Part shown: piece by piece, positions 1 to 64,000 of the stretch
Layout: each line of letters begins with the position of its first letter
How positions within the stretch are numbered: the first letter of the stretch is position 1
Assembly (NCBI RefSeq): GCF_013032445.1
Contig: NZ_WQCA01000016.1
Coordinates: 1-64,000 of the forward strand
Length of the DNA stretch: 64,000 nucleotides
Direction: 5' to 3'
Source of the DNA: Ruegeria arenilitoris
Lineage (GTDB): Bacteria; Pseudomonadota; Alphaproteobacteria; Rhodobacterales; Rhodobacteraceae
The notes under the pieces: model-generated
Database searches by the model: none
The model's input: only the letters and a program-made list of their open reading frames with translations
Told to the model about the DNA's origin: nothing
Translations under genes and position numbers: made by a program

Positions 1-41
1 AAATGCAAGTCATACAAAGGCGTGCGCTTCACTTCAGTCAT
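1..41 (-). CDS. gcvT: GcvT aminomethyltransferase, N-terminal fragment (runs off the left edge)
   Basis: An ATG at 39-41 on the minus strand opens a frame reading MTEVKRTPLYDLH up to the window edge. The TPLYDLH string at this position is characteristic of the N-terminus of GcvT, the tetrahydrofolate-dependent T protein of the glycine cleavage system. An AAAGG ribosome-binding site lies about eight bases upstream. It follows the stress-protein gene by 16 bases and is probably the last visible gene of the leftward glyA-lpdA-lipA operon. Only 13 codons are visible, so the call rests on this motif plus context. gcvH and gcvP would be expected further left. Confidence 0.7.
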   Translation of the reverse strand, partial: MTEVKRTPLYDLH

Positions 42-57
42 GGGTCTAACCTTTCAA

Positions 58-480
58 TCAGCGGGACTGGTCACGAACGACCGTGACGGTGCAATGCGCG
101 TTGCGCACGACACGGGCCAGGTTCGGACCAATCTCATAATTCGGGAAATCGCCTTTGGTCGATGCCATGACGATCAGATCGAAGCCTTCTTTGTAAGCAA
201 GCTTCAGGATTTCGCGGTAGACGCTGCCTTCTTCGATGTGGACTGTCACATCGGAAGCACCGCCATGATCCAGAATAGCCTGAACTGCGCCTCGTACGTG
301 GTCCTTGGCACCGGCGCCGTAGTTGGCGGGCAGGTTCGGCAATTGGATGATCTCGGGGATGACGGCAACTGCATGCAGTTCAGCACCGTAGAACTTGGCT
401 TGTTCTTGTGCGAGCGGTAGGGCGTTCTTCCACGAGCGGTCGTCGGTGTGATCAATGGGCAGCAGGATTTTCGTGGCCAT
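58..480 (-). CDS. Universal stress protein (UspA family)
   Basis: A 140-residue single-domain UspA protein. It starts with the family pattern KILLPIDHTDD (first beta strand and nucleotide-binding Asp) and ends in a VVRNAHCTVTVVR strand typical of Usp C-termini. The classic ATP-binding G-x2-G-x9-G(S/T) motif is not clear here; the corresponding region reads STKGDFPNYEIGPNLARVV. I chose ATG 480 over the adjacent GTG 483 because GGAG lies seven bases before the ATG. It sits inside the glycine operon, between the symporter and gcvT. A cytoplasmic stress or regulatory role is family knowledge; a specific link to glycine metabolism is inference. Confidence 0.85.
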   Translation of the reverse strand: MATKILLPIDHTDDRSWKNALPLAQEQAKFYGAELHAVAVIPEIIQLPNLPANYGAGAKDHVRGAVQAILDHGGASDVTVHIEEGSVYREILKLAYKEGFDLIVMASTKGDFPNYEIGPNLARVVRNAHCTVTVVRDQSR

Positions 481-519
481 CACGTCTCTCCTCGAGATAT
501 AGAGTTTTGTTTCAAAGGC

Positions 520-540
520 GGGGGGCCGGGTTGGCCCCCC
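520..540. terminator. Strong GC hairpin between symporter and usp genes
   Basis: An 8-bp perfect stem, GGGGGGCC / GGCCCCCC, with a 5-base loop lies in the 73-base gap between the symporter stop and the usp start. There is no long U-run on the minus strand, so it is more likely a processing or mRNA-stabilising hairpin, or a partial terminator, than a full terminator. Confidence 0.5.
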
Positions 541-556
541 GTTTTGGTATCCGAGT

Positions 557-1927
557 TTATTCGGCAGGTGTTCCGCCCGGCTCTTCGGATTTGCCGCCCG
601 AGGCGAAGAACTCTTTCGTCAGTTTGAAGACGATCGGGCTCAGCAAGGCCAGGGCGATCAGGTTCGGGATGGCCATCATGGCGTTCAGCGTATCCGCCAG
701 CAGCCAGATGAAGCCCAGATCCGCTGTTGCGCCGAAGTAGATCGCGACGATCCACAGAACGCGGTAAGGCATCAGGGATTTGACACCCAGCAGGAACTCA
801 ACGCATTTCTCGCCATAGAACGACCAGCCGAGGATGGTGGTGAAGGCAAAGATCGACAGCGCAATTGCGATCAGGTGACCGCCGCCCGGTAGCGAGGTTG
901 CGAAGGCCAGCGAGGTCAGGGCCGCGCCCGACTCACCCGAGGTCCACGCACCCGACGCGATGATCGCCAGACCGGTGATCGAGCAGACGATGATGGTGTC
1001 GATGAACGTGCCCAGCATCGCGATCAGGCCCTGGTTGACCGGACCTTTGGTCTCGGCTGCTGCGTGCGCGATCGGGGCCGAGCCCAAACCGGCTTCGTTC
1101 GAGAATACACCGCGTGCCACACCAAAGCGGATGGCGGCCCAGACAGCTGCGCCCGCGAAACCGCCCTCGGCGGCCGATGGGGTGAAGGCATAGGTGAAGA
1201 CCAGAGACAGTGCGTTTCCGATTTCGGCGATGTTAATGATCAGAACCAGCAGGCCCGCGATGATGTAGGCGATGGCCATGAACGGAACCAGCTTACCGGC
1301 AACCGCGCCAATACGGGTGATACCACCCAGAATAACGGCTGCGGTCAAGACCATCAGGACAACGCCGGTAACCGAGGTGTTCACGCCGAAGTTCGATTCC
1401 AGAACCTGCGCCACACCATTGGCCTGAACGCCGTTGCCAATACCGAAGGCTGCAATTGCACCGAACAGTGCGAAGGCGACGCCCAGCCAGGCCCATTTCG
1501 CACCCAATCCGTTCTTGATGTAGTACATCGGGCCGCCGACGAAGTTGCCCAGCTCGTCTTTTTCACGGTACTTCACCGCACAGACGGCTTCGGCATATTT
1601 GGTGGCCATGCCCACCAGGGCGGTCATCCACATCCAGAACAAAGCGCCCGGACCGCCCAGGAAGACAGCAGTGGCCACACCGGCGATGTTACCCGTACCG
1701 ATGGTCGCCGACAGCGAAGTCATCAGCGCGTTGAACGGGCTGATTTGCCCTTCGCCCTGACCTTCACGGCCTTTGAACAGCAGGCTGAAGCCTGTGCCAA
1801 TGCGCAGGATCGGCATGAATTTCAGCCCGACCTGCAGGAAGAAGCCAACGCCGAGGATGAGAACCAGCATCAGCGGCCCCCACACGACGCCATTGATGGC
1901 CCCTACGATTGAATTTAACGCTTCCAT
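557..1927 (-). CDS. Alanine/glycine:cation symporter (AGCS family)
   Basis: About 456 residues, with many hydrophobic segments and hallmark AGCS stretches such as TSLSATIGTGNIAGVATA near residue 75 and RGVFSNEAGLGSAPIAHAAA near residue 270. AGCS proteins import alanine or glycine with Na+ in the inner membrane. The frame is open further upstream, into lipA. The ATG at 1927 is preceded by AGGGAGGAAT and begins MEALNSIVGAINGVVWGP, so I take it as the start. Its position among glyA, lpdA, lipA and gcvT suggests that it supplies glycine to the cleavage system; that is inference from context. Confidence 0.93.
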   Translation of the reverse strand: MEALNSIVGAINGVVWGPLMLVLILGVGFFLQVGLKFMPILRIGTGFSLLFKGREGQGEGQISPFNALMTSLSATIGTGNIAGVATAVFLGGPGALFWMWMTALVGMATKYAEAVCAVKYREKDELGNFVGGPMYYIKNGLGAKWAWLGVAFALFGAIAAFGIGNGVQANGVAQVLESNFGVNTSVTGVVLMVLTAAVILGGITRIGAVAGKLVPFMAIAYIIAGLLVLIINIAEIGNALSLVFTYAFTPSAAEGGFAGAAVWAAIRFGVARGVFSNEAGLGSAPIAHAAAETKGPVNQGLIAMLGTFIDTIIVCSITGLAIIASGAWTSGESGAALTSLAFATSLPGGGHLIAIALSIFAFTTILGWSFYGEKCVEFLLGVKSLMPYRVLWIVAIYFGATADLGFIWLLADTLNAMMAIPNLIALALLSPIVFKLTKEFFASGGKSEEPGGTPAE

Positions 1928-1952
1928 GGTATTCCTCCCTAGTGCGTCTGGT

Positions 1953-2894
1953 TTATGCCCCGGCGATGGCCCGTTGGCGGGCCTGCTTGAGGGCGGCAAA
2001 GTCTTCGTCCGCGTGAAATGACGAACGGGTCAACGGCGTGGCCGACACGTGCAGAAAGCCTTTGGAGCGGGCGATTTGCTCCAACTGAGCGAACTCTTCC
2101 GGTGTCCAGAACCGGTCAATCGGATGATGTTTCGGGGTCGGTTGCAGGTATTGACCGACCGTCAGAAAATCGACATTGGCAGCGCGCAGATCATCCATCA
2201 CTTGGCGCACATCACTGAGGCGTTCACCCAGGCCGACCATCAGGCCGGATTTGGTAAAGATCTCAGGGTTTGCGCGCTTTGCATCGTCCAACAGGCGTAA
2301 AGACGTATAGTACCGTGCTCCGGGACGAACCGTCGGATAGAGATGCGGCACCGTTTCCAGATTGTGGTTGAACACGTCCGGCGCTGCCTGAAACACAATA
2401 TCAGCGGCGTCACCCTTGCCCAGAAAATCGGGAGTCAGCACCTCGACAGTGGTGCCCGGGTTCTGGTGCCGAACCGCTCGAATTGTCTGGGCGATGTGCT
2501 CGGCCCCGCCGTCGACCAGATCGTCCCGGTCCACGGATGTAATCACCACATGGCGCAGCCCCAGTTTCTTGACTGCCACCGCAACGCGACCGGGTTCGAA
2601 CACATCCAGCGCATCGGGACGACCTGTCGAGACGTTGCAAAAGGAGCAACCCCGCGTGCAGACCTCACCCATGATCATCATGGTCGCGTGGCGCTTGGAC
2701 CAGCACTCACCGATATTCGGGCAAGCCGCCTCTTCACAGACCGTCGCGAGATCGTGGTCGCGCATCAGACGACGAGTCTCGTAATACTCGGCGCTTTCAA
2801 TCTTTTTCCGGCGAATCCACTTGGGTTTGCGCTGGACCACGCTGTCGACCTTTTTGGCCTTTTCCGGGTGGCGCGGGCGAAGCTGGACGGTCAT
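1953..2894 (-). CDS. lipA: Lipoyl synthase
   Basis: A 313-residue radical-SAM enzyme that inserts two sulfurs into octanoyl-lysine to form lipoate on carrier proteins, including GcvH and 2-oxoacid dehydrogenase E2. Both clusters are visible: the auxiliary Cys53-x4-Cys58-x5-Cys64 ([12 protein letters not shown]) and the radical-SAM Cys79-x3-Cys83-x2-Cys86 (CTRGCSFC). The C-terminal [10 protein letters not shown] motif is also family-typical. It lies 14 bases downstream of lpdA in the same operon. The pairing of lipoate synthesis with the L protein and glyA fits maturation of the glycine cleavage complex. Confidence 0.97.
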
Positions 2895-2908
2895 CTGGCT
2901 GATCTCCC

Positions 2909-4288
2909 TTATGCGTGGATCGCGCGGCCCATGGCGTCGAGGCAGGCTTCTTTGACCGCCTCTCCCATGGCAGGGTGTGCGTGACAGGTGGTGGCAACCT
3001 CGGCGACGGTTGCGCCTTTCGTCATCGCCAGCACCAACTCGGCGATCAGGTCACCGCCATGTGCGCCACAGATATGAGCGCCCAGAATTTTGCCATTCGG
3101 ATCGGTTAGCACCTTGACTGCGCCGTCGGTTTCCCCGGTCGAGCGGGCGCGCGAATTCGCCATGAACGCGAACTTGCCGACCGTGTATTCGGTGCCCGCG
3201 TCTTTTAGCGCTTCTTCTGTCGCCCCGACCGAAGCAACTTCGGGGTCGGTGTAAACAACGCCCGGAACGGTGTTGTAATCCACGTGCCCGGCCTGCCCGG
3301 CCAGCATCTCGACGCATGCGACGCCATCTTCCTCGGCCTTATGTGCCAGCATCGGGCCGGGAATGCAGTCGCCAATCGCATAGATGCCGGGCACTGATGT
3401 GCGGAAGGTGCCGTCCACCTGAACAAATCCGCGCGGGTCAAGGACCACTCCCAGTTCTTCCAGCCCAAGCCCGCGCGTGACGGGACGGCGTCCGACGGCG
3501 ATCAGAACTTTGTCGGCCTCAATCACCTCTTCCTTGTCTTTGCCAACCCGATCCAAAGTAAGCGTAAGCCCGGCGTCGGATTTTTCGACGGACTTGAGCG
3601 CGCGACCCAACTGGAATTTCAGCCCGCGCTTCGACAGCGCCCGCTGCGCCAGTTTCGCGATCTCGCCATCGATGCCGGGCAGCACGCGGTCGAGATATTC
3701 AACAACGGTGACCTTGGCGCCCAATCGCGCCCAGACCTGACCCAGTTCCAGCCCGATCACCCCGGCGCCCACGACAACCAGATGGTCGGGAACGGTTTCC
3801 AGCTTGAGCGCCCCGGTCGAGCTGAGGATGTCCTGTTCGTCAATCTCGATCCCGTTCAGAGGGGTCGGTTCCGAGCCGGTAGCGATCAGGATGTTCCGGG
3901 CCTCATAGACCTCATCGCCCACCTTGACCTGCCCGTCAGCGGGGATACTGGCCCAGCCTTCGATCAGTTCTACGCCGTTTTTCTTGAACAGGAACGCGAT
4001 GCCCTTGGTCAAATCGCCGACGATCTTGTCCTTGCGCCCCATCATCGCGGGCACATCGATGCTGGCCCCCTCGACCGCAATGCCATGGGAGGAGAGATGT
4101 GCAAGTTCGGCATATTTGGCCGAGGAGGTCAGCAACGCTTTAGAGGGGATGCACCCTACATTCAGACAGGTTCCGCCTAGTGCGCCGCGCCCTTCGACGC
4201 AGGCCACTTTCAGCCCCAGCTGAGCCGCGCGGATAGCCGCAACATAGCCGCCCGGGCCGCCCCCGATGACAATAAGATCGTAGGTCAT
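2909..4288 (-). CDS. lpdA: Dihydrolipoyl dehydrogenase (E3 / glycine cleavage L protein)
   Basis: A 459-residue FAD/NAD disulfide oxidoreductase that reoxidises dihydrolipoyl groups. It shows the N-terminal FAD motif [11 protein letters not shown], the redox-active disulfide Cys41/Cys46 in [13 protein letters not shown], an NAD-binding [10 protein letters not shown] near residue 180, and the C-terminal His-Glu base in [13 protein letters not shown]. The frame is open to 4324, inside glyA. I prefer the ATG at 4288 ([10 protein letters not shown]), which leaves 11 bases after the glyA stop. The lipA/glyA/gcvT context argues for a copy dedicated to glycine cleavage, although E3 can also serve pyruvate or 2-oxoglutarate dehydrogenase. 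Confidence 0.96.
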
Positions 4289-4299
4289 TTCTTGGTCTT

Positions 4300-5553
4300 T
4301 CAGTAGATCGGATGGCTTGCGCACAGGGCGCGGACTTTTTCGCGGGTCGCTTGTTCGACAGTCGCGTCGCCGTCGGGCGACTGTGCCAGCGCGTCCAAAA
4401 CGTCACCAATCAGATGCCCGATCTGTTTGAATTCCTCGGGACCAAAGCCGCGGCTGCATCCAGCCGCCGTGCCCAGTCGGATGCCGCTGGTGACGGTGGG
4501 TTTCTCGGGGTCGCCCGGGACGCTGTTCTTGTTGCAGGTGAAACCGGCACGCTCCAGCGCCGCTTCGGCGTCCTTGCCGGTCACGCCGATGGGGCGAAGG
4601 TCGACCAGCATCAGGTGGTTCTCGGTTCCGCCCGAAACGATATCACAACCGCGCGCCATCATGACATTGGCCAGAGCCGAGGCACTATCGACCACGCTCT
4701 GCATGTAGTCCTTGAATTCGGGCTTCAGCGCCTCGCCAAAGGCCACTGCCTTACCCGCGATCACGTGCATCAGCGGACCGCCTTGCAGACCTGGGAACAC
4801 GGCCGAGTTGATCTTTTTCGCCAGCGCCTCGTCATTTGTAAGGATGATCCCGCCGCGTGGGCCGCGCAAAGTTTTGTGCGTCGTCGAGGTCACGACATGC
4901 GCATGACCAACGGGTGACGGGTGCAAACCGGTTGCGACCAGACCAGCAATATGGGCCATGTCCGCCAGTAGCCAGGCCCCGACGTCATCCGCGATGGCGC
5001 GGAACCGGGCAAAGTCGATCTGCTGGGAATAGGCCGAGGCGCCTGCGATAATCATCTTGGGCTTTTCCGCCTTGGCCAGCGCTTCAACCTGATCATAGTC
5101 GATCAGCCCGGCATCGGTCAGACCGTATTGCACCGGACGAAACCACTTGCCCGACTGAGCAGGTTTGGCACCGTGGGTGAGGTGCCCACCCGCATCGAGC
5201 GACATACCAAGGATCGTGTCACCGGGGCTGAGCAACGCCAGCTTCACCGCCCCGTTGGCCTGCGCGCCGGAATGAGGCTGCACATTGGCGAACGCACAGC
5301 CGAATAGCTTTTTAAGGCGCTCGATCGCCTCAACCTCAACCTCATCCACATATTCGCACCCGCCATAATAGCGGCGACCGGGATAGCCTTCGGCATATTT
5401 GTTCGTCAGCACGGACCCCTGCGCATCAATCACGGCCTGCGAAACGATATTCTCGGATGCAATGAGTTCGATTTGTTCTGCTTGGCGCTTGCCTTCGCGT
5501 GCAATCGACGCAGCGATGACCGGGTCAGCCTTCGTGAGCGATGTAGTGAACAT
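4300..5553 (-). CDS. glyA: Serine hydroxymethyltransferase
   Basis: A 417-residue PLP enzyme that interconverts serine and glycine with tetrahydrofolate. The PLP lysine is in [16 protein letters not shown] (Lys227), preceded by the [13 protein letters not shown] motif that holds the PLP-pairing Asp. Length matches the family. It is the first gene of the leftward operon with lpdA, lipA, the AGCS symporter, usp and gcvT. Its product would combine methylene-THF from glycine cleavage with a second glycine to make serine. The start at 5553 has an AGAGGAAA-type ribosome-binding site. The divergent XRE-cupin gene is its likely local regulator. Confidence 0.96.
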
Positions 5554-5593
5554 ATTTTCCTCTCGCTGTATATGTGACGTACAAGGGATTTTG

Positions 5594-5609
5594 TTTCCTA
5601 TAGTGGAAA
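5594..5609. promoter_or_regulatory. Candidate operator: TTTCC-N6-GGAAA palindrome upstream of glyA
   Basis: A perfect 5-bp inverted repeat, TTTCC tatagt GGAAA, lies in the 146-base divergent region between glyA and the XRE-cupin regulator, about 41 bases from the glyA start. Its position suits an operator for that regulator. The assignment is inference from position and symmetry only. Confidence 0.4.
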
Positions 5610-5699
5610 AATGACTAAAAAGGCAACACTATTCTCGTAAATGTGAAGTTGTGCATGTCAGGAGAATTGTCTAACCTTCTGCAAAGAGTGGAGATTTTG

Positions 5700-6302
5700 A
5701 TGGCAGATGAAGCCCCGAACGACGTTTCCGGACCGGCAGATCATGATGACGGGGCGGCTTTGGGTCGGTCGATCCGGGACGCACGCCGCGCAAAAGGCTG
5801 GACTTTGGAAGAAGCCGGGCGCGCTGCGGGAATCGGTCGCTCCACCCTTTCGAAGATCGAAAACAATCAAACCCGGCCCAGCTTCGAGATTGTCAGACGG
5901 CTGACACAGGCGCTGGACCTGAGCACTCCTCAACTGTTCCTGCAGTCAGGCCAAACAGGCATTTCCGGACGCCGCGACTACACACCGTTCGGCGGCGGCG
6001 AGATACGGGATACATCCACCTATCTTCACGAGTTGCTGTGCTCTGAACTGACCAGCAAACGGATGCTGCCATATATCGCGACGATCAAAGCGCGGGATGT
6101 ATCCGAATTTGAAACCTGGATTCGCCACAGCGGAGAAGAGTTCATGTATGTGATCAGCGGAGAACTTACGTTCATCTCGGAACACTACCGGCCTTTGCCG
6201 ATGAAAGCCGGAGACTCGCTATACTACGACAGCGGCATGGGGCATGGCTGCATCTCGACCAGCAAAGAAGATGCCAAAGTTCTGTGGGTTTCATTGGAGT
6301 AG
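5700..6302 (+). CDS. XRE-family regulator with C-terminal cupin domain
   Basis: A 200-residue predicted cytoplasmic regulator. Residues ~20-75 form a helix-turn-helix of the Cro/CI type (SIRDARRAKGWTLEEAGRAA, then GRSTLSKIENNQTRPSFEIV). Residues ~125-198 form a small cupin (SGEEFMYVISGELTF, MKAGDSLYYDSGMGHGC). This architecture is common in regulators of amino-acid and amine catabolism, where the cupin senses a small ligand. An upstream ATG exists at 5643, but the ATG at 5700 has GGAG about eight bases before it. The gene is divergent from glyA, so control of the glycine operon is likely but inferred. Confidence 0.88.
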   Translation: MADEAPNDVSGPADHDDGAALGRSIRDARRAKGWTLEEAGRAAGIGRSTLSKIENNQTRPSFEIVRRLTQALDLSTPQLFLQSGQTGISGRRDYTPFGGGEIRDTSTYLHELLCSELTSKRMLPYIATIKARDVSEFETWIRHSGEEFMYVISGELTFISEHYRPLPMKAGDSLYYDSGMGHGCISTSKEDAKVLWVSLE

Positions 6303-6424
6303 ACCAACCATCGCTTCCGCATTGGCCAATGGGATTGGTATCTGTAGTGGCTTGAGATCAAAATCCGTTGGGCGCGAGATTATCGCTGTTTCTGGCTCAG
6401 ATTATCTAAGACTATAAATCGATT

Positions 6425-6505
6425 TGGGATCACTTTATTTGAGAACGGGATCAGAATAAATGAGACGGGCTCACATTGCTGAGAGTGGGACCGTCGGTGT
6501 GAGAC
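6425..6505. repeat. Imperfect ~20-bp tandem repeats at a transposon remnant edge
   Basis: About four degenerate units occur here, each containing a GGGATCA-like core: TTGGGATCACTTTAT, GAGAACGGGATCAGAATAAA, GAGACGGGCTCACATTG and GAGAGTGGGACCGTCG. Spacing is 18-22 bases. They lie just beyond the 3' end of the TniB/ExeA-like ATPase pseudogene. Short direct repeats near the ends are typical transposase-binding sites in Mu/Tn7-type elements, so this may be a relic transposon end. Confidence 0.5.
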
Positions 6506-6518
6506 CATGCCGACGCCA

Positions 6519-6955
6519 TCACAGCGATAACCCTGCCATCCTCATTCGCTCTGCCAGTTCGCGGGTCCGTGCGGGTTCAAGCTGCCCGTTCAGGAAGCGT
6601 GTGATCCCGGCAGGCTTGGACTGAAACTGATCCGCCAATACCTTCACGGAATAGACTTGCCGGGTGAGGTGCGGCTCCAGGTCATCGAAGTCGGGTGCCA
6701 GCGTGGCCGATACAATATCTGGGGTGATTGGTTTCAGGCCGGTGCGGGAACCCATCCTCCAAAGCCCGGTTAAAAGGATTCGGCAAACTGTAAGGGTGTG
6801 GTCAGGCGCTCTGCCAGCAGGTCGAGCGCTGCCGGTTCGATAATCTCGTCAAGTGGGGCGTCGTCCACGGCACACTGATCCAGCAACCAGTCGAGGTAAG
6901 CTCGGGCATCTTCGCCCAATCCTTCAAAGGGTGGGGGATCTGTGCGATGGCCGAT
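6519..6955 (-). pseudogene. Remnant of a transposition AAA+ ATPase (TniB/ExeA-like), two frameshifts
   Basis: Three reading-frame pieces join into one C-terminal domain. The first reads EIIEPAALDLLAERLTTPLQ up to ESF. The second is NRALEDGF in a shifted frame. The third runs GLKPITPDIVSATLAPDF to the end, RTRELAERMRMAGLSL. This sequence type is familiar from AAA+ ATPases that accompany DDE/Mu-type transposases. The shifts fall in a TTTT run (about 6772) and a CCC run (about 6748); removing one base from each restores the frame. The P-loop N-terminal half is missing, cut where the IS6 fragment begins. It is non-functional unless the shifts are sequencing errors, and even then it is truncated. 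Confidence 0.65.
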
Positions 6956-6962
6956 CTCCTCC

Positions 6963-7098
6963 ATGGCGGATAACAATATCGTCGAACAGGACCACCGGTT
7001 CATCAATGCTGGGCTTTAAAGCTTTTGCCTCTGCAACCCTTGATGGAATCGTGGTCGCTAACATGATCCGCGAGGGCCAACTTACGCCCGGAATCTGA
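6963..7098 (+). pseudogene. IS6-family-like transposase C-terminal fragment
   Basis: The plus strand carries NNIVEQDHRFI in one frame and then, after a frameshift, MLGFKAFASATLDGIVVANMIREGQL. Together these match the C-terminal DDE region of IS6/IS240-type transposases, which read VEQDHRxIKRxxRPMLGFKSF...GIExxxMIRKGQ. The basic linker between the two pieces has been deleted. It abuts the ATPase remnant head-on at about 6960, so one element probably interrupted or recombined with the other. Too little remains for activity. Confidence 0.65.
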
Positions 7099-7195
7099 CT
7101 TTTCAATCAATTCGTCGAACTGGCTGCATAAGCAACGGGTTCGGTGTGAACTCATCGTTCAGTCAGAATCTTCGCAACAGATCCCAGTCTGCAGC

Positions 7196-7855
7196 CTAGT
7201 CTTTACGGACAATTCGCATGATGCTTTCGACGTTGAAATCCAGCCGTTCGTTCAACGCTTGGTCATCCATCAGGTCGCGTTGAAACAGGTAGGATCCCGT
7301 AAATCGGTTCGTAAGATAATAGTAGCCGATAGCGGCGATGGTGATGTTCAACTGCGTTGCATCAATGCCGGGGCGGAATTCCCCGAGTTCCTCACCGCGT
7401 GTGAGAATGTCCTCTACCATTTCGACCAGTCCTCGGGTGGATTCCAGAAGGCTGGGCAGCGATTTGATATGACGGGCGCGGTGCAGATTCTCGCTGTTGA
7501 CCAGGGTGATGAACTCGGGGTTCTTCAGGTAGTATTTCCATGTGAACCGAACCAGGGATTCCAGAGCATCCGAAGGCGACAAGGCCTCAAGGTTCAGTTT
7601 GCGTTCGGCGCTTCGGATATCCAGATAAGCGGCTTCCAGTACCGTGCGGAACAGCCCCTCCTTACTGCCGAAATAGTGGTACAACATACGTTTGTTGGCG
7701 TCGGCACGTTCGGCGATTTCATCTACCCGAGCGCCGCCCAATCCGTGTTTGGCAAATTCCTTCTTCGCGGCCTGCAGGATGCGGGCTTTGGTCGCCTCGG
7801 CGTCTCTTTTCTTTTTGATTGTCGTCTTTTCGACCACAGCCACCTCCCTTGTCAT
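7196..7855 (-). CDS. TetR/AcrR-family regulator of the adjacent catabolic regulon
   Basis: About 219 residues. The N-terminal HTH is clear (ARILQAAKKEFAKHGLGGAR, then DANKRMLYHYFGSKEGLFRT), and the C-terminal all-alpha ligand domain is of typical length. Start choice is uncertain. ATG 7855 is taken, but a GTG 18 bases downstream has a strong AAGGGAGG upstream, and an ATG at 7876 is also open. The gene diverges from the ribose-type ABC operon. The only operator-like element between them (7991-8010) has the same 20-bp architecture as four further copies in the cluster, so this protein is the best candidate to bind all five. The ligand is unknown. Confidence 0.88.
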   Translation of the reverse strand: MTREVAVVEKTTIKKKRDAEATKARILQAAKKEFAKHGLGGARVDEIAERADANKRMLYHYFGSKEGLFRTVLEAAYLDIRSAERKLNLEALSPSDALESLVRFTWKYYLKNPEFITLVNSENLHRARHIKSLPSLLESTRGLVEMVEDILTRGEELGEFRPGIDATQLNITIAAIGYYYLTNRFTGSYLFQRDLMDDQALNERLDFNVESIMRIVRKD

Positions 7856-7990
7856 GCAGCTGTCCTGGCGCAGCAAATCTGGTCAGAGCATTTCGCACAA
7901 TTGGCCGAGGTTCTTCAACTGTTCAGTACCAGCCGCCAATTCAGACCGTTCCTATCCCAGTCTTAACGCTTGACACATCGTTTCGTAAAG

Positions 7991-8010
7991 AAGTAACTAG
8001 TTAGTGCATT
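7991..8010. promoter_or_regulatory. Operator copy 1: AAGTAACT-N4-AGTGCATT
   Basis: It lies between the TetR gene and the ABC substrate-binding protein gene. The left arm, AAGTAACT, is identical to the arm of the perfect palindrome at 18405-18424. The right arm, AGTGCATT, matches the AGTTACTT arm at five of eight positions. It also contains the perfect 10-bp palindrome TAACTAGTTA. It is a likely TetR operator controlling both divergent genes. Confidence 0.6.
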
Positions 8011-8105
8011 AAGGGCGTGCGTGCGGCTGTGCGGGATCGTCGCCGGGGAGGGGTCGACACGGGAACGCCATAGATCCCAAGTGCTGATGGAAAAGGGAGG
8101 ACGTC

Positions 8106-9212
8106 ATGTCATTCATCAAGAAATACATCGAACAAGAGACGATAACCCGTCGTAACCTGCTGCTGGCATCTGTCTACGGTGTAGGTGGGGTTGCCGTTTC
8201 AAGTATGCTGGGCGGCATGGCGCGCGCTGCGATTACCGACCCGACCGTTGCCTGGTCGTATCGCAACCGGACAAACCCCTACTGGAACGAAATCGTTTCT
8301 GGTGGTGAGGCCTTTGTGGAAAGCCTCGGCAAACCCAAGGATTTCCTGACCCACCTGATCAACGAAGGCTCGTCGGAAAAATCGCTAGCGGACGTCAAGG
8401 CGCTGCTGTCCAAGACCAATGGTGAACTGGCTTTGGCGATCGACACCAACGACGCACCCAACGCGCGTCCGGTTGTTGAATCCTGCGTTGAGGCAGGGGC
8501 CTATGTATCGACCCTTTGGAACAAGACCGATGACCTGCACCCCTGGGATTTCGGCGACAACTATGTAAGCCACATGAGCTGGTCCGACGAAGGCCCGGCG
8601 GAACAGACTGCGCGCATTCTGTTGGACGCCATGGGCGGCTCGGGCGGTGTTGTCCATCTGGGTGGTATCGCGTCGAACAACCCGGCCATTGAACGTCTGG
8701 CTGGTCTGAAAACCGCGCTGTTGGATTACCCCGATGCGGAACTGTTGGCTGCGGAACCTGCGGACTGGGATACGCAAAAGGCCAACCAGGTCATGAGCGC
8801 TTTCCTGACCCGTTACGGTGATGAGATCAAAGGCGTGCACTGCGCCAACGACACCATTGCCTATGGCGTGCTCGAAGCGTTGCGGGCCGAAGGTATCGAA
8901 GACCTGCCGATCGTGTCCTATGACGGTAACCCGCAGGCCGTTGAGCTGGTCGGCGAAGGCAAGATTCTGGCAACCGTGTTCACCAACCCACATTGGGGTG
9001 GCGGCATTACGGCGGCATTGGCCTACTACGCAGCCACCGGCCACTTCAAACCGTCTGACGAGCCCAATGAGCATCGCGAATTCTACGGCCCGACCATCAT
9101 GGTCCGTCCCGAAGACGCGCTGGCGTTCAAGGCGCAGTATTTGGACAGCGCTCCGGCGTATGATTGGAAAGATTTCTGGTCCACGTCGAACGGCCAGATT
9201 CAATACAAGTAA
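8106..9212 (+). CDS. Ribose-type ABC transporter substrate-binding protein, Tat-type signal
   Basis: A 368-residue periplasmic binding protein of the Peripla_BP_4 / CUT2 class. The N-terminus carries a twin-arginine-like signal (TRRNLLLAS, Arg15-Arg16) followed by a hydrophobic stretch ending in MARAA, so export by Tat is likely. The mature part shows the two-lobe pattern of ribose/galactose-type binders: AIDTNDAPNARPVVESCVEA, GGIASNNPAIERLAGL and VHCANDTIAYGVLEAL. GGGAGG precedes the start. It is the first gene of the rightward operon. The ligand cannot be read from sequence; CUT2 systems carry monosaccharides, polyols and other small molecules. Confidence 0.9.
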   Translation: MSFIKKYIEQETITRRNLLLASVYGVGGVAVSSMLGGMARAAITDPTVAWSYRNRTNPYWNEIVSGGEAFVESLGKPKDFLTHLINEGSSEKSLADVKALLSKTNGELALAIDTNDAPNARPVVESCVEAGAYVSTLWNKTDDLHPWDFGDNYVSHMSWSDEGPAEQTARILLDAMGGSGGVVHLGGIASNNPAIERLAGLKTALLDYPDAELLAAEPADWDTQKANQVMSAFLTRYGDEIKGVHCANDTIAYGVLEALRAEGIEDLPIVSYDGNPQAVELVGEGKILATVFTNPHWGGGITAALAYYAATGHFKPSDEPNEHREFYGPTIMVRPEDALAFKAQYLDSAPAYDWKDFWSTSNGQIQYK

Positions 9213-9220
9213 AGGTGTCT

Positions 9221-9246
9221 GCGGGCTGGTACCTGAACCGGCCCGC
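9221..9246 (+). terminator. Intergenic stem-loop after the binding-protein gene
   Basis: A ten-pair stem, GCGGGCTGGT / ACCGGCCCGC (one T-G wobble), with a six-base loop starts 9 bases after the binding-protein stop. No U-run follows. Such hairpins commonly protect the upstream mRNA segment so that the binding protein is made in excess over the membrane parts. Confidence 0.6.
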
Positions 9247-9302
9247 TTACTCGGGTCTGCGGTGAACGCGACCCCGCCAATTCACTCAGTGGGAGGAAGC
9301 AC

Positions 9303-10268
9303 GTGAGCAATGTGCTGACACGGGATGTTCTGATCAAATGGGCGCCCCTGATCGTCCTTTTGGTTCTGGTCCTGTTTTTCACGGCGATGGAGCCTCGATT
9401 CTTTTCGCTGCGCAATTTTGCCCGTATTGGCATTTCGTCCGCGCCGGCGCTGATGGTGGCCATCGGGGTCACGTTCATCATCATCATGGGGTCGATTGAC
9501 CTGTCGATGGAGGGCACCGTGTCGGTCTGCGCCGTGGTGTTTGCGTTTGCCTTTATCGGCATGGGTGGAACGCTGGCGTCCTGGGCCTGGTTGGCCATTC
9601 CGCTGGCCCTGCTGGTGGGCTCGGTGATCGGGCTTGTTAACGGTCTTGTTCATGTATTGCTGAAAATCCCTTCTTTCATGGCCTCGCTGGCGATGGGGTT
9701 TGTGGGCACCGGCTTTGCCCTGCTGCTGACCGGGGGTGACCGGATCCGGGTCGAGGATGACCTGTTCCGATCCCTGCTGACCGAGCGTTGGTTCGGGTTC
9801 CCGATTATGTGCTATGTCGCGCTGCTGTTTCTGCTGATCGCCTGGTTCATCCAGTCGCGCACGACGCTGGGCCGGAACTTCTACGCTGTCGGTGGCGGAG
9901 AAGAACTGGCCCATGCCTCGGGCCTGAACGTCAACCGCGTGCGGATCATGGGGTTTGCGTTGGCCGGTATGTTCTATGCCGTCGGCGCGCTGCTGGCGGT
10001 TGGACGGATCGGGATTGCCGAAACCGCGACGGGTTCGAACTTCATGTTTGTGTCGATCACTTCAGTTGTGGTTGGCGGCACCGCGCTGTGGGGCGGCATC
10101 GGTGGCGTGTGGAACACGCTGATCGGGGTGCTGATCGTCAACGTGATCAACAACGGCATGGTCGTGATCGGACTGCCCGGCTACGTGCAGGACGGTGTTC
10201 TGGGCGTGTTGGTCATCGCTGCGGTGGTTCTGTCGACTGACCGCAAATCCGTAACCTTCGTGAAATAG
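9303..10268 (+). CDS. Ribose-type ABC transporter permease (RbsC-like)
   Basis: A 321-residue inner-membrane protein with about 8-10 hydrophobic segments. It has the family signatures GSIDLSMEGTVSVCAVV near residue 62, the cytoplasmic EAA-like loop GRNFYAVGGGEELAHASGLN near residue 190, and GGTALWGGIGGVWNTLIGVL near residue 258. It is one of two paralogous permeases flanking the ATPase gene and probably forms a heterodimer with the 11797 product. GTG 9303 follows GGGAGGAAGCAC. It sits second in the operon, after the stem-loop. Confidence 0.93.
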   Translation: MSNVLTRDVLIKWAPLIVLLVLVLFFTAMEPRFFSLRNFARIGISSAPALMVAIGVTFIIIMGSIDLSMEGTVSVCAVVFAFAFIGMGGTLASWAWLAIPLALLVGSVIGLVNGLVHVLLKIPSFMASLAMGFVGTGFALLLTGGDRIRVEDDLFRSLLTERWFGFPIMCYVALLFLLIAWFIQSRTTLGRNFYAVGGGEELAHASGLNVNRVRIMGFALAGMFYAVGALLAVGRIGIAETATGSNFMFVSITSVVVGGTALWGGIGGVWNTLIGVLIVNVINNGMVVIGLPGYVQDGVLGVLVIAAVVLSTDRKSVTFVK

Positions 10269-10278
10269 GGGCGGGCTG

Positions 10279-11787
10279 ATGTACGAACTGATCAATGTTG
10301 ACAAGAAATTCCCCGGCGTCCACGCGCTGAAATCTGTGAACTTTCAGATCGGACGGGGTGAAATCGTGGGTCTGGTTGGCGAAAACGGCGCCGGTAAATC
10401 CACCCTGATGAAGGTCATTTACGGTGCCTATCAGCCCGATGGTGGCGACATCACCATCGACGGCACCAAAGTCCGCTTTCAGAACCCGCGTCAGGCTATG
10501 GATCACGGCATCGGCATGGTGTTTCAGGAGCAATCCCTAATCACCAACCTGACCGTGATGGAGAACATCTTTCTGGGGTTTGAGCAGCAATTCGTCAGCT
10601 ATGGCGTGATCAACTGGAAAGCCATGGCCGATGCCGCGCGCAAGCAACTGGCCAAGGTCAAGCTGGATATCGATCCAGCCATGATCACCTCGAAACTGTC
10701 CTTTGCCCAGCGTCAGCTGGTTGAGTTGGCCAAGGTGCTGACGTTGGAAGAGCGGATCGACGGCGATCTGGTGATCCTGCTGGACGAACCAACCTCGGTT
10801 CTGGCCAAGGAAGAGGTCGAGCTGCTGTTCAGCCTTGTGCGCGAGCTGACCAACCGGGCTTCGTTCATCTTTGTCAGCCACCGCATGGATGAGGTTCTGG
10901 ACCTGTCCGACCGCATCTACGTGATGAAAGACGGCGAGATTGTCGACGTCGTCGCCCATGACGACGCCGAAGTCGATGCGATCCAGCACAAGATGGTCGG
11001 GCGCGACGTAGACAAGGAATATTATCGCGAGCAGAAGCAGAAACCCTATCAGGCTGAGGCGCAGCCGCTGGTTGCCTTCAACGACGTATCCGTGAGCGGC
11101 AAATACGCGAATATCTCATTCGAGCTGCGCCCCGGTGAGGTTCTGTGCCTTGTCGGCACCGAAGGGTCAGGACGCGAGGCGATCCTGCGTACGATCTTCG
11201 GTCTAGAAACCCCGTCCTCGGGCACGGTGGCGCTCAAAGGCCAAACCGTCGGCAAATTCAACGCGCAGGCCGGCGTGGCAGGCGGCGTAGGGTACATCCC
11301 GCGCGAACGCAAGGTCGAAGGTATCGTGGCCGGGATGAACGTCTACGAGAACATGACGCTCAGTCAGATGGGGAATTACGCCAACTCTGGCGTGCTGCGC
11401 ATTGGCGAGGAAAAGTCGCTGGCCAAGCAGTGGATCGACCGTTTGGCGATCAAGACCCCGGATGTCTACAAGGATTGTGGCGGCTTGTCGGGCGGCAACC
11501 AGCAAAAGGTTGTACTGGCCAAGTGGCGCTCTGCCGGGTCGGACATCATCCTGCTGGATCACCCGACGCGTGGCTTGGATATCGGCGCCAAGGAAGACGT
11601 CTATGACATGGTGCGCGAAATGTCGGATGACGGCGTGGGCATCATTCTGGTCGCCGATACGCTGGAAGAGGCCATCGGCCTCAGCCACACGATCATCGTT
11701 CTGAAGGACGGTGTCGAACAGAAACGTTTCGATTGCAGCCCGGGGGACAAGCCGTCGCTTTATGACCTTGTCCACCATATGATCTGA
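10279..11787 (+). CDS. Ribose-type ABC transporter ATPase (RbsA/MglA-like, two NBDs)
   Basis: A 502-residue tandem ABC ATPase energising sugar-type uptake. NBD1 has Walker A GENGAGKSTLMK, signature LSFAQRQLVELAK and Walker B VILLDEPTS. NBD2 has a degenerate Walker A (GTEGSGREAILR, as is usual in this family), a good signature LSGGNQQKVVLAK, and Walker B IILLDHPTRGLD. In that last motif the usual Glu after the Asp is His. The degenerate second Walker A is family-typical. The Glu-to-His change is unusual to my knowledge, but I cannot survey the subfamily. It lies 10 bases after the first permease. Confidence 0.95.
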   Translation: MYELINVDKKFPGVHALKSVNFQIGRGEIVGLVGENGAGKSTLMKVIYGAYQPDGGDITIDGTKVRFQNPRQAMDHGIGMVFQEQSLITNLTVMENIFLGFEQQFVSYGVINWKAMADAARKQLAKVKLDIDPAMITSKLSFAQRQLVELAKVLTLEERIDGDLVILLDEPTSVLAKEEVELLFSLVRELTNRASFIFVSHRMDEVLDLSDRIYVMKDGEIVDVVAHDDAEVDAIQHKMVGRDVDKEYYREQKQKPYQAEAQPLVAFNDVSVSGKYANISFELRPGEVLCLVGTEGSGREAILRTIFGLETPSSGTVALKGQTVGKFNAQAGVAGGVGYIPRERKVEGIVAGMNVYENMTLSQMGNYANSGVLRIGEEKSLAKQWIDRLAIKTPDVYKDCGGLSGGNQQKVVLAKWRSAGSDIILLDHPTRGLDIGAKEDVYDMVREMSDDGVGIILVADTLEEAIGLSHTIIVLKDGVEQKRFDCSPGDKPSLYDLVHHMI

Positions 11788-11796
11788 GGCCACTCC

Positions 11797-12738
11797 ATGA
11801 GTTTTGAACGTATCAAACCCCATCTGCCCTGGATCACCCTGCTGGTTCTGGTGCTGGTCGTCGGCGCGGCGGATTCCAACTTTCTGCGGCCGGCGAACCT
11901 GATCTCGATGATGGCCGACATTGTGCCGCTGTTCATCATGGCACTGGGGATGACCTTTGCGATCTATATCGGCGGTATCGACCTGTCGGCGCAGTCCATC
12001 GCCAATATGACCACCGTGGTTGCAACCATTGCTCTGCCGACCTTTGGCATCGGCGCGGCGCTGCTGTGCATCCTGTCGGGCGTCGTGCTGGGCAGTATCT
12101 CGGGCTATGTGACGACGCGGCTTTACGTGCCATCCTTCATCTCGACGCTGGCGGTGGGTGGTATCGCCTTTTCCGCGGCGCAGTACATGTCGGGTCAGCG
12201 CGCCCTGTTCATGGATGCGACATTGCGGGATTCGACCTTTGGCTGGATGACCGGCTCGGTTGCCGGACTGCCAAGCGAGCTGATCATTGCGGCCGTTCTG
12301 GTTCTGGGCGCATGGTTTCTGCAATCACGGACAACCTTCGGGCGCGCGCTCAAGGCGGTTGGCGCGGGGGAACCTGCAGCCGTCGCCTCGGGGCTGAACG
12401 TCAATCGGATCAAAATCATGGCATTTGCGTTGTCCGGCGGACTGGCGGCGATTGCAGGCTTGCTGTTCTCGGTGAAACTCTCTGGTGGTTCTCCCACACT
12501 GGCGAACGGGTTCTTGCTGCCTGCAATCGTCGCGGTTCTGGTCGGAGGTACCCCGCTGACCGGTGGTGTCGGCGGGGTCATCAACACGCTGATCGGCACG
12601 CTGATCGTGGCAGTGATCCGGTCGTCGATGTTGTATTTCGAGGTGGATGCGACCCAGCAGCAAATGGTGTTCGGCCTGATCCTGATCGCGGCGATTGCGC
12701 TGACCATCGACCGGACCAAGCTGAGGGTCGTGAAATGA
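11797..12738 (+). CDS. Second ribose-type ABC transporter permease
   Basis: A 313-residue paralogue of the 9303 product with the same landmarks: IGGIDLSAQSIANMTTVV, GRALKAVGAGEPAAVASGLN, and GGTPLTGGVGGVINTLIGTL near the C-terminus. Two different permeases around one fused ATPase suggest a heterodimeric channel. Its stop overlaps the next start (ATGA at 12735-12738), so transport and the alcohol dehydrogenase are translationally coupled, which ties the transported compound to an oxidation step. Confidence 0.93.
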   Translation: MSFERIKPHLPWITLLVLVLVVGAADSNFLRPANLISMMADIVPLFIMALGMTFAIYIGGIDLSAQSIANMTTVVATIALPTFGIGAALLCILSGVVLGSISGYVTTRLYVPSFISTLAVGGIAFSAAQYMSGQRALFMDATLRDSTFGWMTGSVAGLPSELIIAAVLVLGAWFLQSRTTFGRALKAVGAGEPAAVASGLNVNRIKIMAFALSGGLAAIAGLLFSVKLSGGSPTLANGFLLPAIVAVLVGGTPLTGGVGGVINTLIGTLIVAVIRSSMLYFEVDATQQQMVFGLILIAAIALTIDRTKLRVVK

Positions 12739-13772
12739 CCGACACCATGAAAGCCGCCGTCCTCGTGAAGTCCGGCCAGTTTGAGGTACGGGAGGTTCCC
12801 CGTCCCGAACCCGGTCGGGACGAGGTTCTGGTGCGCATTTCACGGGTCGGTATCTGTGGCACGGATATCCACATTTTCAACGGTCACTATGCGGCGGAAA
12901 ACCTGCCGATGATCCCCGGGCATGAATTCACCGGAAATGTCGCAGAACTGGGCGAGGGCGTCTCGGGCCTGACCGTCGGTGCGCCGGTGGTTGTTGATAT
13001 GAATATCGGCTGTGGCACCTGTTTTTGGTGCAGACGGAATGAGATCCTGAACTGCCCCGAGATGCAGCAGATGGGCATCACAATGGATGGGGCCTTTGCC
13101 GAATACATCTGTGTTCCGGCAGGGTTGGTGATCCCGGCGCCGAAGGACGTTCCGGCCGATGTGCTCGCCCTGACCGAGCCTCTAGCCTGCGTTGTGCGCT
13201 GCGCCCGCAAGGCCAATATCACCTTCGGCCAATCTGTCGTGGTGCTTGGGGCGGGGCCGATCGGAAACCTGCACGTCCAGCTGTTGCGTACTATCGGGGC
13301 GGCACCGATAATCGTGGCGGATTTGTCCGAAGACAGGGTGCAGATGGCGTTGGAGGCTGGCGCGGATGTGGGTGTCACCGACCCGTCAGAGCTGGAGGGA
13401 ACCGTTCTGTGCCATACGGAAGGTCGTGGTGCGGATGTGGTGATAGAAAGCGTCGGGCTGCCTGCGCTTTACCAAAAGGCGGCGCGGCTGATCCGCAAAG
13501 GTGGGCATATCGCGGCCTTCGGCCTTACTGGCGCGGGCGAGACATTGCCCGTCGATATTTTGCAAACGATCCTGCAGGAAAACTCGATCAAGGGGTCGGT
13601 TGCGGGCATGGGGCAGGATATGCACGACGCTCTGACCTTGCTGACCCATGGCCGGATCAAAACCGAGCGCTTCACCAGTGCCTCATACGCGCTGGATCAC
13701 ATTCAACAGGCGTTTGAAAGCTTTACTGACAGGCCTGGTGATTTGAAGACCCAGATCGTCCTGACGCATTAG
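12735..13772 (+). CDS. Zinc-dependent alcohol/polyol dehydrogenase (MDR family)
   Basis: About 345 residues, similar to sorbitol/threonine dehydrogenase-type MDR enzymes. Catalytic zinc ligands are visible in GICGTDIHIFNG and GHEFTG; structural zinc cysteines are in CGTCFWCRRNEILNC; the NAD(P) Rossmann motif is GAGPIGNLHVQLL near residue 175. A much longer frame is open upstream inside the permease, but ATG 12735 overlaps the permease stop and starts the usual MKAAVLVKSGQFEVREVP core. It probably oxidises a hydroxyl of the imported compound. The substrate is not inferable. Confidence 0.93.
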   Translation: MTDTMKAAVLVKSGQFEVREVPRPEPGRDEVLVRISRVGICGTDIHIFNGHYAAENLPMIPGHEFTGNVAELGEGVSGLTVGAPVVVDMNIGCGTCFWCRRNEILNCPEMQQMGITMDGAFAEYICVPAGLVIPAPKDVPADVLALTEPLACVVRCARKANITFGQSVVVLGAGPIGNLHVQLLRTIGAAPIIVADLSEDRVQMALEAGADVGVTDPSELEGTVLCHTEGRGADVVIESVGLPALYQKAARLIRKGGHIAAFGLTGAGETLPVDILQTILQENSIKGSVAGMGQDMHDALTLLTHGRIKTERFTSASYALDHIQQAFESFTDRPGDLKTQIVLTH

Positions 13773-13793
13773 CCAAAGTGGGAGGAAAGACCA

Positions 13794-14351
13794 ATGACCG
13801 TTGAAGTTTACACGTCCAAACCCGAAGGCATGATCCCCAACAGCCGCTTTCCGCTGCTGATCCATCGCGGAGCGATACCAGGTGGCGGGGTAGATGCAGT
13901 AAAGGCCCGGTTCCGTGAAAACGGATGGTGCAACAACTGGGAATATCCCGGGGTGTATGAATACCCTCACTTCCACTCGACCTCTCACGAATGCCTGGGC
14001 TGCGCCCGCGGCTGGATGGAGTTCAACCTGTCGGTCGAAGGCTGGACCCGGGTCCGGATCGAGGCCGGTGACGTGATCGTTATGCCCGCCGGGGTCAGCC
14101 ATGAGATGGTTGGCCATTCCGAGGACATCATGATGTGCGGCGGCTATGCCGGTGGTCGCGATTGGGACAACATTCAGGAAGCCTTCCTGACGCCCGAGAT
14201 GTTTCAGGCCGCGGTAAAACGGATCATGATGCTGCCGATCCCCGACAAGGACCCCGCGACCGGGGATATTCTGCATCAATGGCATGATGCGCCGTCATCC
14301 GTGGATGGCGGCTGGAACGATTTCCGCGACGGGCTGGACGCCTCTGCCTAG
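13794..14351 (+). CDS. Cupin-domain protein
   Basis: A 185-residue protein with a cupin barrel in its middle: HFHSTSHECLGCARGWMEFN supplies the metal-binding His cluster, and AGDVIVMPAGVSHEM is the second cupin motif. Similar proteins serve as isomerases, dioxygenases or small-ligand binders; nothing here fixes the reaction. GGGAGGAAAGACC precedes the ATG, and the gene lies between the alcohol and aldehyde dehydrogenases in the same transcript. It plausibly acts on an oxidised intermediate. The N-terminal 50 residues outside the barrel I do not recognise. Confidence 0.8.
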   Translation: MTVEVYTSKPEGMIPNSRFPLLIHRGAIPGGGVDAVKARFRENGWCNNWEYPGVYEYPHFHSTSHECLGCARGWMEFNLSVEGWTRVRIEAGDVIVMPAGVSHEMVGHSEDIMMCGGYAGGRDWDNIQEAFLTPEMFQAAVKRIMMLPIPDKDPATGDILHQWHDAPSSVDGGWNDFRDGLDASA

Positions 14352-14380
14352 CCTACCGCCCCAAATTCGGAGCCTTTCTG

Positions 14381-15883
14381 ATGGACCAAAACAGCCAGAT
14401 ACTGACACCCCCCTCTGAACCCCGCGAGTTCGGGTTTTTCATGGACGGCGATTGGGTGCCTGCCGGGGATCGCGACATGTTCGAGCGGTCTTCGCCCGGA
14501 CATGGCGTGCCTGTAACTCGCATCCCGCGCTGCACCGAAGAGGATTTGAACGCTGTGGTCGCCTCGGCCCGGACGGCGTTTGATGACCGCCGGTGGTGCG
14601 GCCTTTCCGGTGCCGACCGTGCTGCGGTGCTGCTGAAGGCGGCCGAGCTGATCCGCCAGCGCACGGATGAGATCGCCTATTGGGAAACGCTGGAAAACGG
14701 CAAACCGATTGCGCAGGCGCGGGGTGAGGTCAGCGGCTGTGTCGGCATGTTCGAATTCGCCGCCGGTCTGGCGCGGGCGCTGCACGGGGACAGTTTCAAC
14801 AACAGCGGTGATGGAGCCATGGGTATCGTCACGCGCGAGCCGGTCGGCGTGGTCGGCCTGATCACGCCGTGGAACTTCCCGTTCCTGATCCTGTGCGAGC
14901 GTGTGCCCTATATTCTGGCGTCGGGCTGCACCATCGTTTCGAAACCATCCGAAGTGACCAGCGCGACGACCCTCTTACTGGCGGAGATCCTGTCGGAGGC
15001 CGGTTTGCCGGATGGCGTATTCAACGTGGTCACTGGATCGGGCAGCGTGATTGGTCAGAAACTGGCCGAGCATATGGACGTGGACATGCTGTCATTTACG
15101 GGCTCAACCGCAGTGGGCCGCTCGGTCGTTGCGGCGGCAGGGCAGAGTAACTTCAAGAAACTCGGGCTGGAGTTGGGCGGCAAGAACCCGCAGATTGTGT
15201 TCGCCGATGCCGATCTGGAAGACGCTGCCGATGGTGTCGCCTTTGGCATCGCGTTCAACACGGGGCAGTGTTGCGTATCAGGTGCGCGGCTGTTGGTCGA
15301 ACGCTCGGTCGCGGACAAGTTCGCCGAAATGGTCGCCGATAAGCTGCGCAAGGTGCGCGTGGGTGATCCTCTGGACGAGCGTACGCAGGCCGGTGCCATC
15401 ACCACCGATGCGCAGAACCGGACGATCCTGTCCTACATCGCCAAAGGTCAGGAAGAGGGCGCGACCCTGCTGGCCGGGGGCACCACGCCCGAAATCTCGG
15501 GCGGGCAATACATCGATCCGGTCGTCTTTACCGGCGTAACCAACGACATGGTGATCGCCCGCGAAGAGATTTTCGGTCCGGTTCTGGTCGTGATCCCGTT
15601 TGACACGATTGACGAGGCGATCTCGATTGCCAACGATACCGAATACGGTCTGGCGGCCAGCGTCTGGACCAAGCATATCGATAAGGCACTGACGATCTCT
15701 CGCCGTGTTCAGGCCGGGCGGTTCTGGGTGAACACAACTCTGGCCGGTGGACCCGAGTTGCCGATTGGCGGGTTCAAAGCCTCGGGCTGGGGTCGTGAGG
15801 CCGGGATGCATGGGGTCGAAGAATACACGCAGATCAAGTCGATCCATGTCGAGATCGGCAAACGGTCGCATTGGGTAGAGTGA
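14381..15883 (+). CDS. NAD(P)-dependent aldehyde dehydrogenase
   Basis: A 500-residue ALDH-superfamily enzyme. It has the NAD-binding and oxyanion Asn segment GLITPWNFPFL, the motif TGSTAVGRSVVAAAG, the general base Glu in KLGLELGGKNPQIV (near residue 265), and the catalytic Cys in NTGQCCVSGARLLVE (near residue 300). Length is standard. It converts an aldehyde to the carboxylate, probably the product of the upstream Zn-ADH or the downstream GMC enzyme, and would supply an acid for the CoA transferase encoded in the same regulon. Its TGA overlaps the next ATG by one base. Confidence 0.95.
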   Translation: MDQNSQILTPPSEPREFGFFMDGDWVPAGDRDMFERSSPGHGVPVTRIPRCTEEDLNAVVASARTAFDDRRWCGLSGADRAAVLLKAAELIRQRTDEIAYWETLENGKPIAQARGEVSGCVGMFEFAAGLARALHGDSFNNSGDGAMGIVTREPVGVVGLITPWNFPFLILCERVPYILASGCTIVSKPSEVTSATTLLLAEILSEAGLPDGVFNVVTGSGSVIGQKLAEHMDVDMLSFTGSTAVGRSVVAAAGQSNFKKLGLELGGKNPQIVFADADLEDAADGVAFGIAFNTGQCCVSGARLLVERSVADKFAEMVADKLRKVRVGDPLDERTQAGAITTDAQNRTILSYIAKGQEEGATLLAGGTTPEISGGQYIDPVVFTGVTNDMVIAREEIFGPVLVVIPFDTIDEAISIANDTEYGLAASVWTKHIDKALTISRRVQAGRFWVNTTLAGGPELPIGGFKASGWGREAGMHGVEEYTQIKSIHVEIGKRSHWVE

Positions 15884-17484
15884 TGGCTGAAACCGGATAT
15901 GACTATATCATCGTCGGCGGCGGCTCGGCCGGATGCGTTCTGGCCAACCGACTGACCGAGGACAGCGCGGTCAGGGTGCTGCTGCTTGAGGCAGGTGGCA
16001 AGGACAGCCATCCATTGATCCACATGCCGGTGGGCTTTGCCAAGATGACCGATGGCCCTCATACATGGGGTTTTACCACGGTCCCGCAGGTCAACGCCAA
16101 CAACCGCGAGATTCCCTACGCGCAGGGTCGCGTGATCGGCGGCGGCAGCTCGATCAATGCCGAGGTGTTCACCCGCGGCAATCCCATCGACTACGACCGC
16201 TGGGCCAACGAAGAAGGCTGCGAAGACTGGGCGTTCAAGGACATCCAGAAGTACTTCGTCCGGTCCGAGCGCAATGCCATCCTGTCCGGCGACTGGCACG
16301 GAACCGAAGGACCGCTGGGTGTGTCGAACCTTGATGCTCCGCAGAAGATGACCCGGGCCTTCGTACGTTCCTGTCAGGAAGCGGGCATCCCTTACAACCC
16401 GGATTTCAATGGTCCGGTTCAGGAAGGCGCCGGCGTCTATCAGACGACCACGTGGAACGCCAAGCGCTGTTCTGCCGCGGTGGGGTATCTGAAACCTGTC
16501 CTGTCGCGCGCGAACCTGACGCTGGAAACTGGATGCCAGGTACACCGCGTAGTCATCGAGGCAGGCCGAGCCACTGGCGTCGAATACGATAGGGGCGGGC
16601 AGATGCGCAAGGCCACCGCTGATCAGGAGGTTCTGGTAACCTCGGGTGCGATCGGGACGCCCAAGCTGATGCTGTTGTCCGGCGTTGGCCCTGCAGCGCA
16701 TTTGCGTGAGCATGGGATCGAGGTCAAACAGGACCTGCCGGGCGTTGGTGAAAACCTGAACGACCATTTCGGTATCGACATCGTGGCCGAGCTGAACGGC
16801 CATCACAGCCTGGACAAATACAATAAGCCGCATTGGGCTGTCTGGGCCGGGATGCAGTATTACCTGTACGGCTCGGGGCCGGTGGCGTCGAATGTCGTTG
16901 AAGGCGGCGCGTTCTGGTATGCGGACAATTCTCAGTCTGCGCCGGACCTTCAGTTCCACTTCCTGGCTGGCGCAGGGGCCGAGGCCGGGGTGCCGAGCGT
17001 GCCGAAAGGCAGCTCTGGCATCACGCTGAACTCTTACACTCTGCGTCCCAAGGCGCGGGGCACCGTGCGGCTGCGGTCTAACAGGGTTGAGGACATGCCT
17101 CTGGTCGATCCCAACTTCCTCGGGCATCCAGATGATCTGAAAACCTCGGTCGAAGGGGTCAAGCACAGCGTCGAAATCTTCAGGCAAAAAAGCCTGCAGA
17201 AATACATCCGTCAGATCCGTTTCCCCGATGACAGCGTGAAAACGCAGGCCGATTTCGAGGCCTATGCGCGGCAATACGGCCGGACGTCCTATCACCCGAC
17301 CTGTACCTGCAAGATGGGAGTGGATGAAATGGCGGTGGTTGATCCGCAGATGCGTGTGCGGGGGATCGACGGGCTGCGGATTTGCGACAGCTCGGCCATG
17401 CCCAGCCTGATCGGATCAAATACCAACGCGCCGACGATCATGATGGCGGAAAAGGCCTCAGACATGATCCGGGGAAATCACTGA
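15883..17484 (+). CDS. GMC-family FAD oxidoreductase (choline dehydrogenase-like)
   Basis: About 533 residues. It has the FAD dinucleotide motif YIIVGGGSAGCVLANRL, GMC signature 1 around GRVIGGGSSINAEVFTRGNP (near residue 85), signature 2 around TSGAIGTPKLMLLSGVGP (near residue 260), and the C-terminal active-site His in SYHPTCTCKMG with SNTNAPTIMMAEKA after it. The family oxidises primary or secondary alcohols. The frame opens at TTG 15871, but ATG 15883 overlaps the ALDH stop (TGATG), so I use it. It is the last gene of the rightward ABC operon. It appears to lack a signal peptide, so it is probably cytoplasmic or membrane-associated. Confidence 0.94.
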   Translation: MAETGYDYIIVGGGSAGCVLANRLTEDSAVRVLLLEAGGKDSHPLIHMPVGFAKMTDGPHTWGFTTVPQVNANNREIPYAQGRVIGGGSSINAEVFTRGNPIDYDRWANEEGCEDWAFKDIQKYFVRSERNAILSGDWHGTEGPLGVSNLDAPQKMTRAFVRSCQEAGIPYNPDFNGPVQEGAGVYQTTTWNAKRCSAAVGYLKPVLSRANLTLETGCQVHRVVIEAGRATGVEYDRGGQMRKATADQEVLVTSGAIGTPKLMLLSGVGPAAHLREHGIEVKQDLPGVGENLNDHFGIDIVAELNGHHSLDKYNKPHWAVWAGMQYYLYGSGPVASNVVEGGAFWYADNSQSAPDLQFHFLAGAGAEAGVPSVPKGSSGITLNSYTLRPKARGTVRLRSNRVEDMPLVDPNFLGHPDDLKTSVEGVKHSVEIFRQKSLQKYIRQIRFPDDSVKTQADFEAYARQYGRTSYHPTCTCKMGVDEMAVVDPQMRVRGIDGLRICDSSAMPSLIGSNTNAPTIMMAEKASDMIRGNH

Positions 17485-17525
17485 GTTATTAAGCTCTCAA
17501 CGGCTCAGGGGTATTCCCGGAAACA

Positions 17526-17555
17526 GGCGGTGCCTCTGCCGGCACCGCCTTTTTT
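17526..17555. terminator. Rho-independent terminator
   Basis: A nine-pair stem, GGCGGTGCC / GGCACCGCC, with a six-base loop is followed by TTTTTT on the plus strand. It lies between the convergent GMC oxidoreductase and aldo/keto reductase genes. It ends the rightward ABC-dehydrogenase operon and may work in both directions. Confidence 0.9.
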
Positions 17556-17558
17556 CAT

Positions 17559-18377
17559 TCAATCCCACTTGGGCGCCCAAGGCACCAAGTCTTCGCCAAC
17601 AATTCGGTAACCGGTGTGGGTTTTGGCGTCGATCCGGTCCATGTCGCTGCTGGACAGGGTGAAATCCATAACGTCGAAGTTGGCGTCGATATTGGCGCGT
17701 TTGGTCGACATCGTGTTGATCGAAACACCTTTCTGCAAAATCCAGCGCAAGACAACCTGTCCCGCAGTCTTGCCGTAGGTCTGGCCAATCTCGTCAAAGA
17801 TCGAGTGTTTGAAGACCTCGCCGCGCGCGACCGAGCAGTAGGACGACAGGGGAATGCCGGTTTCCGAGGCCGCCGCCAGCAGAGTGTTTTGATTGAGCAG
17901 CGGGTGAAACTCGACCTGATTGGTGACCAGCGGCGTGTCGATGATCTTGACCGCGTCGCGCATCATCTGGGCGGTGTAGTTCGATACGCCGATATTCTTG
18001 GCCAGCCCCTTGGCGTGGGCCTGTTCCAGCAGTTTCAACGACGGGGCGATATCTTCGCCAATCGGCGGCCAGTGCAGCAGCAGGACGTCGACATAGCCCA
18101 GTTGCAGTTTCTTCAGGCTTTCCTCCACTGACGGAATGAATGCCTCTTCGGTGAAATTGTCGGGGTGAACCTTTGTGGTCACGCAGATTTCGTCCCGGTC
18201 GAAACCAAGCTCGGCCAGAGCGTCGCCGGTTTCCTTTTCATTCTCATACATCTGCGCGGTGTCGAACGAGCGATACCCAACCTCGGCAGCGATCTTCATC
18301 GCATCGCGAAGCTCGTCCCCGGTTAGGGGATAGGTGCCGAAGGTGCGCTGATTTGTTTTCTGAAAGTAAATGTTCAC
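17559..18377 (-). CDS. Aldo/keto reductase
   Basis: About 272 residues, AKR superfamily (2,5-diketogluconate reductase-like). Tetrad residues are visible: Asp and Tyr in SFDTAQMYENE, Lys in VTTKVHPDNF, His in LLHWPP. IGVSNYTAQMMRDA and the C-terminal LSSSDMDRIDA are also typical. An ATG exists at 18398, but GTG 18377 has GGGAGG at ideal spacing and starts MNIYFQKTN, so I prefer it. It is monocistronic, transcribed leftward from the operator-bearing region shared with the CoA transferase. It is likely to act on a carbonyl intermediate of the regulon's pathway. Confidence 0.92.
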   Translation of the reverse strand: MNIYFQKTNQRTFGTYPLTGDELRDAMKIAAEVGYRSFDTAQMYENEKETGDALAELGFDRDEICVTTKVHPDNFTEEAFIPSVEESLKKLQLGYVDVLLLHWPPIGEDIAPSLKLLEQAHAKGLAKNIGVSNYTAQMMRDAVKIIDTPLVTNQVEFHPLLNQNTLLAAASETGIPLSSYCSVARGEVFKHSIFDEIGQTYGKTAGQVVLRWILQKGVSINTMSTKRANIDANFDVMDFTLSSSDMDRIDAKTHTGYRIVGEDLVPWAPKWD

Positions 18378-18404
18378 GGTGATCCTCCCAAAGAACAACT
18401 TTGA

Positions 18405-18424
18405 AAGTAACTTAATAGTTACTT
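18405..18424. promoter_or_regulatory. Operator copy 2: perfect AAGTAACT-N4-AGTTACTT palindrome
   Basis: Eight-bp arms are perfectly symmetric around TAAT. This is the best of five copies. It lies 28 bases upstream of the aldo/keto reductase start, where it could overlap its promoter. Arms and 4-base spacing match the other copies (7991, 18492, 25166, 25242). The length and spacing suit a TetR-family dimer. Confidence 0.75.
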
Positions 18425-18491
18425 AGCGTCAGGTCAATTCCCGCGTTTTGCTAATACCTGTTGATTTTCGCGGTCTCTCACGGCATAAAAG

Positions 18492-18511
18492 ATATAACCA
18501 GTTAGTTACTT
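18492..18511. promoter_or_regulatory. Operator copy 3: ATATAACC-N4-AGTTACTT
   Basis: The right arm is identical to the palindrome at 18405-18424; the left arm matches at five of eight positions. It ends 13 bases before the CoA transferase ATG, so a bound repressor would block ribosome access or elongation as well as initiation. Together with copy 2 it covers both divergent starts. Confidence 0.65.
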
Positions 18512-18524
18512 TCGTGAGGATCGC

Positions 18525-20105
18525 ATGACCAAGCAGATGACGGCGCGCGAAGCAGCAAATCTTGTGCCTGACGGGGCGACCGTGGCGGTGAATTCGTCCA
18601 GCGGCCTGTGCTGTCCGGATGCGGTTCTCAAAGGTCTTGGCGAACGTTTTGAAGATGAAGGCGCACCACGGGACCTGACGACGATTCACCCAATCGCAGC
18701 GGGTGATATGTTCGGCACCAAAGGGGTGGATCACATCGCTAAGCCGGGACTTCTGACTCGGATCATCGGAGGGTCGTACCCGTCGGGTCCCAGCAAGGCG
18801 GAACCCCCCTTGGTGTGGCAGATGATCACCGCCGAACAGGTGCGCGCCTATAACGTGCCCTCGGGTATTATTTTCGACATGCTGCGCGAGGCGGCGGCCA
18901 AGCGTCCGGGCGTTCTGACCAAGGTGGGCATGGACACATTTGTCGATCCCGACATCGAAGGCTGTGCTATGAATGACGCGGCCCGCGCCGAACCCATCGT
19001 CAAGCGTATGGAGTTCGAGGGCGACGACTGGCTGTATTTCAAATCCATGGCCCCTAATGTCGCGATCATCCGCGCGACCACGGCTGACGAAAAGGGCAAT
19101 CTGAGCTTTGAACACGAAGGCGCCTATCTGGGTGCGATGGAAATGGCGCTGGCCGCGCGCAACAATGGCGGCGTGGTCATCGCGCAGGCCAAGCGTGTCG
19201 CCGCCGCAGGCAGCATCCGCCCGCATGATGTGCATGTGCCGGGTATTCTGGTGGATGCTATCGTTGAAGCGCCGGATCAGCTGCAAACCACTGCCACCGA
19301 ATATGATCCCGCGATTTCAGGTGAGTTGACGCGTCCGCTGGAAAGTTTCCGAACGGCCGAGTTCAATGTGGGCAAGGTGATTGCGCGCCGTGTGGCGATG
19401 GAGTTGAAGGACGGCTGGGCGGTCAATATCGGCTTTGGCATCTCAGCCAATGTCCCCCGCATTCTGGTTGAGGAAGGCCTCCACGGCTCGGTCACATGGA
19501 TGATCGAACAGGGGGCTGTGGGCGGCGTGCCGCTGCTGGACTTCAAATTCGGTTGTTCGGCCAATGCCGAGGCGTTCGTGCCCTCGCCACATCAGTTCTG
19601 CTATTTCCAGGCGGGCGGGTTTGATGCCTCGCTCTTGTCGTTCCTCGAAGTCGACAAACACGGATCAGTCAATGTCTCGCGTCTGTCGGCCATTCCACAC
19701 CGGACGGCGGGAGCGGGTGGTTTTGTCGATATCACGGCGCGTGCCCGCAAGATCGTGTTCTCGGGAAATTTCAACGCCGGGGCTAAGATGGCAATTGAAA
19801 ACGGACAGGTTAAAATCCTGCAAGAGGGCAAAGTTGCTAAATTCGTCGATGAAGTCGATCAGATTTCCTTCTCGGGCACACGCGCCAAGGCGCAGGGGCA
19901 GGACGTGACCTATGTGACCGAACGCTGTGTCATCAAACTGACCGATCAGGGGTTGATGGTCACGGAAATCGCGCCCGGTCTGGACGTGCAGCGCGACGTT
20001 CTGGATCAGGCCGCAACACCTTTGTTGGTGTCGGATGATCTGAAAACCATGGATACCGCCCTATTTAATCCGGCCCTGATGGGGCTGGACCTGACTGCCG
20101 CGTGA
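18525..20105 (+). CDS. Acyl-CoA:carboxylate CoA transferase (propionate CoA-transferase-like, family I)
   Basis: A 526-residue fused alpha-beta CoA transferase. The N-terminal half begins TAREAANLVPDGATVAVNSS. The catalytic Glu is probably in WMIEQGAVGGVPL near residue 330, followed by the GFDASLLSFLEVDKHGSVNVS segment of the family and FVDITARARKIVFSGNF. These enzymes move CoA between an acyl-CoA and a free acid, here most simply activating the acid made by the ALDH. GTGAGGA precedes the ATG. The stop overlaps the enoyl-CoA hydratase start (TGATG). Confidence 0.93.
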   Translation: MTKQMTAREAANLVPDGATVAVNSSSGLCCPDAVLKGLGERFEDEGAPRDLTTIHPIAAGDMFGTKGVDHIAKPGLLTRIIGGSYPSGPSKAEPPLVWQMITAEQVRAYNVPSGIIFDMLREAAAKRPGVLTKVGMDTFVDPDIEGCAMNDAARAEPIVKRMEFEGDDWLYFKSMAPNVAIIRATTADEKGNLSFEHEGAYLGAMEMALAARNNGGVVIAQAKRVAAAGSIRPHDVHVPGILVDAIVEAPDQLQTTATEYDPAISGELTRPLESFRTAEFNVGKVIARRVAMELKDGWAVNIGFGISANVPRILVEEGLHGSVTWMIEQGAVGGVPLLDFKFGCSANAEAFVPSPHQFCYFQAGGFDASLLSFLEVDKHGSVNVSRLSAIPHRTAGAGGFVDITARARKIVFSGNFNAGAKMAIENGQVKILQEGKVAKFVDEVDQISFSGTRAKAQGQDVTYVTERCVIKLTDQGLMVTEIAPGLDVQRDVLDQAATPLLVSDDLKTMDTALFNPALMGLDLTAA

Positions 20106-20869
20106 TGGAACACTTTCTGCTGGATATCAGCGACGGAATTGCCCGTCTGACGCTCAACCGGCCCGAGCGGCTTAACGCTCTGACCGAGAAGATGATGGAT
20201 GATCTGATGGCGCTGTGTCGTCAGATCGAACATGCCGAGGATGCGCATGTTGTGATCCTGACCGGGGCTGGCAAAGCCTTCTGCGCGGGTGGTGATATTG
20301 ACGCTTGGGCGGCACGGTCGGTGGAGGGGTTCGGGCGCCACTGGTTGCGCGATGGCCATCAGGCATTGGATGCGCTGACCCGTTTGCGTCAACCGGTGAT
20401 TGCGGTTCTAAATGGCCATGTACTGGGCGGTGGATTGGAACTGGCGGCCTGTGCCGACTATCGCATTGCGGAATCGCATATCCGCATTGGACAGCCGGAA
20501 CCCGCGCTTGGGATCATCCCCGGCTGGTCTGGGACGCAGCGCACCGTGCGCCGTTTCGGCTCACAATTGGTACGACGCATGGCGATCTTTGGTGAGGAGT
20601 TTTCCGCGAGCGATGCTCTGACCTTAGGTCTGGTCGATCTAGTCGCAGAAAAAGGTCAGGGTCTTGCGGCTGCTACGGATCTGGCCGATCGGATGCGCCA
20701 TCGCGGGCCGGTCGCGACCGAGTTGGTGAAAATGCTGATCAACGCCGCCGAAGGCGAAGAGAGTGAGCGGGTGTTTGAATCGCTAGCAGGTTGGGTCGCC
20801 GCCGCGCAGCCCGAGTTACAGGTCGGTCTGGCCGCATTCAAAGACCGCAAAAAGGCGGATTTCTGGTAA
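20105..20869 (+). CDS. Enoyl-CoA hydratase/isomerase family protein
   Basis: About 254 residues, crotonase superfamily. Oxyanion-hole segments are GAGKAFCAGGDIDAW (near residue 58) and VLNGHVLGGGLELAACADYR (near residue 100). Catalytic-Glu regions are GGGLELA and QPEPALGIIPGWSGTQR. GTG 20102 is also possible, but ATG 20105 overlaps the CoA-transferase TGA. The enzyme hydrates an enoyl-CoA, isomerises it, or catalyses a related crotonase reaction. It is translationally coupled to the CoA transferase, so it acts on a CoA ester formed in this pathway. Confidence 0.93.
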   Translation: MEHFLLDISDGIARLTLNRPERLNALTEKMMDDLMALCRQIEHAEDAHVVILTGAGKAFCAGGDIDAWAARSVEGFGRHWLRDGHQALDALTRLRQPVIAVLNGHVLGGGLELAACADYRIAESHIRIGQPEPALGIIPGWSGTQRTVRRFGSQLVRRMAIFGEEFSASDALTLGLVDLVAEKGQGLAAATDLADRMRHRGPVATELVKMLINAAEGEESERVFESLAGWVAAAQPELQVGLAAFKDRKKADFW

Positions 20870-20893
20870 TCGTCTCTGGGAGGGAAGAACGAA

Positions 20894-21205
20894 ATGATAC
20901 GTCATCTGGTGCATCTGCGCTTTGAAAGCGATGTCTCCGAGGCTGAGAAGTCCGCTCTTTATATGGATCTGGAAGGTTTGAATGGGCATATCGACGGTAT
21001 TGTCGATTTCCAGAGTCGCAGAAATGTGTCTGTCGAAACCGATCTTGTGCGCGATTTCAACGACATGTTCTGGTTTGACTTCCGGGATGCGGCAGTACGA
21101 GATGCGTACCTTGTCGACCCGACCCATCAGGAAATCGGCGGCCGCATCGTGGCGAAAACCGTGGGCGGTGTGGACGGCGTGTTTGTCTGCGATATCGAGG
21201 TTTGA
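20894..21205 (+). CDS. Dabb-type stress-responsive alpha-beta barrel protein
   Basis: A 103-residue protein beginning MIRHLVHLRFESDVSEAEK, the usual opening of Dabb-domain proteins (dimeric ferredoxin-like barrels), followed by a family-like central NDMFWFDFRDAAVRDAYLVD. GGGAGGGAAG precedes the ATG. It is the last gene of the CoA-transferase operon, with its end 10 bases from the end of a convergent gene. Dabb proteins include small enzymes and cyclases acting on polyketides or aromatics. The specific role here is unknown. Confidence 0.8.
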   Translation: MIRHLVHLRFESDVSEAEKSALYMDLEGLNGHIDGIVDFQSRRNVSVETDLVRDFNDMFWFDFRDAAVRDAYLVDPTHQEIGGRIVAKTVGGVDGVFVCDIEV

Positions 21206-21214
21206 TCGCGGAGC

Positions 21215-22075
21215 CTAACAGCAGGTTCTGAAGCGATCCACGATCACGTCCAGAACCTCGTTCGGGTCTCGTTTCCACCATTTCTCGGCCGAGAAAATCT
21301 CAACCTCGCACAGGCCATCATACCCCGCATCCTCAACGGCCGCGCGCAGCGCGTACAGATCGGCAACGCCGTCGCCCATCATGCCCCGGTCCAGCAGGAC
21401 GTCCGAGGTATCGGCCAGCCAGTCGCATAGGTGATAGCCGAGAATCCGGCCCTTGGCGCGGGTGGCCAGCGTATCGGCCAGTGTCGTGTCCCACCAGACG
21501 TGATAAACGTCGATGGCAACGCCCACATTATCCGCGCCAACCGTTTCGCAGACGTTCAGCGCATCCGCTGCGGTCATCAGACAGGTACGGTTGCCGGCGG
21601 TCGCTGGGTTCAGCGGTTCAAGGGCCAGTTTCACACCGCGTTCCGCTGCGTATGGGGCCGCGCGCGCCACGCGGTCCGCAAGGATTTTCTGGCTATCCAG
21701 AACCCCTTTGGTTCCCGGTTCCGGGCCGCCGGTCACGATGGTCAGGACATCAGTTTCCAGCGCGGCGGCCTGATCGATCGACAGGTGAAAATCATCCATG
21801 ATTTCCTGATCGGAAGGCAGCGCAAGCGGCCCGGTCAGGAACGGTGTGCGGCACAAGCCGACAACCTGCATCCCTGCTTCGCGCACACGCTGGCCGATCT
21901 GCGCCGCGCGCGCGTCCAGCTCGCGCCGCCAGAAGGTAATACCGCCATATCCGCGTGCTGCGCAGGCATTGATCACCTGCTCTGGGCTCCACCCCGCGCC
22001 GTGGCCATCTAGATTGTGACCCAGAGTGGCCGTGTTCAGCGCCAGCGCGGAGTGATCCTGCGAAAAATCGCGCAT
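21215..22075 (-). CDS. Sugar phosphate isomerase/epimerase-like TIM barrel
   Basis: A 286-residue protein of the xylose-isomerase-like AP2Ec fold. Landmark strands include LALEPLNP (metal-binding Glu), VGVAIDVYHVWWDT (metal-binding Asp/His), GYHLCDWL, and LCEVEIFSAEKWWKRDPNE at the C-terminal barrel end. The family isomerises or epimerises sugars and cyclitols with a divalent metal. It is the last gene of the leftward acyl-CoA dehydrogenase operon, 5 bases after the DUF993 gene. The partnership with DUF993 suggests successive steps on a keto-sugar or polyol acid; that is inference. Confidence 0.88.
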   Translation of the reverse strand: MRDFSQDHSALALNTATLGHNLDGHGAGWSPEQVINACAARGYGGITFWRRELDARAAQIGQRVREAGMQVVGLCRTPFLTGPLALPSDQEIMDDFHLSIDQAAALETDVLTIVTGGPEPGTKGVLDSQKILADRVARAAPYAAERGVKLALEPLNPATAGNRTCLMTAADALNVCETVGADNVGVAIDVYHVWWDTTLADTLATRAKGRILGYHLCDWLADTSDVLLDRGMMGDGVADLYALRAAVEDAGYDGLCEVEIFSAEKWWKRDPNEVLDVIVDRFRTCC

Positions 22076-22080
22076 TGTGC

Positions 22081-23229
22081 TCAGGCCCCGTAGAGTTTCA
22101 GCATGTGCCCCATGCGTTCAACCGCCAGATCGGGATCGCGCAGCAACCCGCATTCATCGGCTATTTTGAAACAGTCTGTGAAATAGGGCAGGGACCGGGT
22201 CGCCTGCGCGCCGTTCAGCATAATGAAATGGTCCTGAAACCCGTTCAGCCAGGCCAGAAACACAACGCCGGTTTTATAGTACTGGGTCGGCGCCCGGAAG
22301 ATATGACGCGCCAGCGGCACGGTCGGATCAAGTGTTGCGCGGAAGGTCTTGGCGTCTCCGGCGCTCAGCTTGCTGACCGCATAAGCCGCTGCAGGGGCAA
22401 GAGGGTCAAAAATCCCCAGCAGCGCGTGCGAGTGGCCCTGATCGTCGCCTTCGATCAGCTCGGGGTAGTTAAAGTCGTCGCCCGTATACATGCGAACGCC
22501 TTCAGGCAGGCGGCGGCGCATGATGATCTCTTTCTCGGCGTCCAAAAGAGAAATCTTGATCCCGTCCACCTTGTCCACATTGGCTCCGATGATCGACAGC
22601 GCGGTGTCGAGCGCATCGTCAAAGCTGTCTGATCCCCAGTACCCGACAAGCTGCGGGTCAAACATCGCACCCAGCCAGTGCAGGATGACAGGTTCATCAC
22701 AGGCGGCCAGAACGTCGTTGTAAACCGAGATATAGTCATCCGGCCCGGTCGCCACTTTGGCCAAAGCGCGCGAAGCCATCAGGATGATCTGCCCGCCCAG
22801 TTTCTGGATCGCCTCAACTTGCTCAAGATAAGCGCGGCGCACGTCATCCAGCGATTTCGCATCCGCCGGGTCCAGATGATCCGTGCCGCAGCCATTGCCG
22901 ACCAGCGCGTCGGGCAGTTCTTCCTTGGTGCGCCGGATCAGTTCCAGCGCGCCGTTCCAATCCAGCCCCATGCCGCGCTGCGCGGTGTCCATCGCTTCGG
23001 CGATGCCCATGCCCATTCCGGCCAGATAGTGGCGGAATTCCATGGTCTTGCCCCAGTCTACATGGGCCGGGCCGGTAGGGTCGTGATCGCCAAAGGGGTC
23101 CGCCACCACATGGGCTGCGGAATATAGAATCCGAGCCGAGTTTGGGGTCAGCTTCGACGGCGCGACCGGGGTGCCGACTAGCGCATAGTCTTGCAGTTTT
23201 CCGGTGGTATCAGGCAGCTGAATTTTCAT
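22081..23229 (-). CDS. DUF993 family protein (dihydrodipicolinate-synthase-like barrel)
   Basis: A 382-residue protein resembling DUF993 proteins, which are distant relatives of the DHDPS/NAL aldolase barrel. Visible stretches include SAAHVVADPFGDHDPTGPAH, the region after VGNGCGTDHLDP, and KVDGIKISLLDAEKEI, where the Lys of GIKIS is at the position of the Schiff-base Lys of class I aldolases. If that alignment holds, it would be an aldolase or lyase cleaving a keto acid; I have no direct proof. It lies 9 bases downstream of the SDR gene. No experimentally settled function is known to me. Confidence 0.75.
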   Translation of the reverse strand: MKIQLPDTTGKLQDYALVGTPVAPSKLTPNSARILYSAAHVVADPFGDHDPTGPAHVDWGKTMEFRHYLAGMGMGIAEAMDTAQRGMGLDWNGALELIRRTKEELPDALVGNGCGTDHLDPADAKSLDDVRRAYLEQVEAIQKLGGQIILMASRALAKVATGPDDYISVYNDVLAACDEPVILHWLGAMFDPQLVGYWGSDSFDDALDTALSIIGANVDKVDGIKISLLDAEKEIIMRRRLPEGVRMYTGDDFNYPELIEGDDQGHSHALLGIFDPLAPAAAYAVSKLSAGDAKTFRATLDPTVPLARHIFRAPTQYYKTGVVFLAWLNGFQDHFIMLNGAQATRSLPYFTDCFKIADECGLLRDPDLAVERMGHMLKLYGA

Positions 23230-23238
23230 CGAAATACC

Positions 23239-24009
23239 TCAGAAACGGGGAACTAGCATTCCGGCATCGGCCGAAATGGCCTGACCGGTTGTGTAGGGAA
23301 GTTTGCCGCTGGCCAGCGATGCGATAATCCGACCCATGTCCTCGGGCTGGCCGACACGCGGGAACAGGGTCAGCCCGTCCTTGGCGCGCTGGTCATACAT
23401 CTCGATCACCGGGGCGGTCATGTCGGTGGCGATCAGGCCGGGCTGCACGTCGTAGACGGCAATGTTTTCTTGCCCCAACCGCACGGCAAAGGTCTTCGAG
23501 ATCATTGCGGCAGCAGCTTTGGACGCGCAATATTCGGCGCGCGGAACGGCCACGGCTACAGCGTTCGAAGACGTCACGTTGACGATGCTGTAAAAGAGTT
23601 TTTCGTCGCGATCGCTGGCAACAAGCCGTTTGGCAAAGGCCTGCGACAGGAAGAACATCGCCTTGGTGTTGATGGCCATGCAGCGGTCATAGCTGGCCTC
23701 GCTGACCTCAAGCAGATCGCCGCGTTGCATCACCCCCACGCCTGCGTTGTTCACTAGGGTTGTCAGCGGGCCTATTTCCGCTTCGATGGCAGCCAGTTGG
23801 TCGTCATGCGTACCGATTTCCGAGACATCAAAAGGTGCTGCAATCGCAGGCACTTCGAGGGCGCGTATCGTGTCCAATGCGCCCTGCAATTCGTCATCCA
23901 TTTGAGGGCCGTTTATCGCTATGGCAAAGCCTTCGCGCGCTAGGGCAACGGCCGCTGCCAGACCGATCCCACGGGAGGACCCGGTCACAAGTGCTGCGGG
24001 GCGGCTCAT
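23239..24009 (-). CDS. SDR-family oxidoreductase (3-ketoacyl reductase-like)
   Basis: About 256 residues, classical short-chain dehydrogenase. It has cofactor motif TGSSRGIGLAAAVAL, NNAG at LVNNAGVG (near residue 92), catalytic Ser in VNVTSSNAVAV, and Tyr-x3-Lys in AEYCASKAAAAM (near residue 168). The frame is open far upstream, but ATG 24009 overlaps the acyl-CoA dehydrogenase stop (ATGA) and begins MSRPAALVTGSSRG. In a beta-oxidation-like route it would oxidise a 3-hydroxyacyl-CoA, but SDRs also oxidise sugars and polyols. Confidence 0.93.
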   Translation of the reverse strand: MSRPAALVTGSSRGIGLAAAVALAREGFAIAINGPQMDDELQGALDTIRALEVPAIAAPFDVSEIGTHDDQLAAIEAEIGPLTTLVNNAGVGVMQRGDLLEVSEASYDRCMAINTKAMFFLSQAFAKRLVASDRDEKLFYSIVNVTSSNAVAVAVPRAEYCASKAAAAMISKTFAVRLGQENIAVYDVQPGLIATDMTAPVIEMYDQRAKDGLTLFPRVGQPEDMGRIIASLASGKLPYTTGQAISADAGMLVPRF

Positions 24010-25151
24010 GCGGCAGCTCCCTTGGACAGCAACTCGCGGGCAATGATCATGCGCTGAATTTGGTTGGTTCCTTCGTAAATCTGGGTGATCTTTGCGTCGC
24101 GATACAGGCGTTCGACTTCGAACCCGCGAATGTAGCCCGACCCGCCAAAAACCTGCACCGCGTCCGAGGACCGCTGCACCGCCATGTCCCCCGCAAAACA
24201 CTTGGCCATCGAGCACGCCTTGGTGGCGTCCTGCCCGGTGTCGATCTTGTAGGCTGCCGAATGGACCAGAAGACGGGCGGCTTCGACATCCTTGGCGATA
24301 TCCGCCAGCAGCCACTGGACCCCCTGAAAATCCGCGATGGGCTTGCTGAACTGTTTGCGTTGCTGGGCATAGTCGGTCGCAGCCTCAAGCCCTGCCTGAC
24401 CAATCCCAACCGCCAGAGCGGCGATACCAACGCGGCCTTTGTCCAGAACGCTCATCATCATGTGGAACCCGCGCCCTTCGGTGCCCAGCAGGGCATCTGC
24501 CGGCAGACGGACGTCATCGAATGACAGCGGACCAACCTGGCTGGCGCGTTGACCCATCTTGATCTCTTTGGGCCCACGGATGACGCCATCGGCGTGCAGA
24601 TCGACGATGAAGATCGACATGCCACGGTGCCCGGCCTCGGGATCGGTCCGGGCCAGAACAAAGCCGACATCCGCGACCGGGGCGTTGTGGATCCAGATCT
24701 TACCGCCGTTCAACACCCATCCATCGCCATCACGCACCGCCGTCGTGCGAATTCCTGACACATCGGTGCCTGCTTCGGGTTCGGTGATGCAATAGGCGGG
24801 GCGCAGCTTGGCGGCCAACAGATCGCCCAGCCATTTGCCTTGCTGTTCCGGCGTTCCGTGGCGCACCAGCAGCGTCGAAACCAGTTCCAGCAAGCCGCAT
24901 TGATCGGCAATCGACGCATATCCGCGCGACAGTTCCTCCATCACCAGCGCATAAGTCACCGTGTCGAAACCGGGGCCGCCGAGTTCTTCCGGCACACCGA
25001 TGCCGAATAAGCCCAGCTCGGCCATCTGGTCGTAGATTTCCGCGGGAAACCGCGAGTCGCGATCCAGCTCTTCCGCCGCAGGGCGAATGACATCCTCGGC
25101 AAACTGGCGGGTCATATCGCGAACCTGAAGGTGGGTTTCGGTCAGAAACAT
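24006..25151 (-). CDS. Acyl-CoA dehydrogenase
   Basis: A 381-residue FAD enzyme of the acyl-CoA dehydrogenase superfamily. It carries the CITEPEAGTDVSGIRTTAV flavin motif (near residue 120) and the C-terminal catalytic-Glu motif ITQIYEGTNQIQRMIIAREL (near residue 358). It introduces a 2,3-double bond in an acyl-CoA and passes electrons to ETF. It is the first gene of the leftward operon with SDR, DUF993 and the isomerase-like protein. Operator copy 4 lies 14 bases upstream of its start. The enzyme implies that the pathway makes a saturated or branched acyl-CoA. Confidence 0.95.
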   Translation of the reverse strand: MFLTETHLQVRDMTRQFAEDVIRPAAEELDRDSRFPAEIYDQMAELGLFGIGVPEELGGPGFDTVTYALVMEELSRGYASIADQCGLLELVSTLLVRHGTPEQQGKWLGDLLAAKLRPAYCITEPEAGTDVSGIRTTAVRDGDGWVLNGGKIWIHNAPVADVGFVLARTDPEAGHRGMSIFIVDLHADGVIRGPKEIKMGQRASQVGPLSFDDVRLPADALLGTEGRGFHMMMSVLDKGRVGIAALAVGIGQAGLEAATDYAQQRKQFSKPIADFQGVQWLLADIAKDVEAARLLVHSAAYKIDTGQDATKACSMAKCFAGDMAVQRSSDAVQVFGGSGYIRGFEVERLYRDAKITQIYEGTNQIQRMIIARELLSKGAAA

Positions 25152-25165
25152 CGTAGCGCCCCGTA

Positions 25166-25185
25166 ATGTAACTAATCAGTTACTA
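25166..25185. promoter_or_regulatory. Operator copy 4: ATGTAACT-N4-AGTTACTA
   Basis: It matches the 18405-18424 palindrome at 14 of 16 arm positions with the same 4-base spacer. It lies immediately upstream of the acyl-CoA dehydrogenase start, in the divergent region shared with the second aldo/keto reductase. Confidence 0.7.
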
Positions 25186-25241
25186 ATACGCCTGGCGGAG
25201 GCGGTTCGTCAAGTGGGTTGATCGGTTTCGCCATATGAGTT

Positions 25242-25261
25242 AAATAACCAAACAGTTACTT
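25242..25261. promoter_or_regulatory. Operator copy 5: AAATAACC-N4-AGTTACTT
   Basis: The right arm is identical to the palindrome at 18405-18424; the left arm matches at six of eight positions. It lies 48 bases upstream of the second aldo/keto reductase start. It pairs with copy 4 (center spacing about 76 bases), just as copies 2 and 3 pair at about 87 bases. Confidence 0.65.
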
Positions 25262-25309
25262 AATGACTGCGCAAATATTGGCGATCCGGTTTGCATTTGG
25301 GAGGCTTGC

Positions 25310-26326
25310 ATGAATCCGAACACACTGAACAAGTTTGGCCGGGTGGATCTGAACGTATCCGCTTTTGGTTTTGGCACGGCGCCGATTGGCAACATCTTTC
25401 GCGAGATTGACGAGGCAACGTCTGACGCGATGATTCAGCACGCCTGGGACAAAGGTGTTCGGTATTTCGACACCGCTCCGATGTACGGGCACGGCCTGTC
25501 GGAAATGCGGACGGGGCACAGCCTGCGCTGGAAGGACCGCGGAGATTTCATCCTGTCATCCAAGGTTGGTCGGGTACTGAAGCCCGGGCGTCGTCAGGAC
25601 ATCAATTTCGAACCTTGGACCAATGCTGCGCCCTTCACCATGCATTTCGACTATAGCTATGACGGGATTATGCGGTCGTTTGAAGACAGCCTGCAGCGAA
25701 TGGCGCTGGAGCACATGGATATCTGCTTTATCCACGACATCGACGTGTTTACGCGCGGCAGCGAGCAGCCCGAAGTGTTCAAGCAAGCCATGGATGAAGC
25801 CTGGAAAGCGCTGGAAAGTTTGCGCGATCAGGGCGTTGTGAAAGCCATTGGCGTTGGCGTGAACGAATGGGAAGTGTGCCACGCCGCGCTTGAACAGCGC
25901 GACTTTGACTGCTTCCTGCTGGCCGGGCGGTATACGCTGCTGGAGCAGGACGCTCTGGATAAGTTCCTGCCACTTTGTGAGGAACGCGGCGCCGCTGTGG
26001 TTGTCGGTGGAGGCTTCAACTCGGGCATTCTGGCGACAGGGGCGAAGGAAGGGGCAAAGTACAACTATGCTCCGGCGCCTGCCGATATCATGGACAAGGT
26101 CAGCAAGATCGAGGCCGTCTGTGCCGAATACAACGTACCGCTGCCAGCCGCCGCGCTGCAATTCGTGGTCGCGCATCCGGCGGTGCCGACCTTCATGGCG
26201 GGGACACGCACGGTCGAGCAGCTGGATCAGAACCTGAATTGGTTCAGCCATGACATCCCGGCTGAATTCTGGGCGGACTTGAAAACCAAGGGTCTGTTGC
26301 GCGAAGACGCTCCGGTTCCGGAATGA
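25310..26326 (+). CDS. Aldo/keto reductase (aldose/pyridoxal dehydrogenase-like)
   Basis: A 338-residue AKR of the subgroup containing D-threo-aldose (L-fucose) 1-dehydrogenase and pyridoxal 4-dehydrogenase. Tetrad residues: Asp/Tyr in YFDTAPMYGHGLSEMRTG, Lys in ILSSKVGRVLKPG, His in ICFIHDIDVF. The inserted DYSYDGIMRSFEDSLQRM is typical of the subgroup. It starts the rightward operon with MaoC and GlcG-like genes behind operator copy 5. It is unlike the 17559 AKR in length and subgroup, so the two should catalyse different steps. Its ATGA junction with the next gene shows coupling. Confidence 0.92.
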   Translation: MNPNTLNKFGRVDLNVSAFGFGTAPIGNIFREIDEATSDAMIQHAWDKGVRYFDTAPMYGHGLSEMRTGHSLRWKDRGDFILSSKVGRVLKPGRRQDINFEPWTNAAPFTMHFDYSYDGIMRSFEDSLQRMALEHMDICFIHDIDVFTRGSEQPEVFKQAMDEAWKALESLRDQGVVKAIGVGVNEWEVCHAALEQRDFDCFLLAGRYTLLEQDALDKFLPLCEERGAAVVVGGGFNSGILATGAKEGAKYNYAPAPADIMDKVSKIEAVCAEYNVPLPAAALQFVVAHPAVPTFMAGTRTVEQLDQNLNWFSHDIPAEFWADLKTKGLLREDAPVPE

Positions 26327-26778
26327 GTGCGACCCCTCTGGTTACCGGAACCTATGGGTATCATGACCTGCAGATCGGGGACGTAATGAAAACGGGGTCT
26401 GCTGACATTACGGCAGACCTGATCTCAGCCTTCGCAGACCTGACCGGGGATAATTACGCTCTGCATCTGGATGATGAGGCCGCCCGACAGCTTGGGTACA
26501 AAGCGCGCGTGGCGCATGGGCTTTTAATCCTGTCCGTGGTCGACGGGCTAAAGTTCCAGTCCAAGGCGCGTCCGCAAGGTTTGGCCTCGTTGGGGTGGAA
26601 TTGGCGGTTTGAGCAGCCTGTTTTTGCCGGGGACGTGATACGTGCAGAACTTACGGTAGTAGGTAAGCGTTTAACTGCTTCTGCCGCACGCGGCATTATT
26701 TCCTTTCAGTTCGATGTGTTTAACCAGAATGGGCTACGCGTCCAGCAGGGTACAAACGAACTGATTTTTGATCTTTGA
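26323..26778 (+). CDS. MaoC-like (R)-hydratase / dehydratase
   Basis: A 151-residue hot-dog protein. The hydratase-2 signature is clear: Asp...His in DLTGDNYALHLDDEAARQLG followed by KARVAHGLLILSVVDGL. The C-terminal beta segment TVVGKRLTASAARGIISFQF is normal for the family. It hydrates enoyl-CoA with R stereochemistry or dehydrates a beta-hydroxy acyl-CoA. It overlaps the AKR stop by 4 bases. Its presence alongside a crotonase in the same regulon suggests two separate hydration/dehydration steps or an epimerisation. Confidence 0.92.
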   Translation: MSATPLVTGTYGYHDLQIGDVMKTGSADITADLISAFADLTGDNYALHLDDEAARQLGYKARVAHGLLILSVVDGLKFQSKARPQGLASLGWNWRFEQPVFAGDVIRAELTVVGKRLTASAARGIISFQFDVFNQNGLRVQQGTNELIFDL

Positions 26779-26789
26779 GCGAGGTTACC

Positions 26790-27215
26790 ATGCAGGTATC
26801 GATAGCGAAACGCATGATCACGCAGGAAGCCGCGAATGCGGCGGTCCAGGCAGCGCTGTCTAATGCAAACAACAATGGATGGGCGGTTGCAGCGATAGTA
26901 GTGGACGCCAGTGGCCACATGGTCGCTGCCGGACGGTCAGACAGCGCCCCTGCAGCTGTGGCTGAGTTTGCTAGGGACAAAGCGCAGACAGCCGTGTTGG
27001 GCAAAACGACACGTGACTTCGCCAAGCGCATGTTGTCCAGCCCCGAGTTGCAACTTGGAATGATCAACAGAGGCACGCTTTGCGCCTGGGACGGAGGGGT
27101 TCCAATTCGCGAGAATGGCGTTCTGATTGGAGCGATTGGCGTGTCCGGGGCCGCTGGGCCGGATGACGTAAAATGCGCGACAGCCGGAATCTGTGCCATC
27201 GGGCTTTGCGACTGA
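26790..27215 (+). CDS. GlcG/HbpS-family protein
   Basis: A 141-residue single domain of the GlcG/HbpS (PduO C-terminal-like) family. It has SNANNNGWAVAAIVVDASGH near the start, TTRDFAKRMLSSPEL in the middle, and the characteristic GGVPIRENGVLIGAIGVSGA near residue 105. Members bind small cofactors such as heme or corrinoids, or have no known activity, and often accompany glycolate or polyol catabolism genes. A TTG at 26775 is in frame, but ATG 26790 is preceded by GAGG and starts MQVSIAKRMITQE. It is the last gene of the AKR-MaoC operon. Confidence 0.85.
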   Translation: MQVSIAKRMITQEAANAAVQAALSNANNNGWAVAAIVVDASGHMVAAGRSDSAPAAVAEFARDKAQTAVLGKTTRDFAKRMLSSPELQLGMINRGTLCAWDGGVPIRENGVLIGAIGVSGAAGPDDVKCATAGICAIGLCD

Positions 27216-27270
27216 GCCGGACATTGCCAACTTGTTTGCATGCGTCTGATGGCGGCCTAACATACGCCTG

Positions 27271-27545
27271 TCAGTCGGTCATTTCGAGAGCATAACCGAC
27301 CCAGAGGCTAGAAGCACCGGTTCTGGCGTGACTGTATGAGACAGTGGACAGTTGATAGCGGCGGGGTCGAAAGGCGGTGTTGATCTTGTCGTGAGCTTAC
27401 GCTTTCTTTGACGAACTAAAGCATCCCATGAGCTTTTCACACTTTCGAGTGGGTCTGTGTGATACTTCGATTCGATTGTTCAACCCTTTGTGTTCTCGGT
27501 GATCCGCACCCGGCGCAAGATCGAATGGGCTTGTATTTGTCGCAT
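27271..27545 (-). pseudogene. IS6-family-like transposase 3' fragment
   Basis: The minus strand reads LAPGADHREHKGLNNRIEVS, then HRPTRKCEKLMGCFSSSKKA, a TAA stop, then AHDKINTAFRPRRYQLSTVS and GYALEMTD to a final stop. This follows the C-terminal third of IS6-type transposases (HRQHKGLNNRxExSHxxTRRRE...AHDQINxxFRPRR). The in-frame stop and a small deletion before AHDKIN show decay. The N-terminal two thirds are absent. It lies between the catabolic regulon and the DJ-1 gene and marks the start of the mosaic accessory stretch. Confidence 0.75.
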
Positions 27546-27683
27546 CTCCAAAATGTTCGATACGCCGCTGAGTTGAGAGTTTCTTGCTATGCAGCTTTGA
27601 GCAAGCGGTTTTGGTCATCTCTTCTAGAGAACAACTTGTTTGGAAGGAGACAGAGGGCTGCCGAAGACAGCCCCCTGTGCAGG

Positions 27684-28361
27684 TTACCTCAGCGCGGTCA
27701 GCAATTGCTGGGCAGCACTTTCCGATGATGCTGGGTTCTGACCTGTGATCAACAGGCCATCGACAAGCACGTATGGCGCCCAATCGTCGCCCGAAGAATA
27801 CTCTCCACCGTTGTCTTTGAGCATCTCCTCAACCAGAAAGGGCACCACTTCTGTCAGCTCAACAGCCGCTTCTTCAGTGTTGCTAAAGCCAGTCACCTTC
27901 TTGCCAGCGACTAGGGGCTTTCCATTCGTTCCCTTTACGTTTTTCAGAACACCGGGCGCGTGGCATACCAGCGAAACAGGCTTTCCGGCCGCATGAAAGG
28001 CTTCGATCAATCCGGCAGAGTCAGAGCTTTCTGCCAGGTCCCACAATGGGCCATGCCCACCAGGATAGAATACGGCGTCGAAATCATCATGCGAAACGCC
28101 TTCCAGTTTGACCGTGTTTGCCAATTGCGTGGATGCCTCGGCGTCAGCTTCGAAGCGGCGGGTCGCGTCTGTTTGAAAACCTTCGTCTGCACTCTTGGGG
28201 TCCAGTGGAGGCTGGCCGCCAAGTGGTGACGTCAGAGTGATGTCGGCACCCGCATCTTTGAACACGTAATACGGAGCTGCCAATTCTTCGAGCCAAAAGC
28301 CGGTTTTTTGGCCGGTGTTGCCGAGTTCGTCGTGTGAAGTGAGTACCATCAGGATTTTCAT
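27684..28361 (-). CDS. DJ-1/PfpI family protein (glyoxalase III / Hsp31-like)
   Basis: A 225-residue type 1 glutamine-amidotransferase-like protein. The nucleophilic Cys133-His134 lies in VSLVCHAPGVLKNVKG, and FYPGGHGPLWDLAESSD precedes it. This pattern is typical of the bacterial DJ-1 subgroup acting on methylglyoxal or as redox chaperones. The frame extends to 28535, but ATG 28361 has AAAGGAA upstream and starts the conserved MKILMVLTSHDELG core. It diverges from a NemR-like TetR gene, with a NemR-box-like palindrome upstream, so electrophile detoxification is the most likely role. Confidence 0.92.
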   Translation of the reverse strand: MKILMVLTSHDELGNTGQKTGFWLEELAAPYYVFKDAGADITLTSPLGGQPPLDPKSADEGFQTDATRRFEADAEASTQLANTVKLEGVSHDDFDAVFYPGGHGPLWDLAESSDSAGLIEAFHAAGKPVSLVCHAPGVLKNVKGTNGKPLVAGKKVTGFSNTEEAAVELTEVVPFLVEEMLKDNGGEYSSGDDWAPYVLVDGLLITGQNPASSESAAQQLLTALR

Positions 28362-28485
28362 TACTGGTATTCCTTTATTGAGGCTGTGGTTGTTGAACTT
28401 GTCAGAAACCGCTCGCCACGCGTGGTGTTTCTTATGGGAATCAAAAGCGGGTTCGCACGGTATGGTCGGTTTAGATAGTGAAAAA

Positions 28486-28500
28486 TAGACCGGTCGTCTA
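28486..28500. promoter_or_regulatory. Candidate operator: TAGAC-N5-GTCTA
   Basis: A perfect 5-bp inverted repeat (TAGAC cggtc GTCTA) lies about 125 bases upstream of the DJ-1 start. It resembles the NemR box of enteric bacteria, and the neighbouring TetR is NemR-like. Assignment is by symmetry and context. Confidence 0.55.
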
Positions 28501-28608
28501 CTTATTTCTTCAAGTGCAAATAATTCAAACGGCAACTAAATTATTGGGTACTTTGTGGGAAAACTAAGTGAAACCCGATACTGAGTTGCTAAAGTATAGT
28601 GATTGTAA

Positions 28609-28623
28609 TAGACTGACCGACTT
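28609..28623. promoter_or_regulatory. Second, weaker TAGAC-N5-GACTT site
   Basis: TAGAC tgacc GACTT keeps the left arm and spacing of the site at 28486 with a degenerate right arm. It lies 45 bases upstream of the TetR start and is plausibly an autoregulatory half of the same system. Confidence 0.4.
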
Positions 28624-28668
28624 GCTATGAGATCAAGAAGGACAAAATCTTCCAGAAGGTTGCTTTGG

Positions 28669-29244
28669 ATGAGTGCGCGTCAAAAGATAGTTTCAGCAGG
28701 CCAGGCCTTGGTTGGTCAGAGAGGTTTTAGCGCAGTGGGGCTGTCAGAAATCCTGAAATCAGCGGGCGTACCGAAAGGATCATTTTATCATTTCTTCGAG
28801 TCTAAGGATGCATTCGGAGTGGCGCTCTTGGAAGAGTACTTTCAAAGTTACCACGCTGAAATGGATCAAATAATTGCAAAACCCGGGCTCACAGCCTCGG
28901 AAAAAGCCATGCTGTACTTTGCTAACTGGAGAGAAAATCAAGGACTTAACGACTGCCAGGGGCGTTGTTTGGCTGTCAAGCTTGGTGCGGAAGTTTCAGA
29001 CATTTCCAAGGCCATGCGGCATACGCTCAAAGAGGGAACGGACGGGATTGTTGCACGGTTAACCGATCTGATGGCCAAAGGAGAAGCCGACAACTCTATA
29101 AAGCCGTCGCAATCCCCCGAAGACTTAGCAGCCAATCTTTATTTTCTTTGGGTCGGAGCAAGTGTCATGGTCAAGATTTCGAGGTCCCACAATCCGTTTG
29201 ACACGGCGTTGTCGGCCAGCAGGGCAATGCTCGGCCTGGATTAG
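28669..29244 (+). CDS. TetR-family regulator, NemR-like
   Basis: About 191 residues. The HTH (RGFSAVGLSEILKSAGVPKG, SFYHFFESKDAFG) and the C-terminal segment with Cys96 and Cys100 in NDCQGRCLAVKLGAEVSD follow the NemR type, in which a cysteine reacts with electrophiles or hypochlorite to release DNA. An ATG at 28627 is also open. I prefer ATG 28669 because AGAAGG lies upstream and the family core starts there. Divergent from the DJ-1 gene, with palindromic sites in between. Base composition is more AT-rich than the catabolic cluster. Confidence 0.85.
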   Translation: MSARQKIVSAGQALVGQRGFSAVGLSEILKSAGVPKGSFYHFFESKDAFGVALLEEYFQSYHAEMDQIIAKPGLTASEKAMLYFANWRENQGLNDCQGRCLAVKLGAEVSDISKAMRHTLKEGTDGIVARLTDLMAKGEADNSIKPSQSPEDLAANLYFLWVGASVMVKISRSHNPFDTALSASRAMLGLD

Positions 29245-29383
29245 GTAGCACGCTGTACAAGCGCCTTTTGCCGCAGTTTCAAACCAGAATTCGTGATGGG
29301 TCCCGGTGAAAAACGAGATCGATTTATTCTGACATCGGGTCTTTCTTATGTAGAATAGTCACTCGAAACAGAGGGATCCAATC

Positions 29384-30154
29384 ATGGAGAAGCCAATTGC
29401 CCGCGACTGGTATGAGGTCATACCATTCTCAGACAATATCAGTCTGATCCGTGAGAAACACGTTGCGGACTGGTTGCGTTGCAATATGTGGCACGTTCGG
29501 GGGCGCGACCGGGATTTGATCATAGATACCGGCATGGGGTTGCGTCCGCTGGTCGAGGAAGTTGTCAGCCTGACGGAACGCCCTTTGACAGCCATCATGA
29601 CCCATTGCCATTTTGATCACGCGGGCGGGCTGCATCAGTTTGAACATCGCTGCGGGCATCCCCGTGAAGCGCAGGTCATTGCGGAACCGACTGCGGCCAA
29701 TACCGTCGCTGATACCGGATATGTGCGCGCCGAAACTTTCACCGCTCTGCCCTATGAAGGGTTTCGCCATGAGGACTATGTTGTCAAACCGGCGCCTTTG
29801 ACGCAGCTATTGGATGAGGGGGACATCATTGATTTGGGCAATCGGGTTTTCAAGGTTTTCCACATGCCCGGTCATTCACCTGGGTCAATTGCCCTGTTCG
29901 AGGAAGGGACCGGCATCTTATTCAGCGGTGATGTGGTCTATGACGGTGATCTGCTCGACACGCTTTACCATTCAGATCCCGAGCAATTCAAAGCCTCCCT
30001 GCGCCGGGTGCAGGAACTTCCCCTGAGAACCATTCACGGCGGCCACTACCCATCTTTCGGAAAACAACGCCTGTCAGAAATAATTGAAGGCTATTTCTCA
30101 GGTCACCAACGCATCAAAAACTCCGCAGATTGGGTGCGAGACAATTTGAGCTGA
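29384..30154 (+). CDS. Metallo-beta-lactamase-fold hydrolase
   Basis: A 256-residue MBL-fold protein. The zinc motif His-x-His-x-Asp-His is in MTHCHFDHAGGL (His74, His76, Asp78, His79). Further ligands are likely in MPGHSPGSIALF (His) and GILFSGDVVYDGD (bridging Asp), with a late His in IHGGHYPSF. The family includes glyoxalase II-like and lactonase-like hydrolases. Given the neighbouring DJ-1/NemR pair, a hydroxyacyl-thioester or electrophile-derived substrate is possible but unproven. AGAGGGATCC precedes the ATG. It stands alone on the plus strand. Confidence 0.9.
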   Translation: MEKPIARDWYEVIPFSDNISLIREKHVADWLRCNMWHVRGRDRDLIIDTGMGLRPLVEEVVSLTERPLTAIMTHCHFDHAGGLHQFEHRCGHPREAQVIAEPTAANTVADTGYVRAETFTALPYEGFRHEDYVVKPAPLTQLLDEGDIIDLGNRVFKVFHMPGHSPGSIALFEEGTGILFSGDVVYDGDLLDTLYHSDPEQFKASLRRVQELPLRTIHGGHYPSFGKQRLSEIIEGYFSGHQRIKNSADWVRDNLS

Positions 30155-30289
30155 AGCCATCGAGCTTAGAGCACATTCCAGAAAACTTGTATTATCCGAG
30201 CACGCGCTATCAGAACCGCGGTTGCAGCGGCAGTCGGGAGCAGAATTTGCAAAAGAACCCAACTGGATCGTGCTATTCGGCAAACAGGC

Positions 30290-30868
30290 TCAAAACACCG
30301 GAACCGGCTCTCGTCGAATACTCCAGCTGTGCTTCGCCCAGCTTGGTTGCCAGGTTTGAACAGCCTTATCCGTAATCCGCTCCTGACCTGTCTCAATAGC
30401 GTCTTTCGCAAGCGCCTTAACCATCTTGAATGCTCGTGACGTAACACCGCCTGTCACACCCAGAATGGCCCGAAGCGAATGCACACTGAGGCTGGATCCG
30501 CGTTCCAAATGCATCGCAGCAAATGGCTGAGGGCGCATGCCTAAAGTTCGAACACCGTGTGCGGCCACCATAAGGGCGCGCCAATCAATGCCGGAAAATC
30601 GCCTCTCGTCGAGTGCCGGTGGCGCATGCGGCAATAGGATGGCCGTTCGGGTAACGCCGATATCTGCCACGTGTGAGGTTGGCTACAGGCTTGCCATACG
30701 CTTGGCGATCATGGTCTTTCCTATCTCCGAACTTCCGTAAAACATGAGGCTTGGCATTCGGCGCCGTATTGGCATCCTCATGAGAGAAGTCAGCCGGTTA
30801 AGAACAATATTTGAACGGTCGAACGCGATCAAACGGCACTGCGGACCAAAGCAAGTCTTTCGTCGGCA
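30290..30868 (-). pseudogene. tniB-like transposition ATPase, degraded
   Basis: One minus-strand frame, interrupted by an in-frame TAG at 30683-30685, retains TniB landmarks. The N-terminal RMPSLMFYGSSEIGKTMIAK aligns with the RMPNLLIVGxxNNGKT P-loop of TniB. ILLPHAPPALDERRF matches the next conserved block. The C-terminal LRAILGVTGGVTSRAFKMVK and DAIETGQERITDKAVQ match the family end. The middle is shortened, so part of the AAA+ core is deleted. It follows a tniA remnant in the order normal for Tn402/Tn5053-type elements. Confidence 0.7.
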
Positions 30869-30929
30869 TCCATGAGTGTCATCTATTGGGCAGGTGGGAA
30901 GATCGGGATTATTGGTACCAATCGTGAAC

Positions 30930-31263
30930 AACTCGCGGGATGGCTCGCGTTTTGTATTGTCGTTTGGAAGTCGCGACCGGCGTTCACCTTCCAGCCGCGC
31001 CGCCAGAGTTTGCTGCTTTGCCGCGTGCGCAATGCGCCTTTGTTTTTCAAAAATCTGAAACAGCTTTCGATGTCGGGATCGTTCCGCCGTGACGCTAGCG
31101 ATATAAAGCCCGCCCGCCGCGACTCCCGGGGCGAAATCCGGAGCCGCGACAGGTTCTTGTAACGTGTAACAACGGTCCGTCCTTCGTTTTTGACGGCCCA
31201 AGTCTGGGACTTACCATGGGGGTCATACTTGATAAATACCTTGCCGACACCACGACCGATCAT
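30930..31263 (-). pseudogene. tniA-like transposase C-terminal remnant, frameshifted
   Basis: One frame reads LIGRGVGKVFIKYDPH-like sequence (here IGRGVGKVFIKYDP) and RTVVTRYKNLSRLRISPRES. After a shift near 31060 another frame reads KLFQIFEKQRRIAHAAKQQT and LAARLEGERR. Together they follow the last ~90 residues of TniA-type Mu transposases (YDPRDLSxIWV...LFxxIEEQRxI...KTxxARR). The catalytic DDE core is missing upstream of 31263. It directly precedes the tniB remnant, so this is a relic of one Tn402-like element. Confidence 0.65.
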
Positions 31264-31692
31264 TGGGGTGTCCTATCGCAATCAATTTGTCTAGGTTGAG
31301 ATTTCCGTTCTGCCTTGCCCAGTTCTGGGCCAGGTTAATGGCCTGATCGAGCTTGAGTGCCACATTCAACCGGGCGCGGCCGGTTCACCCATTTTTGCTG
31401 AGAATCAAGGACAATTGAAACTGGCAGGTGTGCTTGTTGCACGTGGGCAGGGCGTAAATGAAGGCATCGCAGTCGCGGCGCACGCGCATGTGTTTACGGC
31501 GTTCAGTCCATGAGTTCTTATGTAAGGCTTCTGATCCAACGGTAATATTCAAAGAACATAGCTTTCTTCCTTGGGAAAAGTCGCATTGCCAATGAAAAAG
31601 ATGGTTGAGTTTCAGTGAAACCTGTACCGCGAACAACGTATTTGTGACCAATGAAAAACGGTTGTCTCGGAGACAGTTGCCAACCGCAGGGT
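31264..31692. other. Stretch without recognisable gene
   Basis: The minus strand at about 31260-31385 has a coding-looking piece (RARLNVALKLDQAINLAQNW) that I cannot assign. It may belong to the transposon relic or to another inserted piece. The rest shows no start, motif or hairpin that I can support. Confidence 0.4.
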
Positions 31693-32283
31693 TCATTTTC
31701 CCCGCTTGTAGTGCGCCATGAACATTGCGACACAATCGTTCAATACGTCTTTGGAGGTCGCGTTCTCGCCGAGGAAGAACTCCGGCCAGAAAAAGAAGCC
31801 TTTGACGAGTACCAGGAGCTGATTGGTCGCGAAATCTGGATCGGCTTTACGAAGCTCGCCTGCGTCCATGGCCTCGCTGATCAGCCTCTTTATTGGATAG
31901 TCGTGCGTTTCGCTTTCATTGAAGAACTGCCGGGAACGGTCAAGGTCACGGATCAGTTCTGACATCACCATCCTGTTCAACCCGATAGCCGTCTTTTCTG
32001 TGATGACCTCAACGTAGCGCCACAAAGCGTCCTTCAGTTGCTCAACGAAGTCGCGATCCGGGTCATAGGGCACTGGTTCCATGCTCGAGTTCCGCTCAAT
32101 CATGATCTCAGAGATTGCTTCGAACAGGGCATCCTTGCTCTCGAAGTGATTGTAGAGCGTGCGACTCGATACGTTCGCTTTTTTGGCAATTGAGGTCGTC
32201 GTTGCTCCGAGAAAGCCCTGTTCACGGAACTCATCGATGGCCGCGTCGATGATGTCTTTTCGTTTTTTTTCTGTGCGTTTCAA
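31693..32283 (-). CDS. TetR-family regulator
   Basis: A 196-residue protein with a clear N-terminal HTH (DEFREQGFLGATTTSIAKKA, NVSSRTLYNHFESKDALFE) and a C-terminal helical ligand domain with the AefR-like stretch LVLVKGFFFWPEFFLGE. It is divergent from the hydrolase gene at 32404, with a 120-base region between them, so it probably controls that gene. The intergenic DNA is AT-rich. I do not see a convincing perfect palindrome there. The inducer is unknown. Confidence 0.9.
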   Translation of the reverse strand: MKRTEKKRKDIIDAAIDEFREQGFLGATTTSIAKKANVSSRTLYNHFESKDALFEAISEIMIERNSSMEPVPYDPDRDFVEQLKDALWRYVEVITEKTAIGLNRMVMSELIRDLDRSRQFFNESETHDYPIKRLISEAMDAGELRKADPDFATNQLLVLVKGFFFWPEFFLGENATSKDVLNDCVAMFMAHYKRGK

Positions 32284-32403
32284 GATTCCAACCTCGGAAG
32301 TAAAGAAAGCTATTTACAAACAGTACCCGGCCCCATAAGTAAACACCACAATGTACTTTGGCAAGGCGTGATGCCGACCAACCCGAGAAAGCGGAGCATG
32401 ACC

Positions 32404-33465
32404 ATGATCGAACTTTCACGACGCAACGTCCTCCAAACTGCCTCCGTCGCTTCCTTGCTGTCCCTCACGGGCTGGGGAGTAAATGCCAAACAAACCTCAC
32501 AACCCTCTAATGAAGGACTTTCAGATATGGCCCTCACTGCTGGCAAAAACAAAGTAACGTTCAAATCTTTTGGCGTGGATTTGGCGGGCGACCTTTACCT
32601 GCCCGAAGGCTTTGATGAGACCAAAAAATACAAGGCAATCGTGGGCGCCAGCCCGTTCCCTCAGGTGAAAGATCAAATTCCGGCGACTTACGGCCCGGAA
32701 ATGGCCGCTCGCGGTTTCATCTACCTGGGTTTCGACTATCTGGGCATGGGTGACTCCCCGGCGCTTCCCGGTGAGTTCAAACAGTCCCGCTACATGTTCC
32801 GCCTGATCGAAAACACATGGGACGCGGTATCCTATCTGGGCACGCTTCCTTTTGTCGAGGAGATCTACGGTCTGGGTGTCTGCCAGGGCGGTTCGATCAT
32901 CGCGTCAGCAGCCGTGACCGACCACCGCATGAAAAAAATTGCCATGGTTTCCGGTATGATGGCGGCGGATGCGTTCCAGTGGACTGACCGCGATATGGCG
33001 AACCAGATAATCGCCGGTGCCAACGCATCGATGCAGAAGCAATGCGAAACCGGTGAACCGGACTATGTCGCCCCGTTCGGCCTGAACGACGAGATGTCCC
33101 GCGAAGAGTTCACTGCAGCGGCCGCCTATCCGGCGATGGCTGGCGAGACCTATGACTACTACGGTCGTGATGGTGTCAAAGGTCCGGTTGCGGTTGCGAA
33201 CTTTACCAACATGCATATCGGCGATCAGGCCATGCAGTCGCTGTTCTCTATCTGCGAAGCCTATGCCGACAAGATCGCGCAGCCGTCACTGACCATCTAT
33301 GGTACCACAGCTTCAACCGCGATCTGCTCGACCGCATTCGTCGAGAAGCTGACCAATGATCACAAAGAGTTGGCTTTTGACGAGTTCAGCCACGTGGACT
33401 TCTACTACAAGCCCGAGGCCGTCAAAGCGTCGACCGACGCTGTGGCCGAGTTCTTCAATTCCTAA
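32404..33465 (+). CDS. Exported alpha/beta hydrolase with Cys nucleophile (dienelactone-hydrolase-like)
   Basis: About 353 residues. The N-terminus IELSRRNVLQTASVASLLSL looks like a twin-arginine signal. The alpha/beta core shows GFDYLGMGDSPALPGE. The nucleophile elbow is GVCQGG (Cys near 160) where most family members have Ser, and the late His is in DEFSHVDFYYKPEAV. A Cys nucleophile recalls dienelactone hydrolase. Upstream ATGs exist at 32368, 32371 and 32398; I prefer ATG 32404 because GCGGAGC lies at proper spacing. Divergent from the TetR gene at 31693. The substrate is unknown. Confidence 0.85.
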   Translation: MIELSRRNVLQTASVASLLSLTGWGVNAKQTSQPSNEGLSDMALTAGKNKVTFKSFGVDLAGDLYLPEGFDETKKYKAIVGASPFPQVKDQIPATYGPEMAARGFIYLGFDYLGMGDSPALPGEFKQSRYMFRLIENTWDAVSYLGTLPFVEEIYGLGVCQGGSIIASAAVTDHRMKKIAMVSGMMAADAFQWTDRDMANQIIAGANASMQKQCETGEPDYVAPFGLNDEMSREEFTAAAAYPAMAGETYDYYGRDGVKGPVAVANFTNMHIGDQAMQSLFSICEAYADKIAQPSLTIYGTTASTAICSTAFVEKLTNDHKELAFDEFSHVDFYYKPEAVKASTDAVAEFFNS

Positions 33466-33540
33466 ACATATCGGGTAGAGGCCATGTTGTGGCCTCTACC
33501 TTCCCATCTTCCCTAAATCGGTCCCTCCTGAGGACTGAGA

Positions 33541-34123
33541 TGGCCGACTTTGGCAAAGACTCCACCACTCACGACGTATTTTTGGGGGGGAGGCGATCTG
33601 ACCGGAAAGACTGTTCTGATCACTGGCAGCTCTGTCGGTCTGGGCGCTGAAACTGCTCGCGCACTGGCTTCCAAGGGCGCGTCGGTCACTATTGTGGTGC
33701 GCTCGGCGTAAAAGCTGGAAGGTATCGCAACCAGAATCAAGCAAGAGACCGGCCAAGAGGTCGAAGTCGCCTCGCTAGAGCTGGATAAACCTGACACGAT
33801 CTGCGCCTTTGCAGAGAATTGGCTGGCCCGCTATAACAAGCTGGACATCCTGATCAATACGCCGGCATCATGGCAACCCCGTTTGAGCGCGCGCTCGAGG
33901 GGTGGGAGAGCTAGTTTTTCACCAACAATCTGGGCCACTTCCTGCTGACCAACCTGCTGGCGGGCCCGATCAAGGCATCAGGTTCGGCAAGCGTGATCAT
34001 CTGTCTTCTGCCGCGCATTGGTTTACACTCGTCGATCTGGAAGCCCCGAAATTTGAGCGCCGTGAATACGACCCCATGGCATCCTACGGGCAACCCGTAT
34101 CGGTCGATATCGTCGTAGCCTAA
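33541..34123 (+). pseudogene. Short-chain dehydrogenase pseudogene
   Basis: Pieces of one SDR lie in order on the plus strand. MADFGKDSTTHDV is followed by a G-run frameshift near 33590. LTGKTVLITGSSVGLGAETA comes next, then TAA at 33709. KLDILIN is followed by a shift to AGIMATPFERALEGWES, then TAG at 33913. NNLGHFLLTNLLAGPIKASG is followed by another shift to FERREYDPMASYGQPV. The Tyr-x3-Lys active site is lost (YGQPVSV instead of YGQSK), and the C-terminal third is missing. At least three frameshifts and two stops show an old pseudogene. It resembles the retinol-dehydrogenase-like SDRs often encoded near alpha/beta hydrolases of the preceding type. Confidence 0.85.
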
Positions 34124-34352
34124 AATTGGGCGCGTGATCAGAAACGTTACCAGTGATGGTACAAGAAAATACACAAGTTAGCTTAGCGCAATCCATGAGC
34201 ATGGCTTGAACCTTATAGCCGCCTTGACCTTTCCAAGATTTAGCGTTCTGGGTTTGGTGGAATAGGTAGATGTTGTTGATTTCAGAGTTTACATGCTTAG
34301 TCATCGCGCATGGCGATAGAACAGACTCACTAACATAGTAAAAGGCTGCGCG

Positions 34353-34939
34353 ATGAGCGGTAGGTCTATTTTTGGTAGAGTTCGATTAATTCTGCGGGTG
34401 CTCGCAGTTATTTTTAGCTTCCTGCCGAGCATTCTCCATCGTTGGATTTGGGAGTTAACTGACCTATTGCCCAATGTTGTTGGCGTTGGCCTTCGCTATG
34501 CGCTAGCAAAGGCCAAAACAAGGGCGATCGGCGACAACGTTTACTGGGGCCGGAATGTAACCGCGAAGAACTGGTCTAACCTCTCAATCGGGGACAATTG
34601 CTCAATCCACGAAAACTGTTTCCTTGACGCGCTCGGCGAGATTGAGATCGGCTCGAATGTGTCTATTGCACATGCGTGTTCGCTTGTATCCTTTGATCAC
34701 GTGGCTCAACCAAACATACCCATTAAAATAGCCCAATATTGCCCGGAACCATATCTATTGCTGACGATGTTTGGATCGCAGCGGGCGTGCGTATCTTGCG
34801 AGATACACAGATAGGTTCCCGTGTGATGGTCGCGGCAAATGCAGTTGCGCGAGGACCTTTGGAACAAGGTTGGCTCTATGGTGGCACGCCTGCCCGTCAA
34901 CTCAAACCCGTTTGCGCCATGGAAGGCGAAACAAACTGA
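34353..34939 (+). pseudogene. Hexapeptide-repeat acyltransferase, frameshifted
   Basis: Two overlapping frames complete one left-handed beta-helix acyltransferase. The first (34353-34814) has ARAIG-type coils: AIGDNVYWGRNVTAKNWSNL, SIGDNCSIHENCFLDALGEI and EIGSNVSIAHACSLVSFDHV. The second (to 34939) continues PGTISIADDVWIAAGVRILR and YGGTPARQLKP, the usual C-terminus of colanic-acid-type O-acetyltransferases. The shift lies around 34715-34745 and equals one missing or two extra bases. It is either a sequencing error or a recent pseudogene, since no stops have accumulated. Its last 43 bases overlap the convergent sulfotransferase gene. Confidence 0.75.
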
Positions 34940-35730
34940 CGTTCGGATTCCAGCAAATCTTCGAGAAAGTTCATGTCATTGTCCGTCGCGACGAGCTTTG
35001 TAGCTTTCCCTCCGCCATAAAAAATAGATTTGAGGCCTGCATCTTTAAGAGCGCTTACAACCGAATAAAGACCCAAAAACCGAAGCGATCGAGCACCGTA
35101 ACGTCCTAGGCGGGCAAGCAAAAAAGACCGAGGCGTTGTCGCTTCGTTTCTGCGCTGCGCAGCCAGATCACCTGCGCCTTTTAATGGAATCCCCAGCGCA
35201 TTCGAAAGAGTTTCTACATAGCCGTCAGGATCATCGGCAAGATCTGATTGCAGTAGAACGGTGACTTTGCTGAAATGTGCTTTCCAGATTGGTAGATGCT
35301 CAGAATACCGACTTGCTCCAATGATCTCAGGATACTTTTTCACTGCCTTCTGAAGCGGAAGCTTTGTGTAGCCACAAGCCATATGCTGGTAATGGGACCA
35401 TGCCCGCTTTACCGGATCGCGCAGTGTCACAACAATTGGAATATCGCCCAATTCTTCGGCAATTTTCGGGGCGGCGAAACTGGAGACATGAAACAGGGAA
35501 GGACCCACTTCGATGATTGCGACATTCTGATCCGGGTCACAGTGCCTGAAGTGTTTTTCATACCAGGCCAACCCGCGGTGATGGTACCTGTCGAAATAAA
35601 ATGTCTCTTTGACTCCGCTTGGAAGACAGATGTCCCCGCGGCTTTCGAAGTACTCGTGTATCCAGCTTGTGCCACACTTCATCGGCCCCACCACAAGCGC
35701 GGTGGGTTTTGTTTTTTCAGGCGTGATCAT
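34897..35730 (-). CDS. PAPS-dependent sulfotransferase
   Basis: About 277 residues. The 5'-phosphosulfate loop is VVGPMKCGTSWIHEYFES near residue 14, and the 3'-phosphate motif is VVTLRDPVKRAWSHYQHM near residue 105. These bind PAPS, the sulfate donor. The frame extends to 35862, but ATG 35730 starts the family core and overlaps the flippase end by 14 bases. Neighbours (flippase, glycosyltransferase, O-acetyltransferase) suggest that it sulfates a surface polysaccharide or its precursor. The acceptor cannot be read from sequence. Confidence 0.88.
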   Translation of the reverse strand: MITPEKTKPTALVVGPMKCGTSWIHEYFESRGDICLPSGVKETFYFDRYHHRGLAWYEKHFRHCDPDQNVAIIEVGPSLFHVSSFAAPKIAEELGDIPIVVTLRDPVKRAWSHYQHMACGYTKLPLQKAVKKYPEIIGASRYSEHLPIWKAHFSKVTVLLQSDLADDPDGYVETLSNALGIPLKGAGDLAAQRRNEATTPRSFLLARLGRYGARSLRFLGLYSVVSALKDAGLKSIFYGGGKATKLVATDNDMNFLEDLLESERQFVSPSMAQTGLS

Positions 35731-37030
35731 TTTTCGGAGCCCTTTGTCTAAAAAGAGTGGTAGGCGGATCAATCGCAAGACTAGTAATCGCTGCGTGCCG
35801 CAGTGCAAGATTTGAGACAACGATGGCCAGAAATGCGGCCAAGGCAGCGCCGGTCGTTCCAAAGAACGGAATGAATGCCAAATTCAACACGATGGTAGAA
35901 GCCAATGCCAGTGCAAACGACAAGAGTGTACGTTTCTCGTAGCCCGTCATATTGAGCAGAGGGATGACCGCGCCATTTAACATAGCCACAGTATTGCCGG
36001 CCGAAAGAATCAATAGTGGGGTTAGCGCAGCCACGGCCTCCGTTCCAAAGAGGAGGGCTAATATCTGTTCACCAAAGGCCGTATAAATCAGCAACCCCGG
36101 CACCGCTACGCAAAGTGACAAAATGATGCTGGTACGCAGCAGGGTGACTAACTCGTCGTGGTTCAGGCCTTTACGCAGTTGAGCCAGACGCGGCGCTAGA
36201 ACAACATTTACGGCCTGCGATCCGAAAGCCACCAGCATTGCGCCTTGCAGGGCAATTCGATAGACGCCAACCGCCGTTTCTCCGATCAAGAGCCCCAGTA
36301 GGATCAGATCCGCTTGCCGTGTCGCTACCTGCACGCCGCCGACAGCTGTGAATGGTATTGCAGAACGTAGCCACGTTCGATGCTCAATCGTCACCTTGCC
36401 CGTAGCAGCAAGTGTGGCAGGAACTTTGCGCCAAAACAGGTAACGATTGAGCGCGGCAGGCAAAGACACTGCTGCAACCATTGCCAAAGTCGTATGGGTT
36501 GCCGTCATCCCTCCGGGTAGCAAAGCGTTTAGCAAGAGTGAAATGACGATCAGAATGATCGGGCGCACCACCGTATCGGGAAAGAGAGCTGCTACGGGCT
36601 TTCCCAAGCCACGCAAACCGCCGGACCAGTTTCCCATCAAGGAAAACCCCGGTAGCAGCAGTGTCGAAATGGCAATTGAAAACGCGAGATCGCTGGTTGG
36701 AAAGAATGTCAGGGCAACGAACGCAACGATACCGCCGACCACGACGCAGTAGATTGTGCTGAAAAGAAGAATCCAGCGCATAACACCATGCAGTTTTGCC
36801 GGATCGTTTGCGTCAGCGGCACGGGAAACCTCGCGTACGACAAGCTCTGTAATGCCGTTTTTAGTCGGAATCGAAAGCCCGGTCGCCACGGCCAGACCGA
36901 AGGAGAAAAGACCAAACTGAGCAAGACCGAGAATTCTGGCCAAGACAATGGTCACAAGGACACCCATCAGCGCCTGTGAGACCTTCAAGGCTCCGGTCCC
37001 AAGACTTTTACTCAGAATACCGCGGATCAT
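35717..37030 (-). CDS. Polysaccharide flippase (Wzx/MATE-like oligosaccharide exporter)
   Basis: A 437-residue membrane protein with about 12-14 hydrophobic segments. It opens SKSLGTGALKVSQALMGVLV, FGLFSFGLAVATGLS, as in O-antigen or exopolysaccharide flippases of the MOP superfamily. These move undecaprenyl-linked oligosaccharides across the inner membrane. It overlaps the sulfotransferase start by 14 bases, which implies a common transcript. With the glycosyltransferase upstream it forms a small surface-glycan locus that lacks a polymerase and most other expected genes, so it may be a fragment of a larger cluster. Confidence 0.88.
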   Translation of the reverse strand: MIRGILSKSLGTGALKVSQALMGVLVTIVLARILGLAQFGLFSFGLAVATGLSIPTKNGITELVVREVSRAADANDPAKLHGVMRWILLFSTIYCVVVGGIVAFVALTFFPTSDLAFSIAISTLLLPGFSLMGNWSGGLRGLGKPVAALFPDTVVRPIILIVISLLLNALLPGGMTATHTTLAMVAAVSLPAALNRYLFWRKVPATLAATGKVTIEHRTWLRSAIPFTAVGGVQVATRQADLILLGLLIGETAVGVYRIALQGAMLVAFGSQAVNVVLAPRLAQLRKGLNHDELVTLLRTSIILSLCVAVPGLLIYTAFGEQILALLFGTEAVAALTPLLILSAGNTVAMLNGAVIPLLNMTGYEKRTLLSFALALASTIVLNLAFIPFFGTTGAALAAFLAIVVSNLALRHAAITSLAIDPPTTLFRQRAPKNDHA

Positions 37031-37339
37031 GTCTTCGCCTCCTGAGTGACGTTCTCAATACGTTGCCCTGTGGGCGTTTCTCCGGGCCAGTGATGCTGGC
37101 TCTAACGGAGTGTTTCGAAAGCCACCACCATGAAGCGACAAGCTTGCAGGAATGTTCGCCCACTGAGGTATTTCTGCTGCTCCGAAAAAAGCAGAAAGAG
37201 GACCACAATTTAGACTGCCAGCAACGGGGTCAAGTTGAGTCGAAAAGGTTGTGGAGATCCGTGTTTGGTGCTTCGGGGCAATGCTTCGATGATGTATCGT
37301 TGGCGGCCAAACTCAACAGAGCTATCTTGATTTACGCTG
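37031..37339. other. Gene-free gap between flippase and glycosyltransferase
   Basis: About 310 bases upstream of the flippase gene. No conserved open frame, tRNA or clear hairpin is visible. It probably carries the flippase promoter. Composition is mixed, with no sign of an insertion sequence that I can name. Confidence 0.4.
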
Positions 37340-38485
37340 CTACGCCGCCTGTCGTTTTGTCCGACACAACGTTCGGATTTCCTCGATGTACTTGCCGATA
37401 ACTATGCTCTCGTCAAACTCGTTCTCCATCTTGGAGCGTCCAGCCCGGCCCATCGCGCTACGGGCCTGAGGTGAAAGTGCAATCACGCGTTCCATTTTGT
37501 TCTGAAGATCCGCTGCGTCACGCAATCCGCAGATGAAACCGTTGACGCCATCATCCACGGTCTCGCGGCAACCGGGGGCATCGGTAGTGATAATCGGCCG
37601 CCCTACAGCTGCGGCCTCGAGCAGGGTGCGAGGCGTGCCCTCGGGATAGGCTGAAGGCAGCACGACGCAGTCCGAGTCCACGATTTCCTGCACCACATTG
37701 TCTGAATAGCCCAAATATTCGACGTCACCCGCATGTACCCACTCATCCATCTGCGCGCGCGTGATCGCAGCCGGATTGTCATTGTCGAGAGAACCCAGCA
37801 AGCAAAAACGCACATCGCCATGGCGCTGGCGGATGGCGCGCGCGGCTTCCACGAACTCACCCACACCCTTGTCCCACAACATTCGTGCTATAAGCACAAA
37901 GCGCAAAGGTGTGTCGCGCCCTGCCTCGGGTAGGGGAGTAAAAGCGAACTTTGTCAAATCTACGCCCGAGCCGGGCAATAGGTCATGCTTGTTGTGCCGG
38001 ACGACACCGTTGCTGGTAAACAGCTCGCGATCGTCTGGGTTTTGGAAAAAAACCATAGCCGCTTGCTTTAACGCTATCCGATAGAGCCCCTTGGCGACCT
38101 GTGTCACTAAATTGTCGGACAAAAAGACCGAGCCTAGCCCCGCAATGTTGTTGATCGTGGGAATGTCCAGCTTGTGCGCAGCGAGCGAGCCATAGATATT
38201 CGGCTTGATCGTGTAACCAAGGAATACATCTGGGCTAACCTGCTGCAAGGCCTCTCTAAATCGACGATAGAGAAGGTAATCCGACACTGGATTCTTGTTC
38301 ATTTTCATAGGCAAGTCTACATGGGAAACACCCATTTTCAACAGCGGCGCAGTGTATTCATCCTTTGGTGCCACGATGACAACGTCGTGACCCTCGTCCT
38401 GGATTGCCCGTATTAGATTCCTGCGCGCCTGCCACACGTAATGCGATGTATTCGCGCCTATCGCAATTCTCTTGTTCGTATCCAA
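37340..38485 (-). CDS. Glycosyltransferase family 4 (PglA-like)
   Basis: About 381 residues, GT-B fold. The N-terminal IAIGANTSHYVWQARRNLIR, the mid-protein GYTIKPNIYGSLAAHKL and NNIAGLGSVFLSDN, the FQNPDDRELFTSNGVV segment, and the C-terminal nucleotide-sugar EX7E-type region around VVLPSAYPEGTPRTLLEAAA are typical of enzymes adding HexNAc to a lipid-linked sugar. No ATG fits near the conserved start. TTG 38485 has GGGGAA upstream, while the open frame reaches an ATG at 38611 through an Arg-rich, unconserved-looking lead. The start is therefore uncertain. Likely works with the flippase and sulfotransferase. Confidence 0.85.
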   Translation of the reverse strand: MDTNKRIAIGANTSHYVWQARRNLIRAIQDEGHDVVIVAPKDEYTAPLLKMGVSHVDLPMKMNKNPVSDYLLYRRFREALQQVSPDVFLGYTIKPNIYGSLAAHKLDIPTINNIAGLGSVFLSDNLVTQVAKGLYRIALKQAAMVFFQNPDDRELFTSNGVVRHNKHDLLPGSGVDLTKFAFTPLPEAGRDTPLRFVLIARMLWDKGVGEFVEAARAIRQRHGDVRFCLLGSLDNDNPAAITRAQMDEWVHAGDVEYLGYSDNVVQEIVDSDCVVLPSAYPEGTPRTLLEAAAVGRPIITTDAPGCRETVDDGVNGFICGLRDAADLQNKMERVIALSPQARSAMGRAGRSKMENEFDESIVIGKYIEEIRTLCRTKRQAA

Positions 38486-39009
38486 AGTATTGTTTTCCCC
38501 AAGTTCCGTCTGACCCAGCTGCCTGACCCGGGTGTTTGGGTATCGAATCCGTACCTGTTTCTTTCTTGTGAATAGAGTGCGGTCAAGGGCTGCTGAGCGG
38601 AACCTTCGCATAACTCAAGCGGTGCAGGTAGTGCGGCACGGAAATGATTGGCACATACGGTTTGGGCCTGACCCTAGCGCCGCGCGAACCAGATACGGCG
38701 AAAATCGTTGAGATCCGTCTTCCATCACCTCAGTTATGCGGACACCTGCCTGGCAGGACTTTCAGGTACCCGTCAATGAGGCACGCACAATCAAGATTGT
38801 ACTGACGAGATCCGAGCGCAATTTCTCGGTTCACCTGCAATTCCCGTGATATCTGAGCCCCTGCGACCACAGTCGGCGCGGTGAAATTTTTCACACCAAG
38901 TATCGTAAACGCAGCCAGTCAATCCTCTCTGATTCTCTCTCTCAAAGGTCGGAAAAACTTGCCAGCTAGCGAGGCCGGTAAGTGAAGCAGACCAAAGTGC
39001 TCCCTAGTT
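38486..39009. other. Intergenic stretch before the phage-like segment
   Basis: About 520 bases, part of which is the uncertain 5' extension of the glycosyltransferase (to 38611). I see no supported gene, tRNA, insertion sequence or terminator. It may contain the boundary at which the phage/GTA-like segment was acquired. Confidence 0.35.
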
Positions 39010-39228
39010 TTGAGCAATACCTTAGCCCTGAACGGGTTTGGCGGTTCATCGCCGTTCGTGACGCAAGGTGACTCCTGCGCTGACCCAGTCATAGTTACTG
39101 TCGGTTGGTTAACTGGCAACCAGGCTGAAACTTTGTTGGCATGCAATCGTAAAGAACTACTGAACTGCGGGGACGAGGTGAAAACACTTTCCGGAAGGGG
39201 GGTGAAGTACCTTATGCACTCGAAATGA
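39010..39228 (+). CDS. Possible small phage-like protein or remnant
   Basis: A 72-residue frame beginning at TTG without a clear ribosome-binding site. Its N-terminal half, LALNGFGGSSPFVTQG then DPVIVTVGWLTG, has a Gly/Thr-rich pattern seen in phage tail-associated proteins, and it sits just before the spike-base-like gene. The C-terminal half looks random. It could be a 5' piece of a truncated gene. Confidence 0.3.
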   Translation: MSNTLALNGFGGSSPFVTQGDSCADPVIVTVGWLTGNQAETLLACNRKELLNCGDEVKTLSGRGVKYLMHSK

Positions 39229-39276
39229 AGACAAGCCCGTTTGGTCGGGCTCACAAATCAGCCAAGGAGAAAACGA

Positions 39277-39540
39277 ATGGCAGATGACTTCGCAAATCAC
39301 CGCGCCGGTCTGGATAGCCCTCAGGGACATCACGCCGCAGTCACCCCAAGCGATACCGTTGATCTACCTAACGCTACTCGCGCGCTGTGGGTCGGAAATG
39401 GCGGTAATATCACAGCGACCACGATTTATGGTGAGACGGAAGTCTATGAAAACGTTCCAAATGGTTCGCTGCTGCCAGGGCGGTTTACTCGGGTTCACGC
39501 GACAGGAAACTCAGCAAGCAGTATTTTGGCTCTCTGGTGA
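39277..39540 (+). CDS. Spike base protein, RCAP_Rcc01079-like (GTA/phage tail)
   Basis: An 87-residue protein starting MADDFANHRAGLDSPQGHHA, followed by AVTPSDTVDLPNATRALWVG. This resembles the small spike base proteins encoded with Rhodobacter-type gene transfer agents and related Rhodobacterales prophages. AAGGAG precedes the ATG. In GTAs the protein is part of the surface spike used in attachment. Here no capsid, portal or other tail gene is nearby, so it is an orphan copy. A short hairpin (AGCCCG tttggt CGGGCT, 39235-39252) sits upstream. Confidence 0.75.
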   Translation: MADDFANHRAGLDSPQGHHAAVTPSDTVDLPNATRALWVGNGGNITATTIYGETEVYENVPNGSLLPGRFTRVHATGNSASSILALW

Positions 39541-39546
39541 TCTGAT

Positions 39547-40011
39547 ATGATCAATCTCGGACTTTCCATCACATCACTGGCGGCACGGTCACGGCGTGGC
39601 ACCGCTCCGCTGAAGCTGAATCTGATAGCTAACGGCAGCTTCGGAGCGGGAACAATCGGCTGGGTTCCGTTCAGTTCAACCGAACTTGCAATAGAAGCCG
39701 GAAGACTGCGTGTCATTGCCGGAGCAACGGCAATCAGGGTGTCTCAGGACGTGAGTGCTCTTATTCAGGGTCAGCAATACCGGTTATCCGCTGATATCGA
39801 CGCATCCGCCAGCACCGGAACTGTCACAGCTCGTATCAACAGCTCTATCAGCACATCCGGTTCCCTTGTCGTTCTCAGTGTCGCGGCTGGGCAGTCAGGT
39901 ACCTTTGACGCAAATTTTACCGCACGCGCGGGAGATGTCGTCTTGTTCTTCAACAACACTCGGGGGTTTGGCGACTACTGGCTGGACAACATCAAGATTG
40001 AGCCGGTCTGA
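39547..40011 (+). CDS. Carbohydrate-binding-like beta-sandwich protein next to the spike gene
   Basis: A 154-residue protein, 6 bases after the spike-base gene. It reads LIANGSFGAGTIGWVPFSST near the start and GDYWLDNIKIEPV at the end, the pattern of CBM4/9-like or galactose-binding beta sandwiches (NGxFExGxxGW...xxDNxxI). Such domains occur at the tips of phage and GTA fibers and in secreted enzymes. I infer a receptor- or glycan-binding role as part of the phage-like segment. No signal peptide is visible, which fits a virion-type protein better than a secreted enzyme. Confidence 0.65.
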   Translation: MINLGLSITSLAARSRRGTAPLKLNLIANGSFGAGTIGWVPFSSTELAIEAGRLRVIAGATAIRVSQDVSALIQGQQYRLSADIDASASTGTVTARINSSISTSGSLVVLSVAAGQSGTFDANFTARAGDVVLFFNNTRGFGDYWLDNIKIEPV

Positions 40012-40188
40012 TTACGTCAGCACCAACAGAAGATAGGCGGCTAACGCCACGACGATGGAAAACACTACCACTGGCGGTGGGTTTTCGACATCCGAGAGTT
40101 TCTGCTGGAATGCCCCGGCCTGATACGCAAGATAAAGCGCTGCCGCCAGAAGAAAAAAGGCTATGATATCAATGAGTATTTTGGTCAT
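40012..40188 (-). CDS. 58-residue two-helix membrane protein
   Basis: A small minus-strand gene: ATG 40188 with GCAGGTGT just upstream, and a TAA that abuts the stop of the convergent gene. The protein starts MTKILIDIIAFFLLAAALYL (first membrane helix), has a polar loop around QQKLSDVENPPP, and ends with VVVFSIVVALAAYLLLVLT (second helix). I do not recognise the family. Size and topology would fit a holin-like or accessory membrane protein, and its place next to the tail genes makes a phage-derived function possible. Confidence 0.65.
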   Translation of the reverse strand: MTKILIDIIAFFLLAAALYLAYQAGAFQQKLSDVENPPPVVVFSIVVALAAYLLLVLT

Positions 40189-40241
40189 ACACCTGCTTTC
40201 TAAACATCCACTGTGAACTAAATCCTAACAGACCTGCTGTC

Positions 40242-40268
40242 GCCCGACCCATGTGGTCGGGCTTTTTT
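40242..40268 (+). terminator. Rho-independent terminator
   Basis: An eight-pair stem, GCCCGACC / GGTCGGGC, with a five-base loop is followed by TTTTTT. It is oriented for plus-strand transcripts and would end the spike-base and beta-sandwich operon. Confidence 0.85.
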
Positions 40269-40434
40269 GGGGGGCATTGAAGTCCTGCCGGACAGGCCCG
40301 TGAGATTCTGGTTCGGCAACGCACGCAAGTAGTCGATGTCTTGCCGGGCTATCTTGGAGAGTTGGGTCACGTATTTCCGCAGCAGCGGGTTTGAGAAACG
40401 AGTTCCGCGAACGTTTGAAACGGGCAAAATGCGG

Positions 40435-40530
40435 GCGTGAATTGACCTTTTACGATTTGTGCGCGCCACTTCGATACCGTCCAGTGTTGCCGCCGCTGAA
40501 ACGAAGGCCTTGAACATCAGACCGACCGAA
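40435..40530 (-). pseudogene. IS6-family-like transposase scrap
   Basis: The minus strand reads GLMFKAFVSAAATLDGIEVA followed by RTNRKRS, matching the MLGFKSF...GIEVAHMIRKGQ end of IS6-type transposases. It is closely similar to the plus-strand remnant at 7010-7080. Flanking sequence in the same frame is unrecognisable. About 30 codons survive. Confidence 0.55.
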
Positions 40531-41013
40531 TGCGCCTTTAGATGAACCGGTGGCACTCTTCGACTATTTTGTTCAGTTTTTCCCGACTCACCGCCCCGAT
40601 CTGCATCCGCAACACTATGCGGCATAGAAGTTGAACAGATTATCTTCAAAAGCCGGTTCAGAGTCGACAGTTGCCCGAGTAAACAATTTGCGAAGCTTGC
40701 TGCAAAAAAAACTGCAACTTCTACCCGTCTTCATGCACCATAGAAGCTTGCGACAAAGCCTGCCGTAGATCATTCACACCGCTGGTGTGCGAGCTCTAGT
40801 GGCCGATAGTTTGCAGCAGGTTCAGTGTGCAGGAAAAAGGCTACTATTGCTCTCGCATGAAATTACGACACATCTGTGTGGGTTAGTACCTTCAGAGGCT
40901 TGTAAAGCTCTGGCAGTGCATCCAAAAACTGTCAGAGACTTTGCCGATTTTGCCCATTTCTTCGGGCAGACGCCGAAATGCGCAGTACTTCAGCGCAACC
41001 AGGGAGCTTTTTA
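40531..41013. other. Gene-free stretch upstream of the lactonase-like gene
   Basis: Nearly 500 bases without a supported gene. It is AT-richer than the neighbouring operons and probably includes the promoter of the 41014 gene. I see no tRNA or attachment-like duplication, although a phage-like segment lies nearby. Confidence 0.4.
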
Positions 41014-41937
41014 ATGGCACTAGAATTGCAAGAGATGTGCAACGGTTTGGGTTTTCCCGAAGGCCCGGTTGCGATGAACGATGGGTCGGTTTTGTTTGTC
41101 GATATCAAGGAACAGACCCTGGCAGGCCTGTCACCCGCCGGTGATGTTCACGTTGTGGCAGAGATCCCTGGCGGGCCCAACGGGGTTGCAATCGGCCCGG
41201 ACGGGGCAGCCTATGTCTGCAACAATGGCGGGGTCTACAGTTTTGTGCCGTTCGGTCCTGACCAGATCACTGTTCCTGCCCCGATCCGGCCCAATTACAA
41301 GGGCGGGTCGGTGCACCGGGTCGATTTGAAGACCGGAGCCGTGACGCAGTTATTTGACTCGTATAACGGCAAGCGGCTGATCGCGCCCGACGATCTGGTG
41401 TTCGACAAGTCCGGCGGCTTTTGGTTCACTGACACAGGGATAGAGGATGAGGAGTCCACACGTTATGGTGGTCTCTATTATGCCTCGATAGATGGCAAGA
41501 CGCTGATCAAAGCTGCCACGATTCCCATGCCCAATGGAGTCGGCTTATCGCCGGATGGCGGAACCGTTTATGTCTCGGACACGGTGTTTGGGCGGCTTTG
41601 GGCGATGAAAATCAAAGGTCTTGGTGAGGTCGAACCGGGTCCCATTCCTGGTATGCCGGGCAATGTCGTGCAGACGTTGCCGGGATATCAGTGGCTGGAC
41701 AGCCTAAAGGTTGAACAGGATGGCCGCGTTTGCGTCGGAACTTTGTTCAATGGCGGGATAACGGTGTTCAACCTGGATGGCTCCACCGAGCATGTGGAGA
41801 TACCCGATATGTTCACCACGAACATGTGCTTTGGCGGTAGTGACATGCGTGACTTGTGGATCACTGCGTCGAGCACCGGTAAAATCTACAAGGCCCGATG
41901 GCCCCGCCCTGGCTTGAAACTTGAATTCACCGCGTAG
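41014..41937 (+). CDS. SMP-30/gluconolactonase-family beta-propeller protein
   Basis: A 307-residue six-bladed propeller. Metal-site motifs are recognisable: the first Glu in GLGFPEGPVAMNDGSVLFVD (near residue 15), Asn in GGPNGVAIGPDGAAYVCNNG, Asp/Asn in PDDLVFDKSGGFWFTDTG, and MPNGVGLSPDGGTVYVSDT. The family hydrolyses sugar lactones and similar esters with a divalent metal. AGGGAG precedes ATG 41014; the longer frame from 40978 lacks a good site. It stands alone. Its substrate might be a sugar lactone, but the distant ABC regulon lacks its operator here, so no link can be claimed. Confidence 0.9.
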   Translation: MALELQEMCNGLGFPEGPVAMNDGSVLFVDIKEQTLAGLSPAGDVHVVAEIPGGPNGVAIGPDGAAYVCNNGGVYSFVPFGPDQITVPAPIRPNYKGGSVHRVDLKTGAVTQLFDSYNGKRLIAPDDLVFDKSGGFWFTDTGIEDEESTRYGGLYYASIDGKTLIKAATIPMPNGVGLSPDGGTVYVSDTVFGRLWAMKIKGLGEVEPGPIPGMPGNVVQTLPGYQWLDSLKVEQDGRVCVGTLFNGGITVFNLDGSTEHVEIPDMFTTNMCFGGSDMRDLWITASSTGKIYKARWPRPGLKLEFTA

Positions 41938-42074
41938 CGCGCAAGTTTCTCTGGAAAAGACATATGTTTTTGTGTCCGGCGTGACACTTTCACGGCCATT
42001 TGAGTATGCCAAAACACCTTTTCGCTCACAAACTCTGGCGGGGTGGGGTCGGGTATTGTAAACCCTTTGCTTAA

Positions 42075-45000
42075 ATGGGGGATATGACGGATATACCAAC
42101 GCGAAAACTCGCGGATCCTGGCCAACGGCGCCAGGTGTCTGTCCTGTTTGCCGATATGGTAGGCTACACAGCTATCGTTGCCGGTCTGGAGGAAGAAAAA
42201 GCGCTCGAGTTTGTGCGCAAAGTCTACGAAACGTTGGTTCGTGCAGTCGAAGAAAACGGTGGTGCCGTCCGCGATTTTGCCGGCGACAGCATAATGGCGT
42301 TGTTCGGAATCCCGGACTCGCTTGAGGATCCGGCCTTGCGGGCCTGCCGGGCCGCGTTGTCGATCCACACAGCCTTCGCTTCAGCCGCTTCAGACTTTGA
42401 AAAGCGCTTTGGAGTGTGTCCGGAAATGCGCGTCGGAGTCAGTTCGGGCAATGTTCTGATGGCGACGGTGCAGGGGGAAACGGGGCCGACGACGGCGGTG
42501 GGCAGTACGGTGAATCTGGCCGCACGTCTTGAAAACCTTGCACCAGCCGGGGGCAGCCTGCTTTGTGACACCACCCGTGACCTTGTTGAATGGGTTTCCG
42601 ACCTCAGTTTTTTCGGTGAACACACGATCAAGGGTTTGTCCGCGCCGCAAAAGATCTGGCAACTAAAGGCTGTTCACGAAGGTGCCACACGCTTTGACGC
42701 GTCAGTTGCGCAAGGATTAAGCGATTATGTCGGTCGGGCGGGTGAACTGGATATTATGTCTGCGGCCCTGCGGAAATCAAAATCCGGGCGATCGGTCGTT
42801 GATCTGGTGGCAGAGCCGGGCCTGGGTAAGACGCGCCTTGTCTACGAATTCGTTCAGCGCGCACCTACAAACGAAGTCACTGTTCTGACAGGGAACTGTT
42901 CCGCCGACGGCCAACAAATTCCGTTCCTGCCCTTTTTGGAAATCGTCCGGAAGTCTTTTTACATCAGCGACAGGCAAAACCCGCTGCGCGTTCAGGCGAA
43001 ACTGGAAGCGGGTCTTGGGAAGTATGGGCTGTTGTCCCAGCAAAATCTCGGCCTGATGATGAACCTACTGGGGCTCAAATCACCTGAAGGATCTTTAGAT
43101 GGTCTCGACGGCGTTCTGATCGGTTTGCATACTCGCGAATTGTTGACAGCCTTGCTCAAAAAGAAATGCGCATCAGGCCAGGTCATTCTAGTGATCGAAG
43201 ATGGCCATTGGATCGACAGTTCCTCTGAAGATTTGATGGCTATAATGCTTGAAGACCCGGATATTTCAAACCTGCTGATCATTCAAACACGGCGGCCGGA
43301 GTACACGCCGAAATGGTTTGGCAACAATGGCGTGACGACTATCGCGTTGAGGCCATTGCCGCTTGCAGACATTGCGGATCTGGCTCAGAGCCGTCTTGGT
43401 GTATCCGAGCTACCGAACGGTTTGGCGGAACAGTTGACCGAACGTGCCGGGGGCAACCCGCTGTTCGGAGAAGAGATTCTGGGCTATCTTTTGGATCAGG
43501 GCGCTTTGCGTGTCGATGACGATACCGCCTATTTCGACACGGATATCAATGACAGCGGATTGCCCCTTACGATGCGCAGTCTGCTGACGACCAGAATTGA
43601 ACGTCTCGCACCCGAGGATCGTGAAATCTTGCAAGCCGCCGCTGTGATCGGTCGCCGCTTTGATCCCGGCCTGCTGTCCCAAATTGTCCCCGATACTGAT
43701 GAAATTGGCGCAACTCTGCAACGATTGCAGGCGCAGGATGTTTTGTATCGTGAGGCGAACTCGACAGACTACTTATTCAAACACGTTCTCCTCAGGGATT
43801 CTGTTTACCAGAGCCTTATTCTGTCGCGCCGGTCCGAGTTGCACTTGGCGATTGCCGACGCGCTTGTTTTTCGCAATGCGAACCGGTTGCAGGAGGTGGC
43901 CGAAACGCTGGCCTTCCATTACGGGCAAACCAATCGTACCGACCAGGCGTTCCACTATAGTCTGATGGCTGGTGACAAAAGCTTGGGGGTGTATTCGCTG
44001 GACGAAGCCAACCGGTTCTTTGTTGCGGCGCTGGAGCTGTATCAAAGCGATCCGGATTGTGCTTCGGATGAACAGTTTGCCGCCTTCATGGCCAGCTTTG
44101 CGCTCTGTTCCAACATCTCTTTGCGCGTCAAAACGATTATCGAGCTGGCTGGCACGATAAGGCCGATCCTGCAAAAGGTGGGGGACAGTCAGCACCACGC
44201 CCTTTTCCTACACCACTATGTGTCGTGCTTGGTGTGCAGTGGCAGGTATCACGAAGCACATTGGGTGCAGCAGGAATTGACCGAAATGGCTCAACGCCTG
44301 AGGGATGCTTCTTCCAAGGCCTATGCCATGGTCAACGAACTGTCGGTTTCGATCTATCATTCTCCGATCCCGAATGGACGGTTTGACGCCAAAAAGCGCG
44401 AGATCGAGACGGTTCTGAACAAAATTGACGATGCTTATATCCACAATTTCTTTCTGGCAACGGTTGGCTGGAACGAATTGACCCGTGGCCGCGTGGCCCA
44501 GGCGCATGCGGCGTCAGATCGGATGATTGCGCTTGGAAAATCCAAGAATGATCCGCGAGCTTTGGGATATGGAACCGCGATGAAAGCGTTGATCGCAATG
44601 GTCACGGATGACCATGAGCTGGCGCTGACAATGGCTGAAAAGGCGCGGCAGGACTCGAAGGTTGAGTTTGAGTTGGCCATAGCCGAAGCGGCTCGCGTTG
44701 CCGCCATGATCCCGCTGGAAAAACCCGGCGCGATTGAAACCGTTCAAAAGCATATCAAGGACTGCGACGAAAAAGGGTGGACCTTGTTCACCTTCGGGCC
44801 TGCGGCAATGCTGGGCGTGGCTTATGCGCTGAACGGTCAAATCACTGCCGGGTTGCGGCAAGTCGAATGGGCCATTCAGAGGCGTACGGATGAGGGTACT
44901 CAGGTTTCGGCAGATTGGGCGCGGCTGTTTCTGTGCGAGATGTATCTGGCCATTCTGACAGGCGAGGGCGGTGGCTCGATCAGCGTTCTGATAAAGAACT

Positions 45001-45260
45001 TCCGCTCGATCATCTGGGTCATGCTGTTTGGTCGAAAGCGGCTTATTGCAATGATCGAACAGGTGCGCAGCAACCCGCAGTTTGACAAGAAGGGCCATTA
45101 CATCGCCCGCTGTGACATGATCATGGGGCTGCTCTACAAGGCAAAGAAAAAGAAGTCGCAGGCCAAAGATTATCTGACCAAAGCACGTGTTGTCGTCGAA
45201 TCCGCCGGGCGCTCACCAATGCTGACACGGATCGATGCTGCTCTGGCCGAGCTTGCCTAA
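42075..45260 (+). CDS. Class III adenylate/guanylate cyclase fused to AAA-type ATPase and TPR-like domain
   Basis: A 1061-residue soluble multidomain protein. Residues ~18-195 form a class III nucleotidyl cyclase with metal Asp27 (FADMVGYT) and Asp71 (FAGDSIMALFG) and transition-state Asn147/Arg151 (VNLAARLENL), so it is predicted to be active. Residues ~215-560 form an AAA_16-like STAND ATPase with Walker A AEPGLGKT (246-253; first Gly replaced by Ala) and Walker B VILVIEDGHW. From ~600 to the end it is helical and TPR-like. ATG 42084 is an alternative start. Its stop overlaps that of the convergent DyP gene. Such fusions couple ligand or protein sensing to cNMP production. Confidence 0.92.
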   Translation: MGDMTDIPTRKLADPGQRRQVSVLFADMVGYTAIVAGLEEEKALEFVRKVYETLVRAVEENGGAVRDFAGDSIMALFGIPDSLEDPALRACRAALSIHTAFASAASDFEKRFGVCPEMRVGVSSGNVLMATVQGETGPTTAVGSTVNLAARLENLAPAGGSLLCDTTRDLVEWVSDLSFFGEHTIKGLSAPQKIWQLKAVHEGATRFDASVAQGLSDYVGRAGELDIMSAALRKSKSGRSVVDLVAEPGLGKTRLVYEFVQRAPTNEVTVLTGNCSADGQQIPFLPFLEIVRKSFYISDRQNPLRVQAKLEAGLGKYGLLSQQNLGLMMNLLGLKSPEGSLDGLDGVLIGLHTRELLTALLKKKCASGQVILVIEDGHWIDSSSEDLMAIMLEDPDISNLLIIQTRRPEYTPKWFGNNGVTTIALRPLPLADIADLAQSRLGVSELPNGLAEQLTERAGGNPLFGEEILGYLLDQGALRVDDDTAYFDTDINDSGLPLTMRSLLTTRIERLAPEDREILQAAAVIGRRFDPGLLSQIVPDTDEIGATLQRLQAQDVLYREANSTDYLFKHVLLRDSVYQSLILSRRSELHLAIADALVFRNANRLQEVAETLAFHYGQTNRTDQAFHYSLMAGDKSLGVYSLDEANRFFVAALELYQSDPDCASDEQFAAFMASFALCSNISLRVKTIIELAGTIRPILQKVGDSQHHALFLHHYVSCLVCSGRYHEAHWVQQELTEMAQRLRDASSKAYAMVNELSVSIYHSPIPNGRFDAKKREIETVLNKIDDAYIHNFFLATVGWNELTRGRVAQAHAASDRMIALGKSKNDPRALGYGTAMKALIAMVTDDHELALTMAEKARQDSKVEFELAIAEAARVAAMIPLEKPGAIETVQKHIKDCDEKGWTLFTFGPAAMLGVAYALNGQITAGLRQVEWAIQRRTDEGTQVSADWARLFLCEMYLAILTGEGGGSISVLIKNFRSIIWVMLFGRKRLIAMIEQVRSNPQFDKKGHYIARCDMIMGLLYKAKKKKSQAKDYLTKARVVVESAGRSPMLTRIDAALAELA

Positions 45261-46654
45261 TCCGTCAGCTCAGACAGGTACCTGATCGCCGTCAGGCTGG
45301 GCAGGAAGGTGTAAGCGCCACCGCGCGTTTGGATCAGGCGCGGGAAACCGCTCAGGCGAATTGTGTCCCCGTCCGGCAGCGTCATGTCGAACCAGCTGGT
45401 TTCCGGTGTGTTGGCACCCAGCAAAGGATCGTTCGCGCCGGTAATCCGAGGGTCTTGCAGGCCTAGATTTATCCAGTCGCACATCACTGCCTCGAACTGC
45501 GCGCCGATATTGGCACCAATGAAGCTGCCCAGCAGGCCGCGTTCTTCAGTATCGGGGTTCTGAGGGTCGAAATCCGGACCATAGGACATGCCCCGCCGCA
45601 CCAGTCGGCGCGTGTAATTTGCGATACGCTGCACGATCGGGCCACCACGAGGATTGCCGCGCCGCAGGTGCGACCCTGCCGGACAGCGCGAGCCGTGGCT
45701 ATAGTCGAAATTGGTCAGTGACACCTCGTGCTCAGGCCATTGGGCATTCGGTGACAGTTCGTAGGGCACGCCATTGCGCCAACGTCCACACATCTGTGCG
45801 GCGACCACTTCGCGCAGGGCACCGTGCATGTCCAGTCCTTCGCCGATGCGTTCCAGGTTATCGGGGTCTGCTAACTGGTCGCGTTTGGGATGCCGCATCA
45901 GAACTTCGGCTGCCTGATCCAGATAAGTTTCAAATCCGGCTGCATCCTGCGCTAGAATCCGGAATGCGTTGAACGATCCGTTGAACCCAAGCGCATGGGG
46001 TGAAGGAACGCGGAACAGCACACCCTCCTGTTTGGTCGGATAACCAAGCAAGGCGGTTCCAAGCGGGTCGATGGGTTCGTCCACACCTTCCTGATCGGGG
46101 TCGTAGACCTGTTCGAAACGCGGCTGGGATATCCCGTCGACATAGCCAAAGAACACCTTACCCTCGGGCAGGTTTCGCCCATTGCGTACGCCCAGAATGT
46201 TGAAGGCTGCGGCGACTTGTTGTTCGACGGCATCAAGATGTTCGGGAACGTCCGAATGCACCGATGCGATCAGATGAATGCGGTCCGGCTGGTCAAAAGG
46301 GGCAGGCCAGTTTTCAGGTCCGCTGTCCCCGAAGTCCCCGAGCTTAATCGCCCGCTGTGTCATGCCCTGAACGAATTCGGTCGGGAAGGTTTTCAAATGC
46401 TCGGGCGGCGTGCCCAAAGCCTTCAGTCCCGCATAGGTGATACCGATATTAAAGCAGAAGGGCGGCCTGACTTCCCACAACACGCCACGGGTGATTTCGG
46501 GCACTGTGCTGCTGCCACCATCGACTGCAGCTGCCAAAAACCGACGTGCGGCTGCGCGGTCGGTGACTTCGAGGATCAGATGGCGCACCAAATCGCGGCG
46601 GTATCCCCGTAGAATGTTGCCCTGAATGTCGGCGAGATCGAGTTTTGTAGTCAC
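45257..46654 (-). CDS. Dye-decolorizing (DyP-type) heme peroxidase
   Basis: A 465-residue peroxidase of the larger DyP class. It has the GxxDG motif with catalytic Asp173 in VFFGYVDGISQPRFEQ, and later Arg-rich distal-site sequence IVQRIANYTRRLVRRGMSYG. The N-terminal LADIQGNILRGYRRDLVRHL is typical of the family. No signal peptide is seen, so it is cytoplasmic or cargo. Substrates range from dyes to phenols and lipids. Its start overlaps the upstream 238-residue gene by 4 bases (ATGA), and the catalase gene lies just before that, giving a peroxide-related operon. Confidence 0.93.
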   Translation of the reverse strand: MTTKLDLADIQGNILRGYRRDLVRHLILEVTDRAAARRFLAAAVDGGSSTVPEITRGVLWEVRPPFCFNIGITYAGLKALGTPPEHLKTFPTEFVQGMTQRAIKLGDFGDSGPENWPAPFDQPDRIHLIASVHSDVPEHLDAVEQQVAAAFNILGVRNGRNLPEGKVFFGYVDGISQPRFEQVYDPDQEGVDEPIDPLGTALLGYPTKQEGVLFRVPSPHALGFNGSFNAFRILAQDAAGFETYLDQAAEVLMRHPKRDQLADPDNLERIGEGLDMHGALREVVAAQMCGRWRNGVPYELSPNAQWPEHEVSLTNFDYSHGSRCPAGSHLRRGNPRGGPIVQRIANYTRRLVRRGMSYGPDFDPQNPDTEERGLLGSFIGANIGAQFEAVMCDWINLGLQDPRITGANDPLLGANTPETSWFDMTLPDGDTIRLSGFPRLIQTRGGAYTFLPSLTAIRYLSELTD

Positions 46655-47367
46655 CAGCCCTGTCCGAATTTTTGGCGCACCTGCGCGGCTGAAACCCCGG
46701 GATAGGCGCGATAGCCACCCCCAAGTGAAATATTGCGATTGGCGTGCAGTTGCAGAACAAACTCACGCGGCAGGGTCTCCAACCTATGTGGCGGCTCATT
46801 CGGCGGCAGCCCCTTGGCTGCGTCCTGCAGGCCGAACAGGTCGGTCGGGAAGTCGGCCGCCTGAAACAGGTCATGCGCGTGCACCCAGTCGATGAATTCT
46901 TCGACATTGCGTTCGGTCGGGATCAGATGATCGGCACCGTCGACCAGCGAGATGACATCGTTGAAGACACTGCCGATTGTGGTGATGAAATCACGGATGT
47001 AATTGCTGAAATCACCGTCATAGACCGAGATCATACAGATGTTGTTGTCGATGAGCAGGAACCGCGCAAAGTGAACTGTGCCGACATTGTCGAGTCCGGC
47101 AAAAATCTCATCTACATTCTGGGCGATGGCCAGTGTGGCCCGCGCGCGCCCGGCTGGCGACGGGTCTTTCAGCGGCATGATCAGGTTCATCATCCGCTGT
47201 ACATTCTCGCTTGGCTGGGGCGAGGGGCGCGGACCGCCGGGCAGTTTCGGCTTTGGATCACGCCAATGCCAGTACGGCACCACGATGTAGCGTGACAGGA
47301 ACTTGAACCATCCGCGCTCGGGCAGGCTGTTGACGTAGCTGTTGAACCAGCTGTTCTGGCTTGTCAT
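46651..47367 (-). CDS. Unrecognised 238-residue protein in the DyP/catalase operon
   Basis: I do not recognise a named family. The N-terminus is amphipathic and aromatic (WFNSYVNSLPERGWFKFLSR), then comes a Pro-rich linker, then a probable alpha-beta ferredoxin-like domain with VGTVHFARFLLIDNNICMIS and VYDGDFSNYIRDFI. That pattern resembles half of a DyP or chlorite-dismutase-type dimeric barrel and occurs in proteins next to peroxidases. No heme-ligand motif is evident. It ends inside the DyP start (ATGA) and begins 3 bases after the catalase stop, so the three are translationally linked and may form a complex. Confidence 0.75.
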   Translation of the reverse strand: MTSQNSWFNSYVNSLPERGWFKFLSRYIVVPYWHWRDPKPKLPGGPRPSPQPSENVQRMMNLIMPLKDPSPAGRARATLAIAQNVDEIFAGLDNVGTVHFARFLLIDNNICMISVYDGDFSNYIRDFITTIGSVFNDVISLVDGADHLIPTERNVEEFIDWVHAHDLFQAADFPTDLFGLQDAAKGLPPNEPPHRLETLPREFVLQLHANRNISLGGGYRAYPGVSAAQVRQKFGQGW

Positions 47368-47370
47368 GAC

Positions 47371-48384
47371 CTAACTCTCCGAGAAGGGGCAGAGGGACCC
47401 GCCGCGCCATTCGCTTGATATTCTGTAGGAGTCTATCCGTACCCTCAGAACAGGATCATCCGACGCCTCGATCCCATTGGTTAGCAGGCCCGGGTTAAAG
47501 CTGAGCTTTTCACAGTCTGCTATTTGGTCCTCGGGCACTGTGTCCAGAGTCAGCGTGCCCATCATGATCCGTTTGCGATGTGGCGGCCAAGGGCGGGAGG
47601 AATTGTTGAAATCGTCGCCCACCTCGCCAATCATCATCATCAGGGAAAACCGCGCGGGTTCCTTGGCCAGACGGTCTTTTAATTCGGCCCGCAAGTAGTC
47701 ATCGACCGGTGCATTGTTGGGGTCAGTCCTAAGAACACCCGCAATTGGCTGCCATGAGAACCGAACCCAGCGACGTGTATTGTCCTCGCCAGTAACCACA
47801 AACGTATGCACGGCATGATACGCCGCCCTGACATAGCTGGTCGGCGCACCGATTTGGGCGGCCTGCATGATACCCAGTTGGGAATAAGCGTTCTGATCCG
47901 CGAATTCGATGGCACCGTCATCCGGGCTGATGGTTTCCCCCGGATAGGGATCGCGCTTGGGCAGGATCAGTTGCAGGTAGTTGCAGATCTTTCGCCAGGG
48001 TGACTCGGCCTCATACATTCTGGGTTTCGCGGCTTCGGCGAAGTCCAGAAAAGTCTCGGGTGTCGGGGCGAAAAACTCTGGCAGGGTCATTGCGATCAGA
48101 TCGGTATCCGTGCCATCGCCCAAATGAAACCGCACCGCCATACCGCGCACGTCAGACCAGCCGTCATGCACGGCAGCGCACCCGGATCCGTTCGAGAACC
48201 GCGCGATCACATCCGTCTTTTCCGCGCTGAAGTGGTCGGCGACGCAGTAATGTCGGGCAATTGGTGAGGGTTCGAAACTCCCCGTCGCGCTGATTCCGAT
48301 GCTGTGCACCGGGCGCAGAGCCGTATCGCCATCCGGGCGCTGCAACACCGCAACCAGCTTCTCGGCTATGCCGGGATCGCTCAT
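47371..48384 (-). CDS. Mini-catalase-like heme protein
   Basis: A 337-residue catalase-fold protein, the length of small catalase-related proteins and far below the ~480 of normal catalases. Distal His27 lies in RPVHSIGISATGSFEPS. RGMAVRFHLGDGTDTDLIAM follows the family. The proximal heme Tyr (about 320) is in RVRIDSYRISSEWRGG. Small catalase-related proteins include peroxide-dependent peroxidases and fatty-acid hydroperoxide-converting enzymes (allene-oxide-synthase-like). It is the first gene of the catalase - 238 aa - DyP operon. Whether it removes H2O2 or transforms lipid peroxides is open. Confidence 0.9.
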   Translation of the reverse strand: MSDPGIAEKLVAVLQRPDGDTALRPVHSIGISATGSFEPSPIARHYCVADHFSAEKTDVIARFSNGSGCAAVHDGWSDVRGMAVRFHLGDGTDTDLIAMTLPEFFAPTPETFLDFAEAAKPRMYEAESPWRKICNYLQLILPKRDPYPGETISPDDGAIEFADQNAYSQLGIMQAAQIGAPTSYVRAAYHAVHTFVVTGEDNTRRWVRFSWQPIAGVLRTDPNNAPVDDYLRAELKDRLAKEPARFSLMMMIGEVGDDFNNSSRPWPPHRKRIMMGTLTLDTVPEDQIADCEKLSFNPGLLTNGIEASDDPVLRVRIDSYRISSEWRGGSLCPFSES

Positions 48385-48518
48385 ACCTCTCCCCCTTTTC
48401 AGTCGTTTAAATTCGCTGAAAATTTCGCGTTAACCATAAGCGCTGAGCCTTCAAAGGCAACAGAAACAACGTGGAGACGGCGGTGAATTTCCCATGTGGT
48501 TCAAAATGATCAGCCGGG

Positions 48519-49568
48519 TCACCACTTTTGCAGCATCTCGACGGCGTTCGACCAGTATTTGCTCTGCTTGCTGGCCTGGAAAGCGTGGTCCATCAACATG
48601 TAGGATTCGGGTTTGTGGGTCGCCAGGCCAACGATCTTGGGCAGAGGTGGATTGATCCGCACCAGCCGGTTCTTCAAAACCATACGCGCCATCCAGTACT
48701 GGTTTTCCGCAGAGGTGGTGAGCAGCAATTCAATCAATGCGCCTTTAGGTGCCCCTGATGTCACCCCGAACCATTTCAACAGGCCCCAGTCATCGGGATT
48801 TTTGATCATTTCTTCGGAAATGTCCGTCGGTTGCTGTCCTGTGCCGATTGACAGCGCTTCGATATCCGCAACTCCTTTTGCCCGCTCAGCTGCGATCGCG
48901 ACATTGATCCCGTTCATCACCGGGTTGTTGGCGAAGGTTCCGCCATCGGCGAAATAGCCGTAATCGACACCATCGGCCGTGATCAGATGCGGCGGGAAAT
49001 AGGAGGGGGCGGCCGAGCTTGCCATTGCGACGTCCAACAGTTTCACCGTTGTCATGTCCAGCCAAGCCTCGTGTTCAAGGTTCTGATTTGTGATCGTGAA
49101 CGGCGACCAGCCGATCGTGTCGCTGCGATGCAGGCAAACCGTATTCACGGCCAAAACCAGATCTGACGATATCGACCCGATGGTCCGGTCTTCGACGAGC
49201 GAAGTACCAATGCGTTCAAGACCCGAGGCATGGTATTGCGACGCCATAATGCCCGGACCGCCACCAAGCCTGAACCGCCGCATGATTGTGTCGAGCGCTT
49301 TGTCCAGAACACCGCGTTCGTTCTCAAGAAAAATCTGGTCAGCGTCGCCGCGATAATGCGCGGCCAACTCACTGACCAATACGCCCATATCCTTGCCTTG
49401 CGTCCGGCCATCCGCCAGAGCCACGGCAATCAGACCGCCGGTAGATGTGCCCGCGAAGCCGTCCGCCTTATCCAGAAATCCAGTTTCTTCGTGAAGGCTC
49501 TGCAGGATCAGGCAGGTCAGATATCCTCGTATCCCGCCGCCATCGCAGGAAACCAACTTAAATGCCAT
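48519..49568 (-). CDS. Patatin-like phospholipase
   Basis: A 349-residue lipid acyl hydrolase. It has the oxyanion motif DGGGIRG (9-15), nucleophile elbow GTSTG with Ser42, and catalytic-dyad Asp in GYFADGGTFANNPVMNG near residue 213. No signal peptide is present. It lies 134 bases upstream of the mini-catalase gene on the same strand, so it may share regulation with it. Cytoplasmic bacterial patatins release fatty acids from membrane lipids; some act as toxins or immune effectors. The proximity to peroxidases and a cyclase/STAND protein is noteworthy. A long hydrophobic segment is not visible. Confidence 0.92.
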   Translation of the reverse strand: MAFKLVSCDGGGIRGYLTCLILQSLHEETGFLDKADGFAGTSTGGLIAVALADGRTQGKDMGVLVSELAAHYRGDADQIFLENERGVLDKALDTIMRRFRLGGGPGIMASQYHASGLERIGTSLVEDRTIGSISSDLVLAVNTVCLHRSDTIGWSPFTITNQNLEHEAWLDMTTVKLLDVAMASSAAPSYFPPHLITADGVDYGYFADGGTFANNPVMNGINVAIAAERAKGVADIEALSIGTGQQPTDISEEMIKNPDDWGLLKWFGVTSGAPKGALIELLLTTSAENQYWMARMVLKNRLVRINPPLPKIVGLATHKPESYMLMDHAFQASKQSKYWSNAVEMLQKW

Positions 49569-50006
49569 TTGATGCGCCTCGTAATCTTGCCTGCAGCCTC
49601 GCCCCGGCCAGAGCCGGGTGACGGTTTTTTGTTCTTTTGACGCTGACCATTGAGAAAAACAAGCGTCACGTAGAAACGGGCCTAACTTGGGTTCTGCCGT
49701 AAATGCGCGTTTAGTCGGAAATCAATGGAACTTACTAGACGATACAGCGGTTCAGCGTCGCGCAATCTACCTAAACGCCACGCGTAGCCAGAAATTGTTT
49801 TAGGTCGCGGTACGGCACTGAATACCGCAACTGAAAGAACAGCGTGCTTAAAATTACGTCCTACGGTATTTGTGCACCTCTGAATGAGATTGCCGCTGCC
49901 CGCAACGCTCGAAATCCGCGATGCCATTTACTCGAGTGCTTCACTTCCAAAGCTCGCGGCTTGTTTCACAAGCAAAGAAATCCTGACAATCCTTTTGGGA
50001 CGGGAC
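49569..50006. other. Gene-free stretch between patatin and autotransporter genes
   Basis: About 440 bases. A six-pair hairpin, CCCGGC / GCCGGG (49603-49618), is followed by a T-rich stretch on the plus strand, but no plus-strand gene ends there. The promoter of the patatin gene should lie in the first part. Nothing else is supported. Confidence 0.4.
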
Positions 50007-50038
50007 CTGCTGCGTCGCTCGGTAGAGCGACGCAGCAG
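50007..50038. terminator. Long perfect hairpin downstream of the autotransporter gene
   Basis: A 14-pair perfect stem, CTGCTGCGTCGCTC / GAGCGACGCAGCAG, with a 4-base loop (GGTA) lies 8 bases after the autotransporter stop. It lacks a U-run on the minus strand, yet its stability and position suggest transcript 3'-end formation or protection. Confidence 0.65.
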
Positions 50039-50046
50039 TCGATATC

Positions 50047-53000
50047 TTAGAACGACCAGTTCAACCCTGCGCGCAAGTAGGGACCTTGAGCGTCATTTCC
50101 GATTTCCTGTTCGGCAGTGGCTTCGAACTGCATGCCGTGCATAAGGTCTTTTTCATACCCCAGCACAATGCTTGCACCGGTAAAGTCCGTGGACGCGAAT
50201 GTTAGCGTTTCCGTTGATGAGAACACGGTGACATCTGCGTTGGTGTCCCCCAGTCCTCTTCGTAGGACGCCGCTCAACTGACCAGAGATGACACCTCCGT
50301 GACCTAGCTCTTTATCAATTTCCGCGCCAAGTCGGGCTTCGATTACTTCCGTTGTGGCCGATCCGACAGTCGCGTTGGCATCGGATCTTGTTTCCGTGTA
50401 CTCGTCGTCTTTCTGGCGCGTATACCGAACTTCACCAATGCCGAGCAGTCCGAAATCGTCGCTGACATGGAATGCCCGCTCTATGCCGATGTGAGCAGTC
50501 AACAACTGACTGTCATAGTCGGCATGCGCGTCCGGGCTGCCGGTAATTTGACGCGACCGGTCCGTAGACAACCACCCGTAGCCGAACCCGAACTCGAGTG
50601 TGTAAGCGCCCACCTGACGTCCGATTGCGGTATCCAGATAGAAACCAGTGGTATCAAAATCGGTTGTGTCAGTATCGCCATCGGCGTTGAAAACACCCAT
50701 GCCCACAGCCAATGAAAGGCCATTGTCCAGCTGGCCGGAAAGCCCCACACTACCATCGAACAACACGATGTCGGTGTCATTGCCCGGTACAGTTTCAAAC
50801 TGACGGTATTGGGCATCTATCATCGCGTATGGCCGGAAACCTCCGAATGCAGCGGTCGCCTGCTGAAACGCGAAACCACGCGATACCTGCGCTGGCTGAT
50901 CGTATCTCAACGCATCGCTTGCACCGCCGACGACGCTTCCGAAAAAGGCCGTTACATCGCCAGAGATTCCGAGATCGCCAGTGTCCACAACAGCGTACAC
51001 AGGTGCTGATCCGCCCTCATCTTGGACAAACCAGGCTGATCTGCCGTCAGAGACTTGTGTCGTAAACACACCCACGCTTGGCGCAGCATCCTCAAAGTAG
51101 AAGACGTTACTGCCGCCTTGTGCATCCAGATTTACGTTGTGATCTTGCACCCGGATCAGACCGGATACCTGATCCTTGCTGTCTACATTCAGAGTACCAC
51201 TGCCCGTACCTAAGAAGATTGCATACGCCTTGCCGCCGTCGGATGTAGCCGAAATCCGGCCTACATCAGAAATTACACCGTCAAAGTTTTCGAAATACAG
51301 TCCGTAGGCTTCGGAAGACGCACCGCCAGTCGCAGTTGCCGTGATGGTGCCTGTATTCGAAAAGGTGCCTTGCATGTCTTCGATCCAGACACCTGCGGCG
51401 GATGCTCGGGCTCCGTCGGTGCCATTCACGATTTTAGCGGTCGCATCGATTGTACCGGAGTTCGTAACCGACGCGTTCACGTCATCATACAGCAGTATGC
51501 CTTGTGCTCTGAGGTTCGCAGCCCCCTGAGCGAGAACCGAAATGCTGCCGCTGTTTGCAACGCTTCCGGTTGTATCCCCCCGAATGTAGATACCGCGAGC
51601 AGTGGCCCAGTCTTTCTTGGAAATACTCACAGTGTCGATCACGCCTGAGTTAGTCAGATTACCTTCAAAGCCGTGACGGACGTAAAGACCGCTGGCATAG
51701 GCAGAACCTGTATCCCCTTCTGCGCGAACTGTAATATTGCCGCTGTTGGTGAAGTTTCCTTCCAGAGAGGCATCTTCATCTCTGGGGTCCTCGTTGCGTA
51801 TGTAGAACCCGTATGCTTCGGATTCGTCATCCGTGGTTGTTGATGTCACGTTCACTGTGCCAGAGTTTGTGACATTGCCGACAATTCCATCTTGCACTGC
51901 GAATCCTGCAGCAAGGGCACTTTCGTACCCTGTGGCGTCAGCGGTGATCGAACCGCTGTTAGAGAGATTGCCTTCCATCCGGTCTTCGACGATCAAGCCG
52001 GTTGCATAAGCCTCGGAGGTGTCAGATATCGCAGTCGCGGTGATCGAACCGGAGTTCTGAAAATTCCCTTCGAAATCGTCATCGATTTTCAGACCTGCGG
52101 CACTGGCTTCGGACTCACCCCGCGCGTTGACAGTGATTGACCCGCTGTTGGTGACGTCACCTTCCAGATCGTTTGCGATAAACAGGCCAAAAGCTTCGGC
52201 ACTTCCATTGTCTGTCTGGGTATTGACCGTAAGCGTACCTGAGTTGGCAAAGTTCCCGATCAGATCTTCGCTTACATAAAGACCGAACGCCTCAACACTA
52301 TCAGTTGACGTGCTGGTACCACGAATGTCGATTGTGCCTGAGTTCGTGAAATTCCCGTTGAGGTTCCCGGACAGGTAGAAACCCGAGGCGCTGACCTCGC
52401 TAGACGCCTGCCCAATGGCACGAATGGTTCCACTGTTCGAGATACTACCGTTGGTATCACCTTCGATATACACGGCGGCTGCATCGACACTGCCGGAAGA
52501 GGCAGACGCATTTGCGGTGATCGTACCGGTATTGTTGAAGTTCCCGTTCAGGTCGCTTTCCAAATGATACGCCCATGCCGTCGCTGACGTGTCGGCAGCA
52601 GCGTTGACGGTCACGGCCCCGCTGTTGCTTATTCCAGTGTTGATATCACTGACGAACAACAAGCCTAACGCTGAAGCCCCTTCTGCACCGGCAGCGGTGG
52701 CTTTGATTGTACCTGAGTTTGAAATGGTTGCGGTCGACTCAACACCCCCGACGAATACAGCCCCCAGCGCGCTCGCTCCATTGCTTGATGTGGAATTCGC
52801 GCTTGCTGTGACAGTCCCCGTGTTTGCGAACGCACCGCTATATTCTTGCAGCATAAGAAAGCCGAGGGCCGCAGCCCCGCTGCTGCCGTTCGCAGCGATG
52901 TTGATAGTTCCGTTGTTTCTGATGGCCCCGGATGCTTCGAGGTTCCCGGTCAGAACAACACCAATCCCGAATGAATTTCCTGAAGACGGGCCCGTAATGG

Positions 53001-53304
53001 TACCGTTGTTAGTGGCAGTGCTTGAGTAATTTGTGTTTATCTCGACCGCCGCGACGGCTGCGGTGGTCAAGTTAATTGCCCCCGTTTCAGTAATCGTTGC
53101 GTCGATATCCGATGAGATAACAGCCTGTGTGTTCTGAGGCGTGGAAATAACCTGAGCCTGGGCATTGCCTACCGTCAGGGCAGTTGCAGAAACAGAGGCT
53201 AGGAAAAGCGATGGCGCAACACTCGCCACCCGTCCTTTCCACTTCACCAAACGACCCCCTCGCGCCACACGATCATGGGCGCGCTCTGCTGCGCAGTCTT
53301 TCAT
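50047..53304 (-). CDS. Autotransporter with repeat-rich passenger and C-terminal beta-barrel
   Basis: A 1085-residue type V secretion protein. A long signal region with hydrophobic core (VAPSLFLASVSATALTVGNA, cleavage near AQAQ) leads a passenger of about 18 units of ~30-40 residues. Units carry an NSGTI-like turn (FTNSGTIDIRG, VTNSGSITVNA), indicating a beta-helix. The last ~270 residues form the translocator barrel, ending LRAGLNWSF with the terminal Phe of outer-membrane proteins. ATG 53304 and GTG 53247 both have GAGGGGG-type sites; the GTG would give a more standard signal peptide. The passenger is acidic and lacks Cys. Adhesin-like function is likely but unproven. Confidence 0.93.
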   Translation of the reverse strand: MKDCAAERAHDRVARGGRLVKWKGRVASVAPSLFLASVSATALTVGNAQAQVISTPQNTQAVISSDIDATITETGAINLTTAAVAAVEINTNYSSTATNNGTITGPSSGNSFGIGVVLTGNLEASGAIRNNGTINIAANGSSGAAALGFLMLQEYSGAFANTGTVTASANSTSSNGASALGAVFVGGVESTATISNSGTIKATAAGAEGASALGLLFVSDINTGISNSGAVTVNAAADTSATAWAYHLESDLNGNFNNTGTITANASASSGSVDAAAVYIEGDTNGSISNSGTIRAIGQASSEVSASGFYLSGNLNGNFTNSGTIDIRGTSTSTDSVEAFGLYVSEDLIGNFANSGTLTVNTQTDNGSAEAFGLFIANDLEGDVTNSGSITVNARGESEASAAGLKIDDDFEGNFQNSGSITATAISDTSEAYATGLIVEDRMEGNLSNSGSITADATGYESALAAGFAVQDGIVGNVTNSGTVNVTSTTTDDESEAYGFYIRNEDPRDEDASLEGNFTNSGNITVRAEGDTGSAYASGLYVRHGFEGNLTNSGVIDTVSISKKDWATARGIYIRGDTTGSVANSGSISVLAQGAANLRAQGILLYDDVNASVTNSGTIDATAKIVNGTDGARASAAGVWIEDMQGTFSNTGTITATATGGASSEAYGLYFENFDGVISDVGRISATSDGGKAYAIFLGTGSGTLNVDSKDQVSGLIRVQDHNVNLDAQGGSNVFYFEDAAPSVGVFTTQVSDGRSAWFVQDEGGSAPVYAVVDTGDLGISGDVTAFFGSVVGGASDALRYDQPAQVSRGFAFQQATAAFGGFRPYAMIDAQYRQFETVPGNDTDIVLFDGSVGLSGQLDNGLSLAVGMGVFNADGDTDTTDFDTTGFYLDTAIGRQVGAYTLEFGFGYGWLSTDRSRQITGSPDAHADYDSQLLTAHIGIERAFHVSDDFGLLGIGEVRYTRQKDDEYTETRSDANATVGSATTEVIEARLGAEIDKELGHGGVISGQLSGVLRRGLGDTNADVTVFSSTETLTFASTDFTGASIVLGYEKDLMHGMQFEATAEQEIGNDAQGPYLRAGLNWSF

Positions 53305-53574
53305 TTTCCGAATACCCCCTCGGAACTAATGTTCTGTTAACTATTGTTGCAAGGGCTAGCTAAATTCAAAGCTGGGCACAAATGTGACAGTTTTATATTT
53401 ATTGGGAAGATTTTCCTGTATTGCTCAAACGACACACAACATATCGACATGATACTTGACCTTGTCGGCGCTGCCGCACCGATGGACGATATCAAAAGAA
53501 TAGTCTAACACGTGGTGATTGCTGCGGCTAAACACGGTCATTTTGGGCGGTGCACTTCGGAGATGAGGCGAAAA

Positions 53575-55668
53575 ATGTACGAACAGAAACAGATTTCCGT
53601 ACAAGACGCCTATACTCAGGGTTTGTCACATTATGAGAACGGACATCTGAAACAAGCAGTTGGGCTTTTTTCGGAAATCATCCGTGTCGCACCCCGGCAT
53701 GCCGCATCACATCAAATGCTGGGCCTGATCGCCTATCGAATGGGGCAGTTTGAACCCGCTGTTGCCGCTTTCGAGCAAGCTGTGCGTCTGCAGCCGGGGA
53801 ATGGGGCCTTTCTTACGAATTTCACTGAAATTCTTCGTGCGTCCGGTCGGCTTGATCAGGCTTTGGAAGCCGGAGCTCAGGCAGTGCGTCTGGCGCCGGG
53901 CAACCCCGCGGCGCATTCCAATCTCGGGCTGGTCTATTACGACCGGAAAGACCTGAGCCAAGCAAAGACGTCGCAAGACCGTGCGCTGGCCCTTGATCCA
54001 AACTTTGATCGTGCAATCAATAACCTGGGAAGCATCGCCAGAGATGAAGGAGATCTCGGGAAAGCTTCAGAACTTTACCGAAAGGCGTTGCGGATCAATC
54101 CGGGTTCGACGGAGACCGCCAACAATCTTGTTTCGGTTCTTATCGAGGCCGAAAAACTTGCTGAAGCCGGCGAGTTTGCCAAGGCCCGTTTGAAAATCAG
54201 CCCTCGGGATGCAGAGCTGCACCGCAACTTCGGTCGGCTTCTGGTGCTTCAGAACGACTTGGATTCGGCCGAGGCCTGTTTCAGGACCTCCATCGATATC
54301 GACAGCACAAAGGCGGATAGCTTTGTCGGTTTGTCTCAGGTTTTGTTTGAAAAGAATCACCCAAAACTTGCTTTGATAGAAGCAGAACAGGCATTGCGTT
54401 TGGACCCGGACAACGCAGCAGCCTGCCATCAGTTGGCTTTGGTCGAAGCTCATCTCGGAGAGGTTGAAAAGGCCGAAACGCTGCATAAACGTGCTTTGGA
54501 ACTGAAGCCGGAAATGACTGCAAGCCATTTGGCTCTGGGTCACTTGGCAATGGAACAGGGAAAATTTGAAGCGGCGCGCCAAAGATTTGAAACGGCAGCC
54601 GAACTTGCTGACGACAAGTTGAGTGCGTTGATCGCACTTGCGCGTCTAGAGAAGGTCACCGAGAACAGCGAAGTGTTTCAATCTCTGGAAGCTGTGTCGT
54701 CTTCGGTGGAAACATTGCTGCCCCAGAAAGCCGTCGCCTATCATTATGCGATGGGCGATTGCTATGAACGGTTGGGGCGATACGACGAGGCCTTTTCGAG
54801 TTTCGAAAAGGGCGCGCGGGTCAAGCGTGGTCTAATTTCCTACGATCCCAATGAGATCGATCAGCTGACGGACGACCTTATCGCCACATTTAACCGTTCA
54901 ACGATAGAGCGGCTGCGCAGTTGCGCCATTTCGAGTGCAAAACCGATTTTTATCGTCGGAATGCCGCGTTCGGGCACAACGCTGACGGAATCCATCCTAG
55001 ACGCCCACCCGGATGTTTTCGGCGCAGGTGAGCTAAACGACCTGCAGAATGTTTTTGGCCGTTTGCCTGACGGAACAACGAATGTTCCGAGAGCTTTGCG
55101 TAGTACCACAGCAGAGGCTTTGACCCGATGCGCGGAAGACTACGTCGAGGCTTTGACAGCGCACTCTCCGAATGCGGTACATCTGGTTGACAAGATGCCG
55201 GCCAATTTCCAGCTGATCGGACTGATCCACGCGATCTTGCCGAATGCAAAGATCATACATATCGCGCGCGAACCCATGGATATTTGCTTGTCCTGCTATA
55301 CACGCCTGTTTGAACGTAGCCAATTGCACAGCTATGACCAGCAAGAGCTTGGCCAGTATTTCAACAACTATATACGTCTCATGAACCACTGGCGTGAAAC
55401 GCTGCCCGAGCATGCGTTCCACAACATTCACTATGAAGATCTGGTAGATGATATTGATGGCGTGGCACGGGGTATGATCGAGTATTGCGGCCTCGATTGG
55501 ACAGACGCTTGCCTGGAATTTTATTCGGGTGAACGGCGTGTCAGAACGGCCAGCGTACAACAGGTTCGCCAGCCGCTCTATTCTTCGTCCAAGGCGAAAT
55601 GGCGGCGATATGAACGGTATTTGCAACCGCTGATGGAAACCGTCGGTGAAAACCGAATTCGCTTCTGA
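53575..55668 (+). CDS. TPR-repeat protein with C-terminal sulfotransferase domain
   Basis: About 697 residues. Residues ~10-400 consist of roughly ten TPR units (for example AYTQGLSHYENGHLKQAVGL, AAHSNLGLVYYDRKDLSQAK). Residues ~450-690 are a PAPS-dependent sulfotransferase with 5'-loop IVGMPRSGTTLTESILDAHP and 3'-phosphate motif HIAREPMDICLSCYTRLF. The frame opens at 53512, but ATG 53575 has GAGG at good spacing. It diverges from the autotransporter gene across a ~270-base promoter region. TPR-sulfotransferases probably modify proteins or glycans. Sulfation of the neighbouring autotransporter is an attractive but untested idea. Confidence 0.92.
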   Translation: MYEQKQISVQDAYTQGLSHYENGHLKQAVGLFSEIIRVAPRHAASHQMLGLIAYRMGQFEPAVAAFEQAVRLQPGNGAFLTNFTEILRASGRLDQALEAGAQAVRLAPGNPAAHSNLGLVYYDRKDLSQAKTSQDRALALDPNFDRAINNLGSIARDEGDLGKASELYRKALRINPGSTETANNLVSVLIEAEKLAEAGEFAKARLKISPRDAELHRNFGRLLVLQNDLDSAEACFRTSIDIDSTKADSFVGLSQVLFEKNHPKLALIEAEQALRLDPDNAAACHQLALVEAHLGEVEKAETLHKRALELKPEMTASHLALGHLAMEQGKFEAARQRFETAAELADDKLSALIALARLEKVTENSEVFQSLEAVSSSVETLLPQKAVAYHYAMGDCYERLGRYDEAFSSFEKGARVKRGLISYDPNEIDQLTDDLIATFNRSTIERLRSCAISSAKPIFIVGMPRSGTTLTESILDAHPDVFGAGELNDLQNVFGRLPDGTTNVPRALRSTTAEALTRCAEDYVEALTAHSPNAVHLVDKMPANFQLIGLIHAILPNAKIIHIAREPMDICLSCYTRLFERSQLHSYDQQELGQYFNNYIRLMNHWRETLPEHAFHNIHYEDLVDDIDGVARGMIEYCGLDWTDACLEFYSGERRVRTASVQQVRQPLYSSSKAKWRRYERYLQPLMETVGENRIRF

Positions 55669-55799
55669 GCTTAGGATCGACTTGTATAACGGAAGGTTTC
55701 TGGCTCATCCGAACGGTCAACGAGTGAAAGCTACCCCGCCCGACTTTCGAAACGTGAATCACGCAGGTGATCCAAAATCTATGGGTCTTGACCCCAAGC

Positions 55800-56858
55800 T
55801 TAGGTTTCAAAGCTCACAGAAACGTTCTCTTCGGTCGCGACACTCTGGCAGGTCAGAATAAGTCCTTTTGAAACATCACTGTCTTCAAGAGCCATACGGT
55901 TCCGCATATGGACGGCTCCATGGGTTAAACGGGCGACACAAGCGCCACATACACCCGACTGACAACTGAAGGGTGGGTTCAGGCCGGCTGATCGGGCTGC
56001 TTCGAGAATGGTTTGTCCGGCGGATACAGGAATTTCTGTCGATGCGCCGTTCAGCTCTATGCACGCCGAGGCTGCGATCCCCGGCACGCTTGTGTCACTT
56101 TCGGTGTCGCCACCAAAGCTCTCCATGTGAATGCGGTCGTCCGGAACGTCCAGGTTGCGTAGGGCGGTGCGAGTATCTGAATTCATCGTGCCGGGACCGC
56201 AGATCCAGAATTGCGTGTCCTGCGCCACCGGAGGTGTTTCGGAAATCGATGCCTGAATGGCCTCTGCGTCCAGCCGTCCCGTGCGCCAAGGGCTGAACCA
56301 ACTGAACAAAGCGGGACGGGAAAGGACATGCCGCACGGTGAAACGTTGTGGGTATTGTGCCTGCATCCGGTCCAGTTCATCTGGAAAAAGGATGCTGTTC
56401 GCGCTTGAATTGCCAAAGACCAGATACGCCGAGGAATAGGGTTCGTCGGTCAACACAGACCTGATCATTGCGTAAAGAGGCGTAATACCGCTGCCCGCTC
56501 CGAAGAAATAATGGGTGCGGCGTTTCAAGCTTCCGGGGGTCAGAGTGAATTGGCCAAAAGGAGGCATGACTTCGACTGTGTCCCCTGCAGACAGAGTGTC
56601 GCCGATATGGTTGGACACGGTCCCACCTTTGACGCGTTTGACAGTGATGCGCAGCGGCGATCCCGGTGGGTTCGAGATGGTGTAACTGCGTCTGTGCTCC
56701 TCACCTGCGATCCGGAACCGGACGGTCAGATGTTGCCCGGCCGTCCACTGAAACTGATCGGCTAGGACAGGTGGGACGTCAAAGGTAACACTGGTCGCGG
56801 CTCCTTCGATTTCCTTTCGGATGTCCGTCACGGTTAAAGTGTGAAAGTCGCGTTGCAT
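55800..56858 (-). CDS. Ferredoxin reductase with C-terminal [2Fe-2S] ferredoxin domain (Rieske oxygenase partner)
   Basis: A 352-residue electron-transfer protein. The FAD-binding domain has the RRSYTISNPPGSP motif (near residue 55); the NAD domain has FFGAGSGITPLYAMIRS; the C-terminal plant-type ferredoxin has cysteines in PPFSCQSGVCGACVARL and the fourth in LILTCQSVA. This FNR-ferredoxin order is that of reductases serving Rieske oxygenases such as carnitine and glycine-betaine demethylating systems. It is the last gene of the leftward operon and would pass NAD(P)H electrons to the 57344 oxygenase. Confidence 0.93.
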   Translation of the reverse strand: MQRDFHTLTVTDIRKEIEGAATSVTFDVPPVLADQFQWTAGQHLTVRFRIAGEEHRRSYTISNPPGSPLRITVKRVKGGTVSNHIGDTLSAGDTVEVMPPFGQFTLTPGSLKRRTHYFFGAGSGITPLYAMIRSVLTDEPYSSAYLVFGNSSANSILFPDELDRMQAQYPQRFTVRHVLSRPALFSWFSPWRTGRLDAEAIQASISETPPVAQDTQFWICGPGTMNSDTRTALRNLDVPDDRIHMESFGGDTESDTSVPGIAASACIELNGASTEIPVSAGQTILEAARSAGLNPPFSCQSGVCGACVARLTHGAVHMRNRMALEDSDVSKGLILTCQSVATEENVSVSFET

Positions 56859-56870
56859 GGGAATATTCCG

Positions 56871-57347
56871 TCACCGGTAATCGTAGGTCGTGGTCAAAGA
56901 GTGGATCACTGTCCCGCCAAGATACGGGGCAAAAACAAACTCATCCGTCTGGCGCATTGTGCCGGAGTGGCCCTGCCAATCGTAATCGACATGCGTCACG
57001 GCGGTAACATGCGAAACGCCATCCTCAACTCTTGACGAAATTTCGGGGATGGATCGTCGGGTTTCCCTGTACCCCTCCAGCGCATTCGCAATCTCGGGGT
57101 CTTCCGTGTCGGCGTCATCCGCGACCCGGTAGGTGAAGACGTCGTCCTTTTGCCCCATACCGTATTTCAGGATGACCCGGTGCGTGGCATCGGGGTGCCA
57201 GTCGCTCCAGGTGGCCAGCAGGCTTTGTTCGTCCTCAGCTTGCAGGATGCGCGCAGCAACGTCTTCGGGCGCGTCTGCCTGCGCGGTCAGCGCCAAAACC
57301 AACGCAAGCGCAACACCGATCAAAGTGGCTTGAGCCGGTTTCATCAC
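56871..57347 (-). CDS. Secreted small protein in the Rieske operon (NTF2/SnoaL-like?)
   Basis: A 158-residue protein with an N-terminal signal peptide (MMKPAQATLIGVALALVLAL, cleavage near TAQADA). The mature part, with RRSIPEISSRVEDGVSHVTA and a beta-rich C-terminus ending SLTTTYDYR, looks like an NTF2/SnoaL-type cone. I cannot assign a family firmly. It overlaps the oxygenase end by 4 bases and precedes the reductase by 12. Many Rieske oxygenases have an NTF2-fold beta subunit, but those are cytoplasmic. A periplasmic copy suggests substrate binding outside the membrane, or the similarity is only superficial. Confidence 0.65.
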   Translation of the reverse strand: MMKPAQATLIGVALALVLALTAQADAPEDVAARILQAEDEQSLLATWSDWHPDATHRVILKYGMGQKDDVFTYRVADDADTEDPEIANALEGYRETRRSIPEISSRVEDGVSHVTAVTHVDYDWQGHSGTMRQTDEFVFAPYLGGTVIHSLTTTYDYR

Positions 57348-58507
57348 GCGTCCCCGTCACGGTCTTGCATGAAGCTCAACACCGCTTTCTGATGTTGGGT
57401 GATCGGGCTTTCTCCGACTCCGGCGGGACCGATTTCAAGGTAAGGGCTTTTCAGAGATTTCTGTTGCTGCTCACAGGCGTAGATGTCCTCGGCCGTGAAA
57501 TCGCCAGAGGCCATCGGGTCGTCCGCGCCGGTGGCATCGTCGCCTTGGTATTTCGCGCCGCCGAAGTCCTTCCAGAAGCCCCAGCTTTTCCATTGCTGCT
57601 TCTGAAATGCCCAATCCGATACGTTGGCCAGTTTTGTCCGGTTTTCGACCCGCGTCAGGTCGGGGGCCAGCGGCGTGATCACGAACAGGTTCCAGCTTTC
57701 CTCACTGGCACCGATGCCAATACCGGGAAACAGCATCGGGACCCAGGCTCCGACATGGGGTTCCGGGATCGTGCGCGGCATCGGCAGGTTGGCTTCGTGG
57801 TTCTTCGCATAGGCTTCTGAGGGTGGCTCCCAAAAGTGGTAATGCGGCCCCTTCCAGCCATACTCGGCCTTGGCATGATCATACATGTGCAGCGTGTTCG
57901 AGTGCAGATGGCTCAGGTGGTAAACGTCGATGTAATTCTCGACGATGATCTTCCAGTTGGCCTTGATCTCATAGGTATTCCGGCCTTCGGTGTATTCCAC
58001 CAGTTCTTCTGGTTTGTGCGGTCCAAGGAAGGGGTCCACCTCTCCGAACCATTCGGCAAGGGTGGGCGCATCCGGATCTGGATGCACAAACAGCATACCC
58101 CGCCAGACGTCGACGCTGGCCGGTTTGAGTCCAAGACAGGACTTGTCAACACCGTTTGGAAACTCGATGGCTTCATCAGGAACCGAGATAAGATTGCCTT
58201 CCAGATCATAGGTCCAGTCGTGATACGGGCAGGTCAGGGCTTTCTGCGTCTTGCCGACCGCGCGGATCAGTTGGGTGCCCCGGTGGCGGCAAATGTTGTG
58301 AAACGCGCGCAGGCGGTGGTCGCGGCCCATCACAATGAACAGGTTGTTCAGGCCTGCCTGAACTGACAGGTAGTGTCCCGGACCCTCGATATCCTCGACC
58401 AAGCCGGCAAACCGCCAAGTGCGTGAGAAGATCAGATGCTGTTCCCTGTCGAACCAGTCCTGCGCGGTGTAAGCCTCAACCGGCAGATGGTGATACATTT
58501 TGGTCAT
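57344..58507 (-). CDS. Rieske non-heme iron oxygenase, alpha subunit
   Basis: A 387-residue terminal oxygenase. Rieske [2Fe-2S] ligands are Cys73-x-His75 (CRHRGTQL) and Cys93-x2-His96 (CPYHDWTYDLEG). The mononuclear iron ligands are in ENYIDVYHLSHLHSNTL (two His) with a later Asp in the catalytic domain. Length and the HLPVEAYTAQDWFDREQHL opening match enzymes acting on quaternary amines (betaine or carnitine type), although aromatic substrates remain possible. ATG 58507 has GAGGTGC upstream. It lies third in the TetR-led operon. The coupling to a 2Fe-2S reductase at 55800 is typical. Confidence 0.92.
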   Translation of the reverse strand: MTKMYHHLPVEAYTAQDWFDREQHLIFSRTWRFAGLVEDIEGPGHYLSVQAGLNNLFIVMGRDHRLRAFHNICRHRGTQLIRAVGKTQKALTCPYHDWTYDLEGNLISVPDEAIEFPNGVDKSCLGLKPASVDVWRGMLFVHPDPDAPTLAEWFGEVDPFLGPHKPEELVEYTEGRNTYEIKANWKIIVENYIDVYHLSHLHSNTLHMYDHAKAEYGWKGPHYHFWEPPSEAYAKNHEANLPMPRTIPEPHVGAWVPMLFPGIGIGASEESWNLFVITPLAPDLTRVENRTKLANVSDWAFQKQQWKSWGFWKDFGGAKYQGDDATGADDPMASGDFTAEDIYACEQQQKSLKSPYLEIGPAGVGESPITQHQKAVLSFMQDRDGDA

Positions 58508-58516
58508 CAAAGCACC

Positions 58517-58780
58517 TCAGGCAAGAAGATGGGCATATTGGGGAAACAGGCTGGCGGCGATCATCATCAGACCCAGCACAGCCCAGAGGCAGACAATGGC
58601 CCAGTAGAGAAGGGGGTCATCATCCCGGTTTATCTCAAACACCAGAAAGGCCTGCCCGTTCATGATCGTTGGCACGACCCACCAAACAAAGAGCAACCCC
58701 CAGACCCAGTAGATTCCAAGCACCGTGGCCACCAGAAGGATGGGTAACGCAATGTAGTTCGCGGTTCTGGCAGGGCTCAT
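58517..58780 (-). CDS. 87-residue membrane protein
   Basis: A small protein with two to three membrane helices. One is at residues ~8-28 (YIALPILLVATVLGIYWVWG), one may continue through LLFVWWVVPTIMNGQAFLVF, and a last is at LLYWAIVCLWAVLGLMMIAA. No known family is recognised. ATG 58780 overlaps the TetR stop (ATGA at 58777-58780), and the Rieske gene follows 9 bases later, so it belongs to this operon. It could be an accessory transporter-like or anchoring subunit for the oxygenase system; this is inference from position. Confidence 0.8.
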   Translation of the reverse strand: MSPARTANYIALPILLVATVLGIYWVWGLLFVWWVVPTIMNGQAFLVFEINRDDDPLLYWAIVCLWAVLGLMMIAASLFPQYAHLLA

Positions 58781-59367
58781 TGCGTCGTCTCCAAAACCGA
58801 GGCTAACAGCGTGGCGGCCTGTTTCAACTCGGCACGCCATGCTTCGGGCGGATTCAGCGGGGACAGGGCATCCATACTCACAAAGATCGCCGAGATACCC
58901 TGGGTCACAGCCCGAATACGTGGGTCCGGTGCCGAAGGGGCTGCGCGCCTGAGGATGGCTTCGATCACATCAAAGAAGTCCGTGAGACTGTCCATCAAGC
59001 CCTGCCGCAGGTCCGGTCGATCCGGCACCGCCGCCACCAGTGCCTGATAAGCAAGCATCAAACGCGGATCGGTCCCGCCATCTAGTGAAAACAACGCATC
59101 TACAAGGTCCGAAGGGGATGCCTCAGCCGGAAGCGCCTGGCGCAATCCTTCCAGTGAATCTGCGAAGCCAGCGATGGTGTGGGCGGCCAGTGCGCTGACC
59201 ATTTCGTCCTTGTTTCCAAGGTAATGACGCAGAAGCGGGCGCTTGACGCCAGCTACCTCTGCAATTCGCTGCTGGGTCGCGCCTTCAAGCCCGAACCGCG
59301 CCACGCATGTAAGGTATGCATCGAGGATCTCATGTGATCGTTGGTCTTTCAGAGAGGGTCTGGGCAT
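58777..59367 (-). CDS. TetR-family regulator (BetI-like) heading the Rieske operon
   Basis: About 196 residues. HTH: FGLEGATQQRIAEVAGVKRP then LLRHYLGNKDEMVSALAAHT. This variant resembles BetI-type repressors. The frame opens at a TTG (59397), but ATG 59367 starts the MPRPSLKDQRSHEILDAYLT core. The gene is first in the operon with the membrane protein, Rieske oxygenase, secreted protein and reductase. Two copies of the TGTCA-N4-TGACA palindrome lie directly upstream of this start, which suggests autorepression of the entire operon. The inducer would be the oxygenase substrate. Confidence 0.9.
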   Translation of the reverse strand: MPRPSLKDQRSHEILDAYLTCVARFGLEGATQQRIAEVAGVKRPLLRHYLGNKDEMVSALAAHTIAGFADSLEGLRQALPAEASPSDLVDALFSLDGGTDPRLMLAYQALVAAVPDRPDLRQGLMDSLTDFFDVIEAILRRAAPSAPDPRIRAVTQGISAIFVSMDALSPLNPPEAWRAELKQAATLLASVLETTQ

Positions 59368-59382
59368 TTGTATCTCATAAAC

Positions 59383-59430
59383 TGTCACTGTTGACAAATA
59401 ACCCTGATCCTTATTTTGTCAACAGTGACA
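59383..59430. promoter_or_regulatory. Double operator upstream of the Rieske operon
   Basis: Two copies of a 14-base element lie in opposite orientation: TGTCACTGTTGACA (59383-59396) and TGTCAACAGTGACA (59417-59430). Each is TGTCA-N4-TGACA, and the second extends to TTGTCA-N4-TGACAA. Centers are 34 bases apart. Position just ahead of the TetR start suggests that the TetR dimer binds both. Confidence 0.7.
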
Positions 59431-59681
59431 ATTTATTTTTCAAAGGCCCACCCGGTACTGTTTCCCCGATCATCAAAACCCGACCAATAGTAGAGGCTCG
59501 GTTTTGATTAATTGGCGCGTAACTCGATAGGCTAACACATCATGTCAGCAGTTTCGAAACGAACGGCGCTATCTACCGCCTGGCGCAAGCAAGGGCGAAA
59601 CAGCTTTGAGATAGTCCCAAAAAATACAACAAGCCGGGTTCTGCGCCGCCTTCTGGCCGGAAATCGTACCGTCTCTGACAG

Positions 59682-60635
59682 TTAGGCTTTCAAAGTTTGA
59701 CCGTCTGCAAGACTTGGATTGTCGTGTTCTCGTCTTAATACGCTCATGAATAGTTTGGTGATGCGTGTTGGCGCGGGTTGCCTGCGGGTCACAGCTGCAA
59801 AACGCGTGCGATACTGAGTTTCGCCGGGCAAAACCTTCTTCATCATTTTCTGGTCGACAAATTGCTGGGCGAGGTGGTCGGGCAGATACCCAAGATAACG
59901 GCCGGACAGGATCAAAACAGCAAGAGCCTGTTCGCTTTGAACCTTTGCCGCGCGCTTTAGGCCCAATTGCTGACCAACGATAAGATTTGGGGAGTTCACG
60001 CTGAGGCCCGCATAGTTGAACTTGCGCAGCTCGTCCATGTCCAGATCGGCATCTGAGCGATCGAACAAGGGGTGCTCATTGCTGCAATACAGGAACATGT
60101 CCTCTCCATACAGCGGGACATAATCAAGACTGGCAGAGGGACGGTGCAACGCAATGATCCCGATGTCCAGATGTCCGGTAATGACCATGGTTTCGATCAC
60201 GTTGGGCGGTTCCACCGAAAGTTCGATTTGAACGGCGGGCGCGGCCTCGTTGAACTTGTGGATCGAACGGGCCAACCGTGCCTCTGGGTTCGAGGTGCAT
60301 TGATCGAACAATGCGACCCGAATGGTTCCCGCCAATTGCTCTTTGATCTCGTTCACTTCGGTTCGAAACTGCGAAACGGAAATCAGCAGGTCTTCGGCGG
60401 CGCGTAGGACTTTTTGTCCGTCTTCGGTCAGCGAGAAGCCGGAAGGCCCGCGATTGCAGAGCTTCAGATCTAGACGCAGCTCCAGGTCCGAGATGTGTTT
60501 GGAAATCGTCGATTTTCCGATGTTCAACTCAACCTCGGCAGCCGAAAGCCCGCCGCTTTCAACAACGGTTTTAAACACCCGCAAAAGCCGGATATCGGCG
60601 TCGCCTATTCGTGTGGTCAGTGTGTCGAGCTTCAT
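59682..60635 (-). CDS. LysR-family transcriptional regulator
   Basis: About 317 residues. The N-terminal winged HTH reads DADIRLLRVFKTVVESGGLS, AAEVELNIGKSTISKHISDL. The C-terminal two-lobe ligand domain begins LAGTIRVALFDQCTSNPEAR. ATG 60635 begins MKLDTLTTRI; the frame extends to 60671. It diverges from the TRAP transporter operon (DctP start 60791), so it is the likely activator or repressor of that operon, responding to the transported acid or a metabolite of it. Confidence 0.92.
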   Translation of the reverse strand: MKLDTLTTRIGDADIRLLRVFKTVVESGGLSAAEVELNIGKSTISKHISDLELRLDLKLCNRGPSGFSLTEDGQKVLRAAEDLLISVSQFRTEVNEIKEQLAGTIRVALFDQCTSNPEARLARSIHKFNEAAPAVQIELSVEPPNVIETMVITGHLDIGIIALHRPSASLDYVPLYGEDMFLYCSNEHPLFDRSDADLDMDELRKFNYAGLSVNSPNLIVGQQLGLKRAAKVQSEQALAVLILSGRYLGYLPDHLAQQFVDQKMMKKVLPGETQYRTRFAAVTRRQPAPTRITKLFMSVLRREHDNPSLADGQTLKA

Positions 60636-60790
60636 TCTGCAAGTTCGATATATGTGAAACCTATCGCGCAAAGTTTAGCAACGAAGAAACACTTTGCGCA
60701 AGCTAGGTGTTCTGCGCCGAGGCAGAATCGGACTGGCCAACTCTCCCCTGGTCAGCGCGCACCTCGAAATCTGAAAATGGGAGGAAATCC

Positions 60791-61807
60791 ATGTCATTTA
60801 TCAAAAAGCTTGGCACCATCACCGCTGCAGTATCCGTAGCGGCACTGATGGCCGCTGGCGCAGCCGACGCGAAAAACTTCAAAATTGCGGTCGGTGACAG
60901 TGCAGGCAGCGCACAGGAAGCTCTTGGAATTGCATTTGTCAAAGCGCTCGAAGAGAAATCGGGTGGCGAGCATACTGCAACCCTGTTCCTGAACGGTCAG
61001 CTGGGCTCTGAACAGGATACTGTCAACGAAGCCGCCATCGGCACGCTGGATATGTCGCTGCTGGCGATCAACAACATCACACCCTTCTCGCCTTCGGTGG
61101 GCGTATTCACGCTGCCTTACGTGATCCTTAGCCTAGAAGACGCTGAGAAGCTGACCCAGGGTCCAATCGGTCAGGAACTGGTTGAAAACACGATCCGCGA
61201 TGCGGGCGTGCGCATCATTGGCTGGACCTATACCGGTTTCCGCCGCCTGACCAACTCGAAAAAGCCGGTCAGCTCGGTTGCCGACCTGCAGGATCTGATC
61301 ATCCGCGTTCCCAAGAACGAGATCATGATCGAAACCTACAAGTCCTGGGGCATCAACCCGACGCCGATGGCGTGGTCGGAAACCTTCACCGGTCTGCAGA
61401 CCAAGGTTGTCGACGGCCAGGACAACCCATACCTGACCATCAACGCAATGAAATTTTACGAGGTACAGAACCACGTAACCAATCTGCGTTACATTTTCTC
61501 GATCGAACCGCTGATCATTTCCGAAGCTGTCTTCCAGGATCTGTCCGAAGAAGAACAACAGATGATCTTGGAAGCAGGACAAGAGGCAACTCTGGCCTCG
61601 GCTCAGTTCCTTCGTGATTCAGAAGCGGCCATCAAAGAAGAGCTGACCGCCAAGGGCATGGAAATCATCGATCCTGAAAACGACGAAGCCGAGTTCATTG
61701 AATTGGCAACCGGTGCCGTATGGCCGCAGTTCTACGACTCCATCGGTGGCGTCGAAAAGCTGAACGCGGTTCTCGAGGCCATCGGCCGCGACCCGGTCCA
61801 GCAGTAA
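60791..61807 (+). CDS. TRAP transporter substrate-binding protein (DctP family)
   Basis: A 338-residue periplasmic binding protein with signal peptide MSFIKKLGTITAAVSVAALM... ending AGAADA. The family Arg that salt-bridges the ligand carboxylate is in DLQDLIIRVPKNEIMIE (near residue 170). Further typical blocks are LNGQLGSEQDTVNEAAIGTL and PMAWSETFTGLQTKVVDGQD. GGGAGGAAATCC precedes ATG 60791, while the longer frame from 60707 lacks a site. It captures an organic acid for the DctQM membrane pair encoded downstream. The exact ligand is not deducible. Confidence 0.93.
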   Translation: MSFIKKLGTITAAVSVAALMAAGAADAKNFKIAVGDSAGSAQEALGIAFVKALEEKSGGEHTATLFLNGQLGSEQDTVNEAAIGTLDMSLLAINNITPFSPSVGVFTLPYVILSLEDAEKLTQGPIGQELVENTIRDAGVRIIGWTYTGFRRLTNSKKPVSSVADLQDLIIRVPKNEIMIETYKSWGINPTPMAWSETFTGLQTKVVDGQDNPYLTINAMKFYEVQNHVTNLRYIFSIEPLIISEAVFQDLSEEEQQMILEAGQEATLASAQFLRDSEAAIKEELTAKGMEIIDPENDEAEFIELATGAVWPQFYDSIGGVEKLNAVLEAIGRDPVQQ

Positions 61808-61827
61808 TCGCCGCAGAGCGATGCAGG

Positions 61828-61849
61828 GAAGAGCGTTACGGCGCTCTTC
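61828..61849 (+). terminator. Stem-loop between dctP and dctQ
   Basis: An eight-pair perfect stem, GAAGAGCG / CGCTCTTC, with a six-base loop lies 20 bases after the dctP stop. Only short T-stretches follow. Like the hairpin after the ABC binding-protein gene, it probably favours accumulation of the binding-protein part of the mRNA. Confidence 0.6.
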
Positions 61850-61874
61850 TCATCTCAGGGAGGAGGGAAACCAC

Positions 61875-62411
61875 ATGTTCTGGAAATTTCTGGACAATAT
61901 AGAAAGCGTGATATGCCGGATTTTGTTATCCGGTTTCGTCTGCCTTTTGTTCGTACAGATCGTCGCGCGCGAAGTCTTCGGCTTTTCGATCAGCTGGATC
62001 GAGGAACTGTCGGTCTACATGTTCGTCTGGTTCGTCTATTTCGGTGCCAGCTACGCCGCATTGAAGGGCGCGCATAACCGCGTGACGTTCCAGTTCAAGT
62101 TCCTGCCTGACGGCGCGATCAAGTACATCGAAGCCTTTGCCGATCTCTTCTGGCTCTTCTTCAATGTCTATTTCCTGTATCTGGCGACGGACTTCGTCTT
62201 CAACAAGATGAACAAGTTCTGGAAGTCCCAGACGTTGGGCATCGAGATGAAGTACATCTACATGGTGCTGCCCATCGCCTTTGCGCTGATGACCTTCCGT
62301 ATCATTCAGGTGAATTACCGCCGCCTGATCAAGGGCGAAGAAATTCACGACCCCGATCAGATCGACCTCGATGAAATCAAAGCTGCGACCGAAGCAGCGA
62401 AGAACGACTAA
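61875..62411 (+). CDS. TRAP transporter small permease (DctQ family)
   Basis: A 178-residue protein with four membrane helices: NIESVICRILLSGFVCLLFV; SVYMFVWFVYFGASYAALKG with the family motif SISWIEELSVY before it; a third around ADLFWLFFNVYFLYLATDFV; and a fourth at YMVLPIAFALMTFRIIQVNY. GGGAGGAGGG lies upstream of ATG 61875. It forms the integral membrane complex with DctM. The acidic C-terminal tail (DPDQIDLDEIKAATEAAKND) is cytoplasmic. Confidence 0.92.
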   Translation: MFWKFLDNIESVICRILLSGFVCLLFVQIVAREVFGFSISWIEELSVYMFVWFVYFGASYAALKGAHNRVTFQFKFLPDGAIKYIEAFADLFWLFFNVYFLYLATDFVFNKMNKFWKSQTLGIEMKYIYMVLPIAFALMTFRIIQVNYRRLIKGEEIHDPDQIDLDEIKAATEAAKND

Positions 62412-62429
62412 GGGCAGGGAGGACACGTC

Positions 62430-63770
62430 ATGGAATCCGAAATCGTTACAATTCTGTTTGGCTCATTCCTGCTTTTGCTGCTGATTGGTGCTCCGATCAC
62501 TGTGGCTCTGGGTGTGGCATCGCTGTTTTCGTTCCTGTATCTGGGCGAAAACCCCATCAAATTCGTGCAGATCGCCTTTACCTCGGTCGGGGCCTTCCCG
62601 CTGATGGCGCTGCCCGCCTTTATTCTGGCGGGGGCCTTGATGGAGGCCGCCGGTATCTCAAAACGCCTGATCAATGTCGCTGAAAGCCTGGCCGGCCCGT
62701 TCACCGGTGGCATCTCGGCGGCAACTGTTATGGCCTGCCTGTTTTTCGGAGCCATCTCGGGCTCGGGCCCGGCAACAACCGCGGCGGTGGGGATGCTGAT
62801 GATTCCTGCAATGATCAACCGCGGATATGAGCGCGGCTATGCCTCGGCGATCACTGCGTCCTCTGGCGGCCTCGGGATTATCATTCCTCCCTCTATCCCG
62901 ATGGTGATCTTCGGCATTGCCGCGCTCGGCATGGCACCTCCGCCTGAAGCGGTTGAGAAATTCGGCACCTTCCAGTCGGTCTCGATCTCGAAACTGTTCA
63001 TCGCGGGCTTTGTTCCGGCCTTCCTGATCGCCACCAGCCTGCTGATCCTGAACTTTTTCATGTCGAAAAAGCGCGGCTACAAAGGTTCAGCCGATGGCTG
63101 GTCCATCCGTAACGTGTTCTGCGAGATGTACCGTGGGTTCTGGTCGTTGATGGCGCCGCTGGTGATCCTGGGCGGTATCTACACCGGCTTCTTCACCCCG
63201 ACCGAGGCCGCGATTGTCGCGATCTTCTACACGCTGGTGGTGGGCGTGGTGATCTACCGTGAACTGACATGGCAGACGCTGTTTCAATCGCTCGAGGCTA
63301 CCACGTGGTTGACCGGCCGGGTTCTGCTGATCCTGTTCACCGCCACCGTGTTTGGCCGCCTGTTGGTCGAGAACCAGATCCCGGCAATCATCGCGGACTC
63401 GATGCTCAGCTTTACAGACAACCTCTATGTGATCTGGGCGCTGATCATCTTCTTCCTGCTGTTCGTCGGCATGTTCATGGAAACGCTGGCCACCATCCTG
63501 ATCCTCGTTCCGGTGATGCTGCCGGTGGCCTACTCGGTGGGTATCGACCCGATCCACTTTGGCGTGGTTATGGTCTGTACCCTTGGCATCGGCTTTCAGA
63601 CCCCACCACTGGGTGAGAACCTGTTCATTGCCTCGGGCATTTCGAACATCTCGATCGAACAGATATCGCTGCGGGCTCTTCCGTTCGCTGCAGCCAACAC
63701 GATTGCGATCTTCATCATCGCTTTCTTCCCTGAACTGTCGCTGTGGCTGCCACGGCTGCTGGGCTACTGA
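62430..63770 (+). CDS. TRAP transporter large permease (DctM family)
   Basis: A 446-residue ion-driven permease with about 11-12 helices. It has the family GAPITVALGVASLFSFLYLG opening, AISGSGPATTAAVGMLMIPA (near residue 115), SSGGLGIIIPPSIPMVIFGI and the PTEAAIVAIFYTLVVG segment. It exploits the Na+ gradient to import the acid delivered by DctP. GGGAGGACACGTC precedes the ATG, 18 bases after dctQ. The universal stress protein gene follows within 20 bases, as in many TRAP operons. Confidence 0.95.
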   Translation: MESEIVTILFGSFLLLLLIGAPITVALGVASLFSFLYLGENPIKFVQIAFTSVGAFPLMALPAFILAGALMEAAGISKRLINVAESLAGPFTGGISAATVMACLFFGAISGSGPATTAAVGMLMIPAMINRGYERGYASAITASSGGLGIIIPPSIPMVIFGIAALGMAPPPEAVEKFGTFQSVSISKLFIAGFVPAFLIATSLLILNFFMSKKRGYKGSADGWSIRNVFCEMYRGFWSLMAPLVILGGIYTGFFTPTEAAIVAIFYTLVVGVVIYRELTWQTLFQSLEATTWLTGRVLLILFTATVFGRLLVENQIPAIIADSMLSFTDNLYVIWALIIFFLLFVGMFMETLATILILVPVMLPVAYSVGIDPIHFGVVMVCTLGIGFQTPPLGENLFIASGISNISIEQISLRALPFAAANTIAIFIIAFFPELSLWLPRLLGY

Positions 63771-63788
63771 CCCGGAAAGGATGACGAC

Positions 63789-64000
63789 ATGAAACAACTG
63801 GTCACCAACATCCTGTTTGCCACCGACTTGTCGGCGAACTCACCCCACGCCTTGCGCCATGCCGCCAGCATCGCGCAGGCAACCGGAGCGCAGATCCACG
63901 TTCTGCACGTCAACGAGCCGCTTTCAGATGACGCCAAAATCACGATGGAGATGTTCATTCTGAACGAGGAAACCCGCAAAACCGCGCTGTCGCGCCGCCA
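63789..64000 (+). CDS. Universal stress protein, N-terminal part (runs off the right edge)
   Basis: The first 70 residues of a UspA-type protein: NILFATDLSANSPHALRHAA (nucleotide-binding Asp in TDLS) and ATGAQIHVLHVNEPLSDDAK. It continues beyond the window. AAAGGATGACGAC precedes ATG 63789. It is in the TRAP operon, 18 bases after dctM. TRAP-associated Usp proteins bind nucleotide and are thought to modulate transport. It differs from the 58-480 Usp, which opens with DHTDD. Confidence 0.85.
   Translation, partial: MKQLVTNILFATDLSANSPHALRHAASIAQATGAQIHVLHVNEPLSDDAKITMEMFILNEETRKTALSRR

Follow-up and report, generated by a model that had tools for sequence, protein, structure and literature searches.

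RutR is a catabolic TetR-family regulator (pyrimidine utilisation) that responds to a small-molecule ligand and recognizes the operator TTGACCA-N2-TGGTCAA. It is among the best NCBIfam relatives (E 6.4e-15) of a TetR-family protein encoded at positions 7196-7876 of the 64,000-nucleotide stretch of DNA analysed here (the window). However, the score of 55.5 falls far below the equivalog cut-off of 368, the associated genes are different, and the RutR operator is unlike the motif described below. The top NCBIfam match (56 bits) is to the ScbR-type autoregulator receptors, which have the TetR fold in common with our protein, but here the cut-off of 150 bits is likewise not reached and the TetR gene resides in a proteobacterial catabolic cluster. 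Some likeness is also seen to the SMc04130-SMc04135 genes of S. meliloti, which include a homologous isomerase-like gene (SMc04130, solved as 3ju2) and a DUF993 relative (4dnh, which we take to be SMc04132). That locus, however, has a regulator SMc04134 and a binding protein of the amino-acid or peptide type, and the S. meliloti 1021 counterpart of our cluster lies on pSymA. Comparative genomics has been used to reconstruct the Proteobacteria TetR regulons FabR, FadP, LiuQ, PsrA and RutR (PMC5343134), and the logic is the same, with a regulator and palindromic sites located before pathway genes. By their pathway labels, these regulons belong to the metabolism of fatty acids, of branched-chain amino acids and of pyrimidines, and not to a sugar transporter accompanied by GMC, CoA-transferase and DUF993 genes as found here. 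In the papers covered by our literature searches, we found no description of the present regulon or its pathway and nothing for DUF993, and although absence from print is not proven by such searches, both the regulon and the pathway look undescribed.

The regulator itself is of an ordinary type, and the system is predicted to be a local TetR regulon with the features listed below. Through five copies of one DNA site, the TetR protein very probably governs 20 kb of genes that take up and degrade a sugar-like compound.

7196..7876, minus strand: TetR-family regulator, the proposed cognate repressor (TetR_N and TetR_C_29 domains; orthologs)
7970..7975, plus strand: TTGACA box in the promoter for the transporter genes, 21 bp before operator 1, with the inferred -10 inside the operator
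7991..8010, plus strand: predicted operator 1, AAGTAACTAGTTAGTGCATT, 3 mismatches
8106..9212, plus strand: periplasmic sugar-type binding protein (RbsB/AlsB-like), from family matches and structure relatives
9303..12738, plus strand: ABC permease (9303-10268), ATPase (10279-11787) and permease (11797-12738)
12747..13772, plus strand: zinc alcohol dehydrogenase, by a family match that begins at 12747 in an ORF listed from 12066
13794..14351, plus strand: cupin-like protein (Pfam, below gathering score)
14381..15883, plus strand: aldehyde dehydrogenase
15871..17484, plus strand: GMC (choline-dehydrogenase-like) oxidoreductase
17559..18398, minus strand: aldo/keto reductase (DkgB-like)
18405..18424: predicted operator 2, 0 mismatches, a perfect palindrome, assigned to the 17559 gene
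18432-18437, minus strand: TTGACC box by operator 2
18461-18466: TTGATT box by operator 3
18492..18511: predicted operator 3, 3 mismatches, assigned to the 18525 gene
18525..20869, plus strand: CoA-transferase (18525-20105) and enoyl-CoA hydratase (20102-20869)
21215..25151, minus strand: TIM-barrel isomerase-like protein (21215-22075), DUF993 (22081-23229), SDR (23239-24015) and acyl-CoA dehydrogenase (24006-25151)
25166..25185: predicted operator 4, 2 mismatches, assigned to the 25151 operon
25207-25212, minus strand: TTGACG box by operator 4
25218-25223: TTGATC box by operator 5
25242..25261: predicted operator 5, 2 mismatches, assigned to the 25310 operon
25310..27215, plus strand: aldo/keto reductase (25310-26326), MaoC dehydratase (26323-26778) and HbpS-like protein (26775-27215)

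The original prediction held that, within the window, five 20-bp sites with a constant spacer occur solely in three divergent intergenic regions, and both parts of this statement were confirmed. When up to three mismatches to the pattern AAGTAACT-N4-AGTTACTT are allowed, the window yields five matches compared to 0.02 expected from shuffling, and this number was reached in none of 100 shuffles. Each match carries the 4-base spacer, all fall within the intergenic regions 7877-8105, 18399-18524 and 25152-25309, and there is no sixth match at this stringency within the 64 kb. Operator 1, which is separated by 114 bp from the TetR ORF as listed, has a poor right half (AGTGCATT). This degeneracy is itself kept in relatives.

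Both halves of a typical TetR protein are evident in the 7196-7876 product, as the N-terminal helix-turn-helix (PF00440) scores 56.8 bits against a cut-off of 24 and the C-terminal ligand domain (PF17938, TetR_C_29) scores 133.7 bits against a cut-off of 26.2. An in-frame ATG at 7855 provides an alternative start. Many helix-turn-helix residues are invariant among 24 orthologs, and the palindrome is found near the regulator's own gene as well as its predicted targets, as is expected for this family.

Many other bacteria, from marine and soil habitats, show the same predicted arrangement. A scan of 295 family genomes for the exact core GTAACTN4AGTTAC, which is independent of the scoring matrix derived from the window's own sites, recovered it in 10 of the 20 that encode a close ortholog of the TetR and in 3 of the 275 that do not (p 4e-11, or 4.6e-10 when the window's own genome is excluded); equal numbers and handles indicate that these are the same 295 genomes used in the ortholog searches. 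Among the best 80 of 592 loci, some of which are identical to records in our genome set, a site scoring at least 16 is present within 500 bp upstream of TetR in 64, as anticipated if the motif is conserved beside orthologous regulators, whereas 100 permuted matrices gave a mean of 0.37 and a maximum of 11. The remaining 16 loci have no site at this threshold in that interval. The fetched stretches of relatives contain 114 positions (overlapping registers counted) scoring at least 16, versus a mean of 3.95 and a maximum of 15 for 60 permuted matrices. Sites occur at equivalent promoters in other genera, examples being plasmids pSymA of S. meliloti 1021 and pTAV3 of Paracoccus versutus, and additional predicted targets are present in relatives. 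Repeats noticed in one window lead to a predicted regulator with its operator and target genes, a prediction that holds across many genera and is genetically testable in these two organisms.

The presence of predicted sites tracks the TetR gene and not the catabolic genes. Catabolic genes are accompanied by sites in 19 of 19 genomes that have the TetR and in one of nine that lack it (p 2.9e-6). Two genomes (G211 and G273), in which a contig ends at the TetR or at its neighbours, were set aside from this count; when they are included as TetR-less, the latter figure becomes 3 of 11 (p 2.8e-5). G337 was omitted from the 20 ortholog genomes because catabolic genes were not found there, and two TetR-less genomes were left out, G359 for want of a scorable promoter and G248, not fetched, where a contig breaks off within the DUF993 gene. 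Counted by promoter window, the figures are 59 of 61 versus 2 of 17, but divergent genes share regions and are thereby counted twice, so genome counts are preferred. The sites are present even in G234 and G177, where TetR and catabolic genes are on different contigs. G337 has a TetR ortholog, but the 40 kb read there contain neither a site nor the catabolic genes. G336 carries a site (21.7) yet no TetR ortholog was found, and in G188, where the TetR is absent, a site falls just below threshold (15.5). Among the nine TetR-less genomes, G255 and G266 are 83% and 80% complete, and more distant TetR relatives are present in G218, G288 and G166 of this group. The earlier choice of the gene at 7196 as the probable cognate regulator agrees with this co-occurrence, binding being a prediction.

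The sites also occupy consistent positions relative to promoter elements. A TTGAC/T box lies 11-34 bp before the operator at all 19 binding-protein sites (window included), all 19 acyl-CoA dehydrogenase sites, 14 of 21 CoA-transferase sites and, in the two aldo/keto reductase classes, 11 of 18 (AKR2) and 9 of 15 (AKR), compared to shuffled-control means of 0.6-1.3 and maxima of 3-7. These counts take in the window together with seven further genomes from its genus, and the AKR-class box is seen only in those eight and in G309. At each of the five promoters in the window, the operator is positioned over or directly after the inferred -10 element, behind a TTGAC or TTGAT box, and steric repression by bound TetR is therefore likely. 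The -10 hexamers are weak, matching TATAAT at best at three or four of six positions, and so the transcription starts are guesses.

Scattered genomic copies had been named as grounds for doubt, and six places, weaker than the window sites or comparable to them, were found outside the window. With up to three mismatches, the 5.24-Mb genome holds 11 matching places, five of them in the window, versus 15 for a reversed control pattern, and thus the raw count shows no excess. The best matches nevertheless concentrate in the cluster, which accounts for three of four places at two or fewer mismatches and for both exact occurrences of GTAACTN4AGTTAC. By matrix score, the window sites range from 20.4 to 28.6 and the six outside places from 15.0 to 21.3, and the highest of these (C55:352, 21.3) outranks the weakest window site. 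It is situated about 45 bp before an ORF for a 327-aa ornithine-cyclodeaminase-like protein, and also within a 63-aa ORF on the opposite strand. Another pattern revealed a further place (C63:4432, score 19.4). It is followed after 22 bp by the ORF of an extracellular binding protein, which is unlike the binding protein next to a site in G027. Two of the outside places may be real additional targets, C63:4432 possibly being one. Pairs of GTAACCCGYGGGTTAC about 45 bp apart, present in 12 of 54 congeneric genomes, were judged not to be this operator. In two genomes inspected, one member of the pair is a longer terminator-like hairpin (GGCGGTAACCCGTGGGTTACCGCC), located in L301 between convergent ORFs.

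We consider it highly probable that the TetR at 7196-7876 acts as a local, ligand-released repressor at five promoters of a substrate-induced pathway. The protein, presumably as a dimer, would bind the palindrome AAGTAACY-N4-RGTTACTT in the three divergent regions, where it would cover or abut the inferred -10 or start and keep RNA polymerase out. The TetR_C_29 domain would sense the substrate of the pathway or one of its intermediates, and the resulting release of DNA would switch on the genes that import a sugar- or polyol-like compound, oxidize it and degrade it in a CoA-dependent way. The sign of regulation cannot be read from sequence alone, and a few TetR proteins act as activators, but an activating or dual role is unlikely given that operators placed as in the window should keep polymerase away from the promoter and not attract it. 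Two of the three intergenic regions carry two sites, which might cooperate via looping or side-by-side binding, and the original prediction noted the similar spacing of the pairs. This spacing is not conserved, however, running from 76 to 101 bp over 15 regions and from 76 to 126 bp over 16, and was dropped as a regulatory signal, whereas the distance from a site to the TTGA box of its promoter tends to be kept. One site per promoter accounts for the pairs, and we judge cooperation very unlikely.

Occupation of the sites by a different regulator, also raised earlier, deserves attention because a second TetR (28627-29244) and an HTH/cupin regulator (5643-6302) are encoded within a few kb, and a weak site (13.8) at 28534 precedes the former. 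A counterpart of this second TetR is found in just 1 of 17 site-bearing genomes, and it was rejected on this ground; both genes are absent from the fetched regions that carry sites and orthologs of the 7196-7876 gene, these regions of relatives being the scope of the HTH/cupin check. Since the sites go with the TetR at 7196-7876, substitution by such a neighbour is highly improbable. The unremarkable genome-wide count could suggest chance or a structural repeat devoid of regulatory role, but this is scarcely credible in the face of the window excess, the core scan, the permuted-matrix tests, the TTGA-box positions and the dependence on TetR.

Assuming the repressor model, the regulon would join eighteen genes, one of them from the unknown-function family DUF993, in one presumably substrate-induced pathway. 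Our tentative reading, which we favour slightly less than its negation, is an uncharacterised route that takes a sugar- or polyol-like compound through oxidation and a CoA thioester to an acyl-CoA and a C3 unit of the glycerate type. The compound would be imported and oxidized by the GMC, zinc alcohol and aldehyde dehydrogenases, and the CoA thioester would then be formed, dehydrogenated, hydrated and cleaved, perhaps by the DUF993 protein. No substrate could be named from the structures of the nearest solved relatives; that of the binding protein is 2rjo, for which the structure search gave no ligand. The inducer, if found, would indicate the substrate. The cluster ranges over Rhodobacterales, Hyphomicrobiales and one Marinobacterium. 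Some representatives include a glycerate-kinase-like gene, which is annotated as such in P. versutus and recognized by its DUF4147/MOFRL domains in S. meliloti and G027. In G027 and G309, the cluster also contains genes for PEP carboxylase and ETF. Both findings fit the proposed route.

The 20-bp palindrome AAGTAACT-N4-AGTTACTT was identified five times in the window, at positions 7991, 18405, 18492, 25166 and 25242 (operators 1 to 5, with 3, 0, 3, 2 and 2 mismatches, respectively), where 0.02 matches are expected, and a scan tolerating up to three mismatches revealed no sixth match within the window. All five sites reside inside the three divergent intergenic regions of one gene cluster. The original prediction of five copies of a single operator, with none elsewhere in the window, is thus borne out at this mismatch limit. 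The cluster and its right-hand neighbour are arranged as follows.

7196-7876, minus strand: TetR-family regulator (domains TetR_N and TetR_C_29)
Divergent from the TetR gene: operon of a sugar-type ABC importer, zinc alcohol dehydrogenase, cupin-like protein, aldehyde dehydrogenase and GMC oxidoreductase
Second intergenic region: aldo/keto reductase (first AKR, 17559-18398) on one side; CoA-transferase and enoyl-CoA hydratase on the other
Third intergenic region, one side: operon of acyl-CoA dehydrogenase, SDR, DUF993 and isomerase-like genes
Third intergenic region, other side: second aldo/keto reductase (AKR2, 25310-26326), MaoC and HbpS-like genes
30683-31201, right of the cluster: ORF whose TniB-like match hints at a mobile element

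A genome-wide search for scattered copies gave a divided answer. Given that the 5.24-Mb genome carries 11 places with three or fewer mismatches versus 15 for a reversed control, the total shows no excess, and the concentration in the cluster concerns strong sites: both places with the exact sequence GTAACTN4AGTTAC are within it. Two operator-like places on other contigs, C63:4432-4451 before an extracellular binding-protein ORF and C55:352-371 before an ornithine-cyclodeaminase-like ORF, are possible additional regulon targets. A weak match to a matrix built from the five sites (score 13.8, threshold 16) at 28534-28553, with a DJ-1/PfpI gene (27684-28535) on one side and another, distinct TetR gene (28627-29244) on the other, is probably due to chance.

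Three genome comparisons support the proposal that the TetR gene at 7196 encodes the probable cognate regulator. A scan of 295 family genomes for the exact core, blind to TetR presence, matched 13, and a separate protein search located close TetR orthologs in 20 of the 295 (61-73% identity outside the window's own genome). The core is present in 10 of the 20 genomes with such an ortholog versus 3 of the 275 without (p 4e-11; this and the other pairing p-values treat genomes as independent, the family sets holding about one genome per genus). Among the three genomes with the motif and no TetR match, the cluster's contig in G273 stops short of the expected TetR place, and in G255 and G390 the cluster was not found beside the match in the 20 kb read.

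An alignment of 24 TetR orthologs was used to collect named loci, and the best 80 of 592 were retained, which by their titles are mostly from Rhodobacterales and Hyphomicrobiales, with one Marinobacterium. Among these best 80, a site scoring at least 16 occurs anywhere in the locus in 72 and within 500 bp upstream of the TetR gene in 64, so the operator is conserved beside TetR orthologs, as had been anticipated; with 100 permuted matrices the upstream count averaged 0.37 and never exceeded 11.

The sharpest of the three tests compares genomes that carry the catabolic genes: all 19 genomes that also encode the TetR have sites ahead of these genes, versus 1 of 9 without it (p 2.9e-6; scoring two contig-edge genomes as evidence against the pairing gives 2.8e-5). 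The exception, G336, lacks the TetR and has a site scoring 21.7, and G188, also without it, has one slightly under threshold at 15.5. Sites are still present in G234 and G177, where the TetR is on a separate contig. Given both results, the sites track the regulator and not the catabolic genes. The TetR match at G027:C12:68755-69408 (locus L015) is flagged with two internal stop codons, yet a 219-aa open frame is given, and this genome has sites. In four genomes (G146, G090, G117 and G129), TetRs of lower identity (43-50%) lie near DUF993 genes and likewise have sites scoring at least 16 within about 5 kb, and the cluster and its sites are found on S. meliloti 1021 pSymA and P. versutus pTAV3. 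In relatives, five sites precede the first operon's aldehyde dehydrogenase and three precede GMC paralogs. A local TetR regulon of an ordinary kind is a well supported prediction, and no prior description of it was found in the literature searched.

Across 92 sites from the five promoter classes, position statistics yield the consensus AAGTAACY-N4-RGTTACTT for the predicted operator; its inner AC and GT reach 99%, and the spacer bases tend to be A or T. Where a TTGAC/TTGAT box precedes the operator, the distance between them is characteristic of the class.

Box-to-operator distances by promoter class (in every class, the window and seven congeneric genomes supply eight of the rows)
Binding protein: 20-25 bp, nearly always 21; box at 19/19 sites
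Acyl-CoA dehydrogenase: 24-29 bp; box at 19/19 sites
CoA-transferase: 28-33 bp; box at 14/21 sites
AKR2: 24-28 bp; box at 11/18 sites
First AKR: 13 bp; box at 9/15 sites

The first AKR box is the least supported of the five, because it is limited to the window, seven congeneric genomes and G309. If a 16-18 bp spacer is assumed, the predicted −10 elements of the five window promoters lie within the operator, straddle its boundary or precede it by a few bases; their hexamers are weak (best matches 3 or 4 of 6). One operator per promoter, placed over the polymerase site, would constitute a simple repressor layout. Paired sites might instead act through a loop, but the distance between them is variable, and therefore it is more likely that the pairs reflect two promoters.

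Operator 1 (7991-8010), 114 bp from the TetR ORF, is unusual: it belongs to a class whose right half is GTGCRT rather than GTTACT in 16 of 19 rows. This recurrence suggests that the weak half is maintained, either through selection or because it overlaps some other signal. This operator also holds an overlapping near-palindrome, GTAACTAGTTAG, offset by four bases.

Genes inside the clusters of relatives bear on the pathway. Glycerate-kinase-like genes are annotated in P. versutus and recognised by DUF4147/MOFRL domains in S. meliloti and G027; G027 and G309 also carry PEP carboxylase and ETF genes. Together these genes suggest that the substrate is cleaved, yielding an acyl-CoA and a glycerate-type unit.

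Separately, GTAACCCGYGGGTTAC occurs in pairs spaced about 45 bp apart in 12 of 54 genomes of the genus (L301 and L302 among them), and in the two genomes read, one of the two copies is a hairpin resembling a terminator.
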